Shown here: positions 1 through 64,000 of the stretch, in pieces
How positions within the stretch are numbered: position 1 is the first letter of the stretch
Layout of the letters: each line of letters starts with the position of its first letter
DNA from: Flavivirga jejuensis
GTDB lineage: Bacteria > Bacteroidota > Bacteroidia > Flavobacteriales > Flavobacteriaceae
NCBI RefSeq assembly: GCF_030540765.1
Contig: NZ_JAUOEL010000001.1
Coordinates: forward strand, 992,001-1,056,000
Reading direction: 5' to 3'
Length of the DNA: 64,000 bases
Translations under genes and position numbers: made by a program
The notes under the pieces: generated by a model
The model's database searches: none
Told to the model about the DNA's origin: nothing
What the model saw: the letters and a program-made list of their open reading frames with translations, nothing else

Positions 1-234
1 ATATAAGTAGAGTTACAAGCTGAATTCTATACAATTTTATACCGATTTTGAATTTTAAAACTTTACAATTAATCTAATTTTTAAAACCTAAATATTTATG
101 AAACTATAGAATAACACTCATGAAAAAAATAAATTGAATAAAGTATATGTTGAAGATTTAAAGGTCTTTACCATTATTGTATTCGGTTTAATAATTATTT
201 TTTTAAGCTAATATTTAAACTAATTTACAAACAA
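1..234. other. Upstream region of the first susC gene
   Basis: This AT-rich stretch holds no credible gene. It must contain the promoter and leader of the susC gene that starts at 235, but I could not find a convincing TTTG / TAnnTTTG pair. Neither the alginate operator (TGGTTWACCA) nor the 21-bp-spaced repeat found elsewhere in the window occurs here, so this susCD pair is probably under a different regulator. Confidence 0.5.
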
Positions 235-3200
235 ATGAAAAAAAACAAACAACTAAAAAAATCATTCCTTTTACTATTAGGATTCTGTTTTGCGTTTACT
301 TTAAATGCCCAACAAAAAACTATAAAAGGAGTAGTAACCTCAGGAGCCGATGGTATGGCGCTTCCAGGTGTTAATGTTATTGTTAAAGGAACTAATACAG
401 GAACATCAACAAATTTTGATGGAAACTATTCAATAAATATAAGTGGGGACAATGCCTCTTTGGTATTTAGTTATATAGGATATCTTACTAAAGAAGTAAG
501 TGTTGGTAGTGCAGGTACTATTAACGTAATTTTAGAAGAGGACTTAGCTGCACTAGAAGAAATTGTAGTTGTTGGTTATGGTGCTCGTAGAAAAAGTGAT
601 ATTACAGGTTCTGTATCTTCGGTAACATCTGATGAATTAAACGCTTTCCCTGTATTGGACGCAACACAAGCGCTTCAAGGACGTGCAGCGGGTGTAGTTG
701 TTCAATCTAATAATGGTGGTGAGCCTGGTGCCCCTATCAATATTAAAGTTAGAGGAAATGCTTCTATTGGAGCAAACAGTGCACCACTTATTGTTGTAGA
801 TGGTTTTGTAGGTGCATCTATGCCTCAAGCAAATGACATCGCTTCTATAGAAGTTTTAAAAGATGCATCAGCAACTGCTATTTACGGTTCTAGAGGTTCT
901 GGAGGAGTCATATTGGTAACTACAAAAAAAGGTAAAAATGGTAAATTATCTGTTGAATTAAACACGACATATTCTGTCCAAAATACAGCAAATGAATTGG
1001 ATTTATTAAATGCAGATCAATTTGCAACTTACCAACAAATGATAAACCCTGCTTATGTTCAAGGAACTGAAAATACTGATTGGCAAGACATAATATATAG
1101 AACAGGTAGCGTTCAAAATCACCAATTTTCTTTTTCAGGTGGAAGTGATAAAATAAATTTTTATGCTTCTGCAAATTACTTTCAACAAGATGGAATTATA
1201 ATAAATTCTGATTTTGAAAAAATAACTTTCCTATCTAATATTGATGCTCAAGTAACCGATAAATTGAAGTTAGGTATGAACCTTTTTAGTAGTAGAGGAG
1301 TTCAAAATGGAGTTCTTACACAATCTACAGGTTCAGATCCTATAGGTAATGTAAATGGAGGGGGAGACGATGTTGTTTCGCTAGCATTTAGATTTACGCC
1401 AGATAGAGGAATATTTGATGATGATGGTAATTTTACACAAAACTCTGTTGGAGATGGTATAGAAAATCCTTATGCGGTTGCTAATGAGTTGGTTAATGAG
1501 ACTAAAACTGACAATAGCAGAACAAACCTTTATGCAAATTATGATATCTTACAAGACCTTAGTTTTAAAACTACGTTTGGTTTTAGTACACTTAATGAAA
1601 CTATTGGGTATTTTAAGCCACAAACTTTTCAACTTTCAACTGGAGGTGCAAGTTTATCTAATAGAAGACGTACCAATATATTGAGTGAAAACTATTTGAC
1701 TTATAATAAGGAAATTGGTAAAGGTGCTTTAACATTATTAGCTGGATATTCTTATCAAAAAACTTCTACAGAAAGATTTTCTGCATCTACTCAGGAACTT
1801 CTTACTGATGATTTTAGTTATTGGAATTTAATAGCTGGTCATATCGAAACTAGAATAGTAACGTCTTCTTTGATAGAAACAGAAATTATATCTCAATTCG
1901 GAAGAATAAATTATGACTTTGATGATAAATATTTATTAACAGCTACAGTAAGAAGAGATGGGTCATCTAACTTTGCTGAAAATGAAAAGTATGCGATCTT
2001 CCCTTCAGGTGCTTTAGGATGGAAAGTATCAAATGAAGATTTTTTAAAAGATAATGACGTTATTTCTAACTTAAAATTAAGAGCGAGTTATGGTGTGACT
2101 GGTAATCAGGGTATTACTCCTTATCAGTCATTGGCAGCACTTCAGGTTACACCACCAACTGCCCCAGGAACAGATTCTACGGTTTCGGTATTTCAAGAAG
2201 ATAATCCAGATTTAAAATGGGAATCATCTTACCAAACAAATATTGGTGTTGATTTAAGTTTACTAAACAGTAAAATTTCACTTTCTTTAGATTATTACAA
2301 TATAGATACTAAAGATCTTTTATTACAAGCTACAACAATCCCAGTATATGTTGGTGCTACAAATTTGCAAGTTTTTCAAAACATAGGTGAGGTTAATAAT
2401 AAAGGGTTTGAGATTTCTTTAAACACAAGAAATATTTCTAACGACAATTTTACTTGGACTACAGATTTTAATTTGTCTACCAATAAAAATAAGATTGTAA
2501 AGCTAATTAATGGTGTAGATATCATTGCCAGTGCAGCTCCAGGTTATTTTGCTGGTAAAAACACATATATATTAAGAGAAGGTGAAGCTGTTGGTCTTTT
2601 TTGGGGACATGAATATAGAGGTGTATATCAAGGTGGTGATTTACCAGCAGGCACAGCCATTTTAGATGGTGCTGAAGCTGGAGATCCATTGTTTACTGAT
2701 GTAGCAGATGAAGATGGTAATTTTGATGGAGTAATTAATACGGATGATGAAAAAATAATAGGAGACCCTAATCCTGATTTTACTTTTGGTTTTACAAATA
2801 ATTTTTCTTATAAAAACTTTGATTTAAGTTTATTTTTCCAAGGAGCTGTAGGTGGAGATATTTTAAACCTTACAAATGTACAGTTGTTTAATGGTGATTC
2901 TAATTCAGTTACAGATGTTCTAAATTCTTGGACACCAACAAATACTGATACAAACATACCACGTGCTGTAGCTTCTAGAGGTAGAGAAATTTCTACTCGT
3001 TTTATTGAAGATGGTAGCTATGTAAGATTAAAAAATATAGCTTTAGGTTATAATTTTCAGTCAGATGTTGTTAAAAAATTAGGAATGAGTAGTTTAAGGC
3101 TTTCAGTTAGTGCCCAGAATTTGTTAACTTTTACAAATTACTCTGGTTTAGATCCTGAAGTTAGTTACTTTGGTAATGGCGGTTCAACTTCTGGAAAAGC

Positions 3201-3279
3201 TAATGTAGTTCAAGGACATGATTTTGGAAATTACCCAACGGTAAGATCTGTAAGCTTTAATCTTAATTTAAAATTTTAA
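235..3279 (+). CDS. SusC/RagA-family TonB-linked outer-membrane receptor
   Basis: This is an outer-membrane TonB-dependent transporter of 1014 residues that should import oligosaccharides together with the SusD protein encoded 7 bp downstream. A Sec signal peptide (about residues 1-25, ending LNA before QQ) is followed by a carboxypeptidase-regulatory-like domain (about 30-105, GVVTSGADG...LPGVNVIVKGT), the SusC signature EEIVVVGYG near 108-116, a plug domain (about 120-230, with DASATAIYGSRG) and a long beta-barrel ending in a C-terminal Phe. The length is normal for the family. The substrate cannot be read from the sequence: no degradative enzyme follows in this window, so partners may lie to the left. 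It is not obviously part of the alginate locus, from which it is separated by two strong hairpins and an IS remnant. Confidence 0.96.
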   Translation: MKKNKQLKKSFLLLLGFCFAFTLNAQQKTIKGVVTSGADGMALPGVNVIVKGTNTGTSTNFDGNYSINISGDNASLVFSYIGYLTKEVSVGSAGTINVILEEDLAALEEIVVVGYGARRKSDITGSVSSVTSDELNAFPVLDATQALQGRAAGVVVQSNNGGEPGAPINIKVRGNASIGANSAPLIVVDGFVGASMPQANDIASIEVLKDASATAIYGSRGSGGVILVTTKKGKNGKLSVELNTTYSVQNTANELDLLNADQFATYQQMINPAYVQGTENTDWQDIIYRTGSVQNHQFSFSGGSDKINFYASANYFQQDGIIINSDFEKITFLSNIDAQVTDKLKLGMNLFSSRGVQNGVLTQSTGSDPIGNVNGGGDDVVSLAFRFTPDRGIFDDDGNFTQNSVGDGIENPYAVANELVNETKTDNSRTNLYANYDILQDLSFKTTFGFSTLNETIGYFKPQTFQLSTGGASLSNRRRTNILSENYLTYNKEIGKGALTLLAGYSYQKTSTERFSASTQELLTDDFSYWNLIAGHIETRIVTSSLIETEIISQFGRINYDFDDKYLLTATVRRDGSSNFAENEKYAIFPSGALGWKVSNEDFLKDNDVISNLKLRASYGVTGNQGITPYQSLAALQVTPPTAPGTDSTVSVFQEDNPDLKWESSYQTNIGVDLSLLNSKISLSLDYYNIDTKDLLLQATTIPVYVGATNLQVFQNIGEVNNKGFEISLNTRNISNDNFTWTTDFNLSTNKNKIVKLINGVDIIASAAPGYFAGKNTYILREGEAVGLFWGHEYRGVYQGGDLPAGTAILDGAEAGDPLFTDVADEDGNFDGVINTDDEKIIGDPNPDFTFGFTNNFSYKNFDLSLFFQGAVGGDILNLTNVQLFNGDSNSVTDVLNSWTPTNTDTNIPRAVASRGREISTRFIEDGSYVRLKNIALGYNFQSDVVKKLGMSSLRLSVSAQNLLTFTNYSGLDPEVSYFGNGGSTSGKANVVQGHDFGNYPTVRSVSFNLNLKF

Positions 3280-3286
3280 TTAAAAA

Positions 3287-4891
3287 TTGAAAAACATGAA
3301 AAACATGAAAACATATAAATATATATTCATACTATTGGCAAGTTTGTCAATCGTTGGGTGTTCAGATTTAGAGGAAGAGCCTATAACACAATTAGATCCA
3401 GAAAGTTATTTTGAGACTTTAGGTTTAGAACAAATAGAAGGTTTTGTAAATGGCGCATATGCTCATATGCATCACAGAAATTTTTTGTCAAGAGAAATGG
3501 CGCAAGTACTTATGTATCGTAGTGATATGATGGCTATTGGAAGAACTGGTGCGCAAGAAAGAATAGATCATGATAACTTTACTGTTCAATCTAATAATGC
3601 ATTAATTGCTGGTGGTTCTAACGTTTATTGGCCAAAAGTTTATCAAATTATTAATGCTGCCAATGAAGCTATTAAAAATGGCGCTTTTGTAGAAGGAGAA
3701 GACCCAGCTGAACTAAACGAAGTTCTTGCTAGAGCACGTTTTGCAAGAGCATTTTCTTATTTTCATTTAGTTAGACAATTTGGAGATATTCCTTATGTAG
3801 ATGATACATCTGTATTGTCAGAAATAGTTATTGCAGAAAGGACTCCTGTAGCTGATGTGTATGTTAAAATTATTGAAGATTTAGAGTTTGCTAAAACACA
3901 TTTGCCAAATACACAAGCTTCTAGAGCTTTGCCAGCTAAATCTGCAGCAAGTGCTTATTTAGCTTTGGTATATTTAACTATGGAGAATTGGCAAAAAGCG
4001 TATGATGAAGCTAAAGATATTATTAATAAAGAAGGTACTTATAACTTAGGTTTAGAACCAGATTTTCAAGATTTATATGATTCTGTTAAAATTGATGATT
4101 CTTTAGAACCGATATTTGTATTAGATTTTACGGGTACTTCTAATGGGGATCAAGGTAGAGACTATCAAGCAGCATATACAGGTGTAAGATCTGATGAACA
4201 GTATGGTCAAGGAGGAGGTTGGTCTGTAGAGGTTCCTGCTCTTAAAGTGTATACTGAATGGGATGAAACAGATTATAGAAGGGCGGTTACTTTTGATGCT
4301 ACTGTAATTCATAATGGTGTTGAAGTACCTTATACCAATTTTACAGATGGAGATAGTAGAGCTGTAAATCGTCCACATGTTGCAAAATACACACGTATGG
4401 CAAGTAAAACAGATACTCAAGATGGTAATGCCAGAGGGTCAAACTCTAATTATATGATGATGCGTTATGCAGAGGTATTGATGATTGGAGCTGAAGCAGC
4501 TAATGAATTAGGAATAACCGTTGATGCAGAGGCTTGGGTAAATAGAGTTATGGCTAGATCTAGAGCTGGTGGAGTTGCTAATGGTATTCCAGTAGCACCA
4601 AGTACTGTTCCTGCAGATTTTTCAGGTTTATCTAAAGATGGTTTTAGAACTAGAATCTTAGAAGAACGTAGATTAGAATTTGCTTATGAGATGAAAAGAT
4701 GGTATGACATAGTTAGAAGAAAATTAGGAGATGTGGCTTTTGGTCCTGATGGATTGGAATCAGAAGTGTCCACAGAATCTGGAGTTGGACCTGGTCCAAA
4801 ATCATTTGATCCATCTAGAGATTATTTATTACCAATTCCTTTTTCTGAAAGAATATTAAACCCTAATTTATCACAAAACGATGGGTACTAA
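3287..4891 (+). CDS. SusD/RagB-family surface glycan-binding lipoprotein
   Basis: This is the lipoprotein partner of the preceding SusC, expected to sit as a lid over the transporter and bind its glycan. The signal peptide ends in the lipobox SIVGC with the lipidated Cys at residue 25. The following SDLEEEPI and PESYF are typical of SusD N-termini. The body carries the TPR-like helices (ARARFARAFSYFHLVRQFGDIPYV) and the C-terminal RILEERRLEFAYEMKRWYDIVR motif of RagB/SusD. Length (534 residues) is normal. Three Met codons (positions 1, 4 and 7) could each be the start. The gene is translationally close to susC (7 bp gap) and is followed by a strong terminator, so susCD forms a two-gene unit here. 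Confidence 0.95.
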   Translation: MKNMKNMKTYKYIFILLASLSIVGCSDLEEEPITQLDPESYFETLGLEQIEGFVNGAYAHMHHRNFLSREMAQVLMYRSDMMAIGRTGAQERIDHDNFTVQSNNALIAGGSNVYWPKVYQIINAANEAIKNGAFVEGEDPAELNEVLARARFARAFSYFHLVRQFGDIPYVDDTSVLSEIVIAERTPVADVYVKIIEDLEFAKTHLPNTQASRALPAKSAASAYLALVYLTMENWQKAYDEAKDIINKEGTYNLGLEPDFQDLYDSVKIDDSLEPIFVLDFTGTSNGDQGRDYQAAYTGVRSDEQYGQGGGWSVEVPALKVYTEWDETDYRRAVTFDATVIHNGVEVPYTNFTDGDSRAVNRPHVAKYTRMASKTDTQDGNARGSNSNYMMMRYAEVLMIGAEAANELGITVDAEAWVNRVMARSRAGGVANGIPVAPSTVPADFSGLSKDGFRTRILEERRLEFAYEMKRWYDIVRRKLGDVAFGPDGLESEVSTESGVGPGPKSFDPSRDYLLPIPFSERILNPNLSQNDGY

Positions 4892-4934
4892 AAAATATTG
4901 AATAGGTTTTAATAGTATATATTTAAATTTTAAT

Positions 4935-4974
4935 AATTGGGTTTACAACTTTTTTCTAAATTGTAAACCCAATT
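4935..4974 (+). terminator. Terminator of the first susCD unit
   Basis: A perfect 14-bp stem (AATTGGGTTTACAA at 4935-4948 and its complement at 4961-4974) encloses a 12-nt loop and is followed by TTAGTTTTA on the + strand. It starts 44 bp after the susD stop codon. This is a convincing intrinsic terminator for the + strand unit. Confidence 0.8.
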
Positions 4975-5009
4975 TTAGTTTTAAAGGAAAAATAGGTAAC
5001 ATACAGAAC

Positions 5010-5330
5010 AGTGCTTTTAAATAATCTGGAGATACTTCCTGGTAGAAACGGATGCCCTGTACTTCGCCAAATAACAGGGAAGGGTTTGATTGGGCTGCCT
5101 CGTCTACGGTTATTTCCAGAGAAACGGACCTCCTAGTTCTACTCCATGTTGATGACGGTTCTATAAATGTAATGCCACTCTCTGAAGGTTGCTGCTGTAA
5201 TCTCGTGCATCTCACAGAATTCTTTCTCACTTACGTTTTTGCTACGTCCTAAGTCTTCAAGTATACGGATGATACTTGATTTATTAGGGACGGACTGTTG
5301 GTTGGTATTACTATCGGGCTTAGTACTCAT
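5010..5330 (-). pseudogene. Broken IS66-type accessory (TnpA-like) gene
   Basis: Two short minus-strand reading frames together resemble the small accessory protein of IS66-family elements. The first (from 5330) has an N-terminal helix-turn-helix-like part (KEFCEMHEITAATFREW). The second, in another frame, has the C-terminal hallmark of the family (GEVQGIRFYQEVSPDYLKALF, ending near 5010). The frames meet around 5150-5190, where FREW is joined to the start of ITFIEPSS. This suggests an internal deletion that removed the linker and shifted the frame. No TnpB or TnpC transposase remains. The gene is dead. Family assignment rests on these motifs only. Confidence 0.6.
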
Positions 5331-5408
5331 AGGAAGGTTCGTTTTTATAAACCCCCAAATTAATCACTCTCATTATATCTGGCAATAGGAATCAGACCGT
5401 AGGCTTAC
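5010..5408 (-). mobile_element. Degenerate IS66-family remnant
   Basis: The broken accessory gene is preceded on the minus strand by a short leader that begins GTAAGCCTACGGTCTGATTC at 5408. IS66-family terminal repeats start with GTAA, so 5408 may be the old element end. No second terminal repeat or target duplication could be identified, and the rest of the element is missing. It sits between the terminators of two oppositely oriented gene groups. Confidence 0.45.
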
Positions 5409-5601
5409 AGTTTACGTCGTCAATACCCCAATTCTGTTTTGAATTACTGCAAATGAAAATAGCCTGTCCTGATATAAAGTAAGCTTACTAAATAAAAAAA
5501 CGTTTATTATAAAAGTTATAACAACTTTTATAATAAACGTTTTAGTTTTTAAACAGTAAAATTATAAACTGCTTAAGTTTTACTTATAAAAATGTTTAAT
5601 A
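5409..5601. other. Intergenic region before the alginate locus
   Basis: No gene is seen here. It contains the SDR-gene terminator hairpin (5497-5543) and otherwise unremarkable AT-rich sequence next to the IS remnant. Confidence 0.5.
5497..5543 (-). terminator. Terminator downstream of the SDR gene
   Basis: A perfect 21-bp stem (5497-5517 paired with 5523-5543) with a 5-nt loop. On the minus strand it ends in a T-rich tail, which fits termination of the gntR-MFS-SDR transcripts. The arms are A/T-rich and symmetrical, so it may work in both directions. Confidence 0.75.
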
Positions 5602-6366
5602 TTATATTCCTAAAGCTTGTCCGCCACCAATTTGGATAGTCTCTGCTGTTATGAAAGCTGCATCTTTACTAGCTAAGAAAGAAATAACACCAGCTACATC
5701 TTCTGGTTGACCTAATCTTCCTAACATAATGTTATTTGCCCAAGAAGCAAAAACCTCAGGCTTCGTTGCTTTAATTTGAGCATGAAATGGTGTATCAATT
5801 GTTCCTGGAGATACGGCATTTACTCTAATCCCATATTCAGCTAAATCTTTTGCTAATGCTCTGGTTATTGCATGCACACCAGCTTTAGAAGTTCCGTAGA
5901 TTCCTGCTCCTGGTCCGCCAGCTGTCCATCCAGCATTAGACGTATAGTTGATTATAGAAGGGTGCTCTCCCTTTTTAAGGAAAGGTATTGCTGCTCTTGA
6001 AGCGAAAAACACAGAATCTAAGTTTAATGCCATTACAAATCTATAAAAATCTGTTGTCATTTCTTCAAATCTAGATCGTCCACCTAAGCCACCTGCGTTA
6101 TTTACAAGAACGTCAATTCTTCCATGTTTTTCACCAATTTTGGTGATATTTGCTGTTACTTCTTCATCTTTTGTAACGTCGAATCCGTAATATTCAGCAG
6201 TAATTCCTTCTGCAGTAAGTTCTTCAACTCTTTTAGCTCCTGCCTCATCTTCGATACCATTTAAAACTACAGTGTATCCATCTTTACCTAATCTTTTTGC
6301 TACTTCGAAACCAATGCCACCTGTAGCTCCCGTTATTACTGCTATTTTTTCGTTTAAATTACTCAT
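5602..6366 (-). CDS. SDR-family oxidoreductase, probable DEH reductase of alginate catabolism
   Basis: This cytoplasmic short-chain dehydrogenase/reductase has 254 residues, the usual classical SDR length. It shows the Rossmann cofactor motif TGATGGIG (residues 12-19), the structural NNAG motif near 90, and the catalytic Ser-Tyr-Lys set (SNAG near 142, then YGTSK near 155-159). In alginate-degrading bacteria an SDR of this kind reduces 4-deoxy-L-erythro-5-hexoseulose uronate (DEH) to 2-keto-3-deoxygluconate (KDG). That role is inferred from its place beside the hexuronate-type permease and the lyases. The kinase and aldolase that would follow (KdgK, KdgA) are not in this window. It is the last gene of its unit, 34 bp after the permease gene. 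Confidence 0.85.
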   Translation of the reverse strand: MSNLNEKIAVITGATGGIGFEVAKRLGKDGYTVVLNGIEDEAGAKRVEELTAEGITAEYYGFDVTKDEEVTANITKIGEKHGRIDVLVNNAGGLGGRSRFEEMTTDFYRFVMALNLDSVFFASRAAIPFLKKGEHPSIINYTSNAGWTAGGPGAGIYGTSKAGVHAITRALAKDLAEYGIRVNAVSPGTIDTPFHAQIKATKPEVFASWANNIMLGRLGQPEDVAGVISFLASKDAAFITAETIQIGGGQALGI

Positions 6367-6400
6367 ATTATAAATTTTACTTATTTATTTATTATTAATT

Positions 6401-7684
6401 TTATTCTACTGTTTTTCTTACTGGTTCTATTTTTTTAATAAATACGAATATTGATAAAACACCTAACAACACTGCAACACATATTGCTATAAATGCAGGC
6501 GTGTAAGAGCTTGCCGTTATTTGACCAACAAACCAGTTCATTATCATAGGAGAAACAGCTGCAATTGTTCCCGCTAATCCAGCTAAAGTACCTACAGATG
6601 GACCTCTAAATAGGTCGCTCGAGATAGTTTGTATATTACCAATTGCAAACTGAAATCCAAATAATGCAAGTCCAGCAAGGTAAATAAAGGTCATGAAGTT
6701 GTTCTCTCCTACAAATGTGATTATACATACAAAGGCTATCAATATTAAAAGACCTCCTACAGCAATAGTTGTTTTTCTAGAGAAATCTACAGAACGCTTT
6801 TTCATTAATTCTCCTGCGAACATACCTCCTAAAATACTACCAGCTGCAGCCATTAAATAAGATATCCACATGGTATTTGCTATTTCTTCAATACTCAAAT
6901 CAAATTTATCATTTAAATAAATTGGCAGCCAACCAGCAAAAAACCACCAAACTGGCTCTATAAAGAAACGACAAGATAATACCCCCCAAGATTCTTTATA
7001 ACTTAATATTTTAGTAACAGGTAAGCTTTTAACTTTTTTATTCTGAATAATTTCTTCTTTTTCGATCCTATCGGCTATTATTAGATTTCTTTCTTCTTCA
7101 GTTACCCATGGATGTTTTTCAGGGGTAGATTTATTTAAGAACAACCATGGAATGACCCATAACATACCAACCGCACCTAAAATAATATAGGTTGTTTTCC
7201 ACCCAAATAGTGAATACAAGAAAACAATTACAAAGGGCGCAATAACATTGCCTATAGATGCACCAGCATTAAATATACCTTGAGCTGTTGCTCGTTCTTT
7301 AATAGGAAACCATTCTCCATTACTTTTTACTGCACCTGGCCAATTACCTGCTTCTCCAATACCTAATAGACCTCTAAAAATAGAAAGCGATATTATGCCT
7401 CTAGCAAATGCATGAAAGGCTGATGCAAGAGACCATATAATAATAGAAACTGTAAAACCTAAGCGTGTTCCTATTTTATCATATAATTTGCCTGATGCAA
7501 ATTTACCTAGGGCATAACAAGCCATAAATACATTTAACATAATAGCATAATCCGATTTACCCATGCCTAAGTCTTTTCCCATTTCTGGCCATAATAGGGC
7601 AAAAGCAGTTCTATCTATATAGTTAATAACGGTTGCTATAAAAATTAATGTAATAATCCACCAACGTAATCCTTTAATCTTCAT
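6401..7684 (-). CDS. MFS permease, ACS/hexuronate type, probable DEH or uronate importer
   Basis: This inner-membrane major facilitator has 427 residues and about 12 hydrophobic segments. Early motifs IDRTAFALLWPEM and the loop GKLYDKIGTR match the anion:cation symporter branch that includes hexuronate transporters (ExuT-like). FRGLLGIGEAGNWPGAVKSNGEWFP is another hallmark of that branch. In the alginate locus the expected substrate is the monomer DEH or unsaturated uronates made in the periplasm by PL17 and KdgF. This is inference from context. It is probably cotranscribed with the SDR gene. Its leader shares a 12-nt element, TTAGGAGGGAAG (7821-7810), with the susC leader. No TGGTTWACCA operator was found directly upstream. 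Confidence 0.88.
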   Translation of the reverse strand: MKIKGLRWWIITLIFIATVINYIDRTAFALLWPEMGKDLGMGKSDYAIMLNVFMACYALGKFASGKLYDKIGTRLGFTVSIIIWSLASAFHAFARGIISLSIFRGLLGIGEAGNWPGAVKSNGEWFPIKERATAQGIFNAGASIGNVIAPFVIVFLYSLFGWKTTYIILGAVGMLWVIPWLFLNKSTPEKHPWVTEEERNLIIADRIEKEEIIQNKKVKSLPVTKILSYKESWGVLSCRFFIEPVWWFFAGWLPIYLNDKFDLSIEEIANTMWISYLMAAAGSILGGMFAGELMKKRSVDFSRKTTIAVGGLLILIAFVCIITFVGENNFMTFIYLAGLALFGFQFAIGNIQTISSDLFRGPSVGTLAGLAGTIAAVSPMIMNWFVGQITASSYTPAFIAICVAVLLGVLSIFVFIKKIEPVRKTVE

Positions 7685-7881
7685 ATTTTAATGTTTTTGC
7701 AATATTATCTATGCACAACTACTTCGTAATCATGAATTAAGTATAGAAAATATTGATTTTGTTTACTCTTTTTTTTAATCTATTTGAAGAAATACTATTG
7801 GTAGAATTTCTTCCCTCCTAATACTTTATTATTATTATTATTATGAAAAATAAAATCGTGCAATTCCATTTTTCAATTTAT

Positions 7882-8592
7882 TTATACTGATTCAACTTTA
7901 TAACAATATTGATATAAAACACTAAAATGATCTTTCATTTTTTGTTTTGCCAATTTAGGGTTTTGTTCTTTTATAGCTTCGTAAATTTCTGTATGCTCCT
8001 TAATTCCAATAACTGCCTGGTTTTTATCGCATACATGATATTTTTCAAAATCAATAATTATTTGTGGCGTTATAGTTAACATAAACGTATTTATGGTACT
8101 GTTACCGCTTGCTTTTGCTATGGCTAAGTGAAAAAGCAAATCTTCCTGTACAGCATCTTCTCCCGATAAAGCTTTACTTTCGTAAGCATCTAAAGCCTCT
8201 TTTATGTTTTTTAAATCGTCTTCAGAACGTCTTAAAGATGCTAATTTTACTGTTTTTAATTCTAATAATATTCTTGTTTCAACCAATGATTTAAAATCGG
8301 GGTCTTCAAGCCTTAAAATATCATCAACCATCCCGTTAATAGCTACAGCACCAATATTCGCTATAAAAGTTCCACTTTGAGGAATAGATTTTAATATGCC
8401 ATAAAATTCTAATTTCTGAATAGTTTCTCGTACATTACTTCTGCTAACATTAAACTTATCAGATAACATTCTTTCTGAAGGCAACTTGTCGCCTGGTTCA
8501 AGGTTTTTATAATTTATTAATTCTTTAATCTTACTGATTATTGAGTTTTGTATCCCCTTATTATCATTTACTGCAAGTCCCTCTAATTTCAT
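7882..8592 (-). CDS. GntR/FadR-family transcriptional regulator of the alginate locus
   Basis: This is a 236-residue DNA-binding protein. The N-terminal winged helix-turn-helix (about 15-80) has the classic GntR sequence PGDKLPSERMLSDKFNVSRSNVRETIQKLE followed by the wing GILKSIPQSGTFI. The C-terminal half (about 95-225) fits the helical FCD ligand-binding domain of the FadR subfamily, with DLLFHLAIAKASGN and the H residues near 153 and 195 as likely metal or ligand contacts. FadR-type regulators commonly bind TGGT-N-ACCA palindromes, and such palindromes occur at four places in this locus, including its own promoter (8672-8683). I infer autoregulation and repression of the alginate genes, relieved by a pathway intermediate such as KDG or DEH. 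Confidence 0.9.
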   Translation of the reverse strand: MKLEGLAVNDNKGIQNSIISKIKELINYKNLEPGDKLPSERMLSDKFNVSRSNVRETIQKLEFYGILKSIPQSGTFIANIGAVAINGMVDDILRLEDPDFKSLVETRILLELKTVKLASLRRSEDDLKNIKEALDAYESKALSGEDAVQEDLLFHLAIAKASGNSTINTFMLTITPQIIIDFEKYHVCDKNQAVIGIKEHTEIYEAIKEQNPKLAKQKMKDHFSVLYQYCYKVESV

Positions 8593-9076
8593 ATGCTAAA
8601 ATTTAATCCCCTATTGTGTTATTGTAACAACTCTTCTAATTATTAATTTATTTTTTTAAAATTTTTATAAATTGGTTAACCAAATTATGCGGCTAAAATA
8701 AAAAAAAACAGTTGACTCAATCTATGTTTTTAATGAAATATTACTAGTTATATCTGCATCTAGTAAAATTCAACTTAACAACTTTATATATTGTTATTTA
8801 TATTCTTACAAAATGATTTAAATCTCAATAAAATCTTACTAATGTGTCACTTTTTAAATCATAATATTTAATTTTTTAAAAAGTTACTTTCCAAGTATTT
8901 ATATTTGAAAGCTGATAGTTGTGTGATTCTGCTCTTCTTCAACCTTCTCAATTTTTCTTCAATTTGAGTATCAATTGATTCAACATCATTTTTTACACAA
9001 CTATAATACCTTTATTTCAAAGAACGGTTTCATTAAATTACTTAAAAAGGTATTTTTTTATTATCATTTTATTGCC
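8593..9076. other. Intergenic region between gntR and the PL7 gene
   Basis: There is no gene in this 484-bp stretch. It holds the gntR promoter and operator (8672-8720), a 7-bp inverted repeat TTACTAG (8741-8747 with 8760-8766) and an 8-bp long-loop inverted repeat (9006-9013 with 9046-9053) behind the PL7 gene. I could not identify a clear intrinsic terminator for the susC-to-PL7 transcript. Confidence 0.5.
8672..8683. promoter_or_regulatory. GntR-type operator at its own gene
   Basis: The perfect 12-bp palindrome TTGGTTAACCAA lies 80 bp before the gntR start. A weak promoter fits on the minus strand: TATTTTAG at 8700-8693 and TTG at 8720-8718, 17 nt apart. That places the palindrome just downstream of the expected transcription start. 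The core matches the other alginate operators in the window. Confidence 0.65.
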
Positions 9077-10003
9077 TTAATGGCTTACTTCCAATTCATA
9101 AAATCTAACTTTCGAAAAAGAGCCTTTATCTCTAGATTGAAAATAGTTACCAGCTTTAAAATAGTTTTCAAAAACTCCCCACTTTCTCATGTGAACATTT
9201 TCATAAACTTTAAATTCATTTCCATTTAAAATAATTACCATTTTACCATCAGAAACTTTTACTTCAAGGGTGAATTTTCGAAACCCTACTTCTTCTTTAA
9301 AATTAAAACCTTCGTCATTACCCCAAGCATCTTCATGAAGTATTTCTGGAACCGTAGCATTCAGATTTTTCAATACTTTAGTTTTTATACGGATTTTACC
9401 TTTATCCCAATAAATTTTTAAAATAGGTGGCGCATTATTATCATCTTCTCCTATTAAATCGCGTTGTTCATTTGTTAAACGGCCATGAATTTGCATAATA
9501 ATAGTTCTGTGATACTTTCCATTCGAATCTTTTGTTGAGGCATCCATTGCTATTTTTCCTTTCATGTAAGCGCCTTGCTTAAAAGTCCAATTCACATTGT
9601 TATTTCCAGGCTCCATTTGTTCTCTTAACTCAGACCTTGTATACTTTGTATTTCTAGTTTTAGAATTGGTTGGCATGGCATGAAATACAATAGCACCTTT
9701 AGTAGAATCTATATACATGTATGGCTTAGCAATGTCATTTTTTGCAAAATCAAATATCTCTGGTGGCTCAATTTCATATGGCTTTCCTTCTTCATTAGTA
9801 ACTGGTAAGGTCACTTTCCAGTGGCTTAAATCAATGTTTGGTAACTTGATCTTCTTTTTTTTCTTCTTCTTCTTCTTCTTCTTTTTAATTTCAACTTTCA
9901 CATCCGATTCTGAAACGCTACTTGTCTTTTCTTGGCAAATAGCGTTTGCAGAAATAAAAATTACCCCTGTTAAAAAAAGTAATATTTTTAGGAATCTCTT
10001 CAT
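9077..10003 (-). CDS. Alginate lyase, polysaccharide lyase family 7
   Basis: This exported endo-type alginate lyase cuts polymannuronate/guluronate by beta-elimination. It has all three PL7 motifs: RSELRE at residues 123-128, QIHG at 171-174 (His and Gln of the active site) and YFKAGNYFQ at 281-289. The QIH form is usually linked to guluronate or mixed-link preference. A Sec signal peptide covers about residues 1-23. The Cys after it lacks a good lipobox. Between signal and catalytic domain is a run of 12 lysines (residues 40-51) encoded by AAA/AAG repeats, which is unusual. It is the last gene of the susC-susD-PKD-PKD-PL7 unit. Confidence 0.95.
   Translation of the reverse strand: MKRFLKILLFLTGVIFISANAICQEKTSSVSESDVKVEIKKKKKKKKKKKKIKLPNIDLSHWKVTLPVTNEEGKPYEIEPPEIFDFAKNDIAKPYMYIDSTKGAIVFHAMPTNSKTRNTKYTRSELREQMEPGNNNVNWTFKQGAYMKGKIAMDASTKDSNGKYHRTIIMQIHGRLTNEQRDLIGEDDNNAPPILKIYWDKGKIRIKTKVLKNLNATVPEILHEDAWGNDEGFNFKEEVGFRKFTLEVKVSDGKMVIILNGNEFKVYENVHMRKWGVFENYFKAGNYFQSRDKGSFSKVRFYELEVSH
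9851..9887. repeat. CTT/AAG low-complexity tract inside the PL7 gene
   Basis: A near-perfect trinucleotide tract encodes 12 consecutive lysines in the PL7 linker. It includes a run of eight A (minus strand), so both in-frame length change and frameshift by slippage are possible. Confidence 0.85.
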
Positions 10004-10043
10004 GTTTTTTAATGTACTACTTAAATTATTATTATTATAAATA

Positions 10044-11351
10044 TTACAATCCTGGTGTTTCTATAACGATATCAGTTAGGAACACTTCATTATCTCCAGT
10101 TACTGTATTAGTAGGAACGAAATAGAAAATAACAAATTTCTGATCTGTTGATACTAAAATATCATTTGTGTTTTCACTAACTCTACTTTCAGGAAAGCTA
10201 AATGTAGCATCTGCTGAAAAGCCAAATGAAACTTGTTGCCAACCATCAACAGCATCTGAAACCACTTGTTGGCTAGTTAGTGTTAAAGAGGCTAAATCAT
10301 TATCGCTAGTAGGTTGATCGGATAAAATGTAGAATGTACCTTCTATATTCCCTACAGGAGTAGATTCTGTTCTTACAAATGCAGAAATTGTGTATTCTAC
10401 TCCAGTTTCAACTTCAAATGGCTGATAAGCTCTTTCCCCTGAACTATCAAACTTAAGTGATCTAGCTGAAGTACCACCAGCAGACATAGCATTTGCACCA
10501 GAAGAACTCCCTTTATCTGTTGTTCCACTTCCTCCATTATTAGCAGGCATTGAAACCCAATTTTCTAAATCGTCATTCCTCCAGAAATTAAATGGTGTAT
10601 CTGTACCATCATTAAACATATTATCTGGATCTATAGTCCAAGCATCAACAAGATCATTGTTATTGTTCTCAGAAGTAGGGTAGGTTTGCATGTCAGCATT
10701 TTGTAAAACAGCTGCAAATGTAGGTATCACTATTGGGTCGGGGTCAACAACACTTATTGTTTGTACTAGCGTTGTAGAATCATCAGAATCATTTGTTGCT
10801 GTAAGTGTAACCATGAAATCTCCTGCTTCTGAATACGTTTTTGTAGGCTCAAAATCTGTAGAAGATGTATTGTCACCAAAATCCCAAATATAACTAACTG
10901 CGTTTGTTGTTGAATTTGTGAACGTATAGGTTTGCCAATCATTACTGTCTACTGTAAAAGAGAACCCTACAACTGGAGCATCTGGATTGGTAACTACAAT
11001 TGTTTTTTCAACAGTATCACTGTTTGATGAACCCTGAGAAACTGTAAGCGACACTTTATATGACCCTGCTTGTGGAAACGTATTAGTAGGTTCTGCTTCA
11101 CTAGAAACATTACCGTCACCAAAATCCCACTCATAACTTGTAGTATTCGTAGATCTATCTGTAAAGCTATAGGTTTTATAATCATTAACATCAACAGTTT
11201 CTGTAAAGGCTGCAATTGCAGATGGTGTTATTATAATTGTCTCTTCATTTTCATCATCTTCTGAACATGAAAATGCTAGCACTAATAGCAGTAAAAAAGC
11301 AGCTTTAATAAGTCCTTTTTTACTAAAGTCTTTATTTTTTTTTGTAGCCAT
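10044..11351 (-). CDS. PKD-repeat lipoprotein with C-terminal carbohydrate-binding-like domain
   Basis: This 435-residue surface lipoprotein probably binds alginate at the cell surface. The lipobox is AFSC with Cys 29, followed by acidic residues SEDDENEE that often direct lipoproteins to the surface in Bacteroidota. Two PKD domains follow (about 40-125 and 128-205, with YEWDFGDGN and YIWDFGDN). The C-terminal region (about 215-435) is a beta-rich domain that also appears in the secreted protein at 27081-28112: both share the W(R/N)N-DL-(N/T)W segment, an ARSLKF / TRGLKI-like strand, and a final DNEVF / DDEVF-DI-E strand. No catalytic motif is visible. It lies between the PL7 gene and another PKD gene, downstream of susCD. 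I infer a surface glycan-binding protein. Confidence 0.8.
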   Translation of the reverse strand: MATKKNKDFSKKGLIKAAFLLLLVLAFSCSEDDENEETIIITPSAIAAFTETVDVNDYKTYSFTDRSTNTTSYEWDFGDGNVSSEAEPTNTFPQAGSYKVSLTVSQGSSNSDTVEKTIVVTNPDAPVVGFSFTVDSNDWQTYTFTNSTTNAVSYIWDFGDNTSSTDFEPTKTYSEAGDFMVTLTATNDSDDSTTLVQTISVVDPDPIVIPTFAAVLQNADMQTYPTSENNNNDLVDAWTIDPDNMFNDGTDTPFNFWRNDDLENWVSMPANNGGSGTTDKGSSSGANAMSAGGTSARSLKFDSSGERAYQPFEVETGVEYTISAFVRTESTPVGNIEGTFYILSDQPTSDNDLASLTLTSQQVVSDAVDGWQQVSFGFSADATFSFPESRVSENTNDILVSTDQKFVIFYFVPTNTVTGDNEVFLTDIVIETPGL

Positions 11352-11359
11352 AATATATT

Positions 11360-12280
11360 TTATTCTTTAACTTTATAAAATTCAATTTGAGAAAAATTAC
11401 TCCATGGACTTGTACGTGTATCTCCAGCTTCATTAAACCTTCCAAAGCTGACTAATTTAACATATCTAGCACTTACAGGGGTAGGCAAAATTTTCGTTTG
11501 AAATTCTGCAGTAGCAGCTTGAGAAAGCATAATATCACCAGACTCAGGAACTAATTTTATAAAATCTGAATCTTCTGTACCTGTATTGGAATACCAAAGT
11601 TGATAACCGTAAGGGTCTGATTTAACATCTGTTGTGAATTGAATCACCGTTAAATCAATTGTTTCAGAAAAGTCATAAATAACAAACTCTCCGTCAGATT
11701 TATAGTCTCCATCTAAAATATCACCATCTTGTGCTGTCCAAAGTGTTCCAGCGTTCTTGTCTAATGTATTTGAAGCAAATGCGTCTTTTTCTATTTGATA
11801 AGAAGAGAAACTATGAATAGTAACAGGTTCTCCTGCATCGCCAATATTAACTAAGTCATAAAACAAATCAAGAGCCCCTAAAGGTATACCGTTATCTATA
11901 ATTGTAACAGAATTAATATATTTATCTGTAAGCCCATTAGAATCGTATACTGTTAAAGTTACATCGTAACTTGCACTTACTGGTGGATAAGGATGAGCAT
12001 CTGGTTCAAACTCTGTTGAAGTTTCACTACCATCTCCAAAATCCCAAATAAAACTACTAGCACTACTAGATTCGTTTGCAAAAATGACTTCATTCCAATA
12101 GTCATCTTCTCCAACTGTAGCACCAAAAAATGCTGTTGGTGGTGTTTGGTCTTCTTTAGAATTAGCTTCTGCTAATTCGTATGCATAATCACAAGCGACT
12201 AATGATACTAACATCAATGATAAAATAATGGCTGGTAATACCTTAGCAACCTTTATTTTTATATTATTAATATTTTTCAT
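11360..12280 (-). CDS. PKD plus F5/8-type C (CBM32-like) lipoprotein
   Basis: This is a 306-residue lipoprotein with lipobox SLVAC (Cys 30). One PKD domain (about 45-130, FIWDFGDGSET) is followed by a discoidin or F5/8 type C-like jelly-roll (about 150-303), shown by NTLDKNAGTLWTAQDG, FVIYDFSETIDLTVIQF and the final RYVKLVSFGRFNEAGDTRTSPWSNFSQIEFY. F5/8C domains of this kind (CBM32-like) bind sugars. It has no catalytic residues that I can recognise. Its place directly after susD suggests a surface glycan-binding protein (SusE/F role) for alginate. Confidence 0.82.
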   Translation of the reverse strand: MKNINNIKIKVAKVLPAIILSLMLVSLVACDYAYELAEANSKEDQTPPTAFFGATVGEDDYWNEVIFANESSSASSFIWDFGDGSETSTEFEPDAHPYPPVSASYDVTLTVYDSNGLTDKYINSVTIIDNGIPLGALDLFYDLVNIGDAGEPVTIHSFSSYQIEKDAFASNTLDKNAGTLWTAQDGDILDGDYKSDGEFVIYDFSETIDLTVIQFTTDVKSDPYGYQLWYSNTGTEDSDFIKLVPESGDIMLSQAATAEFQTKILPTPVSARYVKLVSFGRFNEAGDTRTSPWSNFSQIEFYKVKE

Positions 12281-12335
12281 TTTTTCATTTTTTTAAATTA
12301 GAATTATACTTATAAATAGAAACATAAAAGTCCTA

Positions 12336-13781
12336 TTATCTCCAATTAATATTTTGGATTAGAGCTATTTCACCATTACTATTAAGAGGACTTAGATTGA
12401 TTTCTCTTAGCGGTATTGGCAATGTAACTTCAGAAGAATTAAAATCATAACCACTTGCTGCTGCAAAAGCAGATAACACTTCAGTTGCCACACCAAAACG
12501 TTTTAAATCAAACATCCTTTTATTTTCTGAAAAGAATTCATATCTTCTTTCATCAATTAATTCATCTTTAGTTATAGTTGTTACCGCTGTTAAACCAGCT
12601 CTTGTTCTAATTTTATTATAATTGTCTGCCCAAGATCCGGACACGTTAACCTCATTTGATGTTCCCATATTTGCTTCGGCGTATAACATAACCACATCGG
12701 CATACCTTAGTACGATAAAATCTGTACCTGCTTGTTCATCATCAGAACTATTTGTAGTATGTTTTGCTGTTTGATATTTGTCTTCAGAATCATTATCGTC
12801 AATGTTATAAAGTTGACGATTAGTGCCGCCAAAATTTGATAGTTTAGCTTGTAAATCTGTAGTTAAATAATTTACCCCACTTGAATTACCTGTTGCAGCA
12901 AATTCTGCTGAATAATTCTGACTATCGTTTGCAGCATCATTTACAAAACCGATTGAGAAAATAATCTCGCTATTTAATTCGTTTGCTGGATCAAAAATAT
13001 CAGCATAATTATCTAACAATGCATAATTAGAAGCTACTTGATCTAAATGCACTAAAGCTTCTGAATAATCAGCATTATCAATAGTCATATAAACCATTGC
13101 TAAAAACGTATGTGCAGCACTTTTAGAAGCTCTTGATTTATAAGTGTCATCCAACCCTTCGGTAGCATTTAGAAAGTCTTCTATGATTAAGTCATAAATT
13201 TTATTTTCTGAAACTCTTGTATATTGAATGGCCTTTTCTTCTTCTGTTAAAACATGATCTACTAATGGTAAACCTAGATTTTCTACATCTTCACCATACA
13301 TTCTTATCAAGTTAAAATATGCGTATGCCCTTAAAAACCTTGCTTCTGCTTCAATTCGTGTTAAAGATGATGCGTCCTCTAGAGTTTCAACAGCATCTAA
13401 TACCACATTGGCTAAATATATGACTCTATACATACTAGAATAATAATTAGCAGATATACCATTATTAGATTCTACAGAGAAATTTTCAAACTGTCCTGCA
13501 TCAGCAGAATCATTTGCATCTGGAGTTCTAGTATTAGCATTGTCCGATAACATTTCAGTAACATAAAACTCTACTTGAATACCTCTGTTATCATTTAATT
13601 GATTAGAATTAACCCCTTGAAGTGCATCATAAATAGCAATTACTCCTAGTTCTAACTCTTCAGCTGTTTGATAAAAATCTTCTGTTTTTATTGCTGAATC
13701 TGGATCTGGGTCAAGAAAATCTGAACATGAATTAAGTAGGAAACCTAAAAATACGATTATTATATATTTTGAATATTTCAT
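12336..13781 (-). CDS. SusD/RagB-family lipoprotein of the alginate locus
   Basis: The lipobox LLNSC places the lipidated Cys at residue 19, followed by SDFLDPDPDS. SusD features include TEDFYQTAEELELGVIAIYDALQG, the TPR-like LTRIEAEARFLRAYAYFNLIRMYGED and the C-terminal DERRYEFFSENKRMFDLKRFG. At 481 residues it is at the short end of the normal range. It should bind alginate oligosaccharides at the outer face of the adjacent SusC, whose stop codon is 11 bp upstream. Confidence 0.95.
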   Translation of the reverse strand: MKYSKYIIIVFLGFLLNSCSDFLDPDPDSAIKTEDFYQTAEELELGVIAIYDALQGVNSNQLNDNRGIQVEFYVTEMLSDNANTRTPDANDSADAGQFENFSVESNNGISANYYSSMYRVIYLANVVLDAVETLEDASSLTRIEAEARFLRAYAYFNLIRMYGEDVENLGLPLVDHVLTEEEKAIQYTRVSENKIYDLIIEDFLNATEGLDDTYKSRASKSAAHTFLAMVYMTIDNADYSEALVHLDQVASNYALLDNYADIFDPANELNSEIIFSIGFVNDAANDSQNYSAEFAATGNSSGVNYLTTDLQAKLSNFGGTNRQLYNIDDNDSEDKYQTAKHTTNSSDDEQAGTDFIVLRYADVVMLYAEANMGTSNEVNVSGSWADNYNKIRTRAGLTAVTTITKDELIDERRYEFFSENKRMFDLKRFGVATEVLSAFAAASGYDFNSSEVTLPIPLREINLSPLNSNGEIALIQNINWR

Positions 13782-13792
13782 TATATTTTTTT

Positions 13793-16700
13793 TTAAAAAT
13801 CAATATTAACACCTAAAGAAACTGTACTTGTAACAGGAGAACCACCTCGTTGATACCCATATTGTGTTGGGCTTGTTTTATCTAACGCTTCTGGATTCCA
13901 ACCTGTATAATCATCTGAAGTTAAGTACATTAAATTTTGACCTGCTACATAAATCTTAAAATTAGTAATACCTTTTAATTTTGATAAGATACTTTCAGGT
14001 AAACTATAACCAATATTAACATTTCTCAACGCAATATAAGAGGCATCTTGAATGATGCTATTTGTGAAGATTTTCTCCACAACAAACTCATCATCTACTA
14101 CATTAGTATTTACTTCATCAAAGGCCGTATGATTAAACAAATACTGATCTGCAATATTCCTAACTTCAGCGCCATGACTTCCTTGAAACATGAAAGACAA
14201 ACTTAGACCACCGTAATTAAATTCATTCGAGAAACTCCAAATAAGCTCAGGATAAGGATTTCCTAATATAGTTTTATCTTCTTGATCTAAAACACCATCT
14301 CCATTTAAATCCTTTACATATACGACTCCTGTTTCTTGACCTACATGTCTATAAAAATTACTTGAACTAAAATCTTCTATTGGTATTTCTGCATCAACTA
14401 CATAGCCATAAAAAGAAGAAATAGGTTGCCCTACTGAATTGATCCATTCTGTAGGTCTTTTAGGGTCTAAATCTGTTATTTGTCCATCAGAATCTGCAAA
14501 ATCGACTAGTGTGTTTTCATTTGTTGTTAATAAAATGGTAGAATTCCAATTAAATTTTTCTGATCTTACATTTTTAGTTCGTAACTCAAACTCCCAACCT
14601 TCATTCTTAACCTCTCCAATATTCTGCAAAGACTCTGAAAAACCAGTAGTAGAAGAAATAGGGTTGTTTAATAATAATTGATCACTAGTTCTTTGATACC
14701 AATCTACTGAACCTGAAATTCGATTGTTAAATAAACCAAAATCAATACCAGGATTAATTTCAATTAAACGTTCCCATTTTAATTCAAGATTACCAATATT
14801 AACTGGTGCATAACCAGACTGAATAGTGCCATCTTCTACATAACTTACATTTGAAACTAAATCTAAACTTGGGTAGTAATCAACTAATATATTTCCAGTA
14901 CTTAACTGAGATGTACTACCTTGAGCATCTGGATCAACACTTCCCGTATTTAATCTATCGTTACCTGTAACACCATAACTTGCTCTAAATTTTAATTTTG
15001 AAATAATATCACTTTCTTCTAAAAAGGATTCTCTATCAATATTCCATCCGATAGATGCCGATGGAAAGTTACCATATTTAAAGTCTGACCCAAAAATGGA
15101 GCTACCATCTCTTCTTAAACTCAGATTTACTAAATATTTATCGTTATAAGCATAATTAACTCTAGACACATAAGAAACTCCTCTTTTCGTCCATTCAAAC
15201 CCATCTGAATCTGAGGTGATTGAAGCATTTGATAATTGTTGTACTTTATCATTTACTATACCAATTCCTCTGACAAAAGAAAAGAAGTAATTTCTTTTCT
15301 CTATAGAATTTCCTAAAGTTGCACTTATATCATGATTACCAAAACTTTTATTATAGTTGAAGAAATTATCAAAAATGATATATTGATCTCTTTGAGTTAT
15401 TTCGTCAATATACGCGTCTGAAGTTTCTCTACGAGCTAAAGTTCCTAGGTAATCTTTTCGTTGCGTATCTTGAATAGAAACAGATAATGAAGATTTGAAG
15501 TTTAAGTTATCTGTAATTTTGTATTGTCCATATATATTATTAAACAATTTAAATTTGTTATCTGTTCTTTCTCTTTCAGCGATTCTAGCATATGGGTTTT
15601 GATTACTCGAGTTTCCTAAATTACTAGTAAGTTCCTCTTCGTAAATTCCATCACCATCAAGATCTGTAAATTCAAAATGACGCATCTGCGCATAGTCTCC
15701 TACTTGAACATCAGCAAAGGCTCCATTAGGGTCTATATAATTAAGTGTATGTTCTGTATGATAAATAGGTAACCAAGGCATATGTCTTGCAACATTATGT
15801 ATATTCTCAGAAAATCTTTTTCTGATAGTATAACTTGGAGAAAAATTTATTCCTGCAGAAAACTTTTTATTAATTTTAAAATCAATTTTAGCTCTTGCCG
15901 CAAACTTCTCATAATTATCTAACAATAAAACACCTTCATCGTTTGAATAATTAATACTAGTTGCAAATTTGGTTTTATCATTACCTCCTCTTAACGAAAG
16001 GGCATGATTGGTAATAATTCCACTTCCAATAAATACATCTTGCCAACTACGGTCTGTACCTGTTGATAATCCGAATTTAGTATAATCAGATAGTTCAAGC
16101 CCTAAATCTTCTTGTTTTTTTGCCCAGCTAGCTACTGTTTGTCCATATGCATCACTTTTTCTACCTGTTTTTATACCTGTATATGAAGAATAATTTACTT
16201 TTACTTTACCCTCAAGACCAGATTTCATGGTAATCATGATAATACCATTTGAACCTTTCGATCCAAAAATTGATGAAGAGGCGGCATCTTTCAACACTTC
16301 AAATGATTCCACATCATTCATATTTAATGATCCTAGAAAATCTGAATCTACAATAACACCATCTACAACAATAAGTGGTGTAGAATCACCTGCCATAGAA
16401 CCAATACCTCTAATTGTAATAGTTGGAGCGGCTCCAGCTTCTCCATCTGTAGTTTGTATATTAACCCCAGATACTTGGCCAATTAAAGCATCGTCTACTC
16501 TTGATACAGCAATTTGATCTAAATCATCATTTACTACTTTAGAAATAGACCCCGTTAAATGTGATTTTTTCTGAGTACCATAACCTATTACTACAACTTC
16601 ATCTAATTGGCTTACATCTTCAATTAAAGAAACGTTAATAGTTGTTTGTTTGTCAATAATAACTGTTTGAGAGATAAACCCTAAATACGAAAATTGTAAA

Positions 16701-16912
16701 GCACCTCCCACTTTGGCTTTTATTTGATATTTTCCATCAAAATCAGTTGAAACTCCATTAGATGTTCCTACTACAATAACATTTACACCAGGTATGGGAA
16801 TACCATCGGATGCAGAAGTAACAACCCCTTTTAAAACAGTTACGTTTTGCGCAAATAATACACTATTGAAAAACAATACTGCAATTAAGGTTAGCTTATT
16901 TTTTGAATTCAT
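13793..16912 (-). CDS. SusC-family TonB-dependent transporter of the alginate locus
   Basis: This 1039-residue outer-membrane transporter heads the susC-susD-PKD-PKD-PL7 unit. It has a Sec signal peptide (about 1-21, LFAQ), a carboxypeptidase-regulatory-like domain (about 25-105), the motif DEVVVIGYG near 108-116, a plug (DAASSSIFGSKGSNGIIMI) and a barrel ending IDF. I infer import of alginate oligosaccharides. The promoter lies about 370 bp upstream: TTTG at 17310-17307, 19 nt, TATATTTG at 17287-17280. GntR-type half-sites overlap it. The long leader contains a terminator-like hairpin (17145-17172). Confidence 0.96.
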   Translation of the reverse strand: MNSKNKLTLIAVLFFNSVLFAQNVTVLKGVVTSASDGIPIPGVNVIVVGTSNGVSTDFDGKYQIKAKVGGALQFSYLGFISQTVIIDKQTTINVSLIEDVSQLDEVVVIGYGTQKKSHLTGSISKVVNDDLDQIAVSRVDDALIGQVSGVNIQTTDGEAGAAPTITIRGIGSMAGDSTPLIVVDGVIVDSDFLGSLNMNDVESFEVLKDAASSSIFGSKGSNGIIMITMKSGLEGKVKVNYSSYTGIKTGRKSDAYGQTVASWAKKQEDLGLELSDYTKFGLSTGTDRSWQDVFIGSGIITNHALSLRGGNDKTKFATSINYSNDEGVLLLDNYEKFAARAKIDFKINKKFSAGINFSPSYTIRKRFSENIHNVARHMPWLPIYHTEHTLNYIDPNGAFADVQVGDYAQMRHFEFTDLDGDGIYEEELTSNLGNSSNQNPYARIAERERTDNKFKLFNNIYGQYKITDNLNFKSSLSVSIQDTQRKDYLGTLARRETSDAYIDEITQRDQYIIFDNFFNYNKSFGNHDISATLGNSIEKRNYFFSFVRGIGIVNDKVQQLSNASITSDSDGFEWTKRGVSYVSRVNYAYNDKYLVNLSLRRDGSSIFGSDFKYGNFPSASIGWNIDRESFLEESDIISKLKFRASYGVTGNDRLNTGSVDPDAQGSTSQLSTGNILVDYYPSLDLVSNVSYVEDGTIQSGYAPVNIGNLELKWERLIEINPGIDFGLFNNRISGSVDWYQRTSDQLLLNNPISSTTGFSESLQNIGEVKNEGWEFELRTKNVRSEKFNWNSTILLTTNENTLVDFADSDGQITDLDPKRPTEWINSVGQPISSFYGYVVDAEIPIEDFSSSNFYRHVGQETGVVYVKDLNGDGVLDQEDKTILGNPYPELIWSFSNEFNYGGLSLSFMFQGSHGAEVRNIADQYLFNHTAFDEVNTNVVDDEFVVEKIFTNSIIQDASYIALRNVNIGYSLPESILSKLKGITNFKIYVAGQNLMYLTSDDYTGWNPEALDKTSPTQYGYQRGGSPVTSTVSLGVNIDF

Positions 16913-17144
16913 AATAAATAGATTGTTTATTTTTATTTGTTAAAGGGTTTTTAAATTATCAATAACAAGTTGAGATTATTATAAAGCCTCTAAAATTTCT
17001 TTTTTTACTGACTATTTTATTCTTATAAATTGTATTAAAAACATCTGTTCTTATAAAATTTCCGTAATTTTGTGGAACGCATGTTTTATTAAAGTAATAC
17101 ATGTTTTAAGTTTTACTTCCCTCCTAAAAGAAGTGAACGATTTA

Positions 17145-17172
17145 AAAAGGATAGGCGTGCACCTGTCCTTTT
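17145..17172 (-). terminator. Terminator-like hairpin after kdgF and inside the susC leader
   Basis: An 11-bp stem (17145-17155 with 17162-17172, one G-U pair) with loop CGTGCA is flanked by T tracts on both strands. It can terminate the kdgF transcript. It also lies downstream of the susC promoter (17310-17280), so it could act as an attenuator in the susC leader. Confidence 0.65.
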
Positions 17173-17250
17173 TTTTGTACTATTTTTTTATATAAAAATT
17201 ATTATTTTTTTAAAGTATTATACATTGATTTGTAATTTGTTATTATTGAA

Positions 17251-17282
17251 AACCAGATTGGTTTACCAGATTGGTTTTCCAA
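17251..17282. promoter_or_regulatory. Alginate operator at the susC promoter
   Basis: Alternating half-sites ACCA-gat-TGGT-tt-ACCA-gat-TGGT-tt-tCCA run across the 3' edge of the predicted -7 element and the transcription start. The core TGGTTTACCA and the GATTGG extension recur at 20199-20226 and, on the other strand, at 28175-28204. Position over the start site suggests repression by the GntR-family protein encoded at 7882-8592. Confidence 0.75.
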
Positions 17283-17310
17283 ATATATGTCAATTTTTTG
17301 TTAAAACAAA
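17280..17310 (-). promoter_or_regulatory. Bacteroidota promoter of the alginate susC unit
   Basis: On the minus strand, TTTG (17310-17307) and TATATTTG (17287-17280) are separated by 19 nt. This matches the Bacteroidota consensus TTTG / TAnnTTTG. Start of transcription would be near 17273, inside the operator. Confidence 0.7.
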
Positions 17311-17332
17311 TTAATTCTGTTTATTAGTAAAC

Positions 17333-17680
17333 TTATTCCATGAAATCCTCACGGATTGGGCTAAATACATCAATTAGTTTTCCTGCTTTTTTACAAATTG
17401 CACCATGCATCACATGTGGTGGAATGTAAAATGAATCACCAGCTTTCATCATTTTGGTTTCATCTCCAATAGTTAACTCAAACTCGCCACTTACTACATA
17501 GGTTACTTGCGAATGGTAATGCTCATGCATCGGGCCAACGCCACCTTCTGCAAAATTTACATCTACTAGCATGATTTTATCATCATAACCCATTATTTTT
17601 CTTTGAACGCCTTCTCCAACAGTTTCCCATTCCATGTCATCTCCTAATAAAAATTCTTTACTTGCTCCAAATGTTTTCAT
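17333..17680 (-). CDS. kdgF: KdgF-like cupin, unsaturated uronate linearisation
   Basis: This single-domain cupin of 115 residues matches KdgF in length and motifs. KdgF converts 4,5-unsaturated uronate monomers to the linear keto sugar DEH. Metal-binding residues are visible: GPMHEHYHSQVTYV gives His 52, His 54 or 56 and Gln 58, and PPHVMHGA gives His 92. There is no signal peptide, so it acts in the cytoplasm or leaves by an unseen route. It follows the PL17 gene by 13 bp, which fits: PL17 releases the unsaturated monomer and KdgF opens it. Confidence 0.9.
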   Translation of the reverse strand: MKTFGASKEFLLGDDMEWETVGEGVQRKIMGYDDKIMLVDVNFAEGGVGPMHEHYHSQVTYVVSGEFELTIGDETKMMKAGDSFYIPPHVMHGAICKKAGKLIDVFSPIREDFME

Positions 17681-17693
17681 TTTGATTTCTTTT

Positions 17694-19964
17694 TTAATTT
17701 ATAGTTGTTATATAGGTATACGATCCTACCCATTTATATTCTTTATTCTTTATTTCTAAATGATGTTCATTTTTATTTAATGCATCATTATTGGCTATAA
17801 CCAATATTTTTATTTTCCCATTAACATTTTCAATTTGAACTGCTGTATAATTCTCGTTATTATAAATAACTTTTAAACTTGAAACACTACCATAGGCATT
17901 TACTGCAGATTCTGATATAGGACTATAATTTCCATGTGATTCAATTACAGACGCAAATGTTGTGCTTTTAGCATGTCTTCTAATTATAAAAGCGGGTTCT
18001 CGTCTTAAATTAAACTCTGGGTCTTTTGCTCCTATTCTTGCCAAGATTAAATTATCTGTAGCATCGGATGTTGTTGTTATGGTATAAAATTTACCATGGT
18101 TTAACCATGAAAACGTTACATTATCTGATGATGGCATACCTTCGGCTTCTTTCCATAAATGTTGATATCCGATTGATTTACCCAAAGGTTTTAACTCTGA
18201 AGGTACTTTATATTCAAAATTGGTTTTCATAATTTGCCCAAAATAATAGTATGGGAAATCATATTGATTCTTATTTTCTGATGCCACATTCATTATATCT
18301 ACCACAAAAGGTTTTTCAAAATCTTCATCATCGATAATTGCTAAGGTTCGATGTAATTGTGTGCCTGGATATGCATTCGTTTCTTTTGCGCTTACTATTT
18401 GCACCTGCGGATTGGTAGCATCATAAAAATGCAATTCGGAATGGTGTTTACTTCCAACTTCGTACTTTCCTCCAAAATGGCTAACTTCATTTTGTGTTAT
18501 CGTATTATGTGCTATGGTTTGTTTTGCCCATGTTTTGTTTTCTTTTAAATAATTACCGCCTCCTTTTTGTTCTATATTAACAAATCGGGATAATCCATAA
18601 TCTTGGAGAACTTCTTCGCCTTCTTCATATAAAGAAAAGGACAATTTATCATAATGACCATGACTTAAGCCTTGTCCTGCATATTTAAAAACAAGTTCTA
18701 AACCTTTACTTCTTAAAATGCCAACACCGCCTTCATCACCATTGGAACCATCAGATAAATTGATGGATTTTTTATCAAATGGTTTGTCTTTTCCTTCTTT
18801 AATACCTAATGCTACTGCTAATCCTGAGTCATTTAATAAAACACGGTCTTGTTTTTTAGCAATACTTAACAACTCTGGATTGTTTCCTCCATAATGGTAG
18901 GCAACATCTACAGCCGTAACCAATTCTTTTGAGTAATACGACATCCCTTTTTGCCCGTCGTTTAATGGGAAAAATTCACCATCAGCATCTGATAAGTTTA
19001 TTAATGTATTCACAGACTTTAATAAAACCCCTTCTTTATATTCAAAAATTTTAAGTTCGGGTTTTACATGATGTAATGCTTCTGCAAAGACTAAAAATGG
19101 ATACATAGCATAACGTTGATAATAAGGGCCTTCGGTGTAATATCCGTCTGGCGAAAAAGGTTCATCTACATTAGCCAGAAAACCAACTTTTTGACCTTCA
19201 ACTTTTATAAATCCGCCATCATTATCTTTCATTCCTACTTTTAGGTTGTCGGTTTTTAATCCATTTAATGCTTTTTCTAACAATTCGTCATGATCCATAA
19301 CCAAAGCAATCATACCTACAGCTACATTTCCCCAGGTACTATGATTATGTACGCGATTAAAAAACTGTGGATTTCCTTCTGAAATGAAATTAGCAAATGG
19401 TATAAATAAATCATTTTCTAAAGTATCACGTTCTTCTTTACTAAGCCATTCAAAAATACAATCGTAAGCTTGACTTGAGTAAACCAGCCAGTTAGAATCG
19501 TTTAAGCATTGCCAAAACAATTTTCCTCTTGCATAAGATCTGGTTTGCGGATGTACAGGTAATGTTGGATATAATTTAGCATAGGCCATTAACATATCTC
19601 GAACATAAACAGCATACTTTTCGTTGTCTAAAATTTGAAATAATACGCCTGCTTTTTGAAGCATTAAAAAGTTACGTTTATGGCGCGCATGTGTATAACC
19701 TCCCGAAAGATCTTTTGGAATTGGCACATCTATACCTAATTCAATTTCGGCATCAATCTCGTCTTTTGTAGCTTCTAAAGATGCATCAAATATGGGAATG
19801 CTCCCCAACTGAGATTTAATTTTTTCAACGCCAGATTTTGTTAAAATCAAACTAGGATGACCTTGACTATCTGATTGATCATTATACTTTTCTAATGCTT
19901 TTTCTTTGCAAGAAAGTGCCATAAGGACAATAACCAAAAGCGTCGTTTTAATTTTTGAATTCAT
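17694..19964 (-). CDS. Exo-type oligoalginate lyase, PL17 family
   Basis: This 756-residue lipoprotein (lipobox MALSC, Cys 19) has the N-terminal alpha-toroid alginate-lyase domain (about 60-350, with NRVHNHSTWGNVAVGM and the catalytic-region DGYYTEGPYYQRYAMYPF) and a C-terminal heparinase II/III beta-sandwich (about 385-700, with GLSHGHYDKLSFSLYEEGEEVLQDYG and WAKQTIAHNTITQNE). PL17 enzymes trim alginate oligosaccharides to unsaturated monomers, here probably in the periplasm. It heads a two-gene unit with kdgF. Its own promoter at 20251-20221 carries the alginate operator. The start chosen follows from the complete lipoprotein signal. Confidence 0.93.
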   Translation of the reverse strand: MNSKIKTTLLVIVLMALSCKEKALEKYNDQSDSQGHPSLILTKSGVEKIKSQLGSIPIFDASLEATKDEIDAEIELGIDVPIPKDLSGGYTHARHKRNFLMLQKAGVLFQILDNEKYAVYVRDMLMAYAKLYPTLPVHPQTRSYARGKLFWQCLNDSNWLVYSSQAYDCIFEWLSKEERDTLENDLFIPFANFISEGNPQFFNRVHNHSTWGNVAVGMIALVMDHDELLEKALNGLKTDNLKVGMKDNDGGFIKVEGQKVGFLANVDEPFSPDGYYTEGPYYQRYAMYPFLVFAEALHHVKPELKIFEYKEGVLLKSVNTLINLSDADGEFFPLNDGQKGMSYYSKELVTAVDVAYHYGGNNPELLSIAKKQDRVLLNDSGLAVALGIKEGKDKPFDKKSINLSDGSNGDEGGVGILRSKGLELVFKYAGQGLSHGHYDKLSFSLYEEGEEVLQDYGLSRFVNIEQKGGGNYLKENKTWAKQTIAHNTITQNEVSHFGGKYEVGSKHHSELHFYDATNPQVQIVSAKETNAYPGTQLHRTLAIIDDEDFEKPFVVDIMNVASENKNQYDFPYYYFGQIMKTNFEYKVPSELKPLGKSIGYQHLWKEAEGMPSSDNVTFSWLNHGKFYTITTTSDATDNLILARIGAKDPEFNLRREPAFIIRRHAKSTTFASVIESHGNYSPISESAVNAYGSVSSLKVIYNNENYTAVQIENVNGKIKILVIANNDALNKNEHHLEIKNKEYKWVGSYTYITTIN

Positions 19965-20198
19965 ATTAAGTATTAAAAATTATTTCTAAATTTAATTAAT
20001 CTGTTCCTTCTCCTTGTAAGGAATCTTTTAAGAAAACACATAAATGATTTCTTAAAAACCTGAATTAAAAATCCATAGATTCTTTAGGTTATGTTTTTTG
20101 TGATTACTAACCTGAACATCTTCTGACTTGATTCCTAAAAAAACTCTTTCCATATTGATTATTACAAAAAGTAAACAATAAATTATTTAAAACTAAAA

Positions 20199-20226
20199 TT
20201 GGTTTACCAGATTGGTTTACCAAAAA
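20199..20226. promoter_or_regulatory. Alginate operator at the PL17-kdgF promoter
   Basis: Two copies of TTGGTTTACCA are joined by GA, overlapping the predicted -7 element. Spacing and order match the operator at the susC promoter. Confidence 0.75.
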
Positions 20227-20251
20227 TACATCAATTTTACAATTAACCAAA
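20221..20251 (-). promoter_or_regulatory. Bacteroidota promoter of the PL17-kdgF unit
   Basis: On the minus strand, TTTG (20251-20248) and TATTTTTG (20228-20221) are 19 nt apart, the same geometry as at the susC promoter. Confidence 0.7.
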
Positions 20252-20420
20252 CATTCGATGGATATTTAACATAAATCTATGTTGTTTTTATACAAAATGG
20301 AACTCGTTCTTAAAAGAATTCAACATTACTAAGATTCTGTTAGACCAAATCATTAATGAGAAGTGTAGGGCACTTCAATACTGCTTTTTAACTCCTGAAA
20401 CACTCATTATGACTATGGTC

Positions 20421-21371
20421 TTATTCAAAATGTTCTGGGGTTTTTTTATATTTTTTGAATTCTTTTTTGCTGAATTCTTTTAGAAATGCTTCATCATCAA
20501 ACACAATTTTATATTTGTTTTTGTTTTCTAATTGAACAGCACCTTTTTCTGTATAATAATAAGGCGTTATGTATGCATAATTCCTTTTTCTCTTTGTTAA
20601 AGTACTCTTTTCTTTACTATTAAGACTATCTGTTTTAAGATAATATATGTTAAAATACAATCTGTACGATTCATTAAAGATGTCTAAAATACCGAGTTCA
20701 GTCTGTGGATATACTTTTTGTCCGAGTTTTACAAAAATGGCATCTTTTTTAAAGCCTTTATAACTTGCAAAAGTCCCATCTGCATGCTCAATTAAGATAC
20801 GATTTATTTGAGTAGTAAATTTCTTTTTGACTAAGGTATCTGTATCAAACTTATTGGTGATTTTAACAACAATGCCTTTTCGCATATTAGTAACAGTGTC
20901 TGCTTGTTTTCTCTTTATTCCATACGATTTCCAGTTTTTAGGTTTTTCGTCATTAAAATACTTTTCTCCAACATTATTATTTTCATGTATTATAACATGT
21001 TTTCCTTTTTTAAATGGCAAAGTATAGGTGAATAAACTATCAATTTTAGGATTTGGAATGCCTCTTATATATGAAGTTCTATAAGAATATTTTATAGATT
21101 CGTTAGCATTTTTTGGTTTTAACTTAAACAAAAAACCATAATTAGATTTAACAACCTCTCTATAAGTATAAGCTTTTGTGTTTTCTAAAGTTGTGAATTT
21201 TATTGTTAAATGAAAGCTTCCAGGAAGATTCTTTTTGTAATAAAAATCAACACTTTTGTCTTTGTTTCTTTCAGTTTTAATCTTAATGGTTTTTTCCTGA
21301 GAAAGAATATTATTACTAAAGCCAATGAAAAAGAAAAGTATCAGTAAACCACTTTTTGTTTTTTTTTTCAT
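20421..21371 (-). CDS. Exported degenerate M23 (LytM)-like protein
   Basis: This 316-residue exported protein (signal peptide about 1-24, ILSQ) has a C-terminal region (about 165-235: MRKGIVVKI, then RILIEHADGTFASYKGFKKDAIFVKLGQKVYPQTELGILD) that follows the beta-fold pattern of M23/LytM endopeptidases. The pattern resembles a 'HxDGTYAxYxHL...VxxGQxVxxGxxIG' core. The His of the normal YxHL motif is replaced (SYKGF) and no HxxxD is evident, so it is probably not an active zinc peptidase. The N-terminal half (30-150) is beta-rich and of unknown type. It ends an operon with three alginate-type genes, 5 bp after the heparinase-fold gene. A role in glycan binding or cell-envelope anchoring is possible but unproven. 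Confidence 0.6.
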   Translation of the reverse strand: MKKKTKSGLLILFFFIGFSNNILSQEKTIKIKTERNKDKSVDFYYKKNLPGSFHLTIKFTTLENTKAYTYREVVKSNYGFLFKLKPKNANESIKYSYRTSYIRGIPNPKIDSLFTYTLPFKKGKHVIIHENNNVGEKYFNDEKPKNWKSYGIKRKQADTVTNMRKGIVVKITNKFDTDTLVKKKFTTQINRILIEHADGTFASYKGFKKDAIFVKLGQKVYPQTELGILDIFNESYRLYFNIYYLKTDSLNSKEKSTLTKRKRNYAYITPYYYTEKGAVQLENKNKYKIVFDDEAFLKEFSKKEFKKYKKTPEHFE

Positions 21372-21376
21372 GTGTA

Positions 21377-23623
21377 TTAATTTTTAATTGTAGCCTCTAT
21401 TTTATTTCCAGGTTCAATCGTATACTTTCTAATTTCTGAAACACCTTTAATTGACATTTGAATGACTTCATCAGATAAAGATTGTATTACTAATTTATCA
21501 TGGTTTAATTTTAAAAATGCATCTGAAATATTAGAAAACTCAATTTTAATATTATTTAATTGTAATTGTTTTACCGAAAAAAACATATCAGCGCCATCTT
21601 TTGTTATTGATACCGATTGTACTCCAGTAATTTTCCATTTTGAAGCATGTAATTCCCAACCCTTCAAATCTGGGTTTTCTTTATCTTCATCAAGTCTGTT
21701 TGAATACCCCTTATAAGGATATAAAGCCGTGATAAAACTAAAATTGGTTTGGTCTTTTTTAGAAACCACAGACCATCCTTTTCCACGTTGACCAGAATTA
21801 GAAACGTCATCTATTTTTCTTAATTGATAAATGTCTAAGCCAGAGGCATTATCAAATGTAGATCTTATTAAATTTGGTGTCATTTCTAAGCTATAGTGCC
21901 CTTGCCAAACTTGTTTATAGGTGTGTTTTTTATTAGATTTAAAATTATCTTTTACAATCCAAAAATCATCCTTTACATAAATAACCTGTCTGCTATATGC
22001 GACATCAATATTTTCAAAACCATTATGGCTTCCAATAAAAACATCTAAATCTTTATCGGTTTTCCAAGCTATCGTTTTTGGTTCTGGTAATTCTCTATAT
22101 TTTCCAAAACCACTCCCTCCTTTATTAGAAGTGTATTGCTTTCCTTGTAACTCATTATCTACTAAAGCCACATTTTTAGTCATTGAGTTTTTAAACAATT
22201 CTAAATCTTTAAGAGAATACCTTACTTGATAATTAGGTAATATCACCTTACCATTTGCCATAGCTTGTACGCCTAACATATCGCCGTGTTGATGGTCTGG
22301 TTTTTTATCATCTAAGCCATTAGAAATGATCATCATTTTATCATGATCATTCCAACCTTCTCGCATAATGTAATACCCCGTTGTTGGAAATTCTACAGAT
22401 TTCATAGTTGGTTTTGTAGCTTCCACTTTTTCAAGCATTTTTAATTGGGAGCCACTTAAATACCAATACATATTAGCTTTTACATAATTATTAGCGAAAT
22501 AGCCCATTTTAGGAGAATCGAATAGTAAATATCCTAAAGTTAAAGCACCAGAAATATCATTGGTTTCCGCCCAAGGTTGATCGGTATCATCAGAAAGTAC
22601 AGGAGCAGATTTATCTGGATATGCTACTTTTGTTAATGTTATAAACAAAGATTTTAATTTGTCTTTCCAAAAATCATTGACTTCTAAACCACTTAGCTTT
22701 GCCAATTGATATACGTAATAATAATTACCTATATCACTCATATGATAATGTACTGTGCGCTCAAATTGAAAGCCATCATCATTAATTTCTTTTGACAGAT
22801 GTTCTTCTAGTAAACGCATGGAGCGTTCGTACCATGCATCTGTATTTTGAAAGTCTCTTAATAAAATGGAAAGCATTGCTAAAGCAGAAAGCCCCCGTGT
22901 TTGGTGATTTCCAGAATGAAATTCGGTATTGTTAGCGTATAAATGCGCACCATGTTGTAATAAGGTTGCTATGGTCGTTAACTGGTCATTATCTGTATAC
23001 GATGCTTCACCCAAAAACATATTATGAATTTGTAGCCAATTCAGGATACGATACCCAGAACGAAAGGCTTCATAAATACCATTACCATTTTCAATTTTTT
23101 CGTATTCGCCTTTTTCTAAAGCAACATTTAAAGATTTTAATTGGTTTGTAAAATAGCTTAAATACTTAGGGTTTTTATCTTGGTAATTATAATAAAAAGC
23201 AACATCAACCATTTTATGCTGGCGTGCCAAATGTCTTAAAGCATACGTATTTACGGGTTCTCCAAACAAGTAGTTAAAAGGAAGTTTCCATTGCGTAGCA
23301 TCCGAGTATTTAGATATATGGTCTAATGCCCTTTTCTCATGATTCTTTTCTATTTGATTATAAATCGAGTTATAATCCTTAAAACGCATATCAAATGTTT
23401 TCCAATCGTAGAAGTAACGTTTAGAAAATTTCTCTCTAAAATACTGTGCTAAATCGGCTTGAGTAATAGCTCCTTTAGAGGTAAATTTATCTTTAACTTC
23501 TACTTTTAAAAAATTAGAAAGCTTTTCATTAGAAATAATAGTTGTAGTTGGTATTTCCTGTGAAAAAACATTTTGGAGTACAAAAAGTAATCCCAGAAAA
23601 AACAACTTTCTTGAATTCTTCAT
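21377..23623 (-). CDS. Heparinase II/III-fold polysaccharide lyase, probably alginate-acting
   Basis: This 748-residue exported protein (Sec signal about 1-21) has an alpha-toroid domain (about 60-400, with NNTEFHSGNHQTRGLSALAML and DDGFQFERTVHYHMSDIGNYYYVYQLAKLSG) and a heparinase II/III beta-domain (from about 410, GYYIMREGWNDHDKMMIISNGLDDKKPDHQHGDMLGVQAMANGK). The HQHGDML stretch is the expected active-site region. It differs from the PL17 protein in this locus and may belong to PL39 or another heparinase-fold family. Family number is not settled by inspection. It sits between PL6 and the M23-like gene, so alginate is the likely substrate. Confidence 0.75.
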   Translation of the reverse strand: MKNSRKLFFLGLLFVLQNVFSQEIPTTTIISNEKLSNFLKVEVKDKFTSKGAITQADLAQYFREKFSKRYFYDWKTFDMRFKDYNSIYNQIEKNHEKRALDHISKYSDATQWKLPFNYLFGEPVNTYALRHLARQHKMVDVAFYYNYQDKNPKYLSYFTNQLKSLNVALEKGEYEKIENGNGIYEAFRSGYRILNWLQIHNMFLGEASYTDNDQLTTIATLLQHGAHLYANNTEFHSGNHQTRGLSALAMLSILLRDFQNTDAWYERSMRLLEEHLSKEINDDGFQFERTVHYHMSDIGNYYYVYQLAKLSGLEVNDFWKDKLKSLFITLTKVAYPDKSAPVLSDDTDQPWAETNDISGALTLGYLLFDSPKMGYFANNYVKANMYWYLSGSQLKMLEKVEATKPTMKSVEFPTTGYYIMREGWNDHDKMMIISNGLDDKKPDHQHGDMLGVQAMANGKVILPNYQVRYSLKDLELFKNSMTKNVALVDNELQGKQYTSNKGGSGFGKYRELPEPKTIAWKTDKDLDVFIGSHNGFENIDVAYSRQVIYVKDDFWIVKDNFKSNKKHTYKQVWQGHYSLEMTPNLIRSTFDNASGLDIYQLRKIDDVSNSGQRGKGWSVVSKKDQTNFSFITALYPYKGYSNRLDEDKENPDLKGWELHASKWKITGVQSVSITKDGADMFFSVKQLQLNNIKIEFSNISDAFLKLNHDKLVIQSLSDEVIQMSIKGVSEIRKYTIEPGNKIEATIKN

Positions 23624-23631
23624 TTATGAGA

Positions 23632-25977
23632 TTAATACATTAATTTCAATTTTAAATTTTGAACAACTTTAATTTCTCCTGAATTTTTAATAACGTTATC
23701 GACTGGTTTCTGTCCTTTTTCTCCCCATAAAACAGCAATTACTTTTACAGGATTGTTAGTAAATGTATTATTAGAGAAATCAACATTTACAATGCCGCGA
23801 TTTTTTATTAAAATATGGTCTTTTGAGTCTTTACCACAGTTAGTAAACGTGTTGTTTTGAAGTTTTAAGTTGCCACCTATTGTAGACTCATCGTAACCAC
23901 CACGATAATAATCTAAAGCAGTTTCATTTATGTTATCGAAAGTAGAATTAGTAATGTAAACAAATGCAGCATTATAATCGCCTTTGTCGTTAGTTTCTTT
24001 ATTTAATTGAATCCCTCTAATACAATCTTTAATAATTGAATTTGAAACAGAAACAGTATCGGCAAATGATCCTTTTGAAACGCTTAGTACATTTTTAAAA
24101 TGGCTTATTTCAGAATTTTTGACCCATAAATTATAGGCCTTTGTCATATTTTTATCTAAAGTAGCAAAAGCATCTTGTGTGTTATTTCCCCTTAGTACAA
24201 TGTCTTCAATAATCAGATTTCCTTTAGGGTTCATTTCGAATGCTGTATGATTTGATGTAAATACTAATTCTGCCTTATTGTTTTTATCTTGAGATGTTAT
24301 GGTTACCTTTTTATCAATAACTAAAGAGGTATCCATGGCATAGCTTCCTGATTTTAATGACAAGATATCACCTGAATTTACGCTTTTAATATGCTCTAGT
24401 AATTCTTGGTTTGTTGCAACTGAAATTGTTTTAGGTTCGTATTTTTCTTTTTCAATAGAAAACCAATCGGTTCCATACTTCGTTTTATCAACTAATACAG
24501 CATTATCTTTTACTGGGTTTACAATAGCACCAACACTATTGTTTTCTGAAGTTCTCTTATTTCCGAATAAATCTGTGGTAATGGTTTCAAAATCAAAGCC
24601 ATAATAGACATCTTTATCATTTTCTGTTGGAACAAACAATACGTCTGATATTTTATTGACTTTAAAACTTTTAGTTAGGATGCCTTTTGGCTTTACGTCA
24701 CTTTTGTTTTCAACATTTAAAATATTGTTTTTAAATAAGACGCCATCAACTTTATCATAATTCTTTATTGGATAAGTACCTCCTTCATGACTAAATATTA
24801 AATTATTAGCCACAGTCGTTCTAGTTGGTCTCGCTGAACGGATTTCAGATTTTGGTAATACATCGCTTTGACTTACGTTGGATCCTACACTAAAATGAAA
24901 TGGTGTTACGCAATCTACATAAGTATTATGTGCTATAACAGCATCTGTAACTTGAAGGTATCTGTTTTGTGGTGATTTTGGAATGCCATTCATAACTGCT
25001 AAAGGTGCTCTAAACATGCTTCCTTTTAACTTATAGAAATAGTTATTAGTAATCCAATGTCCTGTATTTATAACACGAATCCCTCCAATAAACTCCGAAT
25101 TATCATTACCAATAAAAACATTACCGTCAATAGTAGCATAGTTACCATGCCTTAAAACTAAAGAACCTTCACTTTCAAAAAACACATTATTTCTAAACTC
25201 ATTATAGTTTGATTTGCTCGATATTATTTCAACCTCACCATTACAACGCTCAAATAAATTATTAGCGACATACGTATGCGATGGTGCCATTGAGGTACCG
25301 CTATCTCCAATTTGCATAGTTTCACCATGTGGCCCCCCTTTTCTAGGCCTTGGTCCAAAATGATTGTTTATTATTTGGTGGTAGTTTTTAATATGTTGAT
25401 TTCCTTTTAACTGAACCATTATGGTAGGACCGAAGTTCGATTTTCCTGTTATATAACAATTGCTTAATTCGTTATGTCTGCCCCAAAACTCTACCCAATG
25501 ATCTGTATCGTCTCTATTTGGTTGTGTAAATTCTTCAATCACGCAATGTGTCACTTTACAATGATTGGCAATAGAGTCTTTACTTATTCCAAATTGGATA
25601 ACATTTCGAGTAGGGGTATAGCCATTTTTAAAGTACAGATCTCTAACTTCTAAATATGTGCCTCCTATTTGTAAATTTGATGCACCTTCAATAAAAACGT
25701 CGCCTGGTGTTTCTGCTTTTAAAACAATGGGAGCATCTTTTGTTCCTGTTCCATAAAATTGAATTTGTATGTCTTTCCAGGCTCCATTAGCCAGTATAAT
25801 TTCATCTCCAGGGGTTGCTTTAGTAATAGCATTATTAAGTTCCTCTTCTGTATTTACTGTTATTTTATTAACTGTTGGTGTGTTTTCGCATGCGCAACAT
25901 AAAAGTAAAACACTTAAAAAGAATAACGCTTTATTTTTAGCGTTGAATTGAGTAAAAAAATTAAAGATGTAGGTCAT
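23632..25977 (-). CDS. Two-domain alginate lyase, polysaccharide lyase family 6
   Basis: The most likely start is at 25977, giving a 781-residue lipoprotein whose signal ends LLLCCAC (Cys 30). A longer frame from 26052 adds 25 residues that spoil the signal. The N-terminal domain (about 35-410) is a chondroitinase B-like parallel beta-helix: GDEIILANGAW, then HCVIEEF, GPTIMVQLKGNQH, GPRPRKGGPHGETMQIGD, EVEIISSKSNYNEFRNN and GSLVLRHGNYATIDGN. The Lys of SSKS and the Arg of LVLRHG are the PL6 catalytic pair. A second beta-helix domain follows (about 480-770), as in two-domain PL6 enzymes. It is encoded 43 bp after the Tat-exported TIM-barrel gene and 8 bp before the heparinase-fold gene. Confidence 0.92.
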   Translation of the reverse strand: MTYIFNFFTQFNAKNKALFFLSVLLLCCACENTPTVNKITVNTEEELNNAITKATPGDEIILANGAWKDIQIQFYGTGTKDAPIVLKAETPGDVFIEGASNLQIGGTYLEVRDLYFKNGYTPTRNVIQFGISKDSIANHCKVTHCVIEEFTQPNRDDTDHWVEFWGRHNELSNCYITGKSNFGPTIMVQLKGNQHIKNYHQIINNHFGPRPRKGGPHGETMQIGDSGTSMAPSHTYVANNLFERCNGEVEIISSKSNYNEFRNNVFFESEGSLVLRHGNYATIDGNVFIGNDNSEFIGGIRVINTGHWITNNYFYKLKGSMFRAPLAVMNGIPKSPQNRYLQVTDAVIAHNTYVDCVTPFHFSVGSNVSQSDVLPKSEIRSARPTRTTVANNLIFSHEGGTYPIKNYDKVDGVLFKNNILNVENKSDVKPKGILTKSFKVNKISDVLFVPTENDKDVYYGFDFETITTDLFGNKRTSENNSVGAIVNPVKDNAVLVDKTKYGTDWFSIEKEKYEPKTISVATNQELLEHIKSVNSGDILSLKSGSYAMDTSLVIDKKVTITSQDKNNKAELVFTSNHTAFEMNPKGNLIIEDIVLRGNNTQDAFATLDKNMTKAYNLWVKNSEISHFKNVLSVSKGSFADTVSVSNSIIKDCIRGIQLNKETNDKGDYNAAFVYITNSTFDNINETALDYYRGGYDESTIGGNLKLQNNTFTNCGKDSKDHILIKNRGIVNVDFSNNTFTNNPVKVIAVLWGEKGQKPVDNVIKNSGEIKVVQNLKLKLMY

Positions 25978-26020
25978 GAATATTGGTTTTTGTTTTTTGA
26001 TAATTGATATATTATTAAAA

Positions 26021-26977
26021 TTAAGCATGTCGCCATAGTTGTTGTAAAGCATTCAGGTCTCTAACCATGGCATCAAATACTACTTTTTTATCTACAGAAA
26101 TTTTACTAAGTCCTTTTTCGGCACCACCTAAATCATATTCCAGATGAAGTGAAACGGGTGGTTTTAATTTGTATGTTTTCAATAATTTAAAATAGGCATC
26201 AAAATTAACCATGCCTTCTCCAATTGGCACATTAACGGCTTTCCATTTTCCGTCTATCTTTTCCCATTTAAAATCTTTCAACACAATACCTTTTATATGA
26301 TTCTGTAACAGTTTTAATCCATTTTTCCAAGAGTGACCGCCTTCTGCAACGGCGTGACGAATATCGTATTGGGTTCCAAAATAATTTAAATCTGCCCCTT
26401 CAAGTATGGCATTAATCTCCCAAAAAGATGCTCCAACATTTGTACCTGCATGATTTTGGTAGTAACCAACAATATTATTTTCTTTGTTAAGATCGCTTAA
26501 ATTCTTGACTTCTTGTTTATAGATCTCAAGTGATTCGTTCATGGGTTTTCCTTCTAAATATTTAAACCAATGTGTGCGGTAATATTTAACCCCTTGTTTT
26601 GCAGCCGTTTTAATGATATCAACATCTAATGGATTGTTAATGCTTTCAATACTTGTGGTTATCATTTTACAGTTAGATCCTGCCGATTTAATATCTGATA
26701 TTGCTTTGGGTAAATCTGTTTTAACTAATTCTGGTAATACGTGCCCTTTGGGTCTAACCGTTAAATCGACTCCAGAGAATCCCATTTCTGCAGCCATTTC
26801 TCCAGTGGTTTTATAATCTAAAAACTGGAGATGTTTAGAGAAAATATGAATTGAAAGATCATCATGGGGTTCTATACTAATTGCTGCCATGGCTTCCTCA
26901 AGAAGCCCAAAATTGGCTATAAACCCCGTTGTTAAAATTGTCTTTTTTATAAAGTTTCTACGGCTTTCTGATTCCAT
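26021..26977 (-). CDS. Tat-exported sugar phosphate isomerase/epimerase-like TIM barrel
   Basis: This 318-residue protein starts with a twin-arginine signal (ESRRNFIKKTILTTGFIANFG), so it is exported folded. The rest is an AP endonuclease 2/xylose isomerase-like TIM barrel: EMAAEMGFSGVDLTVRPKGHVLPELV, then MITTSIESINNPLDVDIIKTAAKQGVKYYRTHWF, VGYYQNHAGTN and FDAYFKLLKTYKLKPPVSLHLEYDLGG. Possible metal ligands are the His of YQNHAG, the D of YDIRHA and the E of LHLEYD. Relatives act on sugars or keto sugars, often beside Gfo/Idh/MocA oxidoreductases. The substrate here is unknown. Being first in an operon with PL6 and another lyase, it may handle an unusual uronate product. Confidence 0.75.
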   Translation of the reverse strand: MESESRRNFIKKTILTTGFIANFGLLEEAMAAISIEPHDDLSIHIFSKHLQFLDYKTTGEMAAEMGFSGVDLTVRPKGHVLPELVKTDLPKAISDIKSAGSNCKMITTSIESINNPLDVDIIKTAAKQGVKYYRTHWFKYLEGKPMNESLEIYKQEVKNLSDLNKENNIVGYYQNHAGTNVGASFWEINAILEGADLNYFGTQYDIRHAVAEGGHSWKNGLKLLQNHIKGIVLKDFKWEKIDGKWKAVNVPIGEGMVNFDAYFKLLKTYKLKPPVSLHLEYDLGGAEKGLSKISVDKKVVFDAMVRDLNALQQLWRHA

Positions 26978-27025
26978 TATTAAGTGAAATTTAAATACTG
27001 AAGTGCACTAAAATATAATCTATTA

Positions 27026-27061
27026 AAAAAAAGCCTTTTATTTTACTAAAAGACTTTTTTT
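27026..27061 (-). terminator. Hairpin after the T9SS binding-protein gene
   Basis: A 15-bp stem with one mismatch (27026-27040 with 27047-27061) ends in T/A tracts on both strands. It lies 20 bp after the stop codon of the gene at 27081-28112. No separate promoter was found for the TIM-barrel gene downstream, so it may be a partial terminator. Confidence 0.65.
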
Positions 27062-27080
27062 AAAACTAACTCAAAATTTT

Positions 27081-28112
27081 CTATTGCACTACTATTTTCT
27101 TTGCTAAACTTTTACCTTCAGATTCCAATTTTAATAAGTAAATACCTTTGCTAAAATTAGAAACGTTTATTTTATTATCACTTGGTTCAATTTTACTATA
27201 AATACTTTTACCTAGAAGGTCAAATATTTCAATTGAATTTATTTTTAAATCTTTTGATTGTATTGTTATATAGTCTTTAGCTGGGTTTGGATATATTTTG
27301 AAATTTGAAGTTGAAATATCATTTAGAGATAATGTTGATGTCTCATAAAGCTCTATATTGTCATAAAACACTTCATCATCACTATCAACAGTGTTTGGAG
27401 ATTTAATATAAATAACAATAAAAGAACCTGATGGCGTAAATTCCAATGAACTTTTAGTAAAATTATCCGTTGTTGCATTTGATTTACTTGAGTTAAAGTC
27501 ATTTGTGATCTCTAAAAAAGCATCAACAGTAGAACTAGAGCTAGTAAGACCAACTTCATCAGCAATTTCGGTATTTAAAATATATACTTCTGAAGGGTGG
27601 TCAGCTAACTCAGAACGAGACTCAAGTAATAAAGTATAACTAACACCTGCCGTAACTGGTACATACTGATATAAACGACGACAAGCTTCATTTATTTTTA
27701 ATCCTCTCGTTGGTACACCCATGGTAGGACCAGCACTATAATCAAAATTACCATCGGAAGAAGAACCAGGTATCTCACTATTGTCACCGCAATTAGTAGC
27801 AAGCCAGGTATCTAAATCACCATTGTTCCATAATGCTCTATAAGGGCTTGGACTAGTATTATTAGTGGTCTTAGCATCTGCATCATAAACGACTGTACTG
27901 GGTGGTGACATATCAAAAGCATCGGCATTATCTGAATCATTTCTATTCCATCCATTAGCGTCAGCATCATCCTGAGTAATAGTAAACAAATCACCCGTAC
28001 CATTTAATACAAGGTTAGTTTGACTCCATCCGTAATTAAAACACAAACAGCATACCAATAGGGTGTAAAATGTGTAAGAATTTTGTTTTGCAATAAGTAA
28101 TTTTGTTTTCAT
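27081..28112 (-). CDS. T9SS-secreted protein with alginate-locus binding-like domain
   Basis: This 343-residue secreted protein has a signal peptide (about 1-30, FNYGWSQ) and a C-terminal type IX secretion sorting domain (about 270-343: FKIYPNPAKDYITIQSKDLKINSIEIFDLLGKSIYS...SKGIYLLKLESEGKSLAKKIVVQ). The middle (about 35-255) resembles the C-terminal region of the PKD lipoprotein at 10044-11351: WNNGDLDTWLATN, TRGLKINEACRRLYQYVPVTAGVSYTLLLESR and SPNTVDSDDEVFYDNIELYE. No catalytic residues are recognisable. It carries the alginate operator at its promoter (28175-28241), which ties it to alginate use. I infer a released or surface-attached alginate-binding protein. Confidence 0.82.
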   Translation of the reverse strand: MKTKLLIAKQNSYTFYTLLVCCLCFNYGWSQTNLVLNGTGDLFTITQDDADANGWNRNDSDNADAFDMSPPSTVVYDADAKTTNNTSPSPYRALWNNGDLDTWLATNCGDNSEIPGSSSDGNFDYSAGPTMGVPTRGLKINEACRRLYQYVPVTAGVSYTLLLESRSELADHPSEVYILNTEIADEVGLTSSSSTVDAFLEITNDFNSSKSNATTDNFTKSSLEFTPSGSFIVIYIKSPNTVDSDDEVFYDNIELYETSTLSLNDISTSNFKIYPNPAKDYITIQSKDLKINSIEIFDLLGKSIYSKIEPSDNKINVSNFSKGIYLLKLESEGKSLAKKIVVQ

Positions 28113-28174
28113 AATTTAAAGTTTAATAGTTTGTAAAAATTTTCCCTCAATTATTTAAGTTAAGAAGTGGTTTT

Positions 28175-28204
28175 TTGGTTTTCCAATCTGGTTAACCAGT
28201 TTAG
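28175..28204. promoter_or_regulatory. Alginate operator at the T9SS-protein promoter
   Basis: Read on the minus strand it is CTGGTTAACCAG, then ATTGG, then a degenerate CCAA half-site. It combines the core palindrome seen at gntR with the GATTGG extension seen at the susC and PL17 promoters. It lies just downstream of the predicted start of transcription. Confidence 0.72.
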
Positions 28205-28209
28205 TTTTT

Positions 28210-28241
28210 CGAATATATACATATTTATCTATCTAATCAAA
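28210..28241 (-). promoter_or_regulatory. Promoter of the T9SS-protein / PL6 operon
   Basis: On the minus strand, TTTG (28241-28238) and TATATTCG (28217-28210, one mismatch to TAnnTTTG) are 20 nt apart. The transcript would have a leader of about 90 nt and may continue through the TIM-barrel, PL6, heparinase-fold and M23-like genes. Confidence 0.6.
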
Positions 28242-28371
28242 TATTTTAACAAAAAATGCAAAATATTAACAATGAAGTATTTATATAATTACGAATGTTT
28301 TGGAAATGCAACTAATATTTGAAGGAAGTTCCTGAAGTTAATCCGTTGTAAATCAGGTTGTTGAAAAATAA

Positions 28372-28403
28372 AAAACCTCCAACCAAAAAAGGTTGAAGGT
28401 TTT
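28372..28403 (-). terminator. Terminator of the glycan/inositol locus
   Basis: A 13-bp stem with one mismatch (AAAACCTCCAACC at 28372-28384 with 28391-28403) and a 6-nt A loop is followed on the minus strand by a T-rich tail. It lies 200 bp after the fucP-like stop codon and separates the two loci. Confidence 0.75.
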
Positions 28404-28603
28404 ACATGTAAAACTTATACAAATTATTATTTAAAACGAACTATAAATAATTTGAATTATATTTTGTTCTAATAAGATAGAAAATTTAATAATAGTTTTA
28501 GTTCTGATTTTATTTTATATTGAAATATGACTAGTGAACTAAACAAATTATATGGGTTATTTTGAGTTATAAATTGGTATTATTACTCAAAAGATGTTAA
28601 AAA

Positions 28604-29902
28604 TTAGGCCATGTATTTTTTATATACATTTCTACCATAAAAAGCAATAAACAAAAAGCAAACTAATGGTAATATAAAAGAAAAGTTAACCTCGGATATT
28701 CCAACAATTTTTATATCATCTACATCATTTCCACCTGCATCAATAATCATACCTTGGAGTTTAGGCATTAAAGCGCCTCCTACGATGGCCATTACTAACC
28801 CCGCTGCACCAATTTTAGATTCCTCTTCATTTAATCCATTTAAAGCTATACCATATATAGTTGGGAACATGAGTGACATACTAAATGAAACTCCTACTAA
28901 ACAATAAAGTCCAAATTGACCTTCAATAAACATCGTTCCCAGGGTAAATATCATTGATAAAATGGCAAAATACATTAATAATTTGCCTGGACTAAAAAAG
29001 CGTAACATGTAAGTTCCTATAGCTCTTCCAACCATAAACAATAAGAATGCCGCAAATTGATAGTTCGCTGCAACATCACTAGTAATATCTATAGCTTCTG
29101 CATACTGATAAATGTATGTCCAGCACATAATTTGTCCACCAACATAGCAAATCTGCGATATAACACCCATAACATACTTTTTGTTTTCACCCAAAGATTT
29201 AAATGTGTCTCCAATACTAGGAATGTTACCGTCGCCTTTTGCCTGAGGCATTTTATTTATTAAAATTAATACAAATACAGATAAAATAACCAAGCCTAAA
29301 ATAACATACGGATTACGAATTACCATTAAGTCTGAAGTTCTTATCAATGCCTTTTTTGCTTCAACCAAAGAACTAAAATTCTCAATGTCGTCTGATTGTA
29401 ACCTTTTAAGAACAAATTGTTGGGCAACTAATAAGCCTAAAATTAACCCAACAGGGTTAAAAGCTTGTGCTAGATTTAAACGTTGTGTTGCTGTTTCGGG
29501 CGAGCCCATTGCTAACACATAAGGATTTGCCGTAGTTTCTAAAAAAGCTAATCCAAAGGTTAAAATATACAATGCCAGACAAAAAAACCAGAATTTCTCT
29601 GTAATGGCTGCAGGATAAAATAAAAGGGCTCCACCTGCAAATAGTGCCAGTCCGATTAGAATACCTACTTTATATGAATATTTACGAACAAAAAGAGCTG
29701 CTGGTAATGCCATACAAAAATAGCCTCCATAAAAAGCCATTTGTACCCAAGCTGCTTGTGAATTAGATAATTCTAAAACTTTTTTAAAGGCTTGTACCAT
29801 AGGATCTGTTACCGCATTGGCAAAACCCCACAATGCAAATAAAGATGTTAATAGGATAAAAGGTAATAATACTTTTTTGGATACAATAACTGGTTTACTC
29901 AT
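28604..29902 (-). CDS. FucP-like sugar:proton symporter (FHS family)
   Basis: This inner-membrane major facilitator of 432 residues has about 12 membrane segments and matches the fucose-glucose-galactose:H+ symporter branch: LFALWGFANAVTDPMVQAFKKVLELSNSQAAWVQMAFYGGYFCMALPAALFVRKYSYK, then GLAFLETTANPYVLAMGSPETATQRLNLAQAFNPVGLILG. L-fucose is a plausible substrate because two GH29 alpha-L-fucosidases are encoded in the same locus, but other monosaccharides cannot be excluded. It is the last gene of the MIOX-symporter-FucP segment, 20 bp after the symporter gene. Confidence 0.85.
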   Translation of the reverse strand: MSKPVIVSKKVLLPFILLTSLFALWGFANAVTDPMVQAFKKVLELSNSQAAWVQMAFYGGYFCMALPAALFVRKYSYKVGILIGLALFAGGALLFYPAAITEKFWFFCLALYILTFGLAFLETTANPYVLAMGSPETATQRLNLAQAFNPVGLILGLLVAQQFVLKRLQSDDIENFSSLVEAKKALIRTSDLMVIRNPYVILGLVILSVFVLILINKMPQAKGDGNIPSIGDTFKSLGENKKYVMGVISQICYVGGQIMCWTYIYQYAEAIDITSDVAANYQFAAFLLFMVGRAIGTYMLRFFSPGKLLMYFAILSMIFTLGTMFIEGQFGLYCLVGVSFSMSLMFPTIYGIALNGLNEEESKIGAAGLVMAIVGGALMPKLQGMIIDAGGNDVDDIKIVGISEVNFSFILPLVCFLFIAFYGRNVYKKYMA

Positions 29903-29922
29903 CTTTTAAATTGTTTTGTTGA

Positions 29923-31500
29923 TTAATTCCTGCCCAATAACACATATATAGTTATAGTTATAAGACATAAAAAAATAGACATTTGTTTAGTGTACTTCCA
30001 CTCTTTCATATCTACGATTTGTAAATCTTCTTGTTTAAAGTCTTCATTTGGTGGATAAAAATAGGAGACTCCAAACATTACAGCCAAATTTAATAAAAAT
30101 TCTATCCCCCATATATGTACAAAATGAACATTTACCTTAAAAACAAAGGTTGTTAGAATATAAAATGCTAATCCCACGAATAATGCGACTTTAGCGCCCA
30201 TTGCCGATATTTTACTAAGAAAAAAGCCAGCTATCATTATAGATGCAATGGGGATAAAGAAAATACCGTTTAATTGTTGTAATAATTGATATAAACCATC
30301 TGGAGCGCTTGCTACCATTGGTGCTACGAGAATTGCAAAAACTGCTAAAACCGCAGAAGTTCCCTTTCCAACTTTAACTAATTTTTTATCGCTGCATGAT
30401 TTCCCAAAATGTCTTTTATAAACATCTATGCTAAAAATAGTTGCGGCACTATTTAAAACACTATTAAAAGTACTTAATACGGCTCCCATAACAATTGCAG
30501 CAAATATGCCCACTAAACCTACAGGTAAAACTTTTTTAATAAGCTCTGGATATATCATATCTTGATTATCGTAAAGAGAATCACCATAGTAGTAAAACCC
30601 AATAACGCCTGGTAAAATTATTATGATAGGAACTAATATTTTTAAAACACCAGTAAATAATAATCCTTTTTGGGCTTCTACTAGATTTTTAGCACCTAAG
30701 GCACGTTGAATAATAGTTTGGTTCATACTCCAAAAATAGAGCTGGTTTATAATTAAACCCGTAAAAAGAACTCCAAAAGGTAGTACGGAGTCTTTAGCAC
30801 CTATAACATTAAACTTTTCTGGGCTGTGTGCATATACTTTGCTTAATCCAGTAAGAGGATTGCCATCACCTATGCTTACAAGTGCTATTAAAGGAATGGC
30901 AAGTCCTCCTATTAAGAGCCCATATCCATTAATAGTATCAGATACAGCTACTGCTTTTAATCCCCCAAATATGGCATAAACAGAGCCCAAAATTCCAATG
31001 GCTATAACAGTAATCCATAGACCTTCTTTTTTTGATATGTCTAAAACTTCTGAGATATTGAAAATACTCTCAATATTAATAGCTCCCGTATAAAGCACAA
31101 TAGGCAATAAGGTTACTATAAACGAAATCATTAAAAACAAAGCCACTAAAGTTCTTGTGGTACTATCAAAACGTTTTTCTAAATATTGAGGTATGGTAGT
31201 AAGTCCCATTTTTAAATATTTAGGAACAAAATAAATAGCAGCAACAACCAAAGCTAAAGCAGATGTGACTTCCCAAGCTATGATAATAAATCCGTTTTTA
31301 TACGAAGACCCATTCATACCAATTAAGTGTTCGGTAGAAATGTTAGTAAGTAGCATAGAGCCAGCAATTACAACGCCTGTTAAACTTCTTCCGCCAAGAA
31401 AATAACCATCTTTCGAATCTAGTTTTTCTTTTCTTAATTTATACCAGGAATAAAAAGCAACAAAAGCCGTAAAGGCAATAAAAGAAATAACAGTATACAT
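29923..31500 (-). CDS. Sodium/solute symporter (SGLT-like), candidate myo-inositol importer
   Basis: This inner-membrane protein of 525 residues belongs to the solute:sodium symporter family. It has about 14 hydrophobic segments and family motifs: YFLGGRSLTGVVIAGSMLLTNISTEHLIGMNG near the N-terminus, GGLKAVAVSDTINGYGLLIGG, and NQTIIQRALGAKNLVEAQKGLLF, which resembles bacterial SGLT-type sugar symporters. Animal SLC5 relatives include myo-inositol carriers. Because the gene immediately upstream encodes MIOX, myo-inositol is the best guess for its cargo. The MIOX gene ends 99 bp upstream. A 22-bp palindrome lies in that gap. Confidence 0.85.
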   Translation of the reverse strand: MYTVISFIAFTAFVAFYSWYKLRKEKLDSKDGYFLGGRSLTGVVIAGSMLLTNISTEHLIGMNGSSYKNGFIIIAWEVTSALALVVAAIYFVPKYLKMGLTTIPQYLEKRFDSTTRTLVALFLMISFIVTLLPIVLYTGAINIESIFNISEVLDISKKEGLWITVIAIGILGSVYAIFGGLKAVAVSDTINGYGLLIGGLAIPLIALVSIGDGNPLTGLSKVYAHSPEKFNVIGAKDSVLPFGVLFTGLIINQLYFWSMNQTIIQRALGAKNLVEAQKGLLFTGVLKILVPIIIILPGVIGFYYYGDSLYDNQDMIYPELIKKVLPVGLVGIFAAIVMGAVLSTFNSVLNSAATIFSIDVYKRHFGKSCSDKKLVKVGKGTSAVLAVFAILVAPMVASAPDGLYQLLQQLNGIFFIPIASIMIAGFFLSKISAMGAKVALFVGLAFYILTTFVFKVNVHFVHIWGIEFLLNLAVMFGVSYFYPPNEDFKQEDLQIVDMKEWKYTKQMSIFLCLITITIYVLLGRN

Positions 31501-31548
31501 TATGGTTGGTTCGTTTAGTTTAGTTAGTGTGAAAGCAAAAAAATGCCT

Positions 31549-31570
31549 TATGTAATGATATCATTACATA
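31549..31570. promoter_or_regulatory. 22-bp perfect palindrome between MIOX and symporter genes
   Basis: TATGTAATGAT at 31549-31559 is followed immediately by its exact reverse complement at 31560-31570. It sits 49 bp before the symporter start and 29 bp after the MIOX stop. A symmetrical site without a loop suggests an operator for a dimeric regulator. Because seven T follow a few bases later on the minus strand, a weak terminator or attenuator is also possible. Confidence 0.5.
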
Positions 31571-31599
31571 TTCAAAAAAAATATGTGCTATGTTTTAAT

Positions 31600-32478
31600 T
31601 TAGAAATTCAATTTTTCTGGAAAAAATTTAGCTACTAATTCTTTATAGTAAGGAAGTAATGCCTTGGCATCTGGAGGTACTGGTGCTTTTGAATATAAGT
31701 CGTAAGGATTAAATTTTTTGACCCATTCAAACATCTCAATATCCTTTTCATTCATTAAATGGGTATAATCATTTTCGCGATGTTGAGAATAAAATGAATG
31801 ATAGCGTATTATATACAGGGCAGGATCGGGTAAAAAGTCTTTAAATATTTGATATAAATATTCATCGTGACCCCAGCTCATTTTTACGTTATCCAATCCG
31901 CAGTTTGGTTTGTAAATCCCGTATTTAGTATTAAATCTTTCATCTGTATAATCTGGGTTTTCTTTGAAAAACTCTGAATACACAATCTTATCTGAAAACG
32001 CACAGCCAACAGGAAATGTATCTCCTACTACGGCCCATTGAGGTTCTCCAAACAAACATAAAATTTTACCTAAATCATGTATAAAGCCAGTGATCACAAA
32101 CCAATCTGGATGGCCATCTGCTCTAATCGCTTCTGAAGTTTGTAATAAGTGCTGTAATTGGTCTAAATCTATATCTGGGTCGCTATCATCAACTAGAGTA
32201 TTTAAGAAATCTACTGCTTCCCAAATAGACATCTCCTTTTTGTCAAACTTCAGGTATTCTTCTTCTTTGGAACATACAAAATCATAAGTTTGATAGGTGT
32301 GGTTTAATCTGTAAAATTCCTTAACGGTATCTAAACGTTCGGAATCTATATAATTACGAAATGCTTCTTTCTCTTTTTTTGTTTCAGAAGCATCTGGATA
32401 TCTTACTAATAAATCATCTTCCCAATCATCAACACTTTCCATAGGGTTGTCAGAATTAATATTCAATGGCTTTTTCAT
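31600..32478 (-). CDS. Inositol oxygenase (MIOX)
   Basis: This cytoplasmic di-iron oxygenase converts myo-inositol and O2 to D-glucuronate. With the start at 32478 it has 292 residues, close to the animal enzyme (about 285). Expected iron and substrate ligands are present: the His of [12 protein letters not shown], His-Asp of GFIHDLGK, His of [11 protein letters not shown], His of [11 protein letters not shown] and Asp of [19 protein letters not shown] is another family signature. An upstream extension of the frame to 32577 adds a hydrophobic stretch that MIOX does not have and would run through the 21-bp-spaced repeats, so I reject it. The enzyme feeds glucuronate into uronate catabolism. 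It is encoded beside the candidate inositol symporter and the HTCS. Confidence 0.93.
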
Positions 32479-32542
32479 ATACTTAAAATTATAATAATTA
32501 AATAAGGAAACAACTAAATTATAATTTAAGGGATATATCAAA

Positions 32543-32573
32543 ATGGACAAATACACCAAAATTATGGACAAAT
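32543..32573 (-). promoter_or_regulatory. 21-bp-spaced direct repeat upstream of MIOX (candidate HTCS site)
   Basis: On the minus strand ATTTGTCCAT occurs twice (32573-32564 and 32552-32543), start to start 21 bp, with TTTTGG in the spacer. It ends 64 bp before the MIOX start codon. Matching repeats precede the susC gene (58849-58819) and the DUF1080 gene (58955-58985). Two-turn direct repeats suit the paired AraC-type domains of HTCS regulators. Confidence 0.7.
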
Positions 32574-32597
32574 TCAATATGAAAAATAGTATTTATA

Positions 32598-35500
32598 CTA
32601 TTTGATTAGCTTACTAGGAGGGAAGCCAAACTGTTTTTTAAAGCATCTACTAAAATATAAAGGGTCGTTAAAACCTATTAAATCAGTGACTTCTGATACA
32701 TTATACTTTTTTGTTTTTAGAAGTTGAGCTGATTTTTTTAATCTTATTGTTCTAATAAATTCATTAGGAGATAAATCGGTTAGTTCTTTAATTTTTCGAT
32801 ATAATTTGGAAGAACTCACCCCTAGTTCTTTACATAGAAAGGAGGTAGTTAAATCAACTTTATTTAGATTAGTTTCAATTAAATCTAATGCTTTTTTCAT
32901 TAATTCTTCATCTATAGGTGAATGGGTTAATAAACCTATCTCACTTTCAACTTCGTTAGAAAATGTAGCCTTTAACTCTAATCTTGTTTTAATGATATTA
33001 GCAATCATAGCTTCAAGCAGTGATGGGTCGAAAGGTTTTACCAAATAACCATCTGCGCCAACGTTAAAGCCTTTCACTTTATCTTCACTTTCAGAAAGTG
33101 CAGTTAATAAAACTACTGGGATATGGCTTATAAATTCGTCGTTTTTCAACTCAGAACAAAATTCAAGCCCGTCCATAACAGGCATCATCACATCTGCTAC
33201 ACACAAAATAGGTTTAACCTGTCGGCAGACTTGAAGTCCTTTTTTACCATTATCGGCCTCGTAAACTTTGTAATAATCAGATAAATAATCTATCAAATAT
33301 TTTCTAAGTTCTATATTATCTTCAACAACTAGTATCTTTTCTTTAATTTGAGTATTATTAATAATTTTTTTGTTTGGGATATTTGGTATAATTTCTGTTT
33401 CTGTTTCATTTGTAACAAATTCAAAAACTTCTTCTTCGCTATAGTATTTACGGTTTATAGGGATTTCTACAATAAAGACACTACCTTTATTACGTTTACT
33501 CTGTACTTTTATAGTGCCTTTATGAAGTTTTACTAAAGATTTTACTAGCGACAATCCAATTCCAGAACCTGTATTGTTTTCTTTACTGTTTGTGGCTTGA
33601 TAGAATCTTGTGAAAATCTTTTCTTGACTTTTTGACGGAATACCAATACCATCATCGCTTACTTCAATTATTAAGGAGTCTTTCTTTTCTTCCTTTAGTC
33701 TTACAAATAAATCTACATGACCATATTTATTGGTGAATTTTATAGCATTTGATAATAGATTGTATAATATTTTATCGTATTTGTCTCTGTCTACCCAACC
33801 AAAAAGCGTATCATTTTCAGTATTAAAGTTGAGTTGAATGTGTTTATTAAATGCTAATTCTTTAAAAGAATCAAATGTGTTCTGAGTATATAAAAGTATA
33901 TCGGTTTTTGAAACTTTAAGTTTTAATTCTCCTGTTTGTGCTTTTCTAAAGTCCAGTACCTGGTTTACTAAATTTAATAGTCTACTGGCGTTTTGATGAA
34001 TGAGGTTGTACCTGCTTTTTTGGTAATCGGTACCATTAGTTTTAGATTCTTCCAGCAATTGTTTTGCTGGGCCTAAAATAAGTGTTAATGGTGTTCTTAA
34101 TTCGTGCGAAATATTGGTGAAAAAGCGAAGTTTTTCATTATTTAATTTAACATCCCGCTCTCTATTTACTTTTTCTGTAACGAGTTCTTGCTTTAATCGT
34201 ATTCTATTTCTAATATCTCTTCTGATAAAATAAAGTATTATAAACGTAGATAATAGAAATATAAGAAGGGCTTGATATGTTAGCCAAAAAGGAGGTTCAA
34301 TTTTTATTTTATATGAAACAACATCACTCCAATGCCCATCACTATTACTAGATTTTATATTAAAAATATAATCTCCAGGAAACAGGTTTGTATATTGAAC
34401 AGTTCTAGAGTTACTATTGGCAAGTATCCAGTCTTTATCGAAACCTTCCAGCATGTATTCAAACTTATTTAGTTTTTCGTTTGCATAAGAAGGGGTTGAA
34501 AATTGTAATGAAAAATTTCTGTTTTTATAATTAAGCTGAATGTCTTTTAATACGTTTAAATCTTTTTCTAATGGGACTTGATTATTAACTTTATTACCAG
34601 GAAACACCTCTTTATTCTGAACCTTGAATTCTGTAATTGCAGGTAAAGGTGACCATTTATTTTCGTTAATAGTGTATGGTGAAAAATAAATAATACCATT
34701 TTTACCACCTAAATAAATATTGGAGTTATCAAAATTATAAAACCCGCTTGAGCTAAATACATCCAATCTATTACCACTATTTACATGATATATATTAAAA
34801 TCCTTAAGGCTTGTTTTTAATCTTGCTACACTGTTATTATTTATATTTAGCCACAAATCTCCATTGGAATCTGTAACCATATCTGTAATCCATTTACCAG
34901 CAATTTCCTTTGGTTCTTTTACTGGTTCAAACGAATCTTTATAACTATTATAGGTGCTTAAGCCAGTACGTGTCGCTGCCCAGATTCCCCCGTATTTACC
35001 TAATATAATATCACTTACATTATCATGTGGAAGCCCTATCTGCCCGGTGAGATTATTATTATATGATTTGATTTCGCCAGTTTTAATAGCATATTTTACA
35101 ACACCACTTTCAGTAGCAAACCAAACGTTTTTATAGGAATCTACTTCAATGGCATTTATTTCAAAACCAGGAAGCAAGGTGCCTAATGATTTATTTAATG
35201 TTAAGTTTTTTGTGTTTAAAACGACCACACCCTCACCAAAAGACCCCAACATAAGGGTGTCTTTTTCTATTTTCTTAAAAGCAAATACCGGCGATTGTTC
35301 AAAACCTACATCTATTACTTTTGATGTGTTTTTTCCATAATTATAAACCAATATTTTTCCGTTCCAGAGCCCACAATAGAAAATGTCTCCATCATCAGAA
35401 TAAATACTTGCTATATCTTTTTGATTGTTATACAAGGGAACAAAATTGGCGTCTTTTGAAATAAAAAGACCGTTATGTCTTGTCGCAACAATAATTCTAT

Positions 35501-36632
35501 CATCTATTGTTTTTGAAAACCCTCTAATACGTGGTGCTTGATTCCCTATATATTTTGAAATATCTTTATTAAGGTTGAATTGATTTTCATAAGGATCATA
35601 TTTATCTAAGCCATCTTCTGTTCCAATCCAAAGCACTCCAGAAGCATCAAAATACAATGCCGAAACCAAGTTGTCTATTAAAGATGTATCGTCTGAAAGC
35701 ACTGCATAATGCCATTGGAAATCGCCATTAATTATATCTTCCAATTGATTACAAACCAGTAGACCTCCTAAAGTTCCAACCCAATATTTTCCATCAGGAG
35801 CTTGAGCTACAGACAAAAAATAAGGGCCTAAACTATCTCTCGTATCGTCATCTTCAATATAAAGATTTGTAAAGGTATTTGTTGCTTTGTTAAGTTTATA
35901 AAGTCCTTCTCGTGTTCCTATAAATATATCCGATTTTGAATCTTCGTATATAAAGTTGATATACGGGTTCTTTTCATTCGAATTAGGAATAGATAACATG
36001 TAACTAACCAATTGAGACACATCCCCAGTGGTATTTAAAGTTATTTTTGCTACAGATGCTGTTCCATAACTACCAATCCAGATATTCCCTTTTCTATCTT
36101 CAAAAATTGCTTTTACATAATTGAAACCTTTAATTTCAATTTTTTCAAATCGGTTTTCGTCTACAAAAAACACATAGACACCTTTTGTTTTAGTGCCTAC
36201 CCAAACCCGTTTAAATTTATCTACATAAACAGAACGAATTTCTTCATCTGGCAAACTATTAGGGTTATTTGCCTCAGGTAAAAATGTTGTGAATTTTTGG
36301 GTGTCTGTTTTAAAAAGAGTCAGTCCTTTTCTTGTACCAATCCAGAGATTATTTGAGTCTTCATCAAGATGTAGTGCTGTGATATCGTCATTATTAATTT
36401 TGTTATCGCCAGGTGATGAGCTTAAATGCGTTTTAAATTGATACCCATCAAAACGGTTAAGACCAGAAAATGTTCCCAGCCATAAAAACCCATGTTTATC
36501 TTGAACAATATGACGTACAGAGTTATGAGACAATCCACTATTGTCATTATAATGTTCGAATTTTATATTCTGAGAATTAGAACTAACAAAAGAAAAAATA
36601 CCCAAACATATTATAATAAAATGGTGTCTCAT
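32598..36632 (-). CDS. Hybrid two-component system regulator (HTCS)
   Basis: This single protein of 1344 residues senses a periplasmic glycan signal and activates transcription. Order of parts: signal peptide (about 1-20), two-bladed Reg_prop beta-propeller sensor (about 22-690, many W-G/I-GT repeats such as HGFLWLGTFSGLNRFDGYQF), Y_Y_Y domain (about 700-790), one membrane segment (about 800-825), histidine kinase HisKA with FFTNISHELRTPLTLILGP, HATPase with DDGIGIP and GSGIGLSL, a receiver domain (ILVVEDN, phospho-acceptor Asp in CVADVMMPVMDG, Lys in YLVKPFD) and a C-terminal AraC-type helix-turn-helix (about 1245-1344). All signalling residues look intact. It is encoded inside the gene group it probably controls, and its likely sites are the 21-bp-spaced repeats. 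Confidence 0.95.
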   Translation of the reverse strand: MRHHFIIICLGIFSFVSSNSQNIKFEHYNDNSGLSHNSVRHIVQDKHGFLWLGTFSGLNRFDGYQFKTHLSSSPGDNKINNDDITALHLDEDSNNLWIGTRKGLTLFKTDTQKFTTFLPEANNPNSLPDEEIRSVYVDKFKRVWVGTKTKGVYVFFVDENRFEKIEIKGFNYVKAIFEDRKGNIWIGSYGTASVAKITLNTTGDVSQLVSYMLSIPNSNEKNPYINFIYEDSKSDIFIGTREGLYKLNKATNTFTNLYIEDDDTRDSLGPYFLSVAQAPDGKYWVGTLGGLLVCNQLEDIINGDFQWHYAVLSDDTSLIDNLVSALYFDASGVLWIGTEDGLDKYDPYENQFNLNKDISKYIGNQAPRIRGFSKTIDDRIIVATRHNGLFISKDANFVPLYNNQKDIASIYSDDGDIFYCGLWNGKILVYNYGKNTSKVIDVGFEQSPVFAFKKIEKDTLMLGSFGEGVVVLNTKNLTLNKSLGTLLPGFEINAIEVDSYKNVWFATESGVVKYAIKTGEIKSYNNNLTGQIGLPHDNVSDIILGKYGGIWAATRTGLSTYNSYKDSFEPVKEPKEIAGKWITDMVTDSNGDLWLNINNNSVARLKTSLKDFNIYHVNSGNRLDVFSSSGFYNFDNSNIYLGGKNGIIYFSPYTINENKWSPLPAITEFKVQNKEVFPGNKVNNQVPLEKDLNVLKDIQLNYKNRNFSLQFSTPSYANEKLNKFEYMLEGFDKDWILANSNSRTVQYTNLFPGDYIFNIKSSNSDGHWSDVVSYKIKIEPPFWLTYQALLIFLLSTFIILYFIRRDIRNRIRLKQELVTEKVNRERDVKLNNEKLRFFTNISHELRTPLTLILGPAKQLLEESKTNGTDYQKSRYNLIHQNASRLLNLVNQVLDFRKAQTGELKLKVSKTDILLYTQNTFDSFKELAFNKHIQLNFNTENDTLFGWVDRDKYDKILYNLLSNAIKFTNKYGHVDLFVRLKEEKKDSLIIEVSDDGIGIPSKSQEKIFTRFYQATNSKENNTGSGIGLSLVKSLVKLHKGTIKVQSKRNKGSVFIVEIPINRKYYSEEEVFEFVTNETETEIIPNIPNKKIINNTQIKEKILVVEDNIELRKYLIDYLSDYYKVYEADNGKKGLQVCRQVKPILCVADVMMPVMDGLEFCSELKNDEFISHIPVVLLTALSESEDKVKGFNVGADGYLVKPFDPSLLEAMIANIIKTRLELKATFSNEVESEIGLLTHSPIDEELMKKALDLIETNLNKVDLTTSFLCKELGVSSSKLYRKIKELTDLSPNEFIRTIRLKKSAQLLKTKKYNVSEVTDLIGFNDPLYFSRCFKKQFGFPPSKLIK

Positions 36633-36664
36633 AAGATAAATTATGTATACAATTTAATCATTAT

Positions 36665-38503
36665 TTATGGATTTATTCGTTCTATTGTACTTGTTTTTAA
36701 GTTGATTTTGAAATGATTTGAAGGGTATCCGTTTGCTGTCTTCTTCAATATACTTTGCCACAATGCAAATGCTTTATTTCCAGATTTTGATAACTGATCA
36801 CAAACAAATTGATAATGCTCCAATCGTTTTAACCCAATATCGGCTAGAGCTAACTCATCTGCACTTCTTAATCTGTAAAAATCAAAAATCATATCGAAAC
36901 CTGTCCAGCTTTCAAAATCGTTTAAAGACCATTTTTTTGATGCTAATTGTTGATTGATTACTTGTTTATTATCCTGAGCCATCAATAACAAATCTTTACC
37001 TGAAGATTTTAAAACAGCATCCGTAAATGTTTTAGGCCAATCTTTTGGTATAAACCGAAGCCGCGTTAATTCTTTTAAATGCCATTGTGTAAATTCCCTA
37101 TAGTTTTTGGTTTTAAGAATGTCTTTATTCCAAATATTAATCTTCTTTATACTTTCTAAATGTGTATGCTCTTGCTCGTAAAGGGAAAACAGTTTATTGA
37201 AATTATGAACAGAGTCTGTAACCACAGTTTCTATATCAAATTCAGAATCTGAATGTATGGTTAATATTTTATAGGCTGGTATATATGCTGCTAATGATGG
37301 TGTTTGTATATTGAATAATGTTCCTTTTGCAGTCGTCCGAACACCTGTATCGTTTATATGCATATGTCCTCCAAAATGTATTTGAATACCTGCATTTGCA
37401 AATGTTTTTGCAACATCTTCGTTCGGGACACGATGTAATTGCATCTTATTCGAACCAAAAAACGTCTTCATTTCTGAAGAGGCATCGTCATTAAAATCGA
37501 CCATAGGATAATGGCTAAAAGCAATTAATGTTTTACCATGTGCTTTAGCGTTTTTTGATACCCTTTCAACCCAATCTACGAGATGGTTTTTATGAGATAA
37601 CACATTATTAAAACCAATACTTGCTCCTGTATAATCATCTTGACTGGATTCTAAATCTAATGTTTTTTCCTTTGGAATATATACATTAGCATCTATTGCC
37701 AAAAGCCAAACATCTTTTATAGGTTCCACTAAATAGCTTGCGTCTGGAAGAAAAGCAGTATTATGTTGAATGGGATATACTCTTTTTTCTAAAGGAGATG
37801 CTTCACTTGCTTTTTTAAAATTATAGTTTGTATAATTATAGTTTGAAAATGGGGTTTCCCAATATAGGTAGTCTTGTTTTGGATAAAACCCAAAATCGGA
37901 CATTTCATTTAAAATCTCTTGATAGCCCCAGTTTTTTATTCCAGATGTTATGATTGGTTTTAATTGATCGTCTTCTACTATTTTTAATTTACTTTCTGAA
38001 CTTGCGATAATTTGTTCTTTACCGCCTTCACCCAAAAAGTCTTTTTTTATGGCTTCTCTGGAAAAAGGTCTAACAGGATCATGGTTACCTGTTGTGGCAA
38101 AAAACGAGATCCCGTATTTCTCTGAATAGTTGTCTAGAATACGTCTTAAGCCTTTAACATGTATTGGTTGGCCATCGTCACTAAAATCTCCTGGAAGGAC
38201 TACTATTTTAATACCTCTTTTAGAAATATCATCCAAAGCGGCTAAAAAAGCAAAGTAATTTTCATTGAAAATTCTGGTGGACTTTAATTGTGACCCCATG
38301 GTTCTTATATTGACAAACTCATCTGATATTGGATTTTTTATGCCTTTATAGTTGGCATCTTTAAATTCTGCATAAATATCTTGAAAATGAACATCTGCCA
38401 AAAATGCCATTTGCACATTTTTAGGTTGTAAATTTTGTTCTGTTTTGCATTTTGTAAGTGCAAACAATAAAAAAATGAATATTAAATTTTTTAAAACTTG
38501 CAT
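36665..38503 (-). CDS. Exported calcineurin-type metallophosphoesterase
   Basis: This 612-residue protein has an N-terminal signal peptide with Cys 19. The residue before that Cys is Lys, so lipidation is uncertain. The full dinuclear metal-binding set is visible: DVH (LADVHFQD), GDFSDDG, GNHDP, FSHYP and GGHMH. The C-terminal 170 residues are alpha-helical and of unknown role. It should remove phosphate from an exported substrate. It lies directly downstream of GH115 and the PI-PLC, so an inositol phosphate or phosphorylated oligosaccharide is a reasonable candidate, but general phosphatases look the same. The HTCS gene follows after 32 bp. Confidence 0.85.
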   Translation of the reverse strand: MQVLKNLIFIFLLFALTKCKTEQNLQPKNVQMAFLADVHFQDIYAEFKDANYKGIKNPISDEFVNIRTMGSQLKSTRIFNENYFAFLAALDDISKRGIKIVVLPGDFSDDGQPIHVKGLRRILDNYSEKYGISFFATTGNHDPVRPFSREAIKKDFLGEGGKEQIIASSESKLKIVEDDQLKPIITSGIKNWGYQEILNEMSDFGFYPKQDYLYWETPFSNYNYTNYNFKKASEASPLEKRVYPIQHNTAFLPDASYLVEPIKDVWLLAIDANVYIPKEKTLDLESSQDDYTGASIGFNNVLSHKNHLVDWVERVSKNAKAHGKTLIAFSHYPMVDFNDDASSEMKTFFGSNKMQLHRVPNEDVAKTFANAGIQIHFGGHMHINDTGVRTTAKGTLFNIQTPSLAAYIPAYKILTIHSDSEFDIETVVTDSVHNFNKLFSLYEQEHTHLESIKKINIWNKDILKTKNYREFTQWHLKELTRLRFIPKDWPKTFTDAVLKSSGKDLLLMAQDNKQVINQQLASKKWSLNDFESWTGFDMIFDFYRLRSADELALADIGLKRLEHYQFVCDQLSKSGNKAFALWQSILKKTANGYPSNHFKINLKTSTIERINP

Positions 38504-38523
38504 TAAAATAGAGTTTTTAGAAA

Positions 38524-41499
38524 TTATTTTTTATATGTTTCTTTTGGAAACATGTAACTTGGTTTCCAACCCCCTAAATCTATTAAAATTTTATCTAACA
38601 TAACGCCAGAATCAACCATCCAAATTTTTAAAGTATGTTTTCCTGCTTGTGTAATCGTTTGTTTTACAGATTTTATTGAGGCATTTTTTAAAACGTTTTG
38701 TTTCCATGCATCACTTCTACCAAAGGTTTGAAAATCTACAATTACAGGTTCAGCATCGTCAATGGCAACAGCACAACGCACCCCGCTTTGGGCATAAAAT
38801 GCATGTGTTGGAATGGCCTGTAATCGAACATCTGCCTCCCCAAAATTGAAGGCATAAAAATCATATTCAAGTAACGGACTTTCTTTTTGAACAGTTTTTA
38901 AATCGATTACCGATTTTGCACTTCTGGGCAATGCTGTAATAACATTATTTGAATAACCAATACCTTCAAAAATATCCCATTTGGCTTCTTTTCCGTCTTC
39001 TTTTCTACTAAAATTTTCGGCATCAATGGAAATAAAACCTTTATCTTCTACAAAACCTGAGTAGGTTTCTAATTCTTTTAATTTGGGATTAAAAGCAGAG
39101 ATGCCTATGGTGATCGTTTTACCACCCGACACAAAATCGATTGCACTATTTACTTTGTAACTTGGAGGGATTAACTGGAAATCGTGTCCTAGAGGTGCTT
39201 CTTTTTTATTTTCGCCTTGTGGAACTTTATCCCAATCTATATGAACCCATAATCTTTTTTCAGCATTTCCCGAAAGATTGCTTAAAGCGCCTTCTGTTTC
39301 CGATATTTTAATCCAATCTGCTTTAGGAATAGCTTTCCATGTTATATTTCCATGTCCTTTTAAAAAAAGGTCTACAAAATATTTATTATTGGTATAACTA
39401 TTAAAAACGGGTAATACATCTGCATAACTATTTACAATGTCATGGTTAACTTCCATTTGATAGCCTTCTAAAGCTAAACCTATGGAAGCTTCATCGTTTT
39501 TTGTATGGTATAATGCTGGTTCTGAAAACACTGGTAAAAATCGTGGTGCCATGGTCATGATATGATCCCATTTTCCATTTTGAAGTGTTTTGTTATAGTA
39601 GTCTGTTTCTTTTTTTATACGTTGATATGCCTTAATGGATTGCTCCCCAAAATAATTGGCACTTTCCCGACCTTGTTTTGCCGTAAATTTGTTCTTGAAA
39701 CTGTATAACCATTTCTGATTTAATTTTGAAGCGCCAATTACAGGATAATATACCAATTGGTAAAAAGCAGCTTTACGGTTTTCATTTATTTTTCCATACA
39801 GTTTCTCTGTAGTCTCTACTAAATGTTGGTAGGTGTTAATTCGAGCATCAACCTCATCGCCATAATGAAACTGAGTGAGTTCGGTTTCTCCAGATTTAGT
39901 TACTGGTTCTACTTGACTCCATGCCATAAACTCTGGGCGTCTTATAAATGCTAATCGATTGTTTTCAAATAGCAGATCGGTTATTTCTTCTGATGTGTTT
40001 TTGCCAAATTCTCGAGCCGCCCACTGTATTGTGTGGCTTTTTACAGAACTACTTTTTTTAAAATCACCCATATTCCAAGCCATATCTAAAAACAGCTCAA
40101 TATTGTATTCGTGTGGTTTTATATCACCACAATTTAAAATCCAGATATTTCGAGATTTAAACTCATAGGCTTTAGACATTTCTTCCCACATTAATACGGG
40201 ATTGGTTGAATTTAACCATAAATAATCATGGGGTCTGCCCCAATATGAGGTATGATAATACACGCCTGCACCACCTGGGCGTTTTTGTTCCTCCAGATTA
40301 CTTAATTGGCGAATATAACCGTAATTATCATCTGTCCAAACCAACGTAATGTCCTCTGGTAACTTTAAACCACTTTGGTAATATTTTAGAACCTCTTTAT
40401 AGGGGACAAAAGCTTGTGGAATTTTGTTTGGATTCTTTTTTGTTTCTTTTTTTAGAATGTTTCGTTGGTCTGTAATTACTTTTTCCAATAATTGTACTTG
40501 AGCATCGGTATCATCTTCACCAACAATCATAGGCGAATCGTGTTCTCCTCGCATTCCTGTGGTATAAATGCCTTCATATTTAGAGGTTTCTTTTACACGT
40601 TTTTTGAATAAGCCTTTTATGGTTTCCGAATTAGTGTCATACCGATATTCACCCATGGTTTCATGATCCCATTCGGTATTAATATTAGAGAGCATGGGTT
40701 CTGCATGAGATGTCCCTATAACAATGGCATAGTTGTCTGCTATTTCTTTGTTTTTAGGGTATGAATAAAAAGGTTTTGTACTAGAGTGCATGGCAGGCCA
40801 AATGGTATTTGCTCGCAACCTTAACAGCAATTCAAAAATTTTGGCATACGTTTTTGGACCAATATCTCCTGTTTCTGGTTCATAATTTAGAGCTGCCCAA
40901 CGTTGTAAACCCCAATCTTCATCATTTAAAAAGACACCTCTATATTTAACAGAAGGGACTTTAGATACTACACTCTTAATAGATAAACTAATTTCATTCT
41001 TTTTTTCAGGTGTTACATCTGCCCACCATTCCCATGGTGAAACTCCAATCATTCTAGATAATTCTAAAATACCATAAGCGGTTCCTCTTCTATCACTTCC
41101 AACAACAACCAATGCCTTATCAATACCTTTTAAAGGGCTATTTACTACTTGAATGGCGTAACGTTCCCATTGTCCTTTAAGCTCAGAAACGTTAATTTTT
41201 CCACTTGATATAAGTGCATCAATATATTTGTTTTTACCAATGGTTCCAGCAATAATTACATGGGATTGATTTGTTTTTTTTGTAATGACTGATATTTTTT
41301 TGTCTGAAATTTTAAACACATCTTCAGCAAAAATTTGCGAAGCGATTTCAACAACTTTAGCATCTTTTTTATCAATTAAAATCGAGGTCGATTTCGTATT
41401 ATCTACAATTGTGAATTCTGAAAGATCTTGTTGTGCCTTTAAGATTCCAAATTGACAACAAATAATTATTATAGCTATTTTTTTAATCATGTACCTCAT
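38524..41499 (-). CDS. Glycoside hydrolase family 115 alpha-glucuronidase
   Basis: This exported enzyme of 991 residues (signal about 1-22, GILKAQ) is full length for GH115. It has the N-terminal alpha-glucuronidase-like domain (about 30-165, VIIAGTIGKN, VVGSDRRGTAYGILELSRMIGVSPWEWWADV), the family hallmark VPSVKYRGVFLNDEDWGLQRWA near 185-205, the TIM barrel with TIWPAMHSSTKPF, EHDSPMIVGED, LVWTDDNYGYIRQL and GAGVYYHTSYWGRPHDYLW, a helical domain, and a C-terminal beta domain. Known GH115 enzymes remove alpha-1,2-linked (4-O-methyl-)glucuronic acid. No xylanase is present, so xylan is not an obvious substrate. The start overlaps the end of the PI-PLC gene, suggesting coupled translation. Confidence 0.93.
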   Translation of the reverse strand: MRYMIKKIAIIIICCQFGILKAQQDLSEFTIVDNTKSTSILIDKKDAKVVEIASQIFAEDVFKISDKKISVITKKTNQSHVIIAGTIGKNKYIDALISSGKINVSELKGQWERYAIQVVNSPLKGIDKALVVVGSDRRGTAYGILELSRMIGVSPWEWWADVTPEKKNEISLSIKSVVSKVPSVKYRGVFLNDEDWGLQRWAALNYEPETGDIGPKTYAKIFELLLRLRANTIWPAMHSSTKPFYSYPKNKEIADNYAIVIGTSHAEPMLSNINTEWDHETMGEYRYDTNSETIKGLFKKRVKETSKYEGIYTTGMRGEHDSPMIVGEDDTDAQVQLLEKVITDQRNILKKETKKNPNKIPQAFVPYKEVLKYYQSGLKLPEDITLVWTDDNYGYIRQLSNLEEQKRPGGAGVYYHTSYWGRPHDYLWLNSTNPVLMWEEMSKAYEFKSRNIWILNCGDIKPHEYNIELFLDMAWNMGDFKKSSSVKSHTIQWAAREFGKNTSEEITDLLFENNRLAFIRRPEFMAWSQVEPVTKSGETELTQFHYGDEVDARINTYQHLVETTEKLYGKINENRKAAFYQLVYYPVIGASKLNQKWLYSFKNKFTAKQGRESANYFGEQSIKAYQRIKKETDYYNKTLQNGKWDHIMTMAPRFLPVFSEPALYHTKNDEASIGLALEGYQMEVNHDIVNSYADVLPVFNSYTNNKYFVDLFLKGHGNITWKAIPKADWIKISETEGALSNLSGNAEKRLWVHIDWDKVPQGENKKEAPLGHDFQLIPPSYKVNSAIDFVSGGKTITIGISAFNPKLKELETYSGFVEDKGFISIDAENFSRKEDGKEAKWDIFEGIGYSNNVITALPRSAKSVIDLKTVQKESPLLEYDFYAFNFGEADVRLQAIPTHAFYAQSGVRCAVAIDDAEPVIVDFQTFGRSDAWKQNVLKNASIKSVKQTITQAGKHTLKIWMVDSGVMLDKILIDLGGWKPSYMFPKETYKK

Positions 41500-42556
41500 T
41501 TTTTAGTCGTTCATATTTATTTTTTTCAAAGCTCACTTTAAAAGTTGAAGGAAATAATGTTGATGGTAAGTAATAATCTGTCGAAATAACTTGCGCTCCT
41601 GATGCTTTTGCTTTTTCGAATCGATTATAATTATTTTCGCGAGCTTCTTTAGTTCCTGCATCGGCTCGTGTACGCACTAAATAGCCTTTTTTAACTAATT
41701 CTTTTATATAGTCGAAATCTGTAATAGGGTTGTTTACAATTCTAAATGCAGCTTCTGGGTTTCCTTCTTTACTGTTTACAAATAAGACTCTGTTTTTTAA
41801 AGACGGATGGTTTTCTAAATACCTGTTTATTTTATCTTCTTTTTCATCTAAAACAAAAATAAACCGCCCTTTTAGTGCTTCTAATTCTGGCCATCCTTTT
41901 GTTAAAATAGCTGTTTCTAAAGTTTCAAAATCACCCCGAACTAAATCTGGTGTTATTAATTTATCATTAGAAAAAACACTTTTAATTTCAACATCAATAC
42001 TATCCAATGCCTCTTTTGTAAAGGCTAGCGGTTCTTTAGTACCCGTTACTTTTTGATCTTTGGCATTTATCAATATGAAAATAGGGGTGTGGCTTGGGTT
42101 GTTACTGGACCAATTTTTTAGTGCTTGTAATCCTTCTTTAAATAATAAATAATGACTTCTGAAATCGACATCTTGAATATGGAACATTTTAAGACCAGGA
42201 CGTTTTAATTTTTCTTCTTTATCAAATCCTAAAGGTTTTTTTTCCATAGATTTAATGATATCTAAGCCTTTTGGATTTGTAAAATACCCCCCTGATGGGT
42301 CGTGAAACACATCTAGCTCCAAATTACGCAATCCCAAATCTAATTGTGTTTTTAATGACATGTGACCATATTGCAATGCTTTTGCTTTTGAAGAATCTAC
42401 ACTATGTAAATAGTGCCAAAGTGGTTTTTCAATAGGAATCTTATAGGAATTATGACTGCCAATAACTTGAATATCATTAAGCCGAATATCACTGTTATGA
42501 CATGCGATAAAGGAAAATATAAATATAAAACAGATGCTAGTATTCGTTTTAAACAT
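41483..42556 (-). CDS. Ca-dependent phosphoinositide phospholipase C (PI-PLC-C1 type)
   Basis: This 357-residue lipoprotein (signal ending SFIAC, Cys 19) matches the calcium-dependent PI-PLC family typified by Streptomyces PLC1. Motifs are IQVIGSHNSYKI with the first catalytic His, QLDLGLRNLELDVFHDPSGG with the acidic metal ligands, and KMFHIQDVDFRSHYLLFKEGLQALKNWSSNNPSHTPIFILINAKD with the second His region. The C-terminal RFEKAKASGAQVISTDYY closes the barrel as in glycerophosphodiesterase-fold enzymes. The family cleaves the phosphodiester of phosphatidylinositol, giving cyclic inositol phosphate and diacylglycerol. In this locus an inositol phospho-glycolipid is a likely target. It overlaps the GH115 gene. 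Confidence 0.88.
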   Translation of the reverse strand: MFKTNTSICFIFIFSFIACHNSDIRLNDIQVIGSHNSYKIPIEKPLWHYLHSVDSSKAKALQYGHMSLKTQLDLGLRNLELDVFHDPSGGYFTNPKGLDIIKSMEKKPLGFDKEEKLKRPGLKMFHIQDVDFRSHYLLFKEGLQALKNWSSNNPSHTPIFILINAKDQKVTGTKEPLAFTKEALDSIDVEIKSVFSNDKLITPDLVRGDFETLETAILTKGWPELEALKGRFIFVLDEKEDKINRYLENHPSLKNRVLFVNSKEGNPEAAFRIVNNPITDFDYIKELVKKGYLVRTRADAGTKEARENNYNRFEKAKASGAQVISTDYYLPSTLFPSTFKVSFEKNKYERLKNEVHD

Positions 42557-42557
42557 G

Positions 42558-44192
42558 CTATTTGTTTTTTGGTTTTATGAGTTCAATATATGCTTCTGCA
42601 AATCGTTTTCCCATCATTCTTTGACCTTCTGAGTTAAAATGCACTTTATCACCTTTGTCTTTAAAATCGGATGTTTTAACAACAGAAATGTATTTGTCTT
42701 TTGAAGCATGTTTATTTATGATGTTATTTATTGCTATCCAGGATTCTTTCTTTTTTGAGTAAGAACCAAGTTCACCCATTAAAATGGGTAAGGTTTTATT
42801 TCCAACAGATTTTCTAAATGCTTTAAATAGAATCGCTACGTTTTTATTGTATTGCGGAATCGTTTTTTTATTTGCATCACTTTCTCCTTGGTGCCATAAT
42901 ATGCCTTTTACTGTTCCATATTTTTTAGCTAAAACGACTTTCTCTTTAAAATTTGATAACAACTTTACACCGCGATGTACAGAATCATTAACCCATTTAT
43001 TTATAGAACTACCGCCAACTGCCGTGGGAATTAGTAATATGGATACGTTTTCGGGGATGTCTTTTAAAAGGCTTTTTGCAAACGACAAGCCACTGTCTAA
43101 TCCTCCCATATTGGGCTCGTAAAAATGGAGTGGTTCTTTGGCTAGAATAATGTCATTTTCTTTATTTATTGTTAAAATACGTTTAGAAGGAATGGTGTCT
43201 TGTGGCTCCACAAATCCACGACCTGCCATGTTGGATTGTCCAGCCATCATAAAAACCCAGACATCTTTCTTTTTTGGAATTTTTTTAGGTGATTCAGCAA
43301 CTTGTGGAAAATTAATAGTTCTTTCATACTTGGCTAGTGCTCTGGATTTAACCATCTTATTCAACCATATTTCAGCTAAACCTGGCCATGTTTCAGCAGC
43401 TATATTCCCTTTTCTTAAGCCATAACCATGCCCGCCTTCAGATAACATGTGTAATGCTACGGGAATTTTTTTATTTCTTAAAGCGGTTGCCATTACTAAA
43501 GGACTGTTTCCATAACGGTCATCCATAGTACCGAAAATAAAAAATGGTGGTGTATTTTTGTTAATCTCTAATTCTGGGCTTATACTTTTATTTTCTCCTT
43601 TATCAAGGTATGCTGGATAAATAAGCATTGAAAAATTTGGACGACTTGATAATTTATCAATAGCGTCTATTTTGGGGTAAGCGTCTTTTTTATAGCTTGT
43701 TGAGGCCAGAGCAGATAAATGACCTCCAGCTGAAAAGCCCAAAACACCTATTTTTCGAGGATCCAGATTATAAACAGAAGCCTTGCTTCGTACGGTCCGA
43801 ATGGCACGTTGTATATCTTGCAATGCGCCTTTTCGTTTTTTTGGCACACGATATTGTAATACAAAAGCTGTATATCCCAAAGTATTAAGCCATTCTGCTA
43901 TTTCATATCCTTCTTTATTTGCTGCCAAAATACTATACCCACCTCCAGGAGATACTACGACTGCTGCCTTAGAATCATTAGATTTTTCTGGTTTAAAAAC
44001 GGTTAATGATGGATTGGTAATATTGGTTAGCCTTATAACATCTCCACTTGTGTTATCTGTTTGAACAGGTTCATGCTTAGGTTCCTTTTCTCCAGGTACT
44101 TCATTTGGCCATAAATAAAGAACCTCCTCTTTGGTTTGTGCTGAAATTAAACAAGAAAAAAAGATACTTATAGCTATAAAAATAGGCTTCAT
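42558..44192 (-). CDS. Two-domain carbohydrate esterase (BD-FAE-like plus SGNH/SASA)
   Basis: This 544-residue exported protein (signal about 1-18, LISAQ) fuses two esterases. The N-terminal alpha/beta hydrolase (about 55-275) has oxyanion-hole VVVSPGGGYSIL, nucleophile GFSAGGHLS, acid FGTMDDRYGNS and His in GGHGYG. The C-terminal SGNH-type sialate O-acetylesterase-like domain (about 305-540) has MMAGQSNMAGRG, ILWHQGESDA and DKVHFNSEGQRMMG. Each domain keeps its catalytic residues. Such pairs remove acetyl groups from plant or algal glycans (CE6/CE20-like), suggesting that the substrate of this locus is acetylated. It is encoded just 1 bp upstream of the PI-PLC frame and 16 bp downstream of GH3. 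Confidence 0.88.
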   Translation of the reverse strand: MKPIFIAISIFFSCLISAQTKEEVLYLWPNEVPGEKEPKHEPVQTDNTSGDVIRLTNITNPSLTVFKPEKSNDSKAAVVVSPGGGYSILAANKEGYEIAEWLNTLGYTAFVLQYRVPKKRKGALQDIQRAIRTVRSKASVYNLDPRKIGVLGFSAGGHLSALASTSYKKDAYPKIDAIDKLSSRPNFSMLIYPAYLDKGENKSISPELEINKNTPPFFIFGTMDDRYGNSPLVMATALRNKKIPVALHMLSEGGHGYGLRKGNIAAETWPGLAEIWLNKMVKSRALAKYERTINFPQVAESPKKIPKKKDVWVFMMAGQSNMAGRGFVEPQDTIPSKRILTINKENDIILAKEPLHFYEPNMGGLDSGLSFAKSLLKDIPENVSILLIPTAVGGSSINKWVNDSVHRGVKLLSNFKEKVVLAKKYGTVKGILWHQGESDANKKTIPQYNKNVAILFKAFRKSVGNKTLPILMGELGSYSKKKESWIAINNIINKHASKDKYISVVKTSDFKDKGDKVHFNSEGQRMMGKRFAEAYIELIKPKNK

Positions 44193-44208
44193 AATGGACT
44201 TATATTAT

Positions 44209-46767
44209 TTAAAAAGACATTGTTTTATGCAATTTAATATCTTTTGATGATCCCCCAATCATAAATTCATACATACCACTATCAAACACCCATTTTTTTG
44301 TTTTATCATCCCAATATTGTAAGTCTTTTTTGGAGACCTCAAATTGAACGGTTTTTGATTTACCCATTTTTAAAGGGACTCTTTTAAAACCTATAAGCTT
44401 CTTTAATGGACGTTTATGAGATGATTCTTTAGCTCGATAATAGAGTTGTACAACCTCATCACCATCATAATTACCTATATTCTTAATTGTGCTAGAAATT
44501 AATAATTTTTCATCTTTCTTTTTAATTTTCATCTGGCTATATTCGAATTTCGTATAACTCAAACCATAACCAAAAGGATATAATGCATCTCCTTCAAAAT
44601 ACATATAGGTTCTTCCGTTAGATATTTCATAATCATCCATAGGGGGCAAGTCTGATACCGATTTGTAACATGTAAATGGGAGTCTGCCTGCTGGATTGTA
44701 ATCTCCAAATAGTACGTCGGCTATAGCGGTGCCTCCAGCTTCTCCAGGATACCAGGCGTCAACTATAGCAGGGATATTTTCGTCCACCCAATTTATGGCT
44801 AAAGAGCTTCCTGCTACTAATACCACAATAGTATTTTTATTTATAGCATAGATGGTTTTTAAATAATCAATTTGGTCTTTTGGAAGTTCTAATGACTTTC
44901 TGTCTTTTCCTTCTTTTTCAATGGTTTTATTAATACCCATAACTGCAATAACGTAATCGCTTGTTTTTGCTGCTTGAATATCTTCATCGTATAAATCACC
45001 ATTTGTATCACCTGGTACTTTCCATAGTAATTGACAAATGGCATCTCCACCATTATCGAAATATTCGAGCTTAATAGCATATGTCTTATTAGCTTGCATG
45101 GTTATTTCGACTTGGTCTGTTGTGGCACCTCGGTTATGCCATGCGTCGACTACTAATTTGTCATTTAACCATAAGCGTATACCATCATCTGAGTTAACGC
45201 CTATTTTATACGTTCCAGAAACATTGGGGGCTATGTAACCTGTCCATCGGATGGATTTATGTAGGTAGTTGGTATATGGATCTGGAGGGTTGTTTACTGG
45301 GTCGAAATTAACTTCTTTATCTACTCGGGTTTGTGGTGTGCCCTCAAGAAATTTATCGTCAAAATATTCGGCATACAATCCAGGTTCGTCATTAAAGTCA
45401 TTTCTTAGATATTCCGAATTAATAAAGTTTAAATTTCTAGCTGCTGTTTTCCATTTAGCATAGGTAACTTCTATGTTGTTACCCACTTTATTCTTTATAC
45501 CTTCAAGAGGTGAAATAGGTTTAATGACGGGTAAGCCACTGTAATCTCCAAAAACCACTTGGTTGGCATTAAAACCAACAACAGCAATTTTTTTAATCTT
45601 GCCAGCATCTAAAGGCAATGTGTTATTTTTATTTTTTAGCAATACGATGGATTGTCTGGAGGTTTCAAGAGCTAATTCTTGATGCTTTTTTGAGCCAATA
45701 ACTTCTGGAGAGATTTTTGAATAGGGGTTGTTTTCTGTAGAATCGAATATGCCTAATTTAAATCGTGCGGTTAAAACTCTAGTTACAGCTTTATCTATGT
45801 TTTTTAGAGAAATTAACCCGTTTTTATATGCGGGAAGCAAATAATTATTGTAAATATCATCGCCACATTCTAAATCTAAGCCCGCTTCTATAGCTACTTT
45901 TGCTGCTTGTTCTTTAGTCTCTATAAATTTGTGTGATTTTACTAAATGTGTAGGAGCGCCACAATCGCTTACTACATAGCCTTTAAATCCCCATTCGTCT
46001 CTCAAAACAGAATTTAAAAGCCAATTGTTTGCTGTGCTTGGCACAGTATTAACGGCATTATAGGCACTCATTATAGATTGGGCATTTGCTTCTTGAATAG
46101 CGGCTTTGTAGGCAGGAAAGTAATATTCACGAAGTGCTTTTTCAGAAATGGTTGCGTTATACCCAAATCTATTGTCCTCTTGATTATTAGCTACAAAATG
46201 TTTGGGTGTAGAAACTACTTTTAAATACTTTTTATCGTTTCCTTGTAAACCTTTTACGAAGGAAACACCAATTCTACTCGTTAAATATGGATCTTCACCG
46301 TAGGTTTCTGGAGTTCTTCCCCATCTGGGATCTCTGGCCATATTAATGGTTGGCGACCAAAATGTGAGCATATCGCTAAATCCATTTTTTTGGTCTTTAC
46401 CTTGGTTGTAAAAATTCCATTTTGCCCGTGCTTCATCTGAAATGGCAGAAGCGACATCGTAAATTAAATCTGGATTCCAAGTTGCCGAAAGGGCAATGGC
46501 TTGAGGGAAAACGGTAAATCTGCCACCTTTTACAACACCATGCAAGGCTTCGTTACCATGGTAATATTTATCTACATCCAACCTGGGAATGGCTTCTGCG
46601 CTTGCTATTAGTAGCGATACTTTTTCTTCAATAGTTAATCTGTCTAGTAAATCGTTTACTCTGGTTTCTGTGGGTAGGTTTGAATTTTGAAAAGGAAAGT
46701 TGTTTTGTGCTGATACAAAAACAGTGTATAAACTGATTAAATATATAATAGCCCTTTTTATCATCAT
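44209..46767 (-). CDS. Glycoside hydrolase family 3 with PA14 insert
   Basis: This exported protein has 852 residues (signal about 1-20, FVSAQ). The GH3 N-terminal barrel (about 30-350) has KHFVANNQEDNR and the nucleophile region GYVVSDCGAP. The second alpha/beta domain is interrupted by a PA14 carbohydrate-binding domain (about 460-600: GLYAEYFDDKFLEG, SGTYKIGVNSDDGIRLWLNDKLVVDAWH). A fibronectin-III-like tail ends the protein. GH3 members with PA14 are mostly exo beta-glucosidases or beta-xylosidases; the exact sugar is not readable here. It is encoded 4 bp after the GH29 gene in the same direction. Confidence 0.93.
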   Translation of the reverse strand: MMIKRAIIYLISLYTVFVSAQNNFPFQNSNLPTETRVNDLLDRLTIEEKVSLLIASAEAIPRLDVDKYYHGNEALHGVVKGGRFTVFPQAIALSATWNPDLIYDVASAISDEARAKWNFYNQGKDQKNGFSDMLTFWSPTINMARDPRWGRTPETYGEDPYLTSRIGVSFVKGLQGNDKKYLKVVSTPKHFVANNQEDNRFGYNATISEKALREYYFPAYKAAIQEANAQSIMSAYNAVNTVPSTANNWLLNSVLRDEWGFKGYVVSDCGAPTHLVKSHKFIETKEQAAKVAIEAGLDLECGDDIYNNYLLPAYKNGLISLKNIDKAVTRVLTARFKLGIFDSTENNPYSKISPEVIGSKKHQELALETSRQSIVLLKNKNNTLPLDAGKIKKIAVVGFNANQVVFGDYSGLPVIKPISPLEGIKNKVGNNIEVTYAKWKTAARNLNFINSEYLRNDFNDEPGLYAEYFDDKFLEGTPQTRVDKEVNFDPVNNPPDPYTNYLHKSIRWTGYIAPNVSGTYKIGVNSDDGIRLWLNDKLVVDAWHNRGATTDQVEITMQANKTYAIKLEYFDNGGDAICQLLWKVPGDTNGDLYDEDIQAAKTSDYVIAVMGINKTIEKEGKDRKSLELPKDQIDYLKTIYAINKNTIVVLVAGSSLAINWVDENIPAIVDAWYPGEAGGTAIADVLFGDYNPAGRLPFTCYKSVSDLPPMDDYEISNGRTYMYFEGDALYPFGYGLSYTKFEYSQMKIKKKDEKLLISSTIKNIGNYDGDEVVQLYYRAKESSHKRPLKKLIGFKRVPLKMGKSKTVQFEVSKKDLQYWDDKTKKWVFDSGMYEFMIGGSSKDIKLHKTMSF

Positions 46768-46771
46768 TTTT

Positions 46772-48184
46772 TTATTTTGTTATAATTTTAAAACCAGATA
46801 TTGGTATGTCATTTTTACTATAAGTAGGCATCTCTATTTTTAGACCTTCGTTATTTTGTACCCATTTTACATTTTCATTACTACCTAATAATTTAACCTC
46901 TTTTACAATAGTGCTATTGTTTTTTGAAAACGATTTTATTACAACCTGTTTTTCTAAAAAGCTACTAACATAAGCATATATACTATCGGCCTTTGAAGTA
47001 AAGCGGACTTCTGGAAAAATAGTTTTTGAGGTACCGTCATATAAGTTATCTTTCATGGTGTTTTCTTCCACAGAAGCATGCTTTTTTTTCTTATTTTTTG
47101 GAACTTCAGCAAGACGTTCGTTTTGCACTATCCATGGTTTAGACCCATAGATGCCTTCTGAATTTTGTTTTATCCAGGCACCCATTTGTGCCAATCGTTC
47201 TTGCGCTAAATCTGTGATTTCACCTTTTGCCGTGGGACCATTATTTAATAATAAATTTCCACCTTTACTTACTATTTCAAGTAATTGACGCGTCATTAAT
47301 TCTGAAGATTTATAAATGGTATCATACTCAATGTATCCCCAGTTTTTTCCCATGGTAATGCAAGCTTCCCAAGGTTTAACTTCTAAACCGTCTACAATTT
47401 TCTGCTCGGTTACTTTATAATCACCAAACCCATGTTTAATACGACTATTAATAATACAATGGGGTTGTATCTCTAATATAAGTTCTCGTAATTCTTTACT
47501 TTCTTCTGGACTTATTAATTCTGGGGTATCAAACCAAATAACATCAATTTTTCCGTATTGTGTGAGTAACTCTTTTATTTGCGGTTTTACTTTTCTTTTA
47601 AAATATCTACTGAATACTTTTATGTCTTCATCAGGGTAATCTACCAAATTACTTCGCCCTCCTTTATGTGGCCAATTGGTTGCTACATCTGGATCTTCCC
47701 AATCGCGTCCTAAAGAATAATAAAACCCAAATTTCATATCGTGCTTATGGCAAGCATCCACCAATTCTTTCATAGGGTCTTTGCCATAAGGCGTGCGCGT
47801 TTTTATGTTATAGTCGTTTGAAGGAGAATCGAACATGGCGAATCCATCATGGTGCTTTGAAGTAATAATAATGTACTTCATTCCTGCATTTTTTGCCGTA
47901 AGTACCCATTTTTCGGCATCGTAATTAACAGGGTTAAAATCATCTGCTATTGTTCCATATTCTTTTAAAGAGATTTTTTCATGAATCATAAAATGCTCAT
48001 TCCCTTTTGCTATATGACCATTCCAATATCCTGCTGTTTTTGAGTATAATCCCCAATGCATGAACATACCAAATTTGGCATCTTTCCACCAGTCCATTTT
48101 ATCGGGTGTTTGCGCCTTTATACTTCCAGAAAGCATCAAAAAAAATAGTGAACAAAAAACGATTATATTAAAATTATTTTTCAT
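46772..48184 (-). CDS. Alpha-L-fucosidase, GH29 (first copy)
   Basis: This exported GH29 enzyme has 470 residues (signal about 1-24, IKAQ). Motifs are WWKDAKFGMFMHWGLYSKTAGYW, EKWVLTAKNAGMKYIIITSKHHDGFAMFDS, PYGKDPMKELVDACHKHDMKFGFYYSLGRDWEDP and GKIDVIWFDTPE, where the Asp of WFD is the catalytic nucleophile. The C-terminal beta-sandwich (about 365-470) is present. It should remove terminal alpha-L-fucose. It differs clearly from the second GH29 upstream, so the two probably act on different linkages. Confidence 0.92.
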   Translation of the reverse strand: MKNNFNIIVFCSLFFLMLSGSIKAQTPDKMDWWKDAKFGMFMHWGLYSKTAGYWNGHIAKGNEHFMIHEKISLKEYGTIADDFNPVNYDAEKWVLTAKNAGMKYIIITSKHHDGFAMFDSPSNDYNIKTRTPYGKDPMKELVDACHKHDMKFGFYYSLGRDWEDPDVATNWPHKGGRSNLVDYPDEDIKVFSRYFKRKVKPQIKELLTQYGKIDVIWFDTPELISPEESKELRELILEIQPHCIINSRIKHGFGDYKVTEQKIVDGLEVKPWEACITMGKNWGYIEYDTIYKSSELMTRQLLEIVSKGGNLLLNNGPTAKGEITDLAQERLAQMGAWIKQNSEGIYGSKPWIVQNERLAEVPKNKKKKHASVEENTMKDNLYDGTSKTIFPEVRFTSKADSIYAYVSSFLEKQVVIKSFSKNNSTIVKEVKLLGSNENVKWVQNNEGLKIEMPTYSKNDIPISGFKIITK

Positions 48185-48228
48185 GCTAATGTTATGTTCT
48201 ATTACGGGGTTTAAATAAATGTATCTAT

Positions 48229-49536
48229 TTATTTCTTTATAAATTCTACATTAGTTAGTTTAACTACAATAGGATTAGGCCAGGCTTTATTGTTATAAAG
48301 ACGTTGTGCCCGACTTATAGAGATTTCCAATAATGTCTCATGTTGAATAAATCTAGATGTTGGCGTGTTTTCGGGCCAATATTCTACAACTAAATCATTT
48401 TGACCTAACACTGAAATAGCTGTACTAGATGTTGCTTTTATATTCTTCAAAAGAAAATTTCTTCTGAATCCTTTAAACCAATTTTTTTGTTTTGTTATAA
48501 AGACATATGCGGTATTTTCATCTTTATTTTTAGTAAACCACATATCTCCATCTTTAATTATGGTAGGTAATGGTCTAACATCTTTTATGGCTTCATTATT
48601 TACAAACATCCATAATGCGATTTCTCGTAAACGTTCTTCTTGTTCTATTGGAATGTCACCGTTAGGTTTGGGGCCTACATTCATAAGAAAATTACCTCCT
48701 TTTGCTCTAATTTCTATTAATTTTTCAATTAAGTCTGTACCGTCTTTATAAATTTCGTTGGTTGGTTTATACTGCCATTGCGTTCCCATAGTCATACAGG
48801 TTTCCCATGGACCAGGCATGGCACTATCTGGAATTTTCTGCTCGGGAGTTTTCATCTCGCCTCTAGTTACCACAATATTCGAGTCTAACGAATGCACATA
48901 TTGAACTAAAGGTCCCGTTTTAAAAGCATCAAAGAATAGCACATCTATAGACCCGTAATTTGTAATTAGCTCTTTAACCTGTGCTTTATCATACGCTAAT
49001 AATTCAGCATTATCGGTAATTTGACTTTTCTCACGTTTACGAGAAATTAACGTTCCTTGTTTGTTTAAAAAATAAAAATCTTCGGGTGAAAAATAGACGC
49101 CAACTTTTAAGCCTTGTTTTCGTAACGCTTTAAAAAGCATGCCTGTAATATCCTTTCCATAAGGGGTGTTCATAATATTGAATGTGGTCGTTTTAGTATC
49201 CCACATACAAAATCCGTTATGGTGTTTGGTTGTAAAAACGACATATTCGGCACCTGAGATTTTAAATAACCGTGCCCATTCGTCGGCATCAAATTTATCT
49301 GGATAAAATGTTTTAGGAAGCGCATTGATATACTTCTCAACATAGGCCTCTGAGGCTCCAACTAACGAGTGACTTATAACGCTCCCTAATTGCGAATCTA
49401 AACTCCAATGTACAAATATGCCAAACCCCATATCCATGAAGTCTTCTTCTAAAACAGGTTTGTTTTTAAGTTGCGCAAAAGTAGAAAAACACATGAGCAT
49501 TAAAATACTTACTTTATAGCTATGTGGTAAATTCAT
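48229..49536 (-). CDS. Alpha-L-fucosidase-like, GH29 (second copy)
   Basis: This exported GH29-type protein has 435 residues (signal about 1-21, TFAQ). It has MGFGIFVHWSLDSQLGSVISHSLVGAS, FDADEWARLFKISGAEYVVFTTKHHNGFCMWDT, PYGKDITGMLFKALRKQGLKVGVYFSPEDFYF and YGSIDVLFFDAFKTG with the expected nucleophile Asp. The WSLDSQLGSVISHS region differs from the common GLYS form, placing it in a divergent GH29 group. The gene lies 16 bp downstream of GH92 and 44 bp upstream of the other GH29. Confidence 0.88.
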   Translation of the reverse strand: MNLPHSYKVSILMLMCFSTFAQLKNKPVLEEDFMDMGFGIFVHWSLDSQLGSVISHSLVGASEAYVEKYINALPKTFYPDKFDADEWARLFKISGAEYVVFTTKHHNGFCMWDTKTTTFNIMNTPYGKDITGMLFKALRKQGLKVGVYFSPEDFYFLNKQGTLISRKREKSQITDNAELLAYDKAQVKELITNYGSIDVLFFDAFKTGPLVQYVHSLDSNIVVTRGEMKTPEQKIPDSAMPGPWETCMTMGTQWQYKPTNEIYKDGTDLIEKLIEIRAKGGNFLMNVGPKPNGDIPIEQEERLREIALWMFVNNEAIKDVRPLPTIIKDGDMWFTKNKDENTAYVFITKQKNWFKGFRRNFLLKNIKATSSTAISVLGQNDLVVEYWPENTPTSRFIQHETLLEISISRAQRLYNNKAWPNPIVVKLTNVEFIKK

Positions 49537-49552
49537 ACTTTTATAAGGTAAA

Positions 49553-51865
49553 CTAATTTCTATTAGACTTATTGGACATTTCTAAGACTAATTCTCCTCC
49601 TTTTACAATATCGCTTTGTGAAAGGTTATACGTTTCAACAGGTTGGTTATTTAACGTTATTTTATTTACATAAACGTTTTCTACATTATTATTTATTGCT
49701 TTAATAATAAAGTTGCTATCTGCATAATAATCTGGGTTTAACTTTATGGTTATTTTGTTAAATAGGGGGCTTCCTATTTGATATTCTGGGTTCTCTTCTG
49801 TACCGCCATTCATTTGAAATAAACCTATTTTCATGAGTACGTTTAAACTTCCCATAAGACCTTGGTCTTCATCACCACTATATCCTGTGTTTGGTGCTAA
49901 GCCACTAAATGTTTTGTTAATTACATTTCGTGACCAATACTGCGTCAGGTCTGGTCTTCCTAGTTTATTAAAAATAAAGGATGTCTGAATAGATGGTTGG
50001 TTTCCAAAATTAACTGGTATTCTACTATATTCTGGATGACCTTCAACGGCATGTGATGTGCCTGCTGTGAAATTTAATTTTTCGGCAGTTTTAAATTGCG
50101 CATTCAATTTTTTAATTGCTTTTTCATGTCCTCCAATTAACGTTGCCAACCCACTTAAATCGTGTGGTACAAACCAAGTAGATTGCGCACCATTAGATTC
50201 TATAAAACCGTGTTCTACTTGATAAGGGTCAAAATGGGTGTTCCATATACCGTCTACATTCTTAGGTCGCATCCAATTTACGCTTGTATCAAATACATTT
50301 TTATAGTTTTTAGACCTGTTTAAAAAATAGTTATAATCATCTTCAAGTTCCAATTTTTTGGCTAATTGTGCTAATGCCCAATCTTGGTAAGCATATTCCA
50401 TCGTGAGGCTTGCTCCATCTTGATGTCCTCCAAAATTCCCTTCTGGAATGGGGTATGGTACAAAACCATTTTTTATATAATATTTTAAACCACCCCCTAA
50501 GTCTGTAGTATGTTCGTATCCTGCTTTTGCCATGATGCCATTTGGCATATGATTTTTCTTTAAAGCTTGATAAATGCCTTCTAAATCATCTTTTATAATG
50601 CCTTTTTGAATGGCACTCACAATAAATGGGGTAGAGGATGCACCTGTCATAACATAGGTGTAATTTCCTCCTGATGGTCCTCTAGGAATTATACCGCCAT
50701 CTTTATAATATTGCATTAAGGAATGCACAAATTCTTCCATGATTTCTGGATAAACCAATCCCCAAAGTGTGTTGATAGTCCATTGTGCGCCCCAAAAAGA
50801 ATCGGAGTTATAATGATTAAATTTTGGTTTACCATTTTCGTCAAGGGGCAATTTGCCTATTCTAAATTGTTCTCCTGTATTATCTGGGTAGGCACCATTC
50901 ACATCACTTATAATTCGTCGTCCTTGTAATGCATGCCATAAATCTGTATAAAAACGTCTTTGGTTTACTTCTTTACTGCCTTCAACTTCAATTCTACCTA
51001 ACAAATCATTCCATTCCGTTTTTGATTGAGTGACTATGTTATCAAAATGCCACTCGGGTAGTTCTTCGTTAATATTATTATTAGCATTTTCAATAGATGT
51101 ATATGAAATCCCAACTTTCATCAGGACTTTTTCTTTTGGTTCGTTCAAGTGAACCAAATAATTTCTTGTTATGCTATCTTGTTCTATAGATTTAATAGCA
51201 TTATTTAGTTTAATTTTAAAATATATTGTTAATGGTTTAGGGCGTCTGTGTGTTGGTTGCATAACGACTTTACCTGAAAGTTCGTTCTTATTATTTTTTT
51301 CTAATATCCCATCTGTATTTTCACAGGGACCTAATATGGTATTTAAATTGAAAAGGATAGATGCTTGCTCATTATTGGGAAAGGTATATTGATGGAAACC
51401 TACCCGTTTTGTACTAGTTAATGCAGATTTTATTTGATACCTATCTAATTCTAGATAATGGTAGCCTGGTGCTATTTTTTCGGTTTGATGACTGAATTTA
51501 GAGTGAAAATCTTTAAAAATAGTATGTTTATTAGATTCTGATATTGTAACTGGCATTACAGATACCCCCGACATTTGCCATGCGTGGATATGGCTAAACC
51601 CTTTTATGGTATCTGTTTTATAACGATAACCGCTTCCCCAGGCGCCTCCTATTTCTGTATCTGGACTTAGGTTTACCATACCAAAAGGACGACTCGCTGA
51701 AGAGAAGAAAAACCATCTTGAATTTTCTGTATCTAATAAGGGATACACCTTATCAACAAATTGTTCTTTTTCTTCTGGTATTATTTGTTGTGCATCTTTA
51801 CATGATGCTAAAAAAATAATACTTGTTACAATAATTATCCTCCTAAAAACTAATTTTAATTTCAT
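49553..51865 (-). CDS. Glycoside hydrolase family 92, alpha-mannosidase type
   Basis: This 770-residue lipoprotein (lipobox IFLASC, Cys 22) belongs to GH92, a Ca-dependent exo-alpha-mannosidase family. It shows RPFGMVNLSPDTEIGGAWGSGYRYKTDTIKGFSHIHAWQMSGV near the N-terminus. Later come GHQDGASLTMEYAYQDWALAQLAKKLE and TGYSGDEDQGLMGSLNVLMKIGLFQMNGGTEENPEYQIGSPLFNKITIKL, which includes the family's GDED catalytic-acid region. Substitutions around the usual conserved spots (GDEDQG, MNGGTEENPEY) mark it as a divergent member, so linkage or even sugar may differ from alpha-1,2-mannose. Its ATG overlaps the preceding GH115-like stop by 4 bp. Confidence 0.92.
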   Translation of the reverse strand: MKLKLVFRRIIIVTSIIFLASCKDAQQIIPEEKEQFVDKVYPLLDTENSRWFFFSSASRPFGMVNLSPDTEIGGAWGSGYRYKTDTIKGFSHIHAWQMSGVSVMPVTISESNKHTIFKDFHSKFSHQTEKIAPGYHYLELDRYQIKSALTSTKRVGFHQYTFPNNEQASILFNLNTILGPCENTDGILEKNNKNELSGKVVMQPTHRRPKPLTIYFKIKLNNAIKSIEQDSITRNYLVHLNEPKEKVLMKVGISYTSIENANNNINEELPEWHFDNIVTQSKTEWNDLLGRIEVEGSKEVNQRRFYTDLWHALQGRRIISDVNGAYPDNTGEQFRIGKLPLDENGKPKFNHYNSDSFWGAQWTINTLWGLVYPEIMEEFVHSLMQYYKDGGIIPRGPSGGNYTYVMTGASSTPFIVSAIQKGIIKDDLEGIYQALKKNHMPNGIMAKAGYEHTTDLGGGLKYYIKNGFVPYPIPEGNFGGHQDGASLTMEYAYQDWALAQLAKKLELEDDYNYFLNRSKNYKNVFDTSVNWMRPKNVDGIWNTHFDPYQVEHGFIESNGAQSTWFVPHDLSGLATLIGGHEKAIKKLNAQFKTAEKLNFTAGTSHAVEGHPEYSRIPVNFGNQPSIQTSFIFNKLGRPDLTQYWSRNVINKTFSGLAPNTGYSGDEDQGLMGSLNVLMKIGLFQMNGGTEENPEYQIGSPLFNKITIKLNPDYYADSNFIIKAINNNVENVYVNKITLNNQPVETYNLSQSDIVKGGELVLEMSNKSNRN

Positions 51866-53928
51866 TTATTTTCTATATTATGTAATGCTAACAACTCGTT
51901 TAAATTAGCATCAATAGCTTCAATCATTTTCATTGTTGGAAAGCCATTATTCTGTCTTCTGTTTTTGATAGCATACCAGTTAGCCCATTTTTTGTTTAAA
52001 TCACCATCAGCTCTATGCTTATATACAATGTCAAGTTTTTTTATAGTCTCGGGTAACAAGGTTATTGCATCTTCTAAAAATTTAGGGTTATTTGTGTTTT
52101 CAAAAAGTCTTTTTAGAATAGTTATGTGATGCAATGTTGTTTCAAAAGCGATTAAATCTGAATATAAAAGCGTTGGTAAATAAATATAAGCGTGATAAAA
52201 ATTATTTTCAGAGTTTACTTTTTTTAAGCCTTTTTCGGCTTCTCCAAGTGCTTTTTTTAAATTAATTTCGACTAGTTTGGTGTTTTCTAAATCGTTTTCT
52301 ACACGTTCGTAACTATAGGGTATTGGTGTTTTTCCAGGACGGTTAATAGGGGTATTAGACAAGTATGCTACAGCTTCCCTAATTTCCCATAAATGCTCTA
52401 CATAACCCTTTCTGCCTTCTTGCGCTTTATGCAGGAATTCCATGGAGGCAACAGCATGCTTGGCGGACTCTTTATTAAAATAACGTTGGGTCCAAGTTTT
52501 ATAAAAAGTATCTCCATTAAACGCTTCTGGATTATTACAAACGGCACTATATGCTTCCAGGTTTAATAAAAAGGGTCTGAAATTTTGCCCGTTTATTAAA
52601 CAGTATTTATCTGCTCCATAATTTTGGAACATGCTTTTCATAACGGTCTCTACTTTATTTGGGTATGGATTATGTACTGTATGGTTTAACCAGTAACCTG
52701 CATGCATGTAAGTTCCAAATTGGTATCCTTTTGTGTCGTTAGGAAGGTGCTTAAAATCTCCAAAGCCATGGTCAGACCAAGCTATAATCCAATCTTTTGG
52801 AGGGTTAAAACCTTCATTAAACATTTCCATACCATCGGAGTAACAAACGGTTACTTTGGTAGCTTCTGGTTTATAATCGTCTACAAGCTTTCCAAATGCT
52901 TCGTATACTTCGTTAAAAACAGCTATTTTACTTTCTCCACAAGAACTTTTATATTCCCAATCCCAAACCTGATTTCTTGGTCTTAAAACAAAAATATCAG
53001 TCTTTTTTAGAGGTGTTTCTTCTAAGTAATATTTCCATGCGGCTATCCAGTCTTCTTTATAAGTAGACCAGCATTCTGCTTTATCTTCATCCATTGGGTG
53101 TATTTGATACCCCAGCTCAAAATCTATTTGAATTTTCATGCCTTTACTATGGGCATAATCAATCATTTTATCTAAATATGCAATGTCTATTTTGTAATCT
53201 GGTTTAAGTGTTTTATACTCAGGTCTAATAAAAAATTCTGGTCGCCCTAACATGTCAAAAAACTGAATGGCATTGTAACGCAATCTAACCAGAGAATTAA
53301 TCATTTCGGTATAACTTTCCCAATCGTATTCTAGTAAGTTTCCTCTGTAATTAGCCAATTCATCTACATCATTTTCAAAATAAGCTAGAATTGGAACTTT
53401 AGGAGGTGCAATTGTTTTTGCTTCAAAATTGAAGAGGTCTTTTGAAGTCTTTTTATTTGGTAATTTGTTAGTCCAATATTCTAAGGGATCAATACCTAAA
53501 ACCTGTTGGGCATAATCATAAACAGCATATTGAAACCCTTGTATATCAGAGCCTCCTATTACAATAGCATTTTGTCCGTTTGAAAGTGTAGTTTTAGACC
53601 AAATACCACCTCTAGACCCAGGTATTTCACTTGAAAGGTTTATTTTTTTCTGCTCGGCTAGTTCTTTAATCAATGGGTTTGTTTCTGTGGTTCCTGTCAC
53701 AAAAAGTATGCCGTTTTCTGGAAATTTATCAGTTTCAGAAATAATATAAATAGGGGCATCAACGACTTTAGATAAATCGTTTTTTAAATCATTTATAGTG
53801 TTTAATTCAATGTTATTTGCATGACTTCCAGTAACCAAATAATATGCTTTAACGTTATTGTTAGCACATGTATTAAGTAGTAAAATACTAAAAAACAGGA
53901 AATATAAATAAGTGTATTTTTTTGTCAT
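51862..53928 (-). CDS. Divergent GH115/GH67-like exported glycosidase, substrate unknown
   Basis: This 688-residue exported protein (signal with Cys 21, LLLNTC) has an N-terminal alpha-glucuronidase-like domain (about 28-150: GILFVTGTTETNPLI, NAIVIGGSDIQGFQYAVYDYAQQVLGIDPLEYWTNKLP). That region is clearly related to the N-terminus of the GH115 at 38524-41499. The rest is a barrel-like domain (LVRLRYNAIQFFDMLGRPEFF, YAHSKGMKIQIDFELGYQIHPMD, DIFVLRPRNQVWDWEYKS, TKVTVCYSDGMEMFN, YQFGTYMHAGYW) and a helical tail. The GH115 hallmark FLNDEDWG is replaced by AYFENDVDEL. It lacks the last 300 residues of true GH115. It could be a new family acting on a uronic-acid-containing glycan. Confidence 0.6.
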   Translation of the reverse strand: MTKKYTYLYFLFFSILLLNTCANNNVKAYYLVTGSHANNIELNTINDLKNDLSKVVDAPIYIISETDKFPENGILFVTGTTETNPLIKELAEQKKINLSSEIPGSRGGIWSKTTLSNGQNAIVIGGSDIQGFQYAVYDYAQQVLGIDPLEYWTNKLPNKKTSKDLFNFEAKTIAPPKVPILAYFENDVDELANYRGNLLEYDWESYTEMINSLVRLRYNAIQFFDMLGRPEFFIRPEYKTLKPDYKIDIAYLDKMIDYAHSKGMKIQIDFELGYQIHPMDEDKAECWSTYKEDWIAAWKYYLEETPLKKTDIFVLRPRNQVWDWEYKSSCGESKIAVFNEVYEAFGKLVDDYKPEATKVTVCYSDGMEMFNEGFNPPKDWIIAWSDHGFGDFKHLPNDTKGYQFGTYMHAGYWLNHTVHNPYPNKVETVMKSMFQNYGADKYCLINGQNFRPFLLNLEAYSAVCNNPEAFNGDTFYKTWTQRYFNKESAKHAVASMEFLHKAQEGRKGYVEHLWEIREAVAYLSNTPINRPGKTPIPYSYERVENDLENTKLVEINLKKALGEAEKGLKKVNSENNFYHAYIYLPTLLYSDLIAFETTLHHITILKRLFENTNNPKFLEDAITLLPETIKKLDIVYKHRADGDLNKKWANWYAIKNRRQNNGFPTMKMIEAIDANLNELLALHNIENK

Positions 53929-54149
53929 TTTATATTTTTTATTCTATGAGTATCACAATGAAAAGAGTATGCTTAAAAAGCCAATGACTTAATTTGTAAT
54001 ATAGTAGAATACTAAAGGTGAAAGGGAGTGTTTGTCTCTAACTAAGAGTTCTTTTAAATAAGCCACTAAAAGATATAGGCAGGCAAAAAATCTCACCTGC
54101 CTATAAATTAAACTAACTCACTCAAAATAATACTCTTATTTGCTATTAA
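53929..54149. other. Gap after susD with hairpin
   Basis: No gene lies in this 221-bp stretch. It carries the perfect hairpin at 54074-54105. I see no 21-bp-spaced repeat and no clear promoter here, so the enzyme genes downstream may depend on read-through from susCD. Confidence 0.5.
54074..54105 (-). terminator. Hairpin after susD, possible partial terminator
   Basis: A perfect 10-bp stem (TATAGGCAGG at 54074-54083 with 54096-54105) with a 12-nt loop lies 44 bp after the susD stop. On the minus strand the T tail is weak (ATCTTTT), so it may only lower downstream expression or stabilise the susCD message. Confidence 0.5.
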
Positions 54150-55781
54150 TCAATTATATCCAGGGTTTTGTTCTAAACCTGGTGTTTCTGCCACTGGCCC
54201 AGGAGGTATTGGGAATATTCTCATATTCGTGTCTGTATCCGTTTTATCTGTCCAAGTGTCTTCCCAAGTCCCAAATCGAATTTGGTCGGTTCTTCTATGG
54301 TACTCCCAATAGAATTCAAAACCTCGTTCATCGTACACATCTTCCAAAGTAGCACTTCCTATGGCAAAACCACTACCACCACGTGCAACTCTAACGGCAT
54401 TTACATCGGCTAAGGCATCACCAGATCCTAATCTTAATTTAGCTTCTGCCCGCATTAAATATAAATCGGCTAACCTAAATATCACGATGTCAACACCAGT
54501 ATCATCTCTATTTGCTCCTAAACCTTCTATACTCCATTTAGAAACTCGTACTCCTACAGATTGGTTTGCTGCAATCAAACTCACATCTCTAGTATGGTTT
54601 GCGAAACTAAGGTCTCTGCTAAAAAGCTGTACTGGAACAATATCAATAGTCGTCTGGTCATCATTGATAACTGCTGCTCCGTCTTCAGTCTTAATACCAA
54701 ATAATTGCCCTTCAAGAAATCCTCTGTTAATTTCATATTGAGCCAATGGTATGGTGCCTGCTTCATTAGGGTAGTTTTCCTTATAATATCTAGGGTCATT
54801 GGCTGAATCAAATTTGTCTAAAAATTCAGGTAATGTACATCCAGCATCAGAACCTTCTTCCCATCCACCATCGACCTTATAAAGAAGCCCTCTAGATAGT
54901 CCATTGGTAGTATTTCTTGAAACGCTTCTACCACTAATTCGTACAGACGTTTTCTCGTTCTTTGCTGACCATATAATCTCAGGATGGTTTTCATTGTCTG
55001 GATCAAACATGCTAAAATAATCATCGGTTTCCAAATCATGTGTTCCACTACTAATTACATCTGTGGTAAGATCAATGACCTTCTGCATATCTTCGTTTGA
55101 GAAAGAAAAGTTCGAAGCATATCGATCTTCATAAACGGCTTTGTTCAAATATACCCTTGCCATAAGCGATTTTGCGGCATCTTGAGTAAAACGTACCGTG
55201 TTTTTTCCAGTAGGAAGGCTCGACATAACTGATTCCAAGTTGGCAATAATCGTGCTTACAGCCTCAGCCCCTTTAAGGATTTGAGGGTCATCACTAAAAT
55301 TAATGTCGGTAATGCCTCGATATGGTACCTGACCATACGCATCCAAAGCCACCCACATAAAATGAGATAATAAACCTACAGCCTCTGCATGCTCTTGTGT
55401 ACCTTCTTCTAAGGAACCAATTGCCTGTGTTGCGGTAGCCAATCCTGCTGTAATATGCCCAAATGTCTCTGTAGTATAACGATGAGTAGATCCCCAATCG
55501 TGTCTATGTAATTCCTGAAAAACACCTCCGTCGAACCAATCTGATCCTCTAGTGGGTAATATACCTTCATCTGCTGAAAAGGTCTGTAAGGCAAAAAACC
55601 ATCGGTGTCCATAAACCCTTCTCATATTATTATATGCTGGAGCCAAAAGAGTTAAAGGTTCTGCGTTAGTCAACAAGTCTTCCCCGCTAGCCTCGTCAAT
55701 AATTTTCTCATCTATATCACATGATTGAAATCCGAAGAAGACAGCCAATATGATGCTAAAAATAATAGATTGTTTTTTCAT
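54150..55781 (-). CDS. SusD/RagB-family lipoprotein of the glycan/inositol locus
   Basis: This 543-residue lipoprotein has lipobox GFQSC (Cys 20) followed by DIDEK. SusD features include the N-terminal LLAPAYNNMRRVYGH, helix KSLMARVYLNKAVYED and the C-terminal DVYDERGFEFYWEYHRRTDQIRFGTW, with the usual final IFPIPP segment. It should bind the glycan imported by the SusC encoded 35 bp upstream. Its sequence is not close to the other two SusD proteins of the window, which suggests a different ligand. Confidence 0.94.
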   Translation of the reverse strand: MKKQSIIFSIILAVFFGFQSCDIDEKIIDEASGEDLLTNAEPLTLLAPAYNNMRRVYGHRWFFALQTFSADEGILPTRGSDWFDGGVFQELHRHDWGSTHRYTTETFGHITAGLATATQAIGSLEEGTQEHAEAVGLLSHFMWVALDAYGQVPYRGITDINFSDDPQILKGAEAVSTIIANLESVMSSLPTGKNTVRFTQDAAKSLMARVYLNKAVYEDRYASNFSFSNEDMQKVIDLTTDVISSGTHDLETDDYFSMFDPDNENHPEIIWSAKNEKTSVRISGRSVSRNTTNGLSRGLLYKVDGGWEEGSDAGCTLPEFLDKFDSANDPRYYKENYPNEAGTIPLAQYEINRGFLEGQLFGIKTEDGAAVINDDQTTIDIVPVQLFSRDLSFANHTRDVSLIAANQSVGVRVSKWSIEGLGANRDDTGVDIVIFRLADLYLMRAEAKLRLGSGDALADVNAVRVARGGSGFAIGSATLEDVYDERGFEFYWEYHRRTDQIRFGTWEDTWTDKTDTDTNMRIFPIPPGPVAETPGLEQNPGYN

Positions 55782-55816
55782 AATTTATATTGTATATTAA
55801 TTACTGCTATTTTAAA

Positions 55817-58759
55817 TTAAAAAGAAAGATCAAGACCTAAAATAATGGTTCTAGGACGAGGATACCCTCCAAAGTCAACGCCATAAACATTGCCGCCTCC
55901 TGTATTGATCTCAGGATCATATCCTGAATAGTCTGTTATCACAAAAAGGTTTTGACCTGTAAGATATATTCTTAAACTGTCAAGAAAAGTGTCGTTTTTA
56001 ACATTCCAACCCAATGTGGCATTGTTCAATCTTAAGAATGAACCGTCTTCAATATACCTAGATGAAGAAATTTGTGCAGACGATGGGTTTTCATTAAGAT
56101 CAAGGTATTCTCTAAAAATGTTATTCCCGTTTTGCGCCAAAGACGCAGCACTTGAATAAGCCCTTGCCGTATTATTAAAAATGTCCACGCCACTTACACC
56201 ATTAAAACCTAATGCTAAATCAAAGTTTTTGTATGATGCGTTAATATTAAATCCATAAATTGTATTAGGTAATGCGTCTCCTACTATTTCAGCATCTGAT
56301 AGTATTTCTTCGCCATTGCTATCGAATCCTTCAAATTTACGTAAAAAGAACGATCCTGCAGATTCTCCATTGGTAAAAATGCTACTTGTTTCCCCTGATG
56401 TACTAGGACCAAAAATTTCTCCAACAAACACATCTGTAGCAAGTCCTTTAATGTTATTATCCAAAAGTGATATGTTACCTGAAAAATCAAGAGAAAAATT
56501 ATCCGTTCTAATAGCATTTACATTTAATGCAAATTCAAAACCTTGATTAATAATTTCAGCATCTGAGTTTGTGTAAGTCTCTTCAGTTAAAGCAGGAACT
56601 GATGCAGAAACTTCCAAGAAGAGATCGGTAGTGTTTTTATGGAAATAGTCAAATGTACCGCTAATTTTACCATTCAATATCCCCCAATCTATTCCTACAT
56701 TATACTGTTCTGTAACTTCCCATTTTAAATCTGGGTTAGCTGTTCGTGTTGTATTCACACCATTAACAACCGTTGTCCCATTAAATGTAAAACTATTATC
56801 AAAGTCAGTATCTAAAGAGGGCTGCGCAGCTCCTACTGGGATGTTTTGGTTACCTGTTTGCCCCCAGCCTAGTCTTAATTTTAAATTGGAAAATACATCA
56901 GAATTTTCAAGAAATGCTTCTTCATTTATTTTCCACCCTAATCCAACTGCAGGGAAATAACCATATTTATTGTTATCACCAAATACTGAAGACCCATCTG
57001 CTCTAAGTGATGCCGTTATCAAGTATTTATCTAAGAAATTAGCATTAAACCTTCCAAAGAACGATTGTAATTTTCTTTCACTATTACCTGATTCGATAGT
57101 AGTAGCACCCTGAGCAACTCCTAAATTAAAAATAGGATCTATATCTCTGATTCCACCAAAATCAGCTCGTTCAATCCTTAAACTTTTATTATTGAAAGTC
57201 TGATATGAATGACCCGCAAGAACATCAAAATTCCATTTATCATAACTCTTTGTATATGTTAGGAAATTTTCTATTAACAGATTAGAATCTTCTCTTGAAT
57301 CCTGAACAATCTGATCTTCGGTTTGGTCTCCTCCATCATCAGAATTATTGAACAGTCTGAAAAAACGATCTGTATCTGAATTCTCGTAACCAAAGTTAAT
57401 CTTATAATCTAAGCCATCAATAATAGTATACGTCGTAGTAAAGTTAGCCAAAACTCTTTTGCTTTCGGCTCTGTCACGATATAAATCAAAAAATGACACA
57501 GGATTGTCTGTAGCACCCGTTCTTGTAGTTACCTCACCATCATCATCAAAAACTGCAGAGGTTGGGTTGGCTCTAAGCGCTCCAATAATGACACTTCCTA
57601 AAGCCTGGCTTTCGTCTGTAAGATTAGCTGCCGTAAGGTTAGCACGGAATTTTAATCGGTCATCCAATAGTGAAGTACCTACATTTAATCTTCCAGTAAC
57701 ACTTTCATGCCCTGTAGTTTTCACTACACCTTCTTGATCTAGATAACTCAATGATACATTATATGTTGTTGTACCAGCTCCGCCAGAAAACCCTAAATTG
57801 TAATTATTTACTTGGGCTGTTTGATAAATCTCATCTTGCCAGTCGGTATTAGCATTTGCTGCATCAATATAAGATTCGGGAGTTCTAGGAGTATCTAACA
57901 AAGGACCCAAACGCGAAGTTTGCTCTCTATATTCGCTAGCACTTAGTAGATCAATATCTCTAGCTACTGTAGAAAACCCTGTTGATGTACTGAAGGTAAC
58001 CTTTGTTTTACCTACTTTTCCTTTTTTGGTTTTTATTAGCACAACTCCATTGGATGCTCTCGTACCATAAATTGCTGTAGCAGAAGCATCTTTTAAAACA
58101 GTAATGCTCTCTATATCTTTTGGATTCAAAAAATTTAAAGGACTTTTTGATCTTGTAGTTCCTCCAATACCATCAAGACCATTTGAACCAGAAGATCCTC
58201 CATCTAAAGGAACACCATCAACCACAAACAGTGGGTTACTAGAAGTCGTTATTGAACTCACGCCACGAATATTGATATCTACAGCACTTCCTGGTTCTCC
58301 AGAACCTGTAGTTACATTAACACCAGCCATTTTACCTTGTAATAATTGACCAGGTGAATTCGAAATACCTTTGTTGAAATCTTTGGTGCCAATCACTTTA
58401 ACAGAACCCGTTAAATCTTTTGATTTTACACCTCCATAACCAACTAAGACGATTTCCTCAAGTTGTGCAGTGTCTTCTTGTAGTTTTACATTTAATGATG
58501 ATTGTCTAGTGTAAGTAACTTCCATAGTTAGATAGCCTAGATAAGAAAACACTAAGATGTCTCCGTTACTAGCATTAATACTATACTTGCCATCAAAATC
58601 TGTGGCAGTTCCTGTAACAGTCCCCTTAATAAGGACATTAACCCCTGCTATAGGGATGTTCTGTTCGTCGGTTACCTTTCCAGTCACCTTACTTTGTGCC
58701 CATGAAGTAAATGAAAAGCCTACAAGGCAGACCATTATTAAAAGTTTCAGTTTTTTCAT
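55817..58759 (-). CDS. SusC-family TonB-dependent transporter of the glycan/inositol locus
   Basis: This 980-residue outer-membrane transporter heads the 30-kb left-going gene group. It has a signal peptide (about 1-21, TSWAQ), a carboxypeptidase-regulatory-like domain (about 22-100), the motif EEIVLVGYG near 103-111, a plug with DASATAIYGTRASNGVVLI, and a barrel ending DLSF. The import substrate is inferred from the neighbours to be a fucose-, mannose- and glucuronate-containing oligosaccharide. Sixty bp before the start is a 21-bp-spaced direct repeat (58819-58849), the likely binding site of the HTCS. Confidence 0.95.
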   Translation of the reverse strand: MKKLKLLIMVCLVGFSFTSWAQSKVTGKVTDEQNIPIAGVNVLIKGTVTGTATDFDGKYSINASNGDILVFSYLGYLTMEVTYTRQSSLNVKLQEDTAQLEEIVLVGYGGVKSKDLTGSVKVIGTKDFNKGISNSPGQLLQGKMAGVNVTTGSGEPGSAVDINIRGVSSITTSSNPLFVVDGVPLDGGSSGSNGLDGIGGTTRSKSPLNFLNPKDIESITVLKDASATAIYGTRASNGVVLIKTKKGKVGKTKVTFSTSTGFSTVARDIDLLSASEYREQTSRLGPLLDTPRTPESYIDAANANTDWQDEIYQTAQVNNYNLGFSGGAGTTTYNVSLSYLDQEGVVKTTGHESVTGRLNVGTSLLDDRLKFRANLTAANLTDESQALGSVIIGALRANPTSAVFDDDGEVTTRTGATDNPVSFFDLYRDRAESKRVLANFTTTYTIIDGLDYKINFGYENSDTDRFFRLFNNSDDGGDQTEDQIVQDSREDSNLLIENFLTYTKSYDKWNFDVLAGHSYQTFNNKSLRIERADFGGIRDIDPIFNLGVAQGATTIESGNSERKLQSFFGRFNANFLDKYLITASLRADGSSVFGDNNKYGYFPAVGLGWKINEEAFLENSDVFSNLKLRLGWGQTGNQNIPVGAAQPSLDTDFDNSFTFNGTTVVNGVNTTRTANPDLKWEVTEQYNVGIDWGILNGKISGTFDYFHKNTTDLFLEVSASVPALTEETYTNSDAEIINQGFEFALNVNAIRTDNFSLDFSGNISLLDNNIKGLATDVFVGEIFGPSTSGETSSIFTNGESAGSFFLRKFEGFDSNGEEILSDAEIVGDALPNTIYGFNINASYKNFDLALGFNGVSGVDIFNNTARAYSSAASLAQNGNNIFREYLDLNENPSSAQISSSRYIEDGSFLRLNNATLGWNVKNDTFLDSLRIYLTGQNLFVITDYSGYDPEINTGGGNVYGVDFGGYPRPRTIILGLDLSF

Positions 58760-58818
58760 ATTCTATAATGTTTAGTTATTTTTGAATAGCTAATTTAATT
58801 TTAAAGATTTGATGGTAA

Positions 58819-58849
58819 ATGGATATATCATTCCAAAACATGGATATAT
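58819..58849 (-). promoter_or_regulatory. 21-bp-spaced direct repeat upstream of susC (candidate HTCS site)
   Basis: On the minus strand ATATATCCAT occurs twice (58849-58840 and 58828-58819), 21 bp start to start, with TTTTGG in the spacer. It ends 59 bp before the susC start. Layout and bases match the sites upstream of MIOX and of the DUF1080 gene. Confidence 0.7.
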
Positions 58850-58954
58850 TGTTTAATCTTGAGGTAGTTATTAACATATTTTATTGGTTTTGGAAAGGAA
58901 TATTTTAATTGTTAGCTTTGAGAACTTAACAAAGCCTGTTTTTTAATATGACCA

Positions 58955-58985
58955 ATTTGTACATGCTAATGGGTAAAATGTCCAT
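58955..58985 (+). promoter_or_regulatory. 21-bp-spaced direct repeat upstream of the DUF1080 gene (candidate HTCS site)
   Basis: On the + strand ATTTGTACAT (58955-58964) and AAATGTCCAT (58976-58985) lie 21 bp apart, with TGG in the spacer, ending 56 bp before the start codon at 59042. It is the least perfect of the three repeats, but spacing and distance to the start agree. Confidence 0.55.
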
Positions 58986-59041
58986 CTAGAAGCCGTGCAT
59001 ATAAACTAAATTTAAAATTCTTTAAACTAATATTTTTAATA

Positions 59042-60430
59042 ATGAAAAAAATGCTCTTTCACAGTAAAATGGTTGCCCTTTTTACAATACTTATCTCACT
59101 TAGTTGCTCTCAAAAACCTAAAGATGATACGCCATGGATAGATTTATTTGACGGTCAAACTTTAAACGGTTGGACACAAAAAGGCGGTAATGCGACATAT
59201 GAAGTTCGCAATGGAACGATTGTTGGCACAACAGTACACAATACGCCAAATACTTTTCTAACTACAGAAAAATTATACGGGGATTTTATTTTAGAATTGG
59301 AATATAAGGTAGATTCTACCATGAATTCTGGTATACAAATACGCAGTAATAGCTTTCCGCATTATAGAGATGGACGTGTGCATGGCTATCAAGTTGAAAT
59401 AGATCCTTCCGAACGTGCTTGGAGCGGTGGTATTTATGATGAGTCTAGACGTGGTTGGCTTAATACTTTAGAAAATAACCCCGAAGCTCAAAAAGCTTTT
59501 AAACAAAATGATTGGAATCATTATCGTATTGAAGCTATTGGAGATACCTTAAAAACTTGGGTTAATGGTGTTGCTGCATCCTATTTAATTGATGAAAAAA
59601 CAGCTAGCGGATTTATTTGTTTGCAAGTGCATAGTATTAAAGCAGACAAGCAAGCGGGAACAGAAATTATATGGAAAAATATCAAAATAGTAACTGATAG
59701 TGTTTCTAAATATTCAACAAAATCAGCACTTCAACCAATTGTCACAAAAAACAAGTTAACTATAGATGAGACCAAAAAAGGTTGGAAATTGCTATGGGAT
59801 GGTGAAACAACAAATGGATGGCGAGGAGCTAAACTAGAAGGTTTTCCTGAAAGTGGATGGAAAATCGAAAATGGTGAATTAATAGTATTAGCTTCTGGTG
59901 GTGCTGAATCCACAGCTGGGGGTGATATTGTTACTGAAGCTTTGTATGGCGATTTTGAATTATCAGTAGACTTTAAGTTAACCCCTGGTGCTAACAGTGG
60001 GATAAAGTATTATGTTGATACCAATATTAATAAAGGTAAAGGTTCTTCTATTGGTTTAGAATACCAAATTTTAGATGACGATTTACATCCAGACGCAAAA
60101 CTTGGAAATCATGAAGGAAGTAGAACGGTTAGTTCGCTTTACGACTTGATTCAAGCCGATATAAATAAGCCGATAAAGCCCATTGGAGAATGGAATACCG
60201 CTTACATTATTTCTAAAAATAATCATGTAGAACACTGGTTAAATGGTACGAAAGTTCTGGAATACGAAAGAAAAAGTGACGATTATCGTAAACTAGTATC
60301 TGAAAGTAAATACGTAAAATGGCCAAATTTTGGTGAGCTAGATAAAGGTCAGATTCTACTTCAGGATCATGGTGACTTAGTAGCTTTCAAAAATGTAAAA
60401 ATTCACCCTATAAACAATATTAAAGAATAA
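59042..60430 (+). CDS. Lipoprotein with two DUF1080 (3-keto-disaccharide hydrolase) domains
   Basis: This 462-residue lipoprotein (lipobox SLSC, near residue 23) carries two DUF1080 jelly-roll domains. The first (about 33-215) has WIDLFDGQTLNGWTQKGG, LYGDFILELEYKVDSTMNSGIQIRS and HGYQVEIDP. The second (about 243-457) has KLLWDGETTNGWRGAK, LYGDFELSVDFKLTPGANSGIKYY and IGLEYQILDDD. Family members cleave glycosides after the sugar has been oxidised at C3, working with Gfo/Idh/MocA oxidoreductases. Two such oxidoreductases are encoded directly downstream (5 bp and 40 bp gaps). It probably acts in the periplasm or at the surface. Confidence 0.87.
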   Translation: MKKMLFHSKMVALFTILISLSCSQKPKDDTPWIDLFDGQTLNGWTQKGGNATYEVRNGTIVGTTVHNTPNTFLTTEKLYGDFILELEYKVDSTMNSGIQIRSNSFPHYRDGRVHGYQVEIDPSERAWSGGIYDESRRGWLNTLENNPEAQKAFKQNDWNHYRIEAIGDTLKTWVNGVAASYLIDEKTASGFICLQVHSIKADKQAGTEIIWKNIKIVTDSVSKYSTKSALQPIVTKNKLTIDETKKGWKLLWDGETTNGWRGAKLEGFPESGWKIENGELIVLASGGAESTAGGDIVTEALYGDFELSVDFKLTPGANSGIKYYVDTNINKGKGSSIGLEYQILDDDLHPDAKLGNHEGSRTVSSLYDLIQADINKPIKPIGEWNTAYIISKNNHVEHWLNGTKVLEYERKSDDYRKLVSESKYVKWPNFGELDKGQILLQDHGDLVAFKNVKIHPINNIKE

Positions 60431-60435
60431 CGATT

Positions 60436-61785
60436 ATGAGTACAAACAGAAGAGATTTTATTAAAAAAGCAGCCATTGGAGCTGTGGGGGTTACACTAGG
60501 TTCTACTAGTGCTAATGCTATGACAGCAAAAAGTTATTCAAAAATTATTGGAGCGAATGATAGATTACATGTTGCTATACAAGGATTAGGAAGACGGTAC
60601 AATGCCTATTTAGGAGCCATTGCAGCTAAAAAAAGTAATGTAGAATTACTTTATTTATGTGATGTTATGAAAAGTCAGAGAGATAAAGCAGGAGAAGCCG
60701 TATCAAAAGTGTTATCTAATAAACCTGTTTTAGAAAATGATATCAGAAAAATAATTAATGATAAAAAAGTAGATGCTATTTTTATGGCAACTCCAGACCA
60801 TTGGCATGCGCCAGGAGCTTGTATGGCAATGCAAGCTGGTAAACATGTGTATTTAGAAAAGCCTTGCAGCCATAACCCTGAAGAAGGCGAATTGTTAGTG
60901 GCATATCAAAAAAAGTACAATAAGGTTGTGCAGATGGGTAATCAACAACGCTCATCATTGCAATCTCAAGAAATCATAAAAGAAATTCATAATGGTGTTA
61001 TTGGAGATGTGTATAATGCCGTAGCTTTTTATACAAGTAAAAGAGGACGTGTACCAAATCAAGAAAAAGCAAATCCACCCGAAGGTTTAGATTGGGATCT
61101 GTTTCAAGGGCCTGCTCCAAGAAGAGCATATACCCATGATACTTGGAATTACAATTGGCATTGGTATGGCTGGGACTATGGAACTGCTGAAATGGGAAAT
61201 AATGCCACCCACGAATTAGATATTGCTCGTTGGGCTTTAGATGTGAAACACCCTGAACACGTAGAAGTGAAATCTGGCAAACATCATTATAAAGATGATG
61301 GTTGGGAAATGTACGACACTATGGAAGCGACATTTAAATTTGCAGGTAACAGAACCATTCAATGGGACGGACGAAGTAGAAATGGCTATGATAAATATGG
61401 TGGAGGTAGAGGAACTATCATTTATGGTTCTAATGGCTCTGTTTTTATAGATCGGGATGGATATAAACTATATGATTTGAAAGGTGAACTCATTAAAGAA
61501 AACGTAGTACCTGGAATTGAATCTGGAAATTCACTTGGTGGAGGTGGTAAACTTTCAACATTTCATACTTTAAACTTTTTTGATGCTATTAGGGGTAAAG
61601 CTGAATTAACGTCTCCTATAGATCAAGGAGCAACAAGCCAATTATTAACACATTATGCAAATATTGCTTCTCGTATTGATGATTCTTTTGACGTTGATGA
61701 GAAAACAGGACGTATTTTTAATAGAGAAGCTATGAAACTGTGGTCTAGAACTTACGAACCTGGATGGGAGATTAAAGCGGTATAA
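60436..61785 (+). CDS. Tat-exported Gfo/Idh/MocA-family oxidoreductase (first)
   Basis: This 449-residue protein begins with a twin-arginine signal (NRRDFIKKAAIGAVGVTLG), so it is exported folded, probably with tightly bound NAD(P). The Rossmann domain shows AIQGLGRRYNAY and the family Lys in VYLEKPCSHNPEEGELL. The C-terminal domain has AEMGNNATHELDIARWAL, with the catalytic-region His and Asp, and AFYTSKRGRVPN. It may oxidise a glycoside to the 3-keto form for cleavage by the DUF1080 protein. That function is inferred from neighbours and family precedent. Confidence 0.9.
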   Translation: MSTNRRDFIKKAAIGAVGVTLGSTSANAMTAKSYSKIIGANDRLHVAIQGLGRRYNAYLGAIAAKKSNVELLYLCDVMKSQRDKAGEAVSKVLSNKPVLENDIRKIINDKKVDAIFMATPDHWHAPGACMAMQAGKHVYLEKPCSHNPEEGELLVAYQKKYNKVVQMGNQQRSSLQSQEIIKEIHNGVIGDVYNAVAFYTSKRGRVPNQEKANPPEGLDWDLFQGPAPRRAYTHDTWNYNWHWYGWDYGTAEMGNNATHELDIARWALDVKHPEHVEVKSGKHHYKDDGWEMYDTMEATFKFAGNRTIQWDGRSRNGYDKYGGGRGTIIYGSNGSVFIDRDGYKLYDLKGELIKENVVPGIESGNSLGGGGKLSTFHTLNFFDAIRGKAELTSPIDQGATSQLLTHYANIASRIDDSFDVDEKTGRIFNREAMKLWSRTYEPGWEIKAV

Positions 61786-61825
61786 TTTTTGTATCAATAT
61801 ACTCCAAATCAGTAAAAACAAGTAA

Positions 61826-63007
61826 ATGAAAAGAAGAGAGTTCGTAATTAAAAGCACTTTAGCTTCGGCTGCAGTAGCAACAACAGCTGTAGCCATGGGA
61901 AGTGCTTTTAATTTCAAAAATGCCAATGAAACTTTAAATATTGGAATTATTGGTACTGGAGATAGAGGGAAAGGCCTTATTCCAAATATTAATGGAATTA
62001 ATAATTTTAATGTTATTGCTTGTTGCGATGTGCTTCCATTTCGTTTGCAAGAAGGCTTAAAAAAAGTCAATGGCAAAGCAAAAGGATATAGTGATTATCG
62101 TAAATTATTAGATAATAAAGACATTGATGCTATATTGGTTTCTACGCCGTTCAATACACATTCTCAAATTGCCATAGATGCCTTAGATGCTGGCAAACAT
62201 GTGTATTGTGAAAAAACAATGGCAAAAGGATACGATGGTATTCAGAATTTGATTAAAAAAGTAGAAGACTCTAAAACTATTTTTCAAACAGGGCATCAAT
62301 ACCATAGTTCTAGATTATACACCCATGTGGTAGATTTGATTAAAAAAGGAAAAATAGGAAAAGTAGTTGCTTTTGAATGCCAATGGAACCGTCATGGAGA
62401 TTGGAGGCGTCCTGTTCCGCAGGCAGATCTAGAAAAAATTATCAACTGGCGTATGTATCGTGAATACTCTGGTGGATTACTAGCTGAGCTTTGTTCGCAT
62501 CAGATAGATTTTGCAAATTGGGTTTTAGATGAAACGCCTAGCCAGGTTATGGGAACTGGTGGGGTAGATTATTGGAAAGATGGTAGAGAAACTTATGATA
62601 ATATTCATCTTATTTATAATTACCCAAGCGGTGTTAAAGCAACGTTTACATGCTTAACGAGTAATGCTAAAGATGGGTATAAAATAAAAGTAATGGGGGA
62701 TAAAGGCACTATTATTTTAGATTATGCCAAAGCTTGGTTTTTCCCAGAAGGACTAGGAAAAAAGGAGTTAGGCGAATTAGATGGTGTTTCTGGAGCAACA
62801 GTGAAATGGGATAAAGACTTAGGTATTCCTATAAATATTGAACATAAAGAACCTAGTGAGCAAGCATTGATCGATTTTAAAGATAACATTCTTTTAAACA
62901 AAGAACCGATATCAAATATTACTACTGGTGCTAATGCGGCTATTTGTATTCAAATGGGATTAGATGCTATGTATGGTAATAAAATTATTACAAGACCAGT
63001 GTTGTAA
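61826..63007 (+). CDS. Tat-exported Gfo/Idh/MocA-family oxidoreductase (second)
   Basis: This 393-residue protein starts with the twin-arginine motif KRREFVIKSTLASAAVATTAVA. The NAD-binding motif is IGIIGTGDRGKGL. The family EKP motif reads EKT (VYCEKTMAKGYDG), keeping the Lys. ELCSHQIDFANWVL carries the His and Asp of the substrate site. It is only distantly similar to the first oxidoreductase. Two such enzymes with one DUF1080 protein suggest oxidation and later re-reduction, or two different sugar positions. The gap to the upstream gene is 40 bp. Confidence 0.88.
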   Translation: MKRREFVIKSTLASAAVATTAVAMGSAFNFKNANETLNIGIIGTGDRGKGLIPNINGINNFNVIACCDVLPFRLQEGLKKVNGKAKGYSDYRKLLDNKDIDAILVSTPFNTHSQIAIDALDAGKHVYCEKTMAKGYDGIQNLIKKVEDSKTIFQTGHQYHSSRLYTHVVDLIKKGKIGKVVAFECQWNRHGDWRRPVPQADLEKIINWRMYREYSGGLLAELCSHQIDFANWVLDETPSQVMGTGGVDYWKDGRETYDNIHLIYNYPSGVKATFTCLTSNAKDGYKIKVMGDKGTIILDYAKAWFFPEGLGKKELGELDGVSGATVKWDKDLGIPINIEHKEPSEQALIDFKDNILLNKEPISNITTGANAAICIQMGLDAMYGNKIITRPVL

Positions 63008-63129
63008 TAATTGAATTCGTGTGAATTTGTGTAAAAAGTTTTTAGAAGCTGAAAACGAAATGCACTAAAGTACATAGTTTTAACTACATTTGAGACCAAT
63101 AAAATAAGTAAAATAATAAACGGATTTAT

Positions 63130-64000
63130 ATGAAAAAGCAATTGTATTTATTGTTTCTATTAGCATGTGTATTAAACATAAATGCTCAAAATAATATAGA
63201 ACAAGTAGCATTAAAAACGTCTTTAGTAAAACCTCAAAAGATTACAAAAATAAAAGAGGGGCATTATCTCATAGACTTTGGTAGAGCTTTTTTTGGCACG
63301 GTGCAGATAAAAGCAAAAAACACACAAAATGATCCTATTAGTTTTCATTTAGGAGAGAAATTAGAAAATCCTAATAAGATAGATAGAAATCCAGGTGGAA
63401 CCATTAGGTACCGAAATGCTACTGTAGACACTTTAACTGAAGGGCAATTAACCACTGTAAAACTTGTTCCTTATAAAAGAAACACTACAGGAGCAGCTAT
63501 ATTGATGCCAGATAATATAGGTGCGATTATTCCTTTTAGATATTGCGAAATTGAAAACCTGAAAATTCCTATTGACGCTATTGAAATTTGGCAAAAAGCA
63601 ATTCATTATAAATTTAATGACGATGCGAGTTATTTTTCATCTTCAAATGCCATATTAGATTCTATTTGGAATTTATGTAAGCACACTATAAAAGCAACTA
63701 GTTTTACTGGTTATTATGTAGATGGGGATAGAGAGCGTATACCTTATGAGGCAGATGCTTATATTAATCAGTTAAGTCATTATAGTGTAGATAATGAGTA
63801 CACCATGGCTAGAAGAACTAATGACTATTTTATGAATAACCCTACTTGGCCAACAGAATGGTTATTACATACTGTACTAATGTTTCATCTAGATTATATG
63901 TACACAGGCGATTTAGAACCGCTTAAAAAACATTACGAAAATCTTAAGTTAAAAACACTTATGGAATTAGAGCGTGCCGATGGTTTAATAAGTTCTAAAT
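63130..64000 (+). CDS. GH78-like alpha-L-rhamnosidase, N-terminal part (cut by window end)
   Basis: The frame starts at 63130 with a signal peptide (about 1-20, LNINAQ) and is open to the window end (290 residues seen). An N-terminal beta domain with LIDFGRAFFGTVQIKA and HLGEKLEN is followed by the start of an (alpha/alpha)6 barrel: AILDSIWNLCKHTIKATSFTGYYVDGDRERIPYEADAYINQLSHYSV. The DGDRER-PYEAD stretch corresponds to the acidic active-site region of GH78 rhamnosidases (commonly DCPQRDERLGWTGD). The Gly/Trp-rich part is altered, so substrate may vary. It begins 122 bp after the second oxidoreductase and is probably in the same unit. Confidence 0.78.
   Translation, partial: MKKQLYLLFLLACVLNINAQNNIEQVALKTSLVKPQKITKIKEGHYLIDFGRAFFGTVQIKAKNTQNDPISFHLGEKLENPNKIDRNPGGTIRYRNATVDTLTEGQLTTVKLVPYKRNTTGAAILMPDNIGAIIPFRYCEIENLKIPIDAIEIWQKAIHYKFNDDASYFSSSNAILDSIWNLCKHTIKATSFTGYYVDGDRERIPYEADAYINQLSHYSVDNEYTMARRTNDYFMNNPTWPTEWLLHTVLMFHLDYMYTGDLEPLKKHYENLKLKTLMELERADGLISSK

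Follow-up and report, generated by a model that had tools for sequence, protein, structure and literature searches.

Bacteroidota PULs with HTCS regulators have in common a SusC/SusD pair, the HTCS itself, co-directional glycosidases and sugar importers. To our knowledge, the breakdown of sugar-inositol-phosphate lipid heads, with inositol as a food, is not usually linked to PUL-type clusters. GIPCs are among Earth's most abundant sphingolipids, and inositol lipids can be cleaved by a mechanism that uses the inositol 6-OH, as in the PI-PLC of Streptomyces, or by one that uses the 2-OH. In the accessible parts of the sources, plant GIPC heads are described as GlcNAc(a1-4)GlcA(a1-2)inositol-1-P-ceramide or its Man version, with outer Gal, Ara, Man and Fuc (PMC6151786, PMC8099651, PMC11496612, PMC12201980). 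The Botrytis enzyme BcGIPC-PLC1 cuts plant GIPC between phosphate and ceramide and releases Man-GlcA-inositol-P, according to the available excerpt of its description (PMC11496612).

The window (the whole stretch of 64,000 nucleotides analysed here) contains 15 co-directional minus-strand genes that form one run from position 58759 to 28604, with intergenic gaps of at most 221 bp, 11 of the 14 being shorter than 50 bp. The gene set spans about 30 kb, and its host is a marine-type bacterium. The run, in gene order, and its divergent neighbours are as follows.

55817..58759, minus: SusC/RagA TonB-linked outer-membrane transporter (TIGR04056 764 bits; Pfam)
54150..55781, minus: SusD lipoprotein, glycan capture (PF07980; lipobox read by eye)
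51862..53928, minus: GH115-like, divergent; possible lipoprotein with off-consensus lipobox (PF15979 68 bits, cut-off 27)
49553..51865, minus: GH92 alpha-mannosidase family, lipoprotein (PF07971 444 bits; lipobox by eye)
48229..49536, minus: GH29 alpha-L-fucosidase family (PF01120 241 bits)
46772..48184, minus: GH29 alpha-L-fucosidase family (PF01120 288 bits)
44209..46767, minus: GH3 glycosidase with PA14 insert (PF01915, PF00933, PF07691; GH3 205 bits)
42558..44192, minus: two-domain esterase, BD-FAE plus SASA acetylesterase (PF20434 70 bits, PF03629 182 bits)
41483..42556, minus: Ca-dependent PI-PLC (PI-PLC-C1), lipoprotein (PF16670 425 bits)
38524..41499, minus: GH115 alpha-glucuronidase, ordinary signal peptide, predicted periplasmic (PF15979 438 bits; C-terminal domain 159 bits)
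36665..38503, minus: calcineurin-like phosphoesterase (MPE); possible lipoprotein with off-consensus lipobox (PF00149 40 bits, cut-off 21.5)
32598..36632, minus: HTCS with sensor propeller, kinase, receiver and AraC HTH (Reg_prop, Y_Y_Y, HisKA, HATPase_c, Response_reg, HTH_18)
31600..32478, minus: MIOX (myo-inositol oxygenase) lacking a signal peptide, its start assigned to the ATG at 32478 (PF05153 374 bits)
29923..31500, minus: SSF sodium:solute symporter, probable inositol transporter (NF007790 725 bits; SSF 181 bits)
28604..29902, minus: FucP L-fucose:H+ symporter (TIGR00885 513 bits, cut-off 280)
59042..60430, plus: 3-keto-disaccharide hydrolase (DUF1080) (PF06439)
60436..61785, plus: Gfo/Idh/MocA oxidoreductase (PF01408)
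61826..63007, plus: Gfo/Idh/MocA oxidoreductase (PF01408)
63130..63999, plus: GH78-like gene, 5' part, running past the window (PF05592, PF17389; 3' part at L045:111-968)

Neighbouring SusC and SusD accompanied by CAZymes, with an HTCS inside the locus, give it a PUL layout. All enzymes named in an earlier note on this DNA are present with Pfam matches above cut-off, and its FucP-like permease scores well over the TIGR00885 threshold; its "esterases" amount to a single two-domain protein, its list lacked the SusC/SusD pair and the HTCS, and the route that it proposed runs on outside the window to UxaC/UxuA. Lipoprotein calls at this locus come from N-termini read by eye. From the genes and their order, and from the conservation and swapping described below, we infer that the locus is a SusCD/HTCS utilization locus whose most likely substrate is a GIPC-type inositol-phosphate glycolipid, a reading that we regard as probable on sequence grounds.

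The PF16670 match covers residues 1-327 of the 329 of the PI-PLC, and its predicted model (pLDDT 93.6) finds its best folds in the Ca-dependent bacterial PI-PLCs of Pseudomonas (5fyr/5fyo) and Streptomyces antibioticus (3h4w), with Foldseek values of 9.5e-15 to 5fyr and 4.0e-13 to 3h4w. Family and fold are thus shared, whereas identity is only 15-16% and the window enzyme is a lipoprotein within a PUL. Residues H35, E80, D82 and H126 are invariant in 54 of 54 sequences; since profile matches to the solved enzymes cover only part of the chain, the catalytic residues were named by invariance and motif. In the MPE, the metal motifs DxH, GD, GNHD, H and GHxH are invariant (39/39 sequences). Its nearest folds are Lmo2642, SMPDL3A/B, acid sphingomyelinase, GpdQ and Rv0805, and we predict that it hydrolyses inositol (cyclic) phosphate.

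Equivalents of BoAgu115A D206, R328, D332, E375 and H422 are kept in 20 of 20 sequences of the full GH115 (R328 and D332 were checked; D206, E375 and H422 were counted by eye on the alignment). Its nearest structure is BtGH115A, an enzyme that acts on arabinogalactan. The active-site residues of both characterized enzymes are retained, and Asp-424 of BoAgu115A is Ser in the window protein as it is in BtGH115A; the predicted leaving group, inositol, sets the window enzyme apart. The GH115-like protein is 22% identical to the full GH115; all 14 GH115-like sequences compared retain counterparts of D206 and H422, with Asp in place of E375. For the R328/D332 loop the alignments disagree: MAFFT leaves it gapped, whereas in the profile alignment it is occupied by an invariant R-P-R...W-D-W stretch. 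The 6.0-Mb genome has two GH115-family genes, both in this locus. The closest structures to the GH92 are named alpha-1,2-mannosidases and are too distant to decide its linkage.

MIOX aligns with mouse MIOX 2huo over 276 residues (E 1.4e-88), a full-length homology in which the residues we take to be the iron ligands all stand. The only PI-PLC, the only MIOX match and the only UxaC of the genome all lie in this region. UxaC and UxuA, directly to the right of the window, belong to the glucuronate route (which also includes a kinase), into which the products of MIOX and GH115 would flow. The SSF symporter is 64-65% identical to SSF proteins beside MIOX in five genomes in which the other genes of the set are not close by, an association that points to inositol uptake.

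The earlier note proposed searching other Bacteroidota for MIOX, PI-PLC-C1 and GH115 together, and that comparison indicates that the set is inherited together. We found 446 relatives of the PI-PLC and compared the loci of the best 80. GH115 or GH115-like genes lie within 10 kb of PI-PLC in 38 of these, and among the 38 the MPE, GH92 and an HTCS of at least 45% identity are each found in 37; the other 42 loci have 23, 7 and 6, respectively, with L052, L053, L069, L090 and L124 supplying much of these counts. We defined as core the 43 loci (38 + 5) that have, within 10 kb, either GH115/GH115-like or GH92 with HTCS. Because this rule includes GH92 and HTCS, we give weight to the counts from the 38 loci picked by GH115/GH115-like alone. 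L083, whose contig ends just upstream of PI-PLC, carries MPE, HTCS, MIOX, SSF and GH29; it was treated as non-core in the tree and neighbour counts and included in the MIOX genome count. On the PI-PLC tree, the core label changes 4 times, compared with 27.0 in shuffles. Gene order is similar across genera. The pattern used for lipoprotein calls across the relatives is crude, and some lipoboxes escape it. Close to the locus, the DUF1080 hydrolase is retained in G005, G013 and L081, and the oxidoreductase at 60436..61785 is matched at 96% in G005 and 83% in G013.

MIOX was present in 41 of the 42 genomes searched that carry this kind of locus, 38 times in or near it (20 inside the compared locus, 18 at 2.8-12.3 kb beyond its edge); for the other PI-PLC loci, 20 of 32 genomes also hold some MIOX. 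Among 397 Flavobacteriaceae genomes, PI-PLC-C1 occurs in 28, window-type MIOX in 31 and both in 20, an association beyond chance. By our own grouping (window type, at least 360 bits; other type, at most 327 bits), MIOX lies within 30 kb of PI-PLC in 16 of 31 window-type cases, the remaining 15 lying elsewhere, and in 1 of 33 of the other type.

Accessory enzymes are exchanged at the outer sugar. GH89 (alpha-GlcNAc) occurs in seven Flavobacterium loci and GH125 (alpha-Man) in ten others, which matches the plant heads with Man- or GlcNAc-alpha1,4-GlcA-alpha1,2-inositol-1-P-ceramide; in one GH89 genome, a NagB/PIG-L gene stands next to MIOX-SSF. By family assignment, enzymes for Man or GlcNAc, GlcA, the phosphodiester, the phosphate and inositol are gathered in one locus. 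The earlier note's core idea of a GIPC-like substrate, processed by PI-PLC, phosphatase, glycosidases and MIOX, fits this comparative evidence; the substrate is still reached by inference, and GH115 is absent from some relatives.

The following order of steps, and the specificity of each enzyme in it, are predictions from family membership. The surface lipoprotein PI-PLC would release the head group from ceramide, and SusCD would import the inositol-phosphate glycan. Outer sugars would be removed by GH29, GH3 and GH92 (in some relatives GH89), the esterase would take off acetyl groups and periplasmic GH115 would remove GlcA from inositol. The MPE would then hydrolyse the inositol (cyclic) phosphate, free inositol would enter via the SSF symporter and fucose via FucP, and cytosolic MIOX would convert the inositol ring to D-glucuronate. 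This glucuronate and the GlcA released by GH115 would enter the UxaC-UxuA-kinase route. Placing PI-PLC first, as proposed earlier, is chemically easy only if the enzyme is independent of the inositol 2-OH, since plant GIPC carries GlcA on that oxygen. No gene for processing ceramide turned up in the locus. The genome was also searched for alkaline ceramidase, without a match, but the controls gave none either, which makes that result uninformative. The available part of one source (PMC8099651) calls GIPC heads "from algae to monocots" largely unknown in structure, and the food of a marine strain is therefore not fixed.

The locus might instead be a composite, in which ordinary phosphatidylinositol is a source of phosphate and inositol, obtained through PI-PLC, MPE, MIOX and SSF, while GH115, GH92, GH29, GH3 and the esterase act on an unconnected glycan with fucose and GlcA. 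SusCD, PI-PLC and MPE without these glycosidases are common in other PI-PLC loci (MPE in 18/37), so PI-PLC and MPE can work alone, and MIOX with SSF is also found without the rest. We nevertheless consider this unlikely: the genes form a single run of similar order across genera, in which PI-PLC sits between the esterase and GH115 (gaps of 1 and -17 bp), and MPE, GH92 and a related HTCS each accompany 37 of the 38 GH115/GH115-like loci.

Alternatively, the target could be an inositol phospholipid in which mannose comes first, either a fungal mannosyl-inositol-P-ceramide or a PIM-like lipid, with GH115 acting on another branch. Fungal GIPCs are chiefly mannose in the accessible text of PMC6151786, and GH92 occurs in 42 of the 43 core loci (31 at at least 63% identity, 11 distant), GH125 in 10. 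Alpha-glucuronidase is moreover not universal: neither GH115 nor GH115-like is found in 5 of the 43 core loci, and in three of these cases the whole genome is without it. Six genomes with a GH115-free locus were searched, and 3 had no GH115 anywhere, so GlcA-inositol cannot be what every version of the locus targets. We judge a mannose-first target quite improbable, as GH115 or GH115-like is present in 38 of the 43 core loci and GH89 in 7, and the window holds GH29 and FucP.

An arabinogalactan-protein locus, with GH115 and GH29 trimming AGP side chains and PI-PLC cutting the GPI anchor, would suit the nearest GH115 structure, the inositol phosphate and mannose that GPI anchors contain, and the GH16 (L075) and GH43 (7 loci including L135) of relatives, but is very unlikely, since no galactanase or arabinofuranosidase family was matched in the window locus and GH89 and MIOX would stay unexplained. 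The GIPC structures considered do not account for these GH43 and GH16 genes or for GH28 in 21 of the best 80 loci. Fucoidan and xylan, which the earlier note had argued against, are rejected: neither sulfatase nor xylanase families were matched among the 30 window proteins scanned.

A GIPC-type head group remains our preferred substrate. A broader proposal, on which we are evenly divided, is that these loci represent a widespread, unnamed PUL class feeding on glycosphingolipid heads, in which PI-PLC-C1 would cut O-2-glycosylated inositol lipids, exchangeable cassettes, with GH92/GH125 acting on mannose, GH89 on GlcNAc and GH29 on fucose, would suit the GIPC of local plants or algae, and MIOX would turn even the cyclitol ring into a uronate that supports growth. 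If true, roots, seagrass and algae feed Bacteroidota via their plasma membranes, the carbon, phosphate and inositol of an abundant sphingolipid are recycled by these bacteria, and the locus is an enzyme toolbox with which the poorly known sugar structures of GIPC could be read. The locus is carried by named strains, among them Flavivirga aquimarina KCTC 52353, which has the same locus, and Flavobacterium glycines, which has the version with GH89, and this makes the proposal directly testable.

BcGIPC-PLC1 and the proposed window PI-PLC would share phosphate/ceramide cleavage of GIPC, but the available excerpt presents the Botrytis enzyme as an annotated sphingomyelinase, not a PI-PLC-C1, and without a utilization locus (PMC11496612); at the window locus, the acid sphingomyelinase fold match belongs to the MPE and not to PI-PLC. 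With MIOX-based inositol catabolism elsewhere, the locus shares a full-length MIOX next to an SSF symporter, which is here joined to a glycolipid-type PUL near UxaC/UxuA. Compared with Bacteroidota PULs, it has phospholipase C, phosphoesterase and inositol oxygenase genes in addition, and it is predicted to act on the head group of a membrane lipid rather than on a polysaccharide. The PUL architecture is already known; a PUL directed at lipid heads would be a novel form of it and, if true, would extend PULs beyond polysaccharides into membrane lipids.

One run on the minus strand of the window holds 15 genes separated by gaps of at most 221 bp, 11 of the 14 gaps being shorter than 50 bp. Profile matches bear out the gene list of the earlier note, to which we add a SusCD pair and a hybrid two-component regulator (HTCS); since both are present, the locus has the layout of a PUL. 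The locus and its surroundings are as follows:

58759-28604, minus strand, in this order: SusC, SusD, a divergent GH115 relative (GH115-like, 51862-53928), GH92, GH29, GH29, GH3, BD-FAE/SASA esterase, PI-PLC-C1, GH115, metallophosphoesterase (MPE, 36665-38503), HTCS, MIOX, SSF symporter and FucP
59042-63999, divergent side: 3-keto-disaccharide hydrolase, two Gfo/Idh/MocA genes and a GH78-like gene
5602-26977 (5.6-26 kb), left of the locus and separate from the 15-gene run: alginate-type locus with a chondroitinase B-family lyase (PL6-type) with DUF4957, heparinase II/III-type proteins (one with an Alginate_lyase domain), Alginate_lyase2, SusCD, a GntR/FCD regulator and an MFS transporter

In Flavivirga aquimarina (G005) the divergent genes accompany the locus, as they partly do in genome G013 and loci L132 and L136; they may form a side route of oxidative (3-keto) deglycosylation.

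The solved folds closest to the PI-PLC model (pLDDT 93.6) are Ca-dependent PI-PLCs from Pseudomonas and Streptomyces. The MPE model (pLDDT 91.4) is closest to Lmo2642, SMPDL3A/B, acid sphingomyelinase, GpdQ and Rv0805, and because its five metal motifs are also invariant (39/39 sequences), MPE is predicted to be a phosphodiesterase or phosphatase. It occurs in 60 of the best 80 PI-PLC loci, mostly adjoining PI-PLC or one gene away, which fits its predicted action on the PI-PLC product. Residues of BoAgu115A that PMC3879575, in the part available, reports as important by mutation are kept in 20/20 GH115 sequences; the position of Asp-424 has Ser, as in BtGH115A. The GH115-like protein keeps the equivalents of Asp-206 and His-422 (14/14); retention of Arg-328/Asp-332 differs between two alignments. 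Read by eye, the N-termini of the window proteins give PI-PLC, GH92 and SusD a lipobox, and MPE and GH115-like one that departs from the consensus; GH115, GH29, GH3 and the esterase begin with an ordinary signal peptide, and MIOX has none.

A scan of named genomes gave at least 446 PI-PLC relatives, and the loci of the best 80 were compared. GH115 or GH115-like lies within 10 kb of PI-PLC in 38 of them, and MPE, GH92 and HTCS are each present in 37 of these 38 (the misses are L082, L072 and L076). The remaining 42 contain MPE in 23 cases, GH92 in seven and HTCS (at least 45% identity) in six. Joining L052, L053, L069, L090 and L124, which combine GH92, HTCS and MPE, to the 38 gives a core of 43 loci: 32 with GH115, 15 with GH115-like and 42 with GH92 (31 of these at 63% identity or more). 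Among the 37 non-core loci of the best 80, MPE is found in 18, GH92 in two and GH115 in none. Mapped onto a rapidly built PI-PLC tree, core membership requires four changes versus 27.0 in shuffles (0/500 as low), a clustering that near copies favour.

MIOX was sought in 42 genomes (the core plus contig-cut L083, minus L062 and L070) and found in 41, the single miss being L076, a Prolixibacteraceae MAG. MIOX lies within the fetched locus in 20 cases and, by coordinates, 2.8-12.3 kb past its edge in 18; the contig was checked by its length for six of these 18 and for L086 (genome G054). The L054 MIOX is on another contig beside a SusCD, that of L066 is on another contig and that of L072 is not near; the latter two loci end at contig ends. 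Non-core genomes have MIOX in 20/32 cases, seven of the window's type (at least 360 bits; other type, at most 327). In an even sample of 397 Flavobacteriaceae genomes, PI-PLC occurs in 28, window-type MIOX in 31 and both in 20; 16/31 window-type MIOX genes lie within 30 kb of PI-PLC versus 1/33 of the other type. The other 15 indicate that MIOX serves further inositol sources as well.

In four other genomes with window-type MIOX (G005, G013, G054 and G071), the genes that stay together are PI-PLC, MPE, HTCS, GH92, MIOX, SSF and one or both of GH115 and GH115-like; SusCD, GH29, GH3 and the esterase are variable. Five genomes (G060, G012, G022, G042 and G085) carry the other MIOX type next to an SSF symporter that shares 64-65% identity with that of the window, and the 20 kb read there have no match to PI-PLC, GH115, GH92, MPE or HTCS. 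Because this pair occurs without the rest of the set, we read SSF as a putative inositol importer. A NagB/PIG-L protein stands beside MIOX and SSF in Flavobacterium glycines, and altronate dehydratase and a mannitol-dehydrogenase-family protein in an Algibacter. In locus L044 (G017:C3:76500-96499), PI-PLC, SSF and MIOX lie near one another, a number of open frames are short and MIOX is interrupted by two TGA stops; it is either a decaying copy or contains sequence errors.

MIOX converts inositol to D-glucuronate, and GH115 frees glucuronate. Immediately right of the window, a 20-kb stretch (L045) encodes a LacI regulator and a glucuronate route adjoining the 15-gene locus:

L045:2243-9687 (G000:C1, the window's genome): SDR, UxuA (438 bits), UxaC (664 bits), TRAP transporter (DctP, DctM) and PfkB kinase

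This UxaC is the sole match in the 6.0-Mb genome, and since each yields glucuronate, MIOX and GH115 would both supply it. In G005, from the same genus, the right-hand side has genes of identical or near-identical size in the same order (a comparison of sizes).

The glycosidases are exchanged among relatives. GH89 alpha-N-acetylglucosaminidase is found in seven Flavobacterium loci (L054 by Pfam; L063, L066, L070, L071, L073 and L074 by 87-94% identity to L054's), whose GH92, in the stretch read, is a distant form only (25-26% identity). Soil, roots or fresh water are the habitats of several of these strains. A non-core MAG locus, L118, has a GH89 relative 36% identical to L054's. GH125 alpha-mannosidase occurs in ten loci of Algibacter and kin, recognised by Pfam in L085 and by 74-98% identity to that protein in the rest. 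GH28 is present in 21 of the best 80 loci, and GH36 in two non-core loci, one of Labilibaculum and one of Carboxylicivirga, the latter also with GH20.

As far as the available parts of PMC6151786, PMC8099651, PMC11496612 and PMC12201980 go, plant glycosyl inositol phosphorylceramides (GIPC) have cores of GlcNAc(a1-4)GlcA(a1-2)Ins-1-P-Cer or its counterpart with Man in place of GlcNAc, and their outer sugars include Ara, Gal, Man and Fuc; the last paper also names the seagrass Zostera noltii among producers. Judged by sequence, GH89 or GH92 followed by GH115, PLC, phosphoesterase and MIOX would be the enzyme list expected for such a head group. GH43, DUF4861 and a protein of ∼597 residues recur in relatives and, with GH28, are left unexplained by GIPC. 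The ∼597-residue protein, perhaps an unknown glycosidase, lies in or beside eight loci (L053:6580-8373, L131:15800-17593, L135:4910-6703 and five more) and has no Pfam match in the two copies scanned. One GH43 gene (L080:20005-20985) also matches the N-terminal domain of plant GINT1 (glucosamine-IPC transferase 1; 32.5 bits versus a cut-off of 27), probably through a shared propeller fold.

Textbook PI-PLCs act via the inositol 2-OH, and a PLC of this type would have to follow GH115, because plant GIPC carries GlcA on that oxygen. The Streptomyces member of the PI-PLC-C1 family uses the 6-OH. If that hydroxyl were also used here, a surface PLC could act first and periplasmic GH115 later, which also fits the PI-PLC lipobox and the ordinary signal peptide of GH115.

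Algoriphagus, Zobellia and kin (L097, L099, L100, L104, L111 and others) have SusCD, PI-PLC and MPE without glycosidases, perhaps a simpler, older phosphoinositide-scavenging unit. Glycosidases, a regulator and MIOX appear to have been added to a unit of SusCD, PI-PLC and MPE. SusCD pairs vary from locus to locus, so targets may vary too.

The inositol-containing glycan or glycolipid proposed in the earlier note is, on comparative evidence, the best-supported reading, and in its glycolipid form we think it likely to be right, with GIPC-like head groups as leading candidate substrates. Against it, genomes of loci lacking GH115 have no GH115 anywhere in 3/6 searched. A genome search, counted as uninformative, found no ceramide gene. 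PMC9246714, in the part available, concerns inositol-lipid synthesis in gut Bacteroidetes, and no paper among the matches listed (open-licence papers, no preprints) describes a bacterial PUL for GIPC. The locus is a PUL by layout, and its predicted substrate class and its enzyme mix appear in none of those listed matches.
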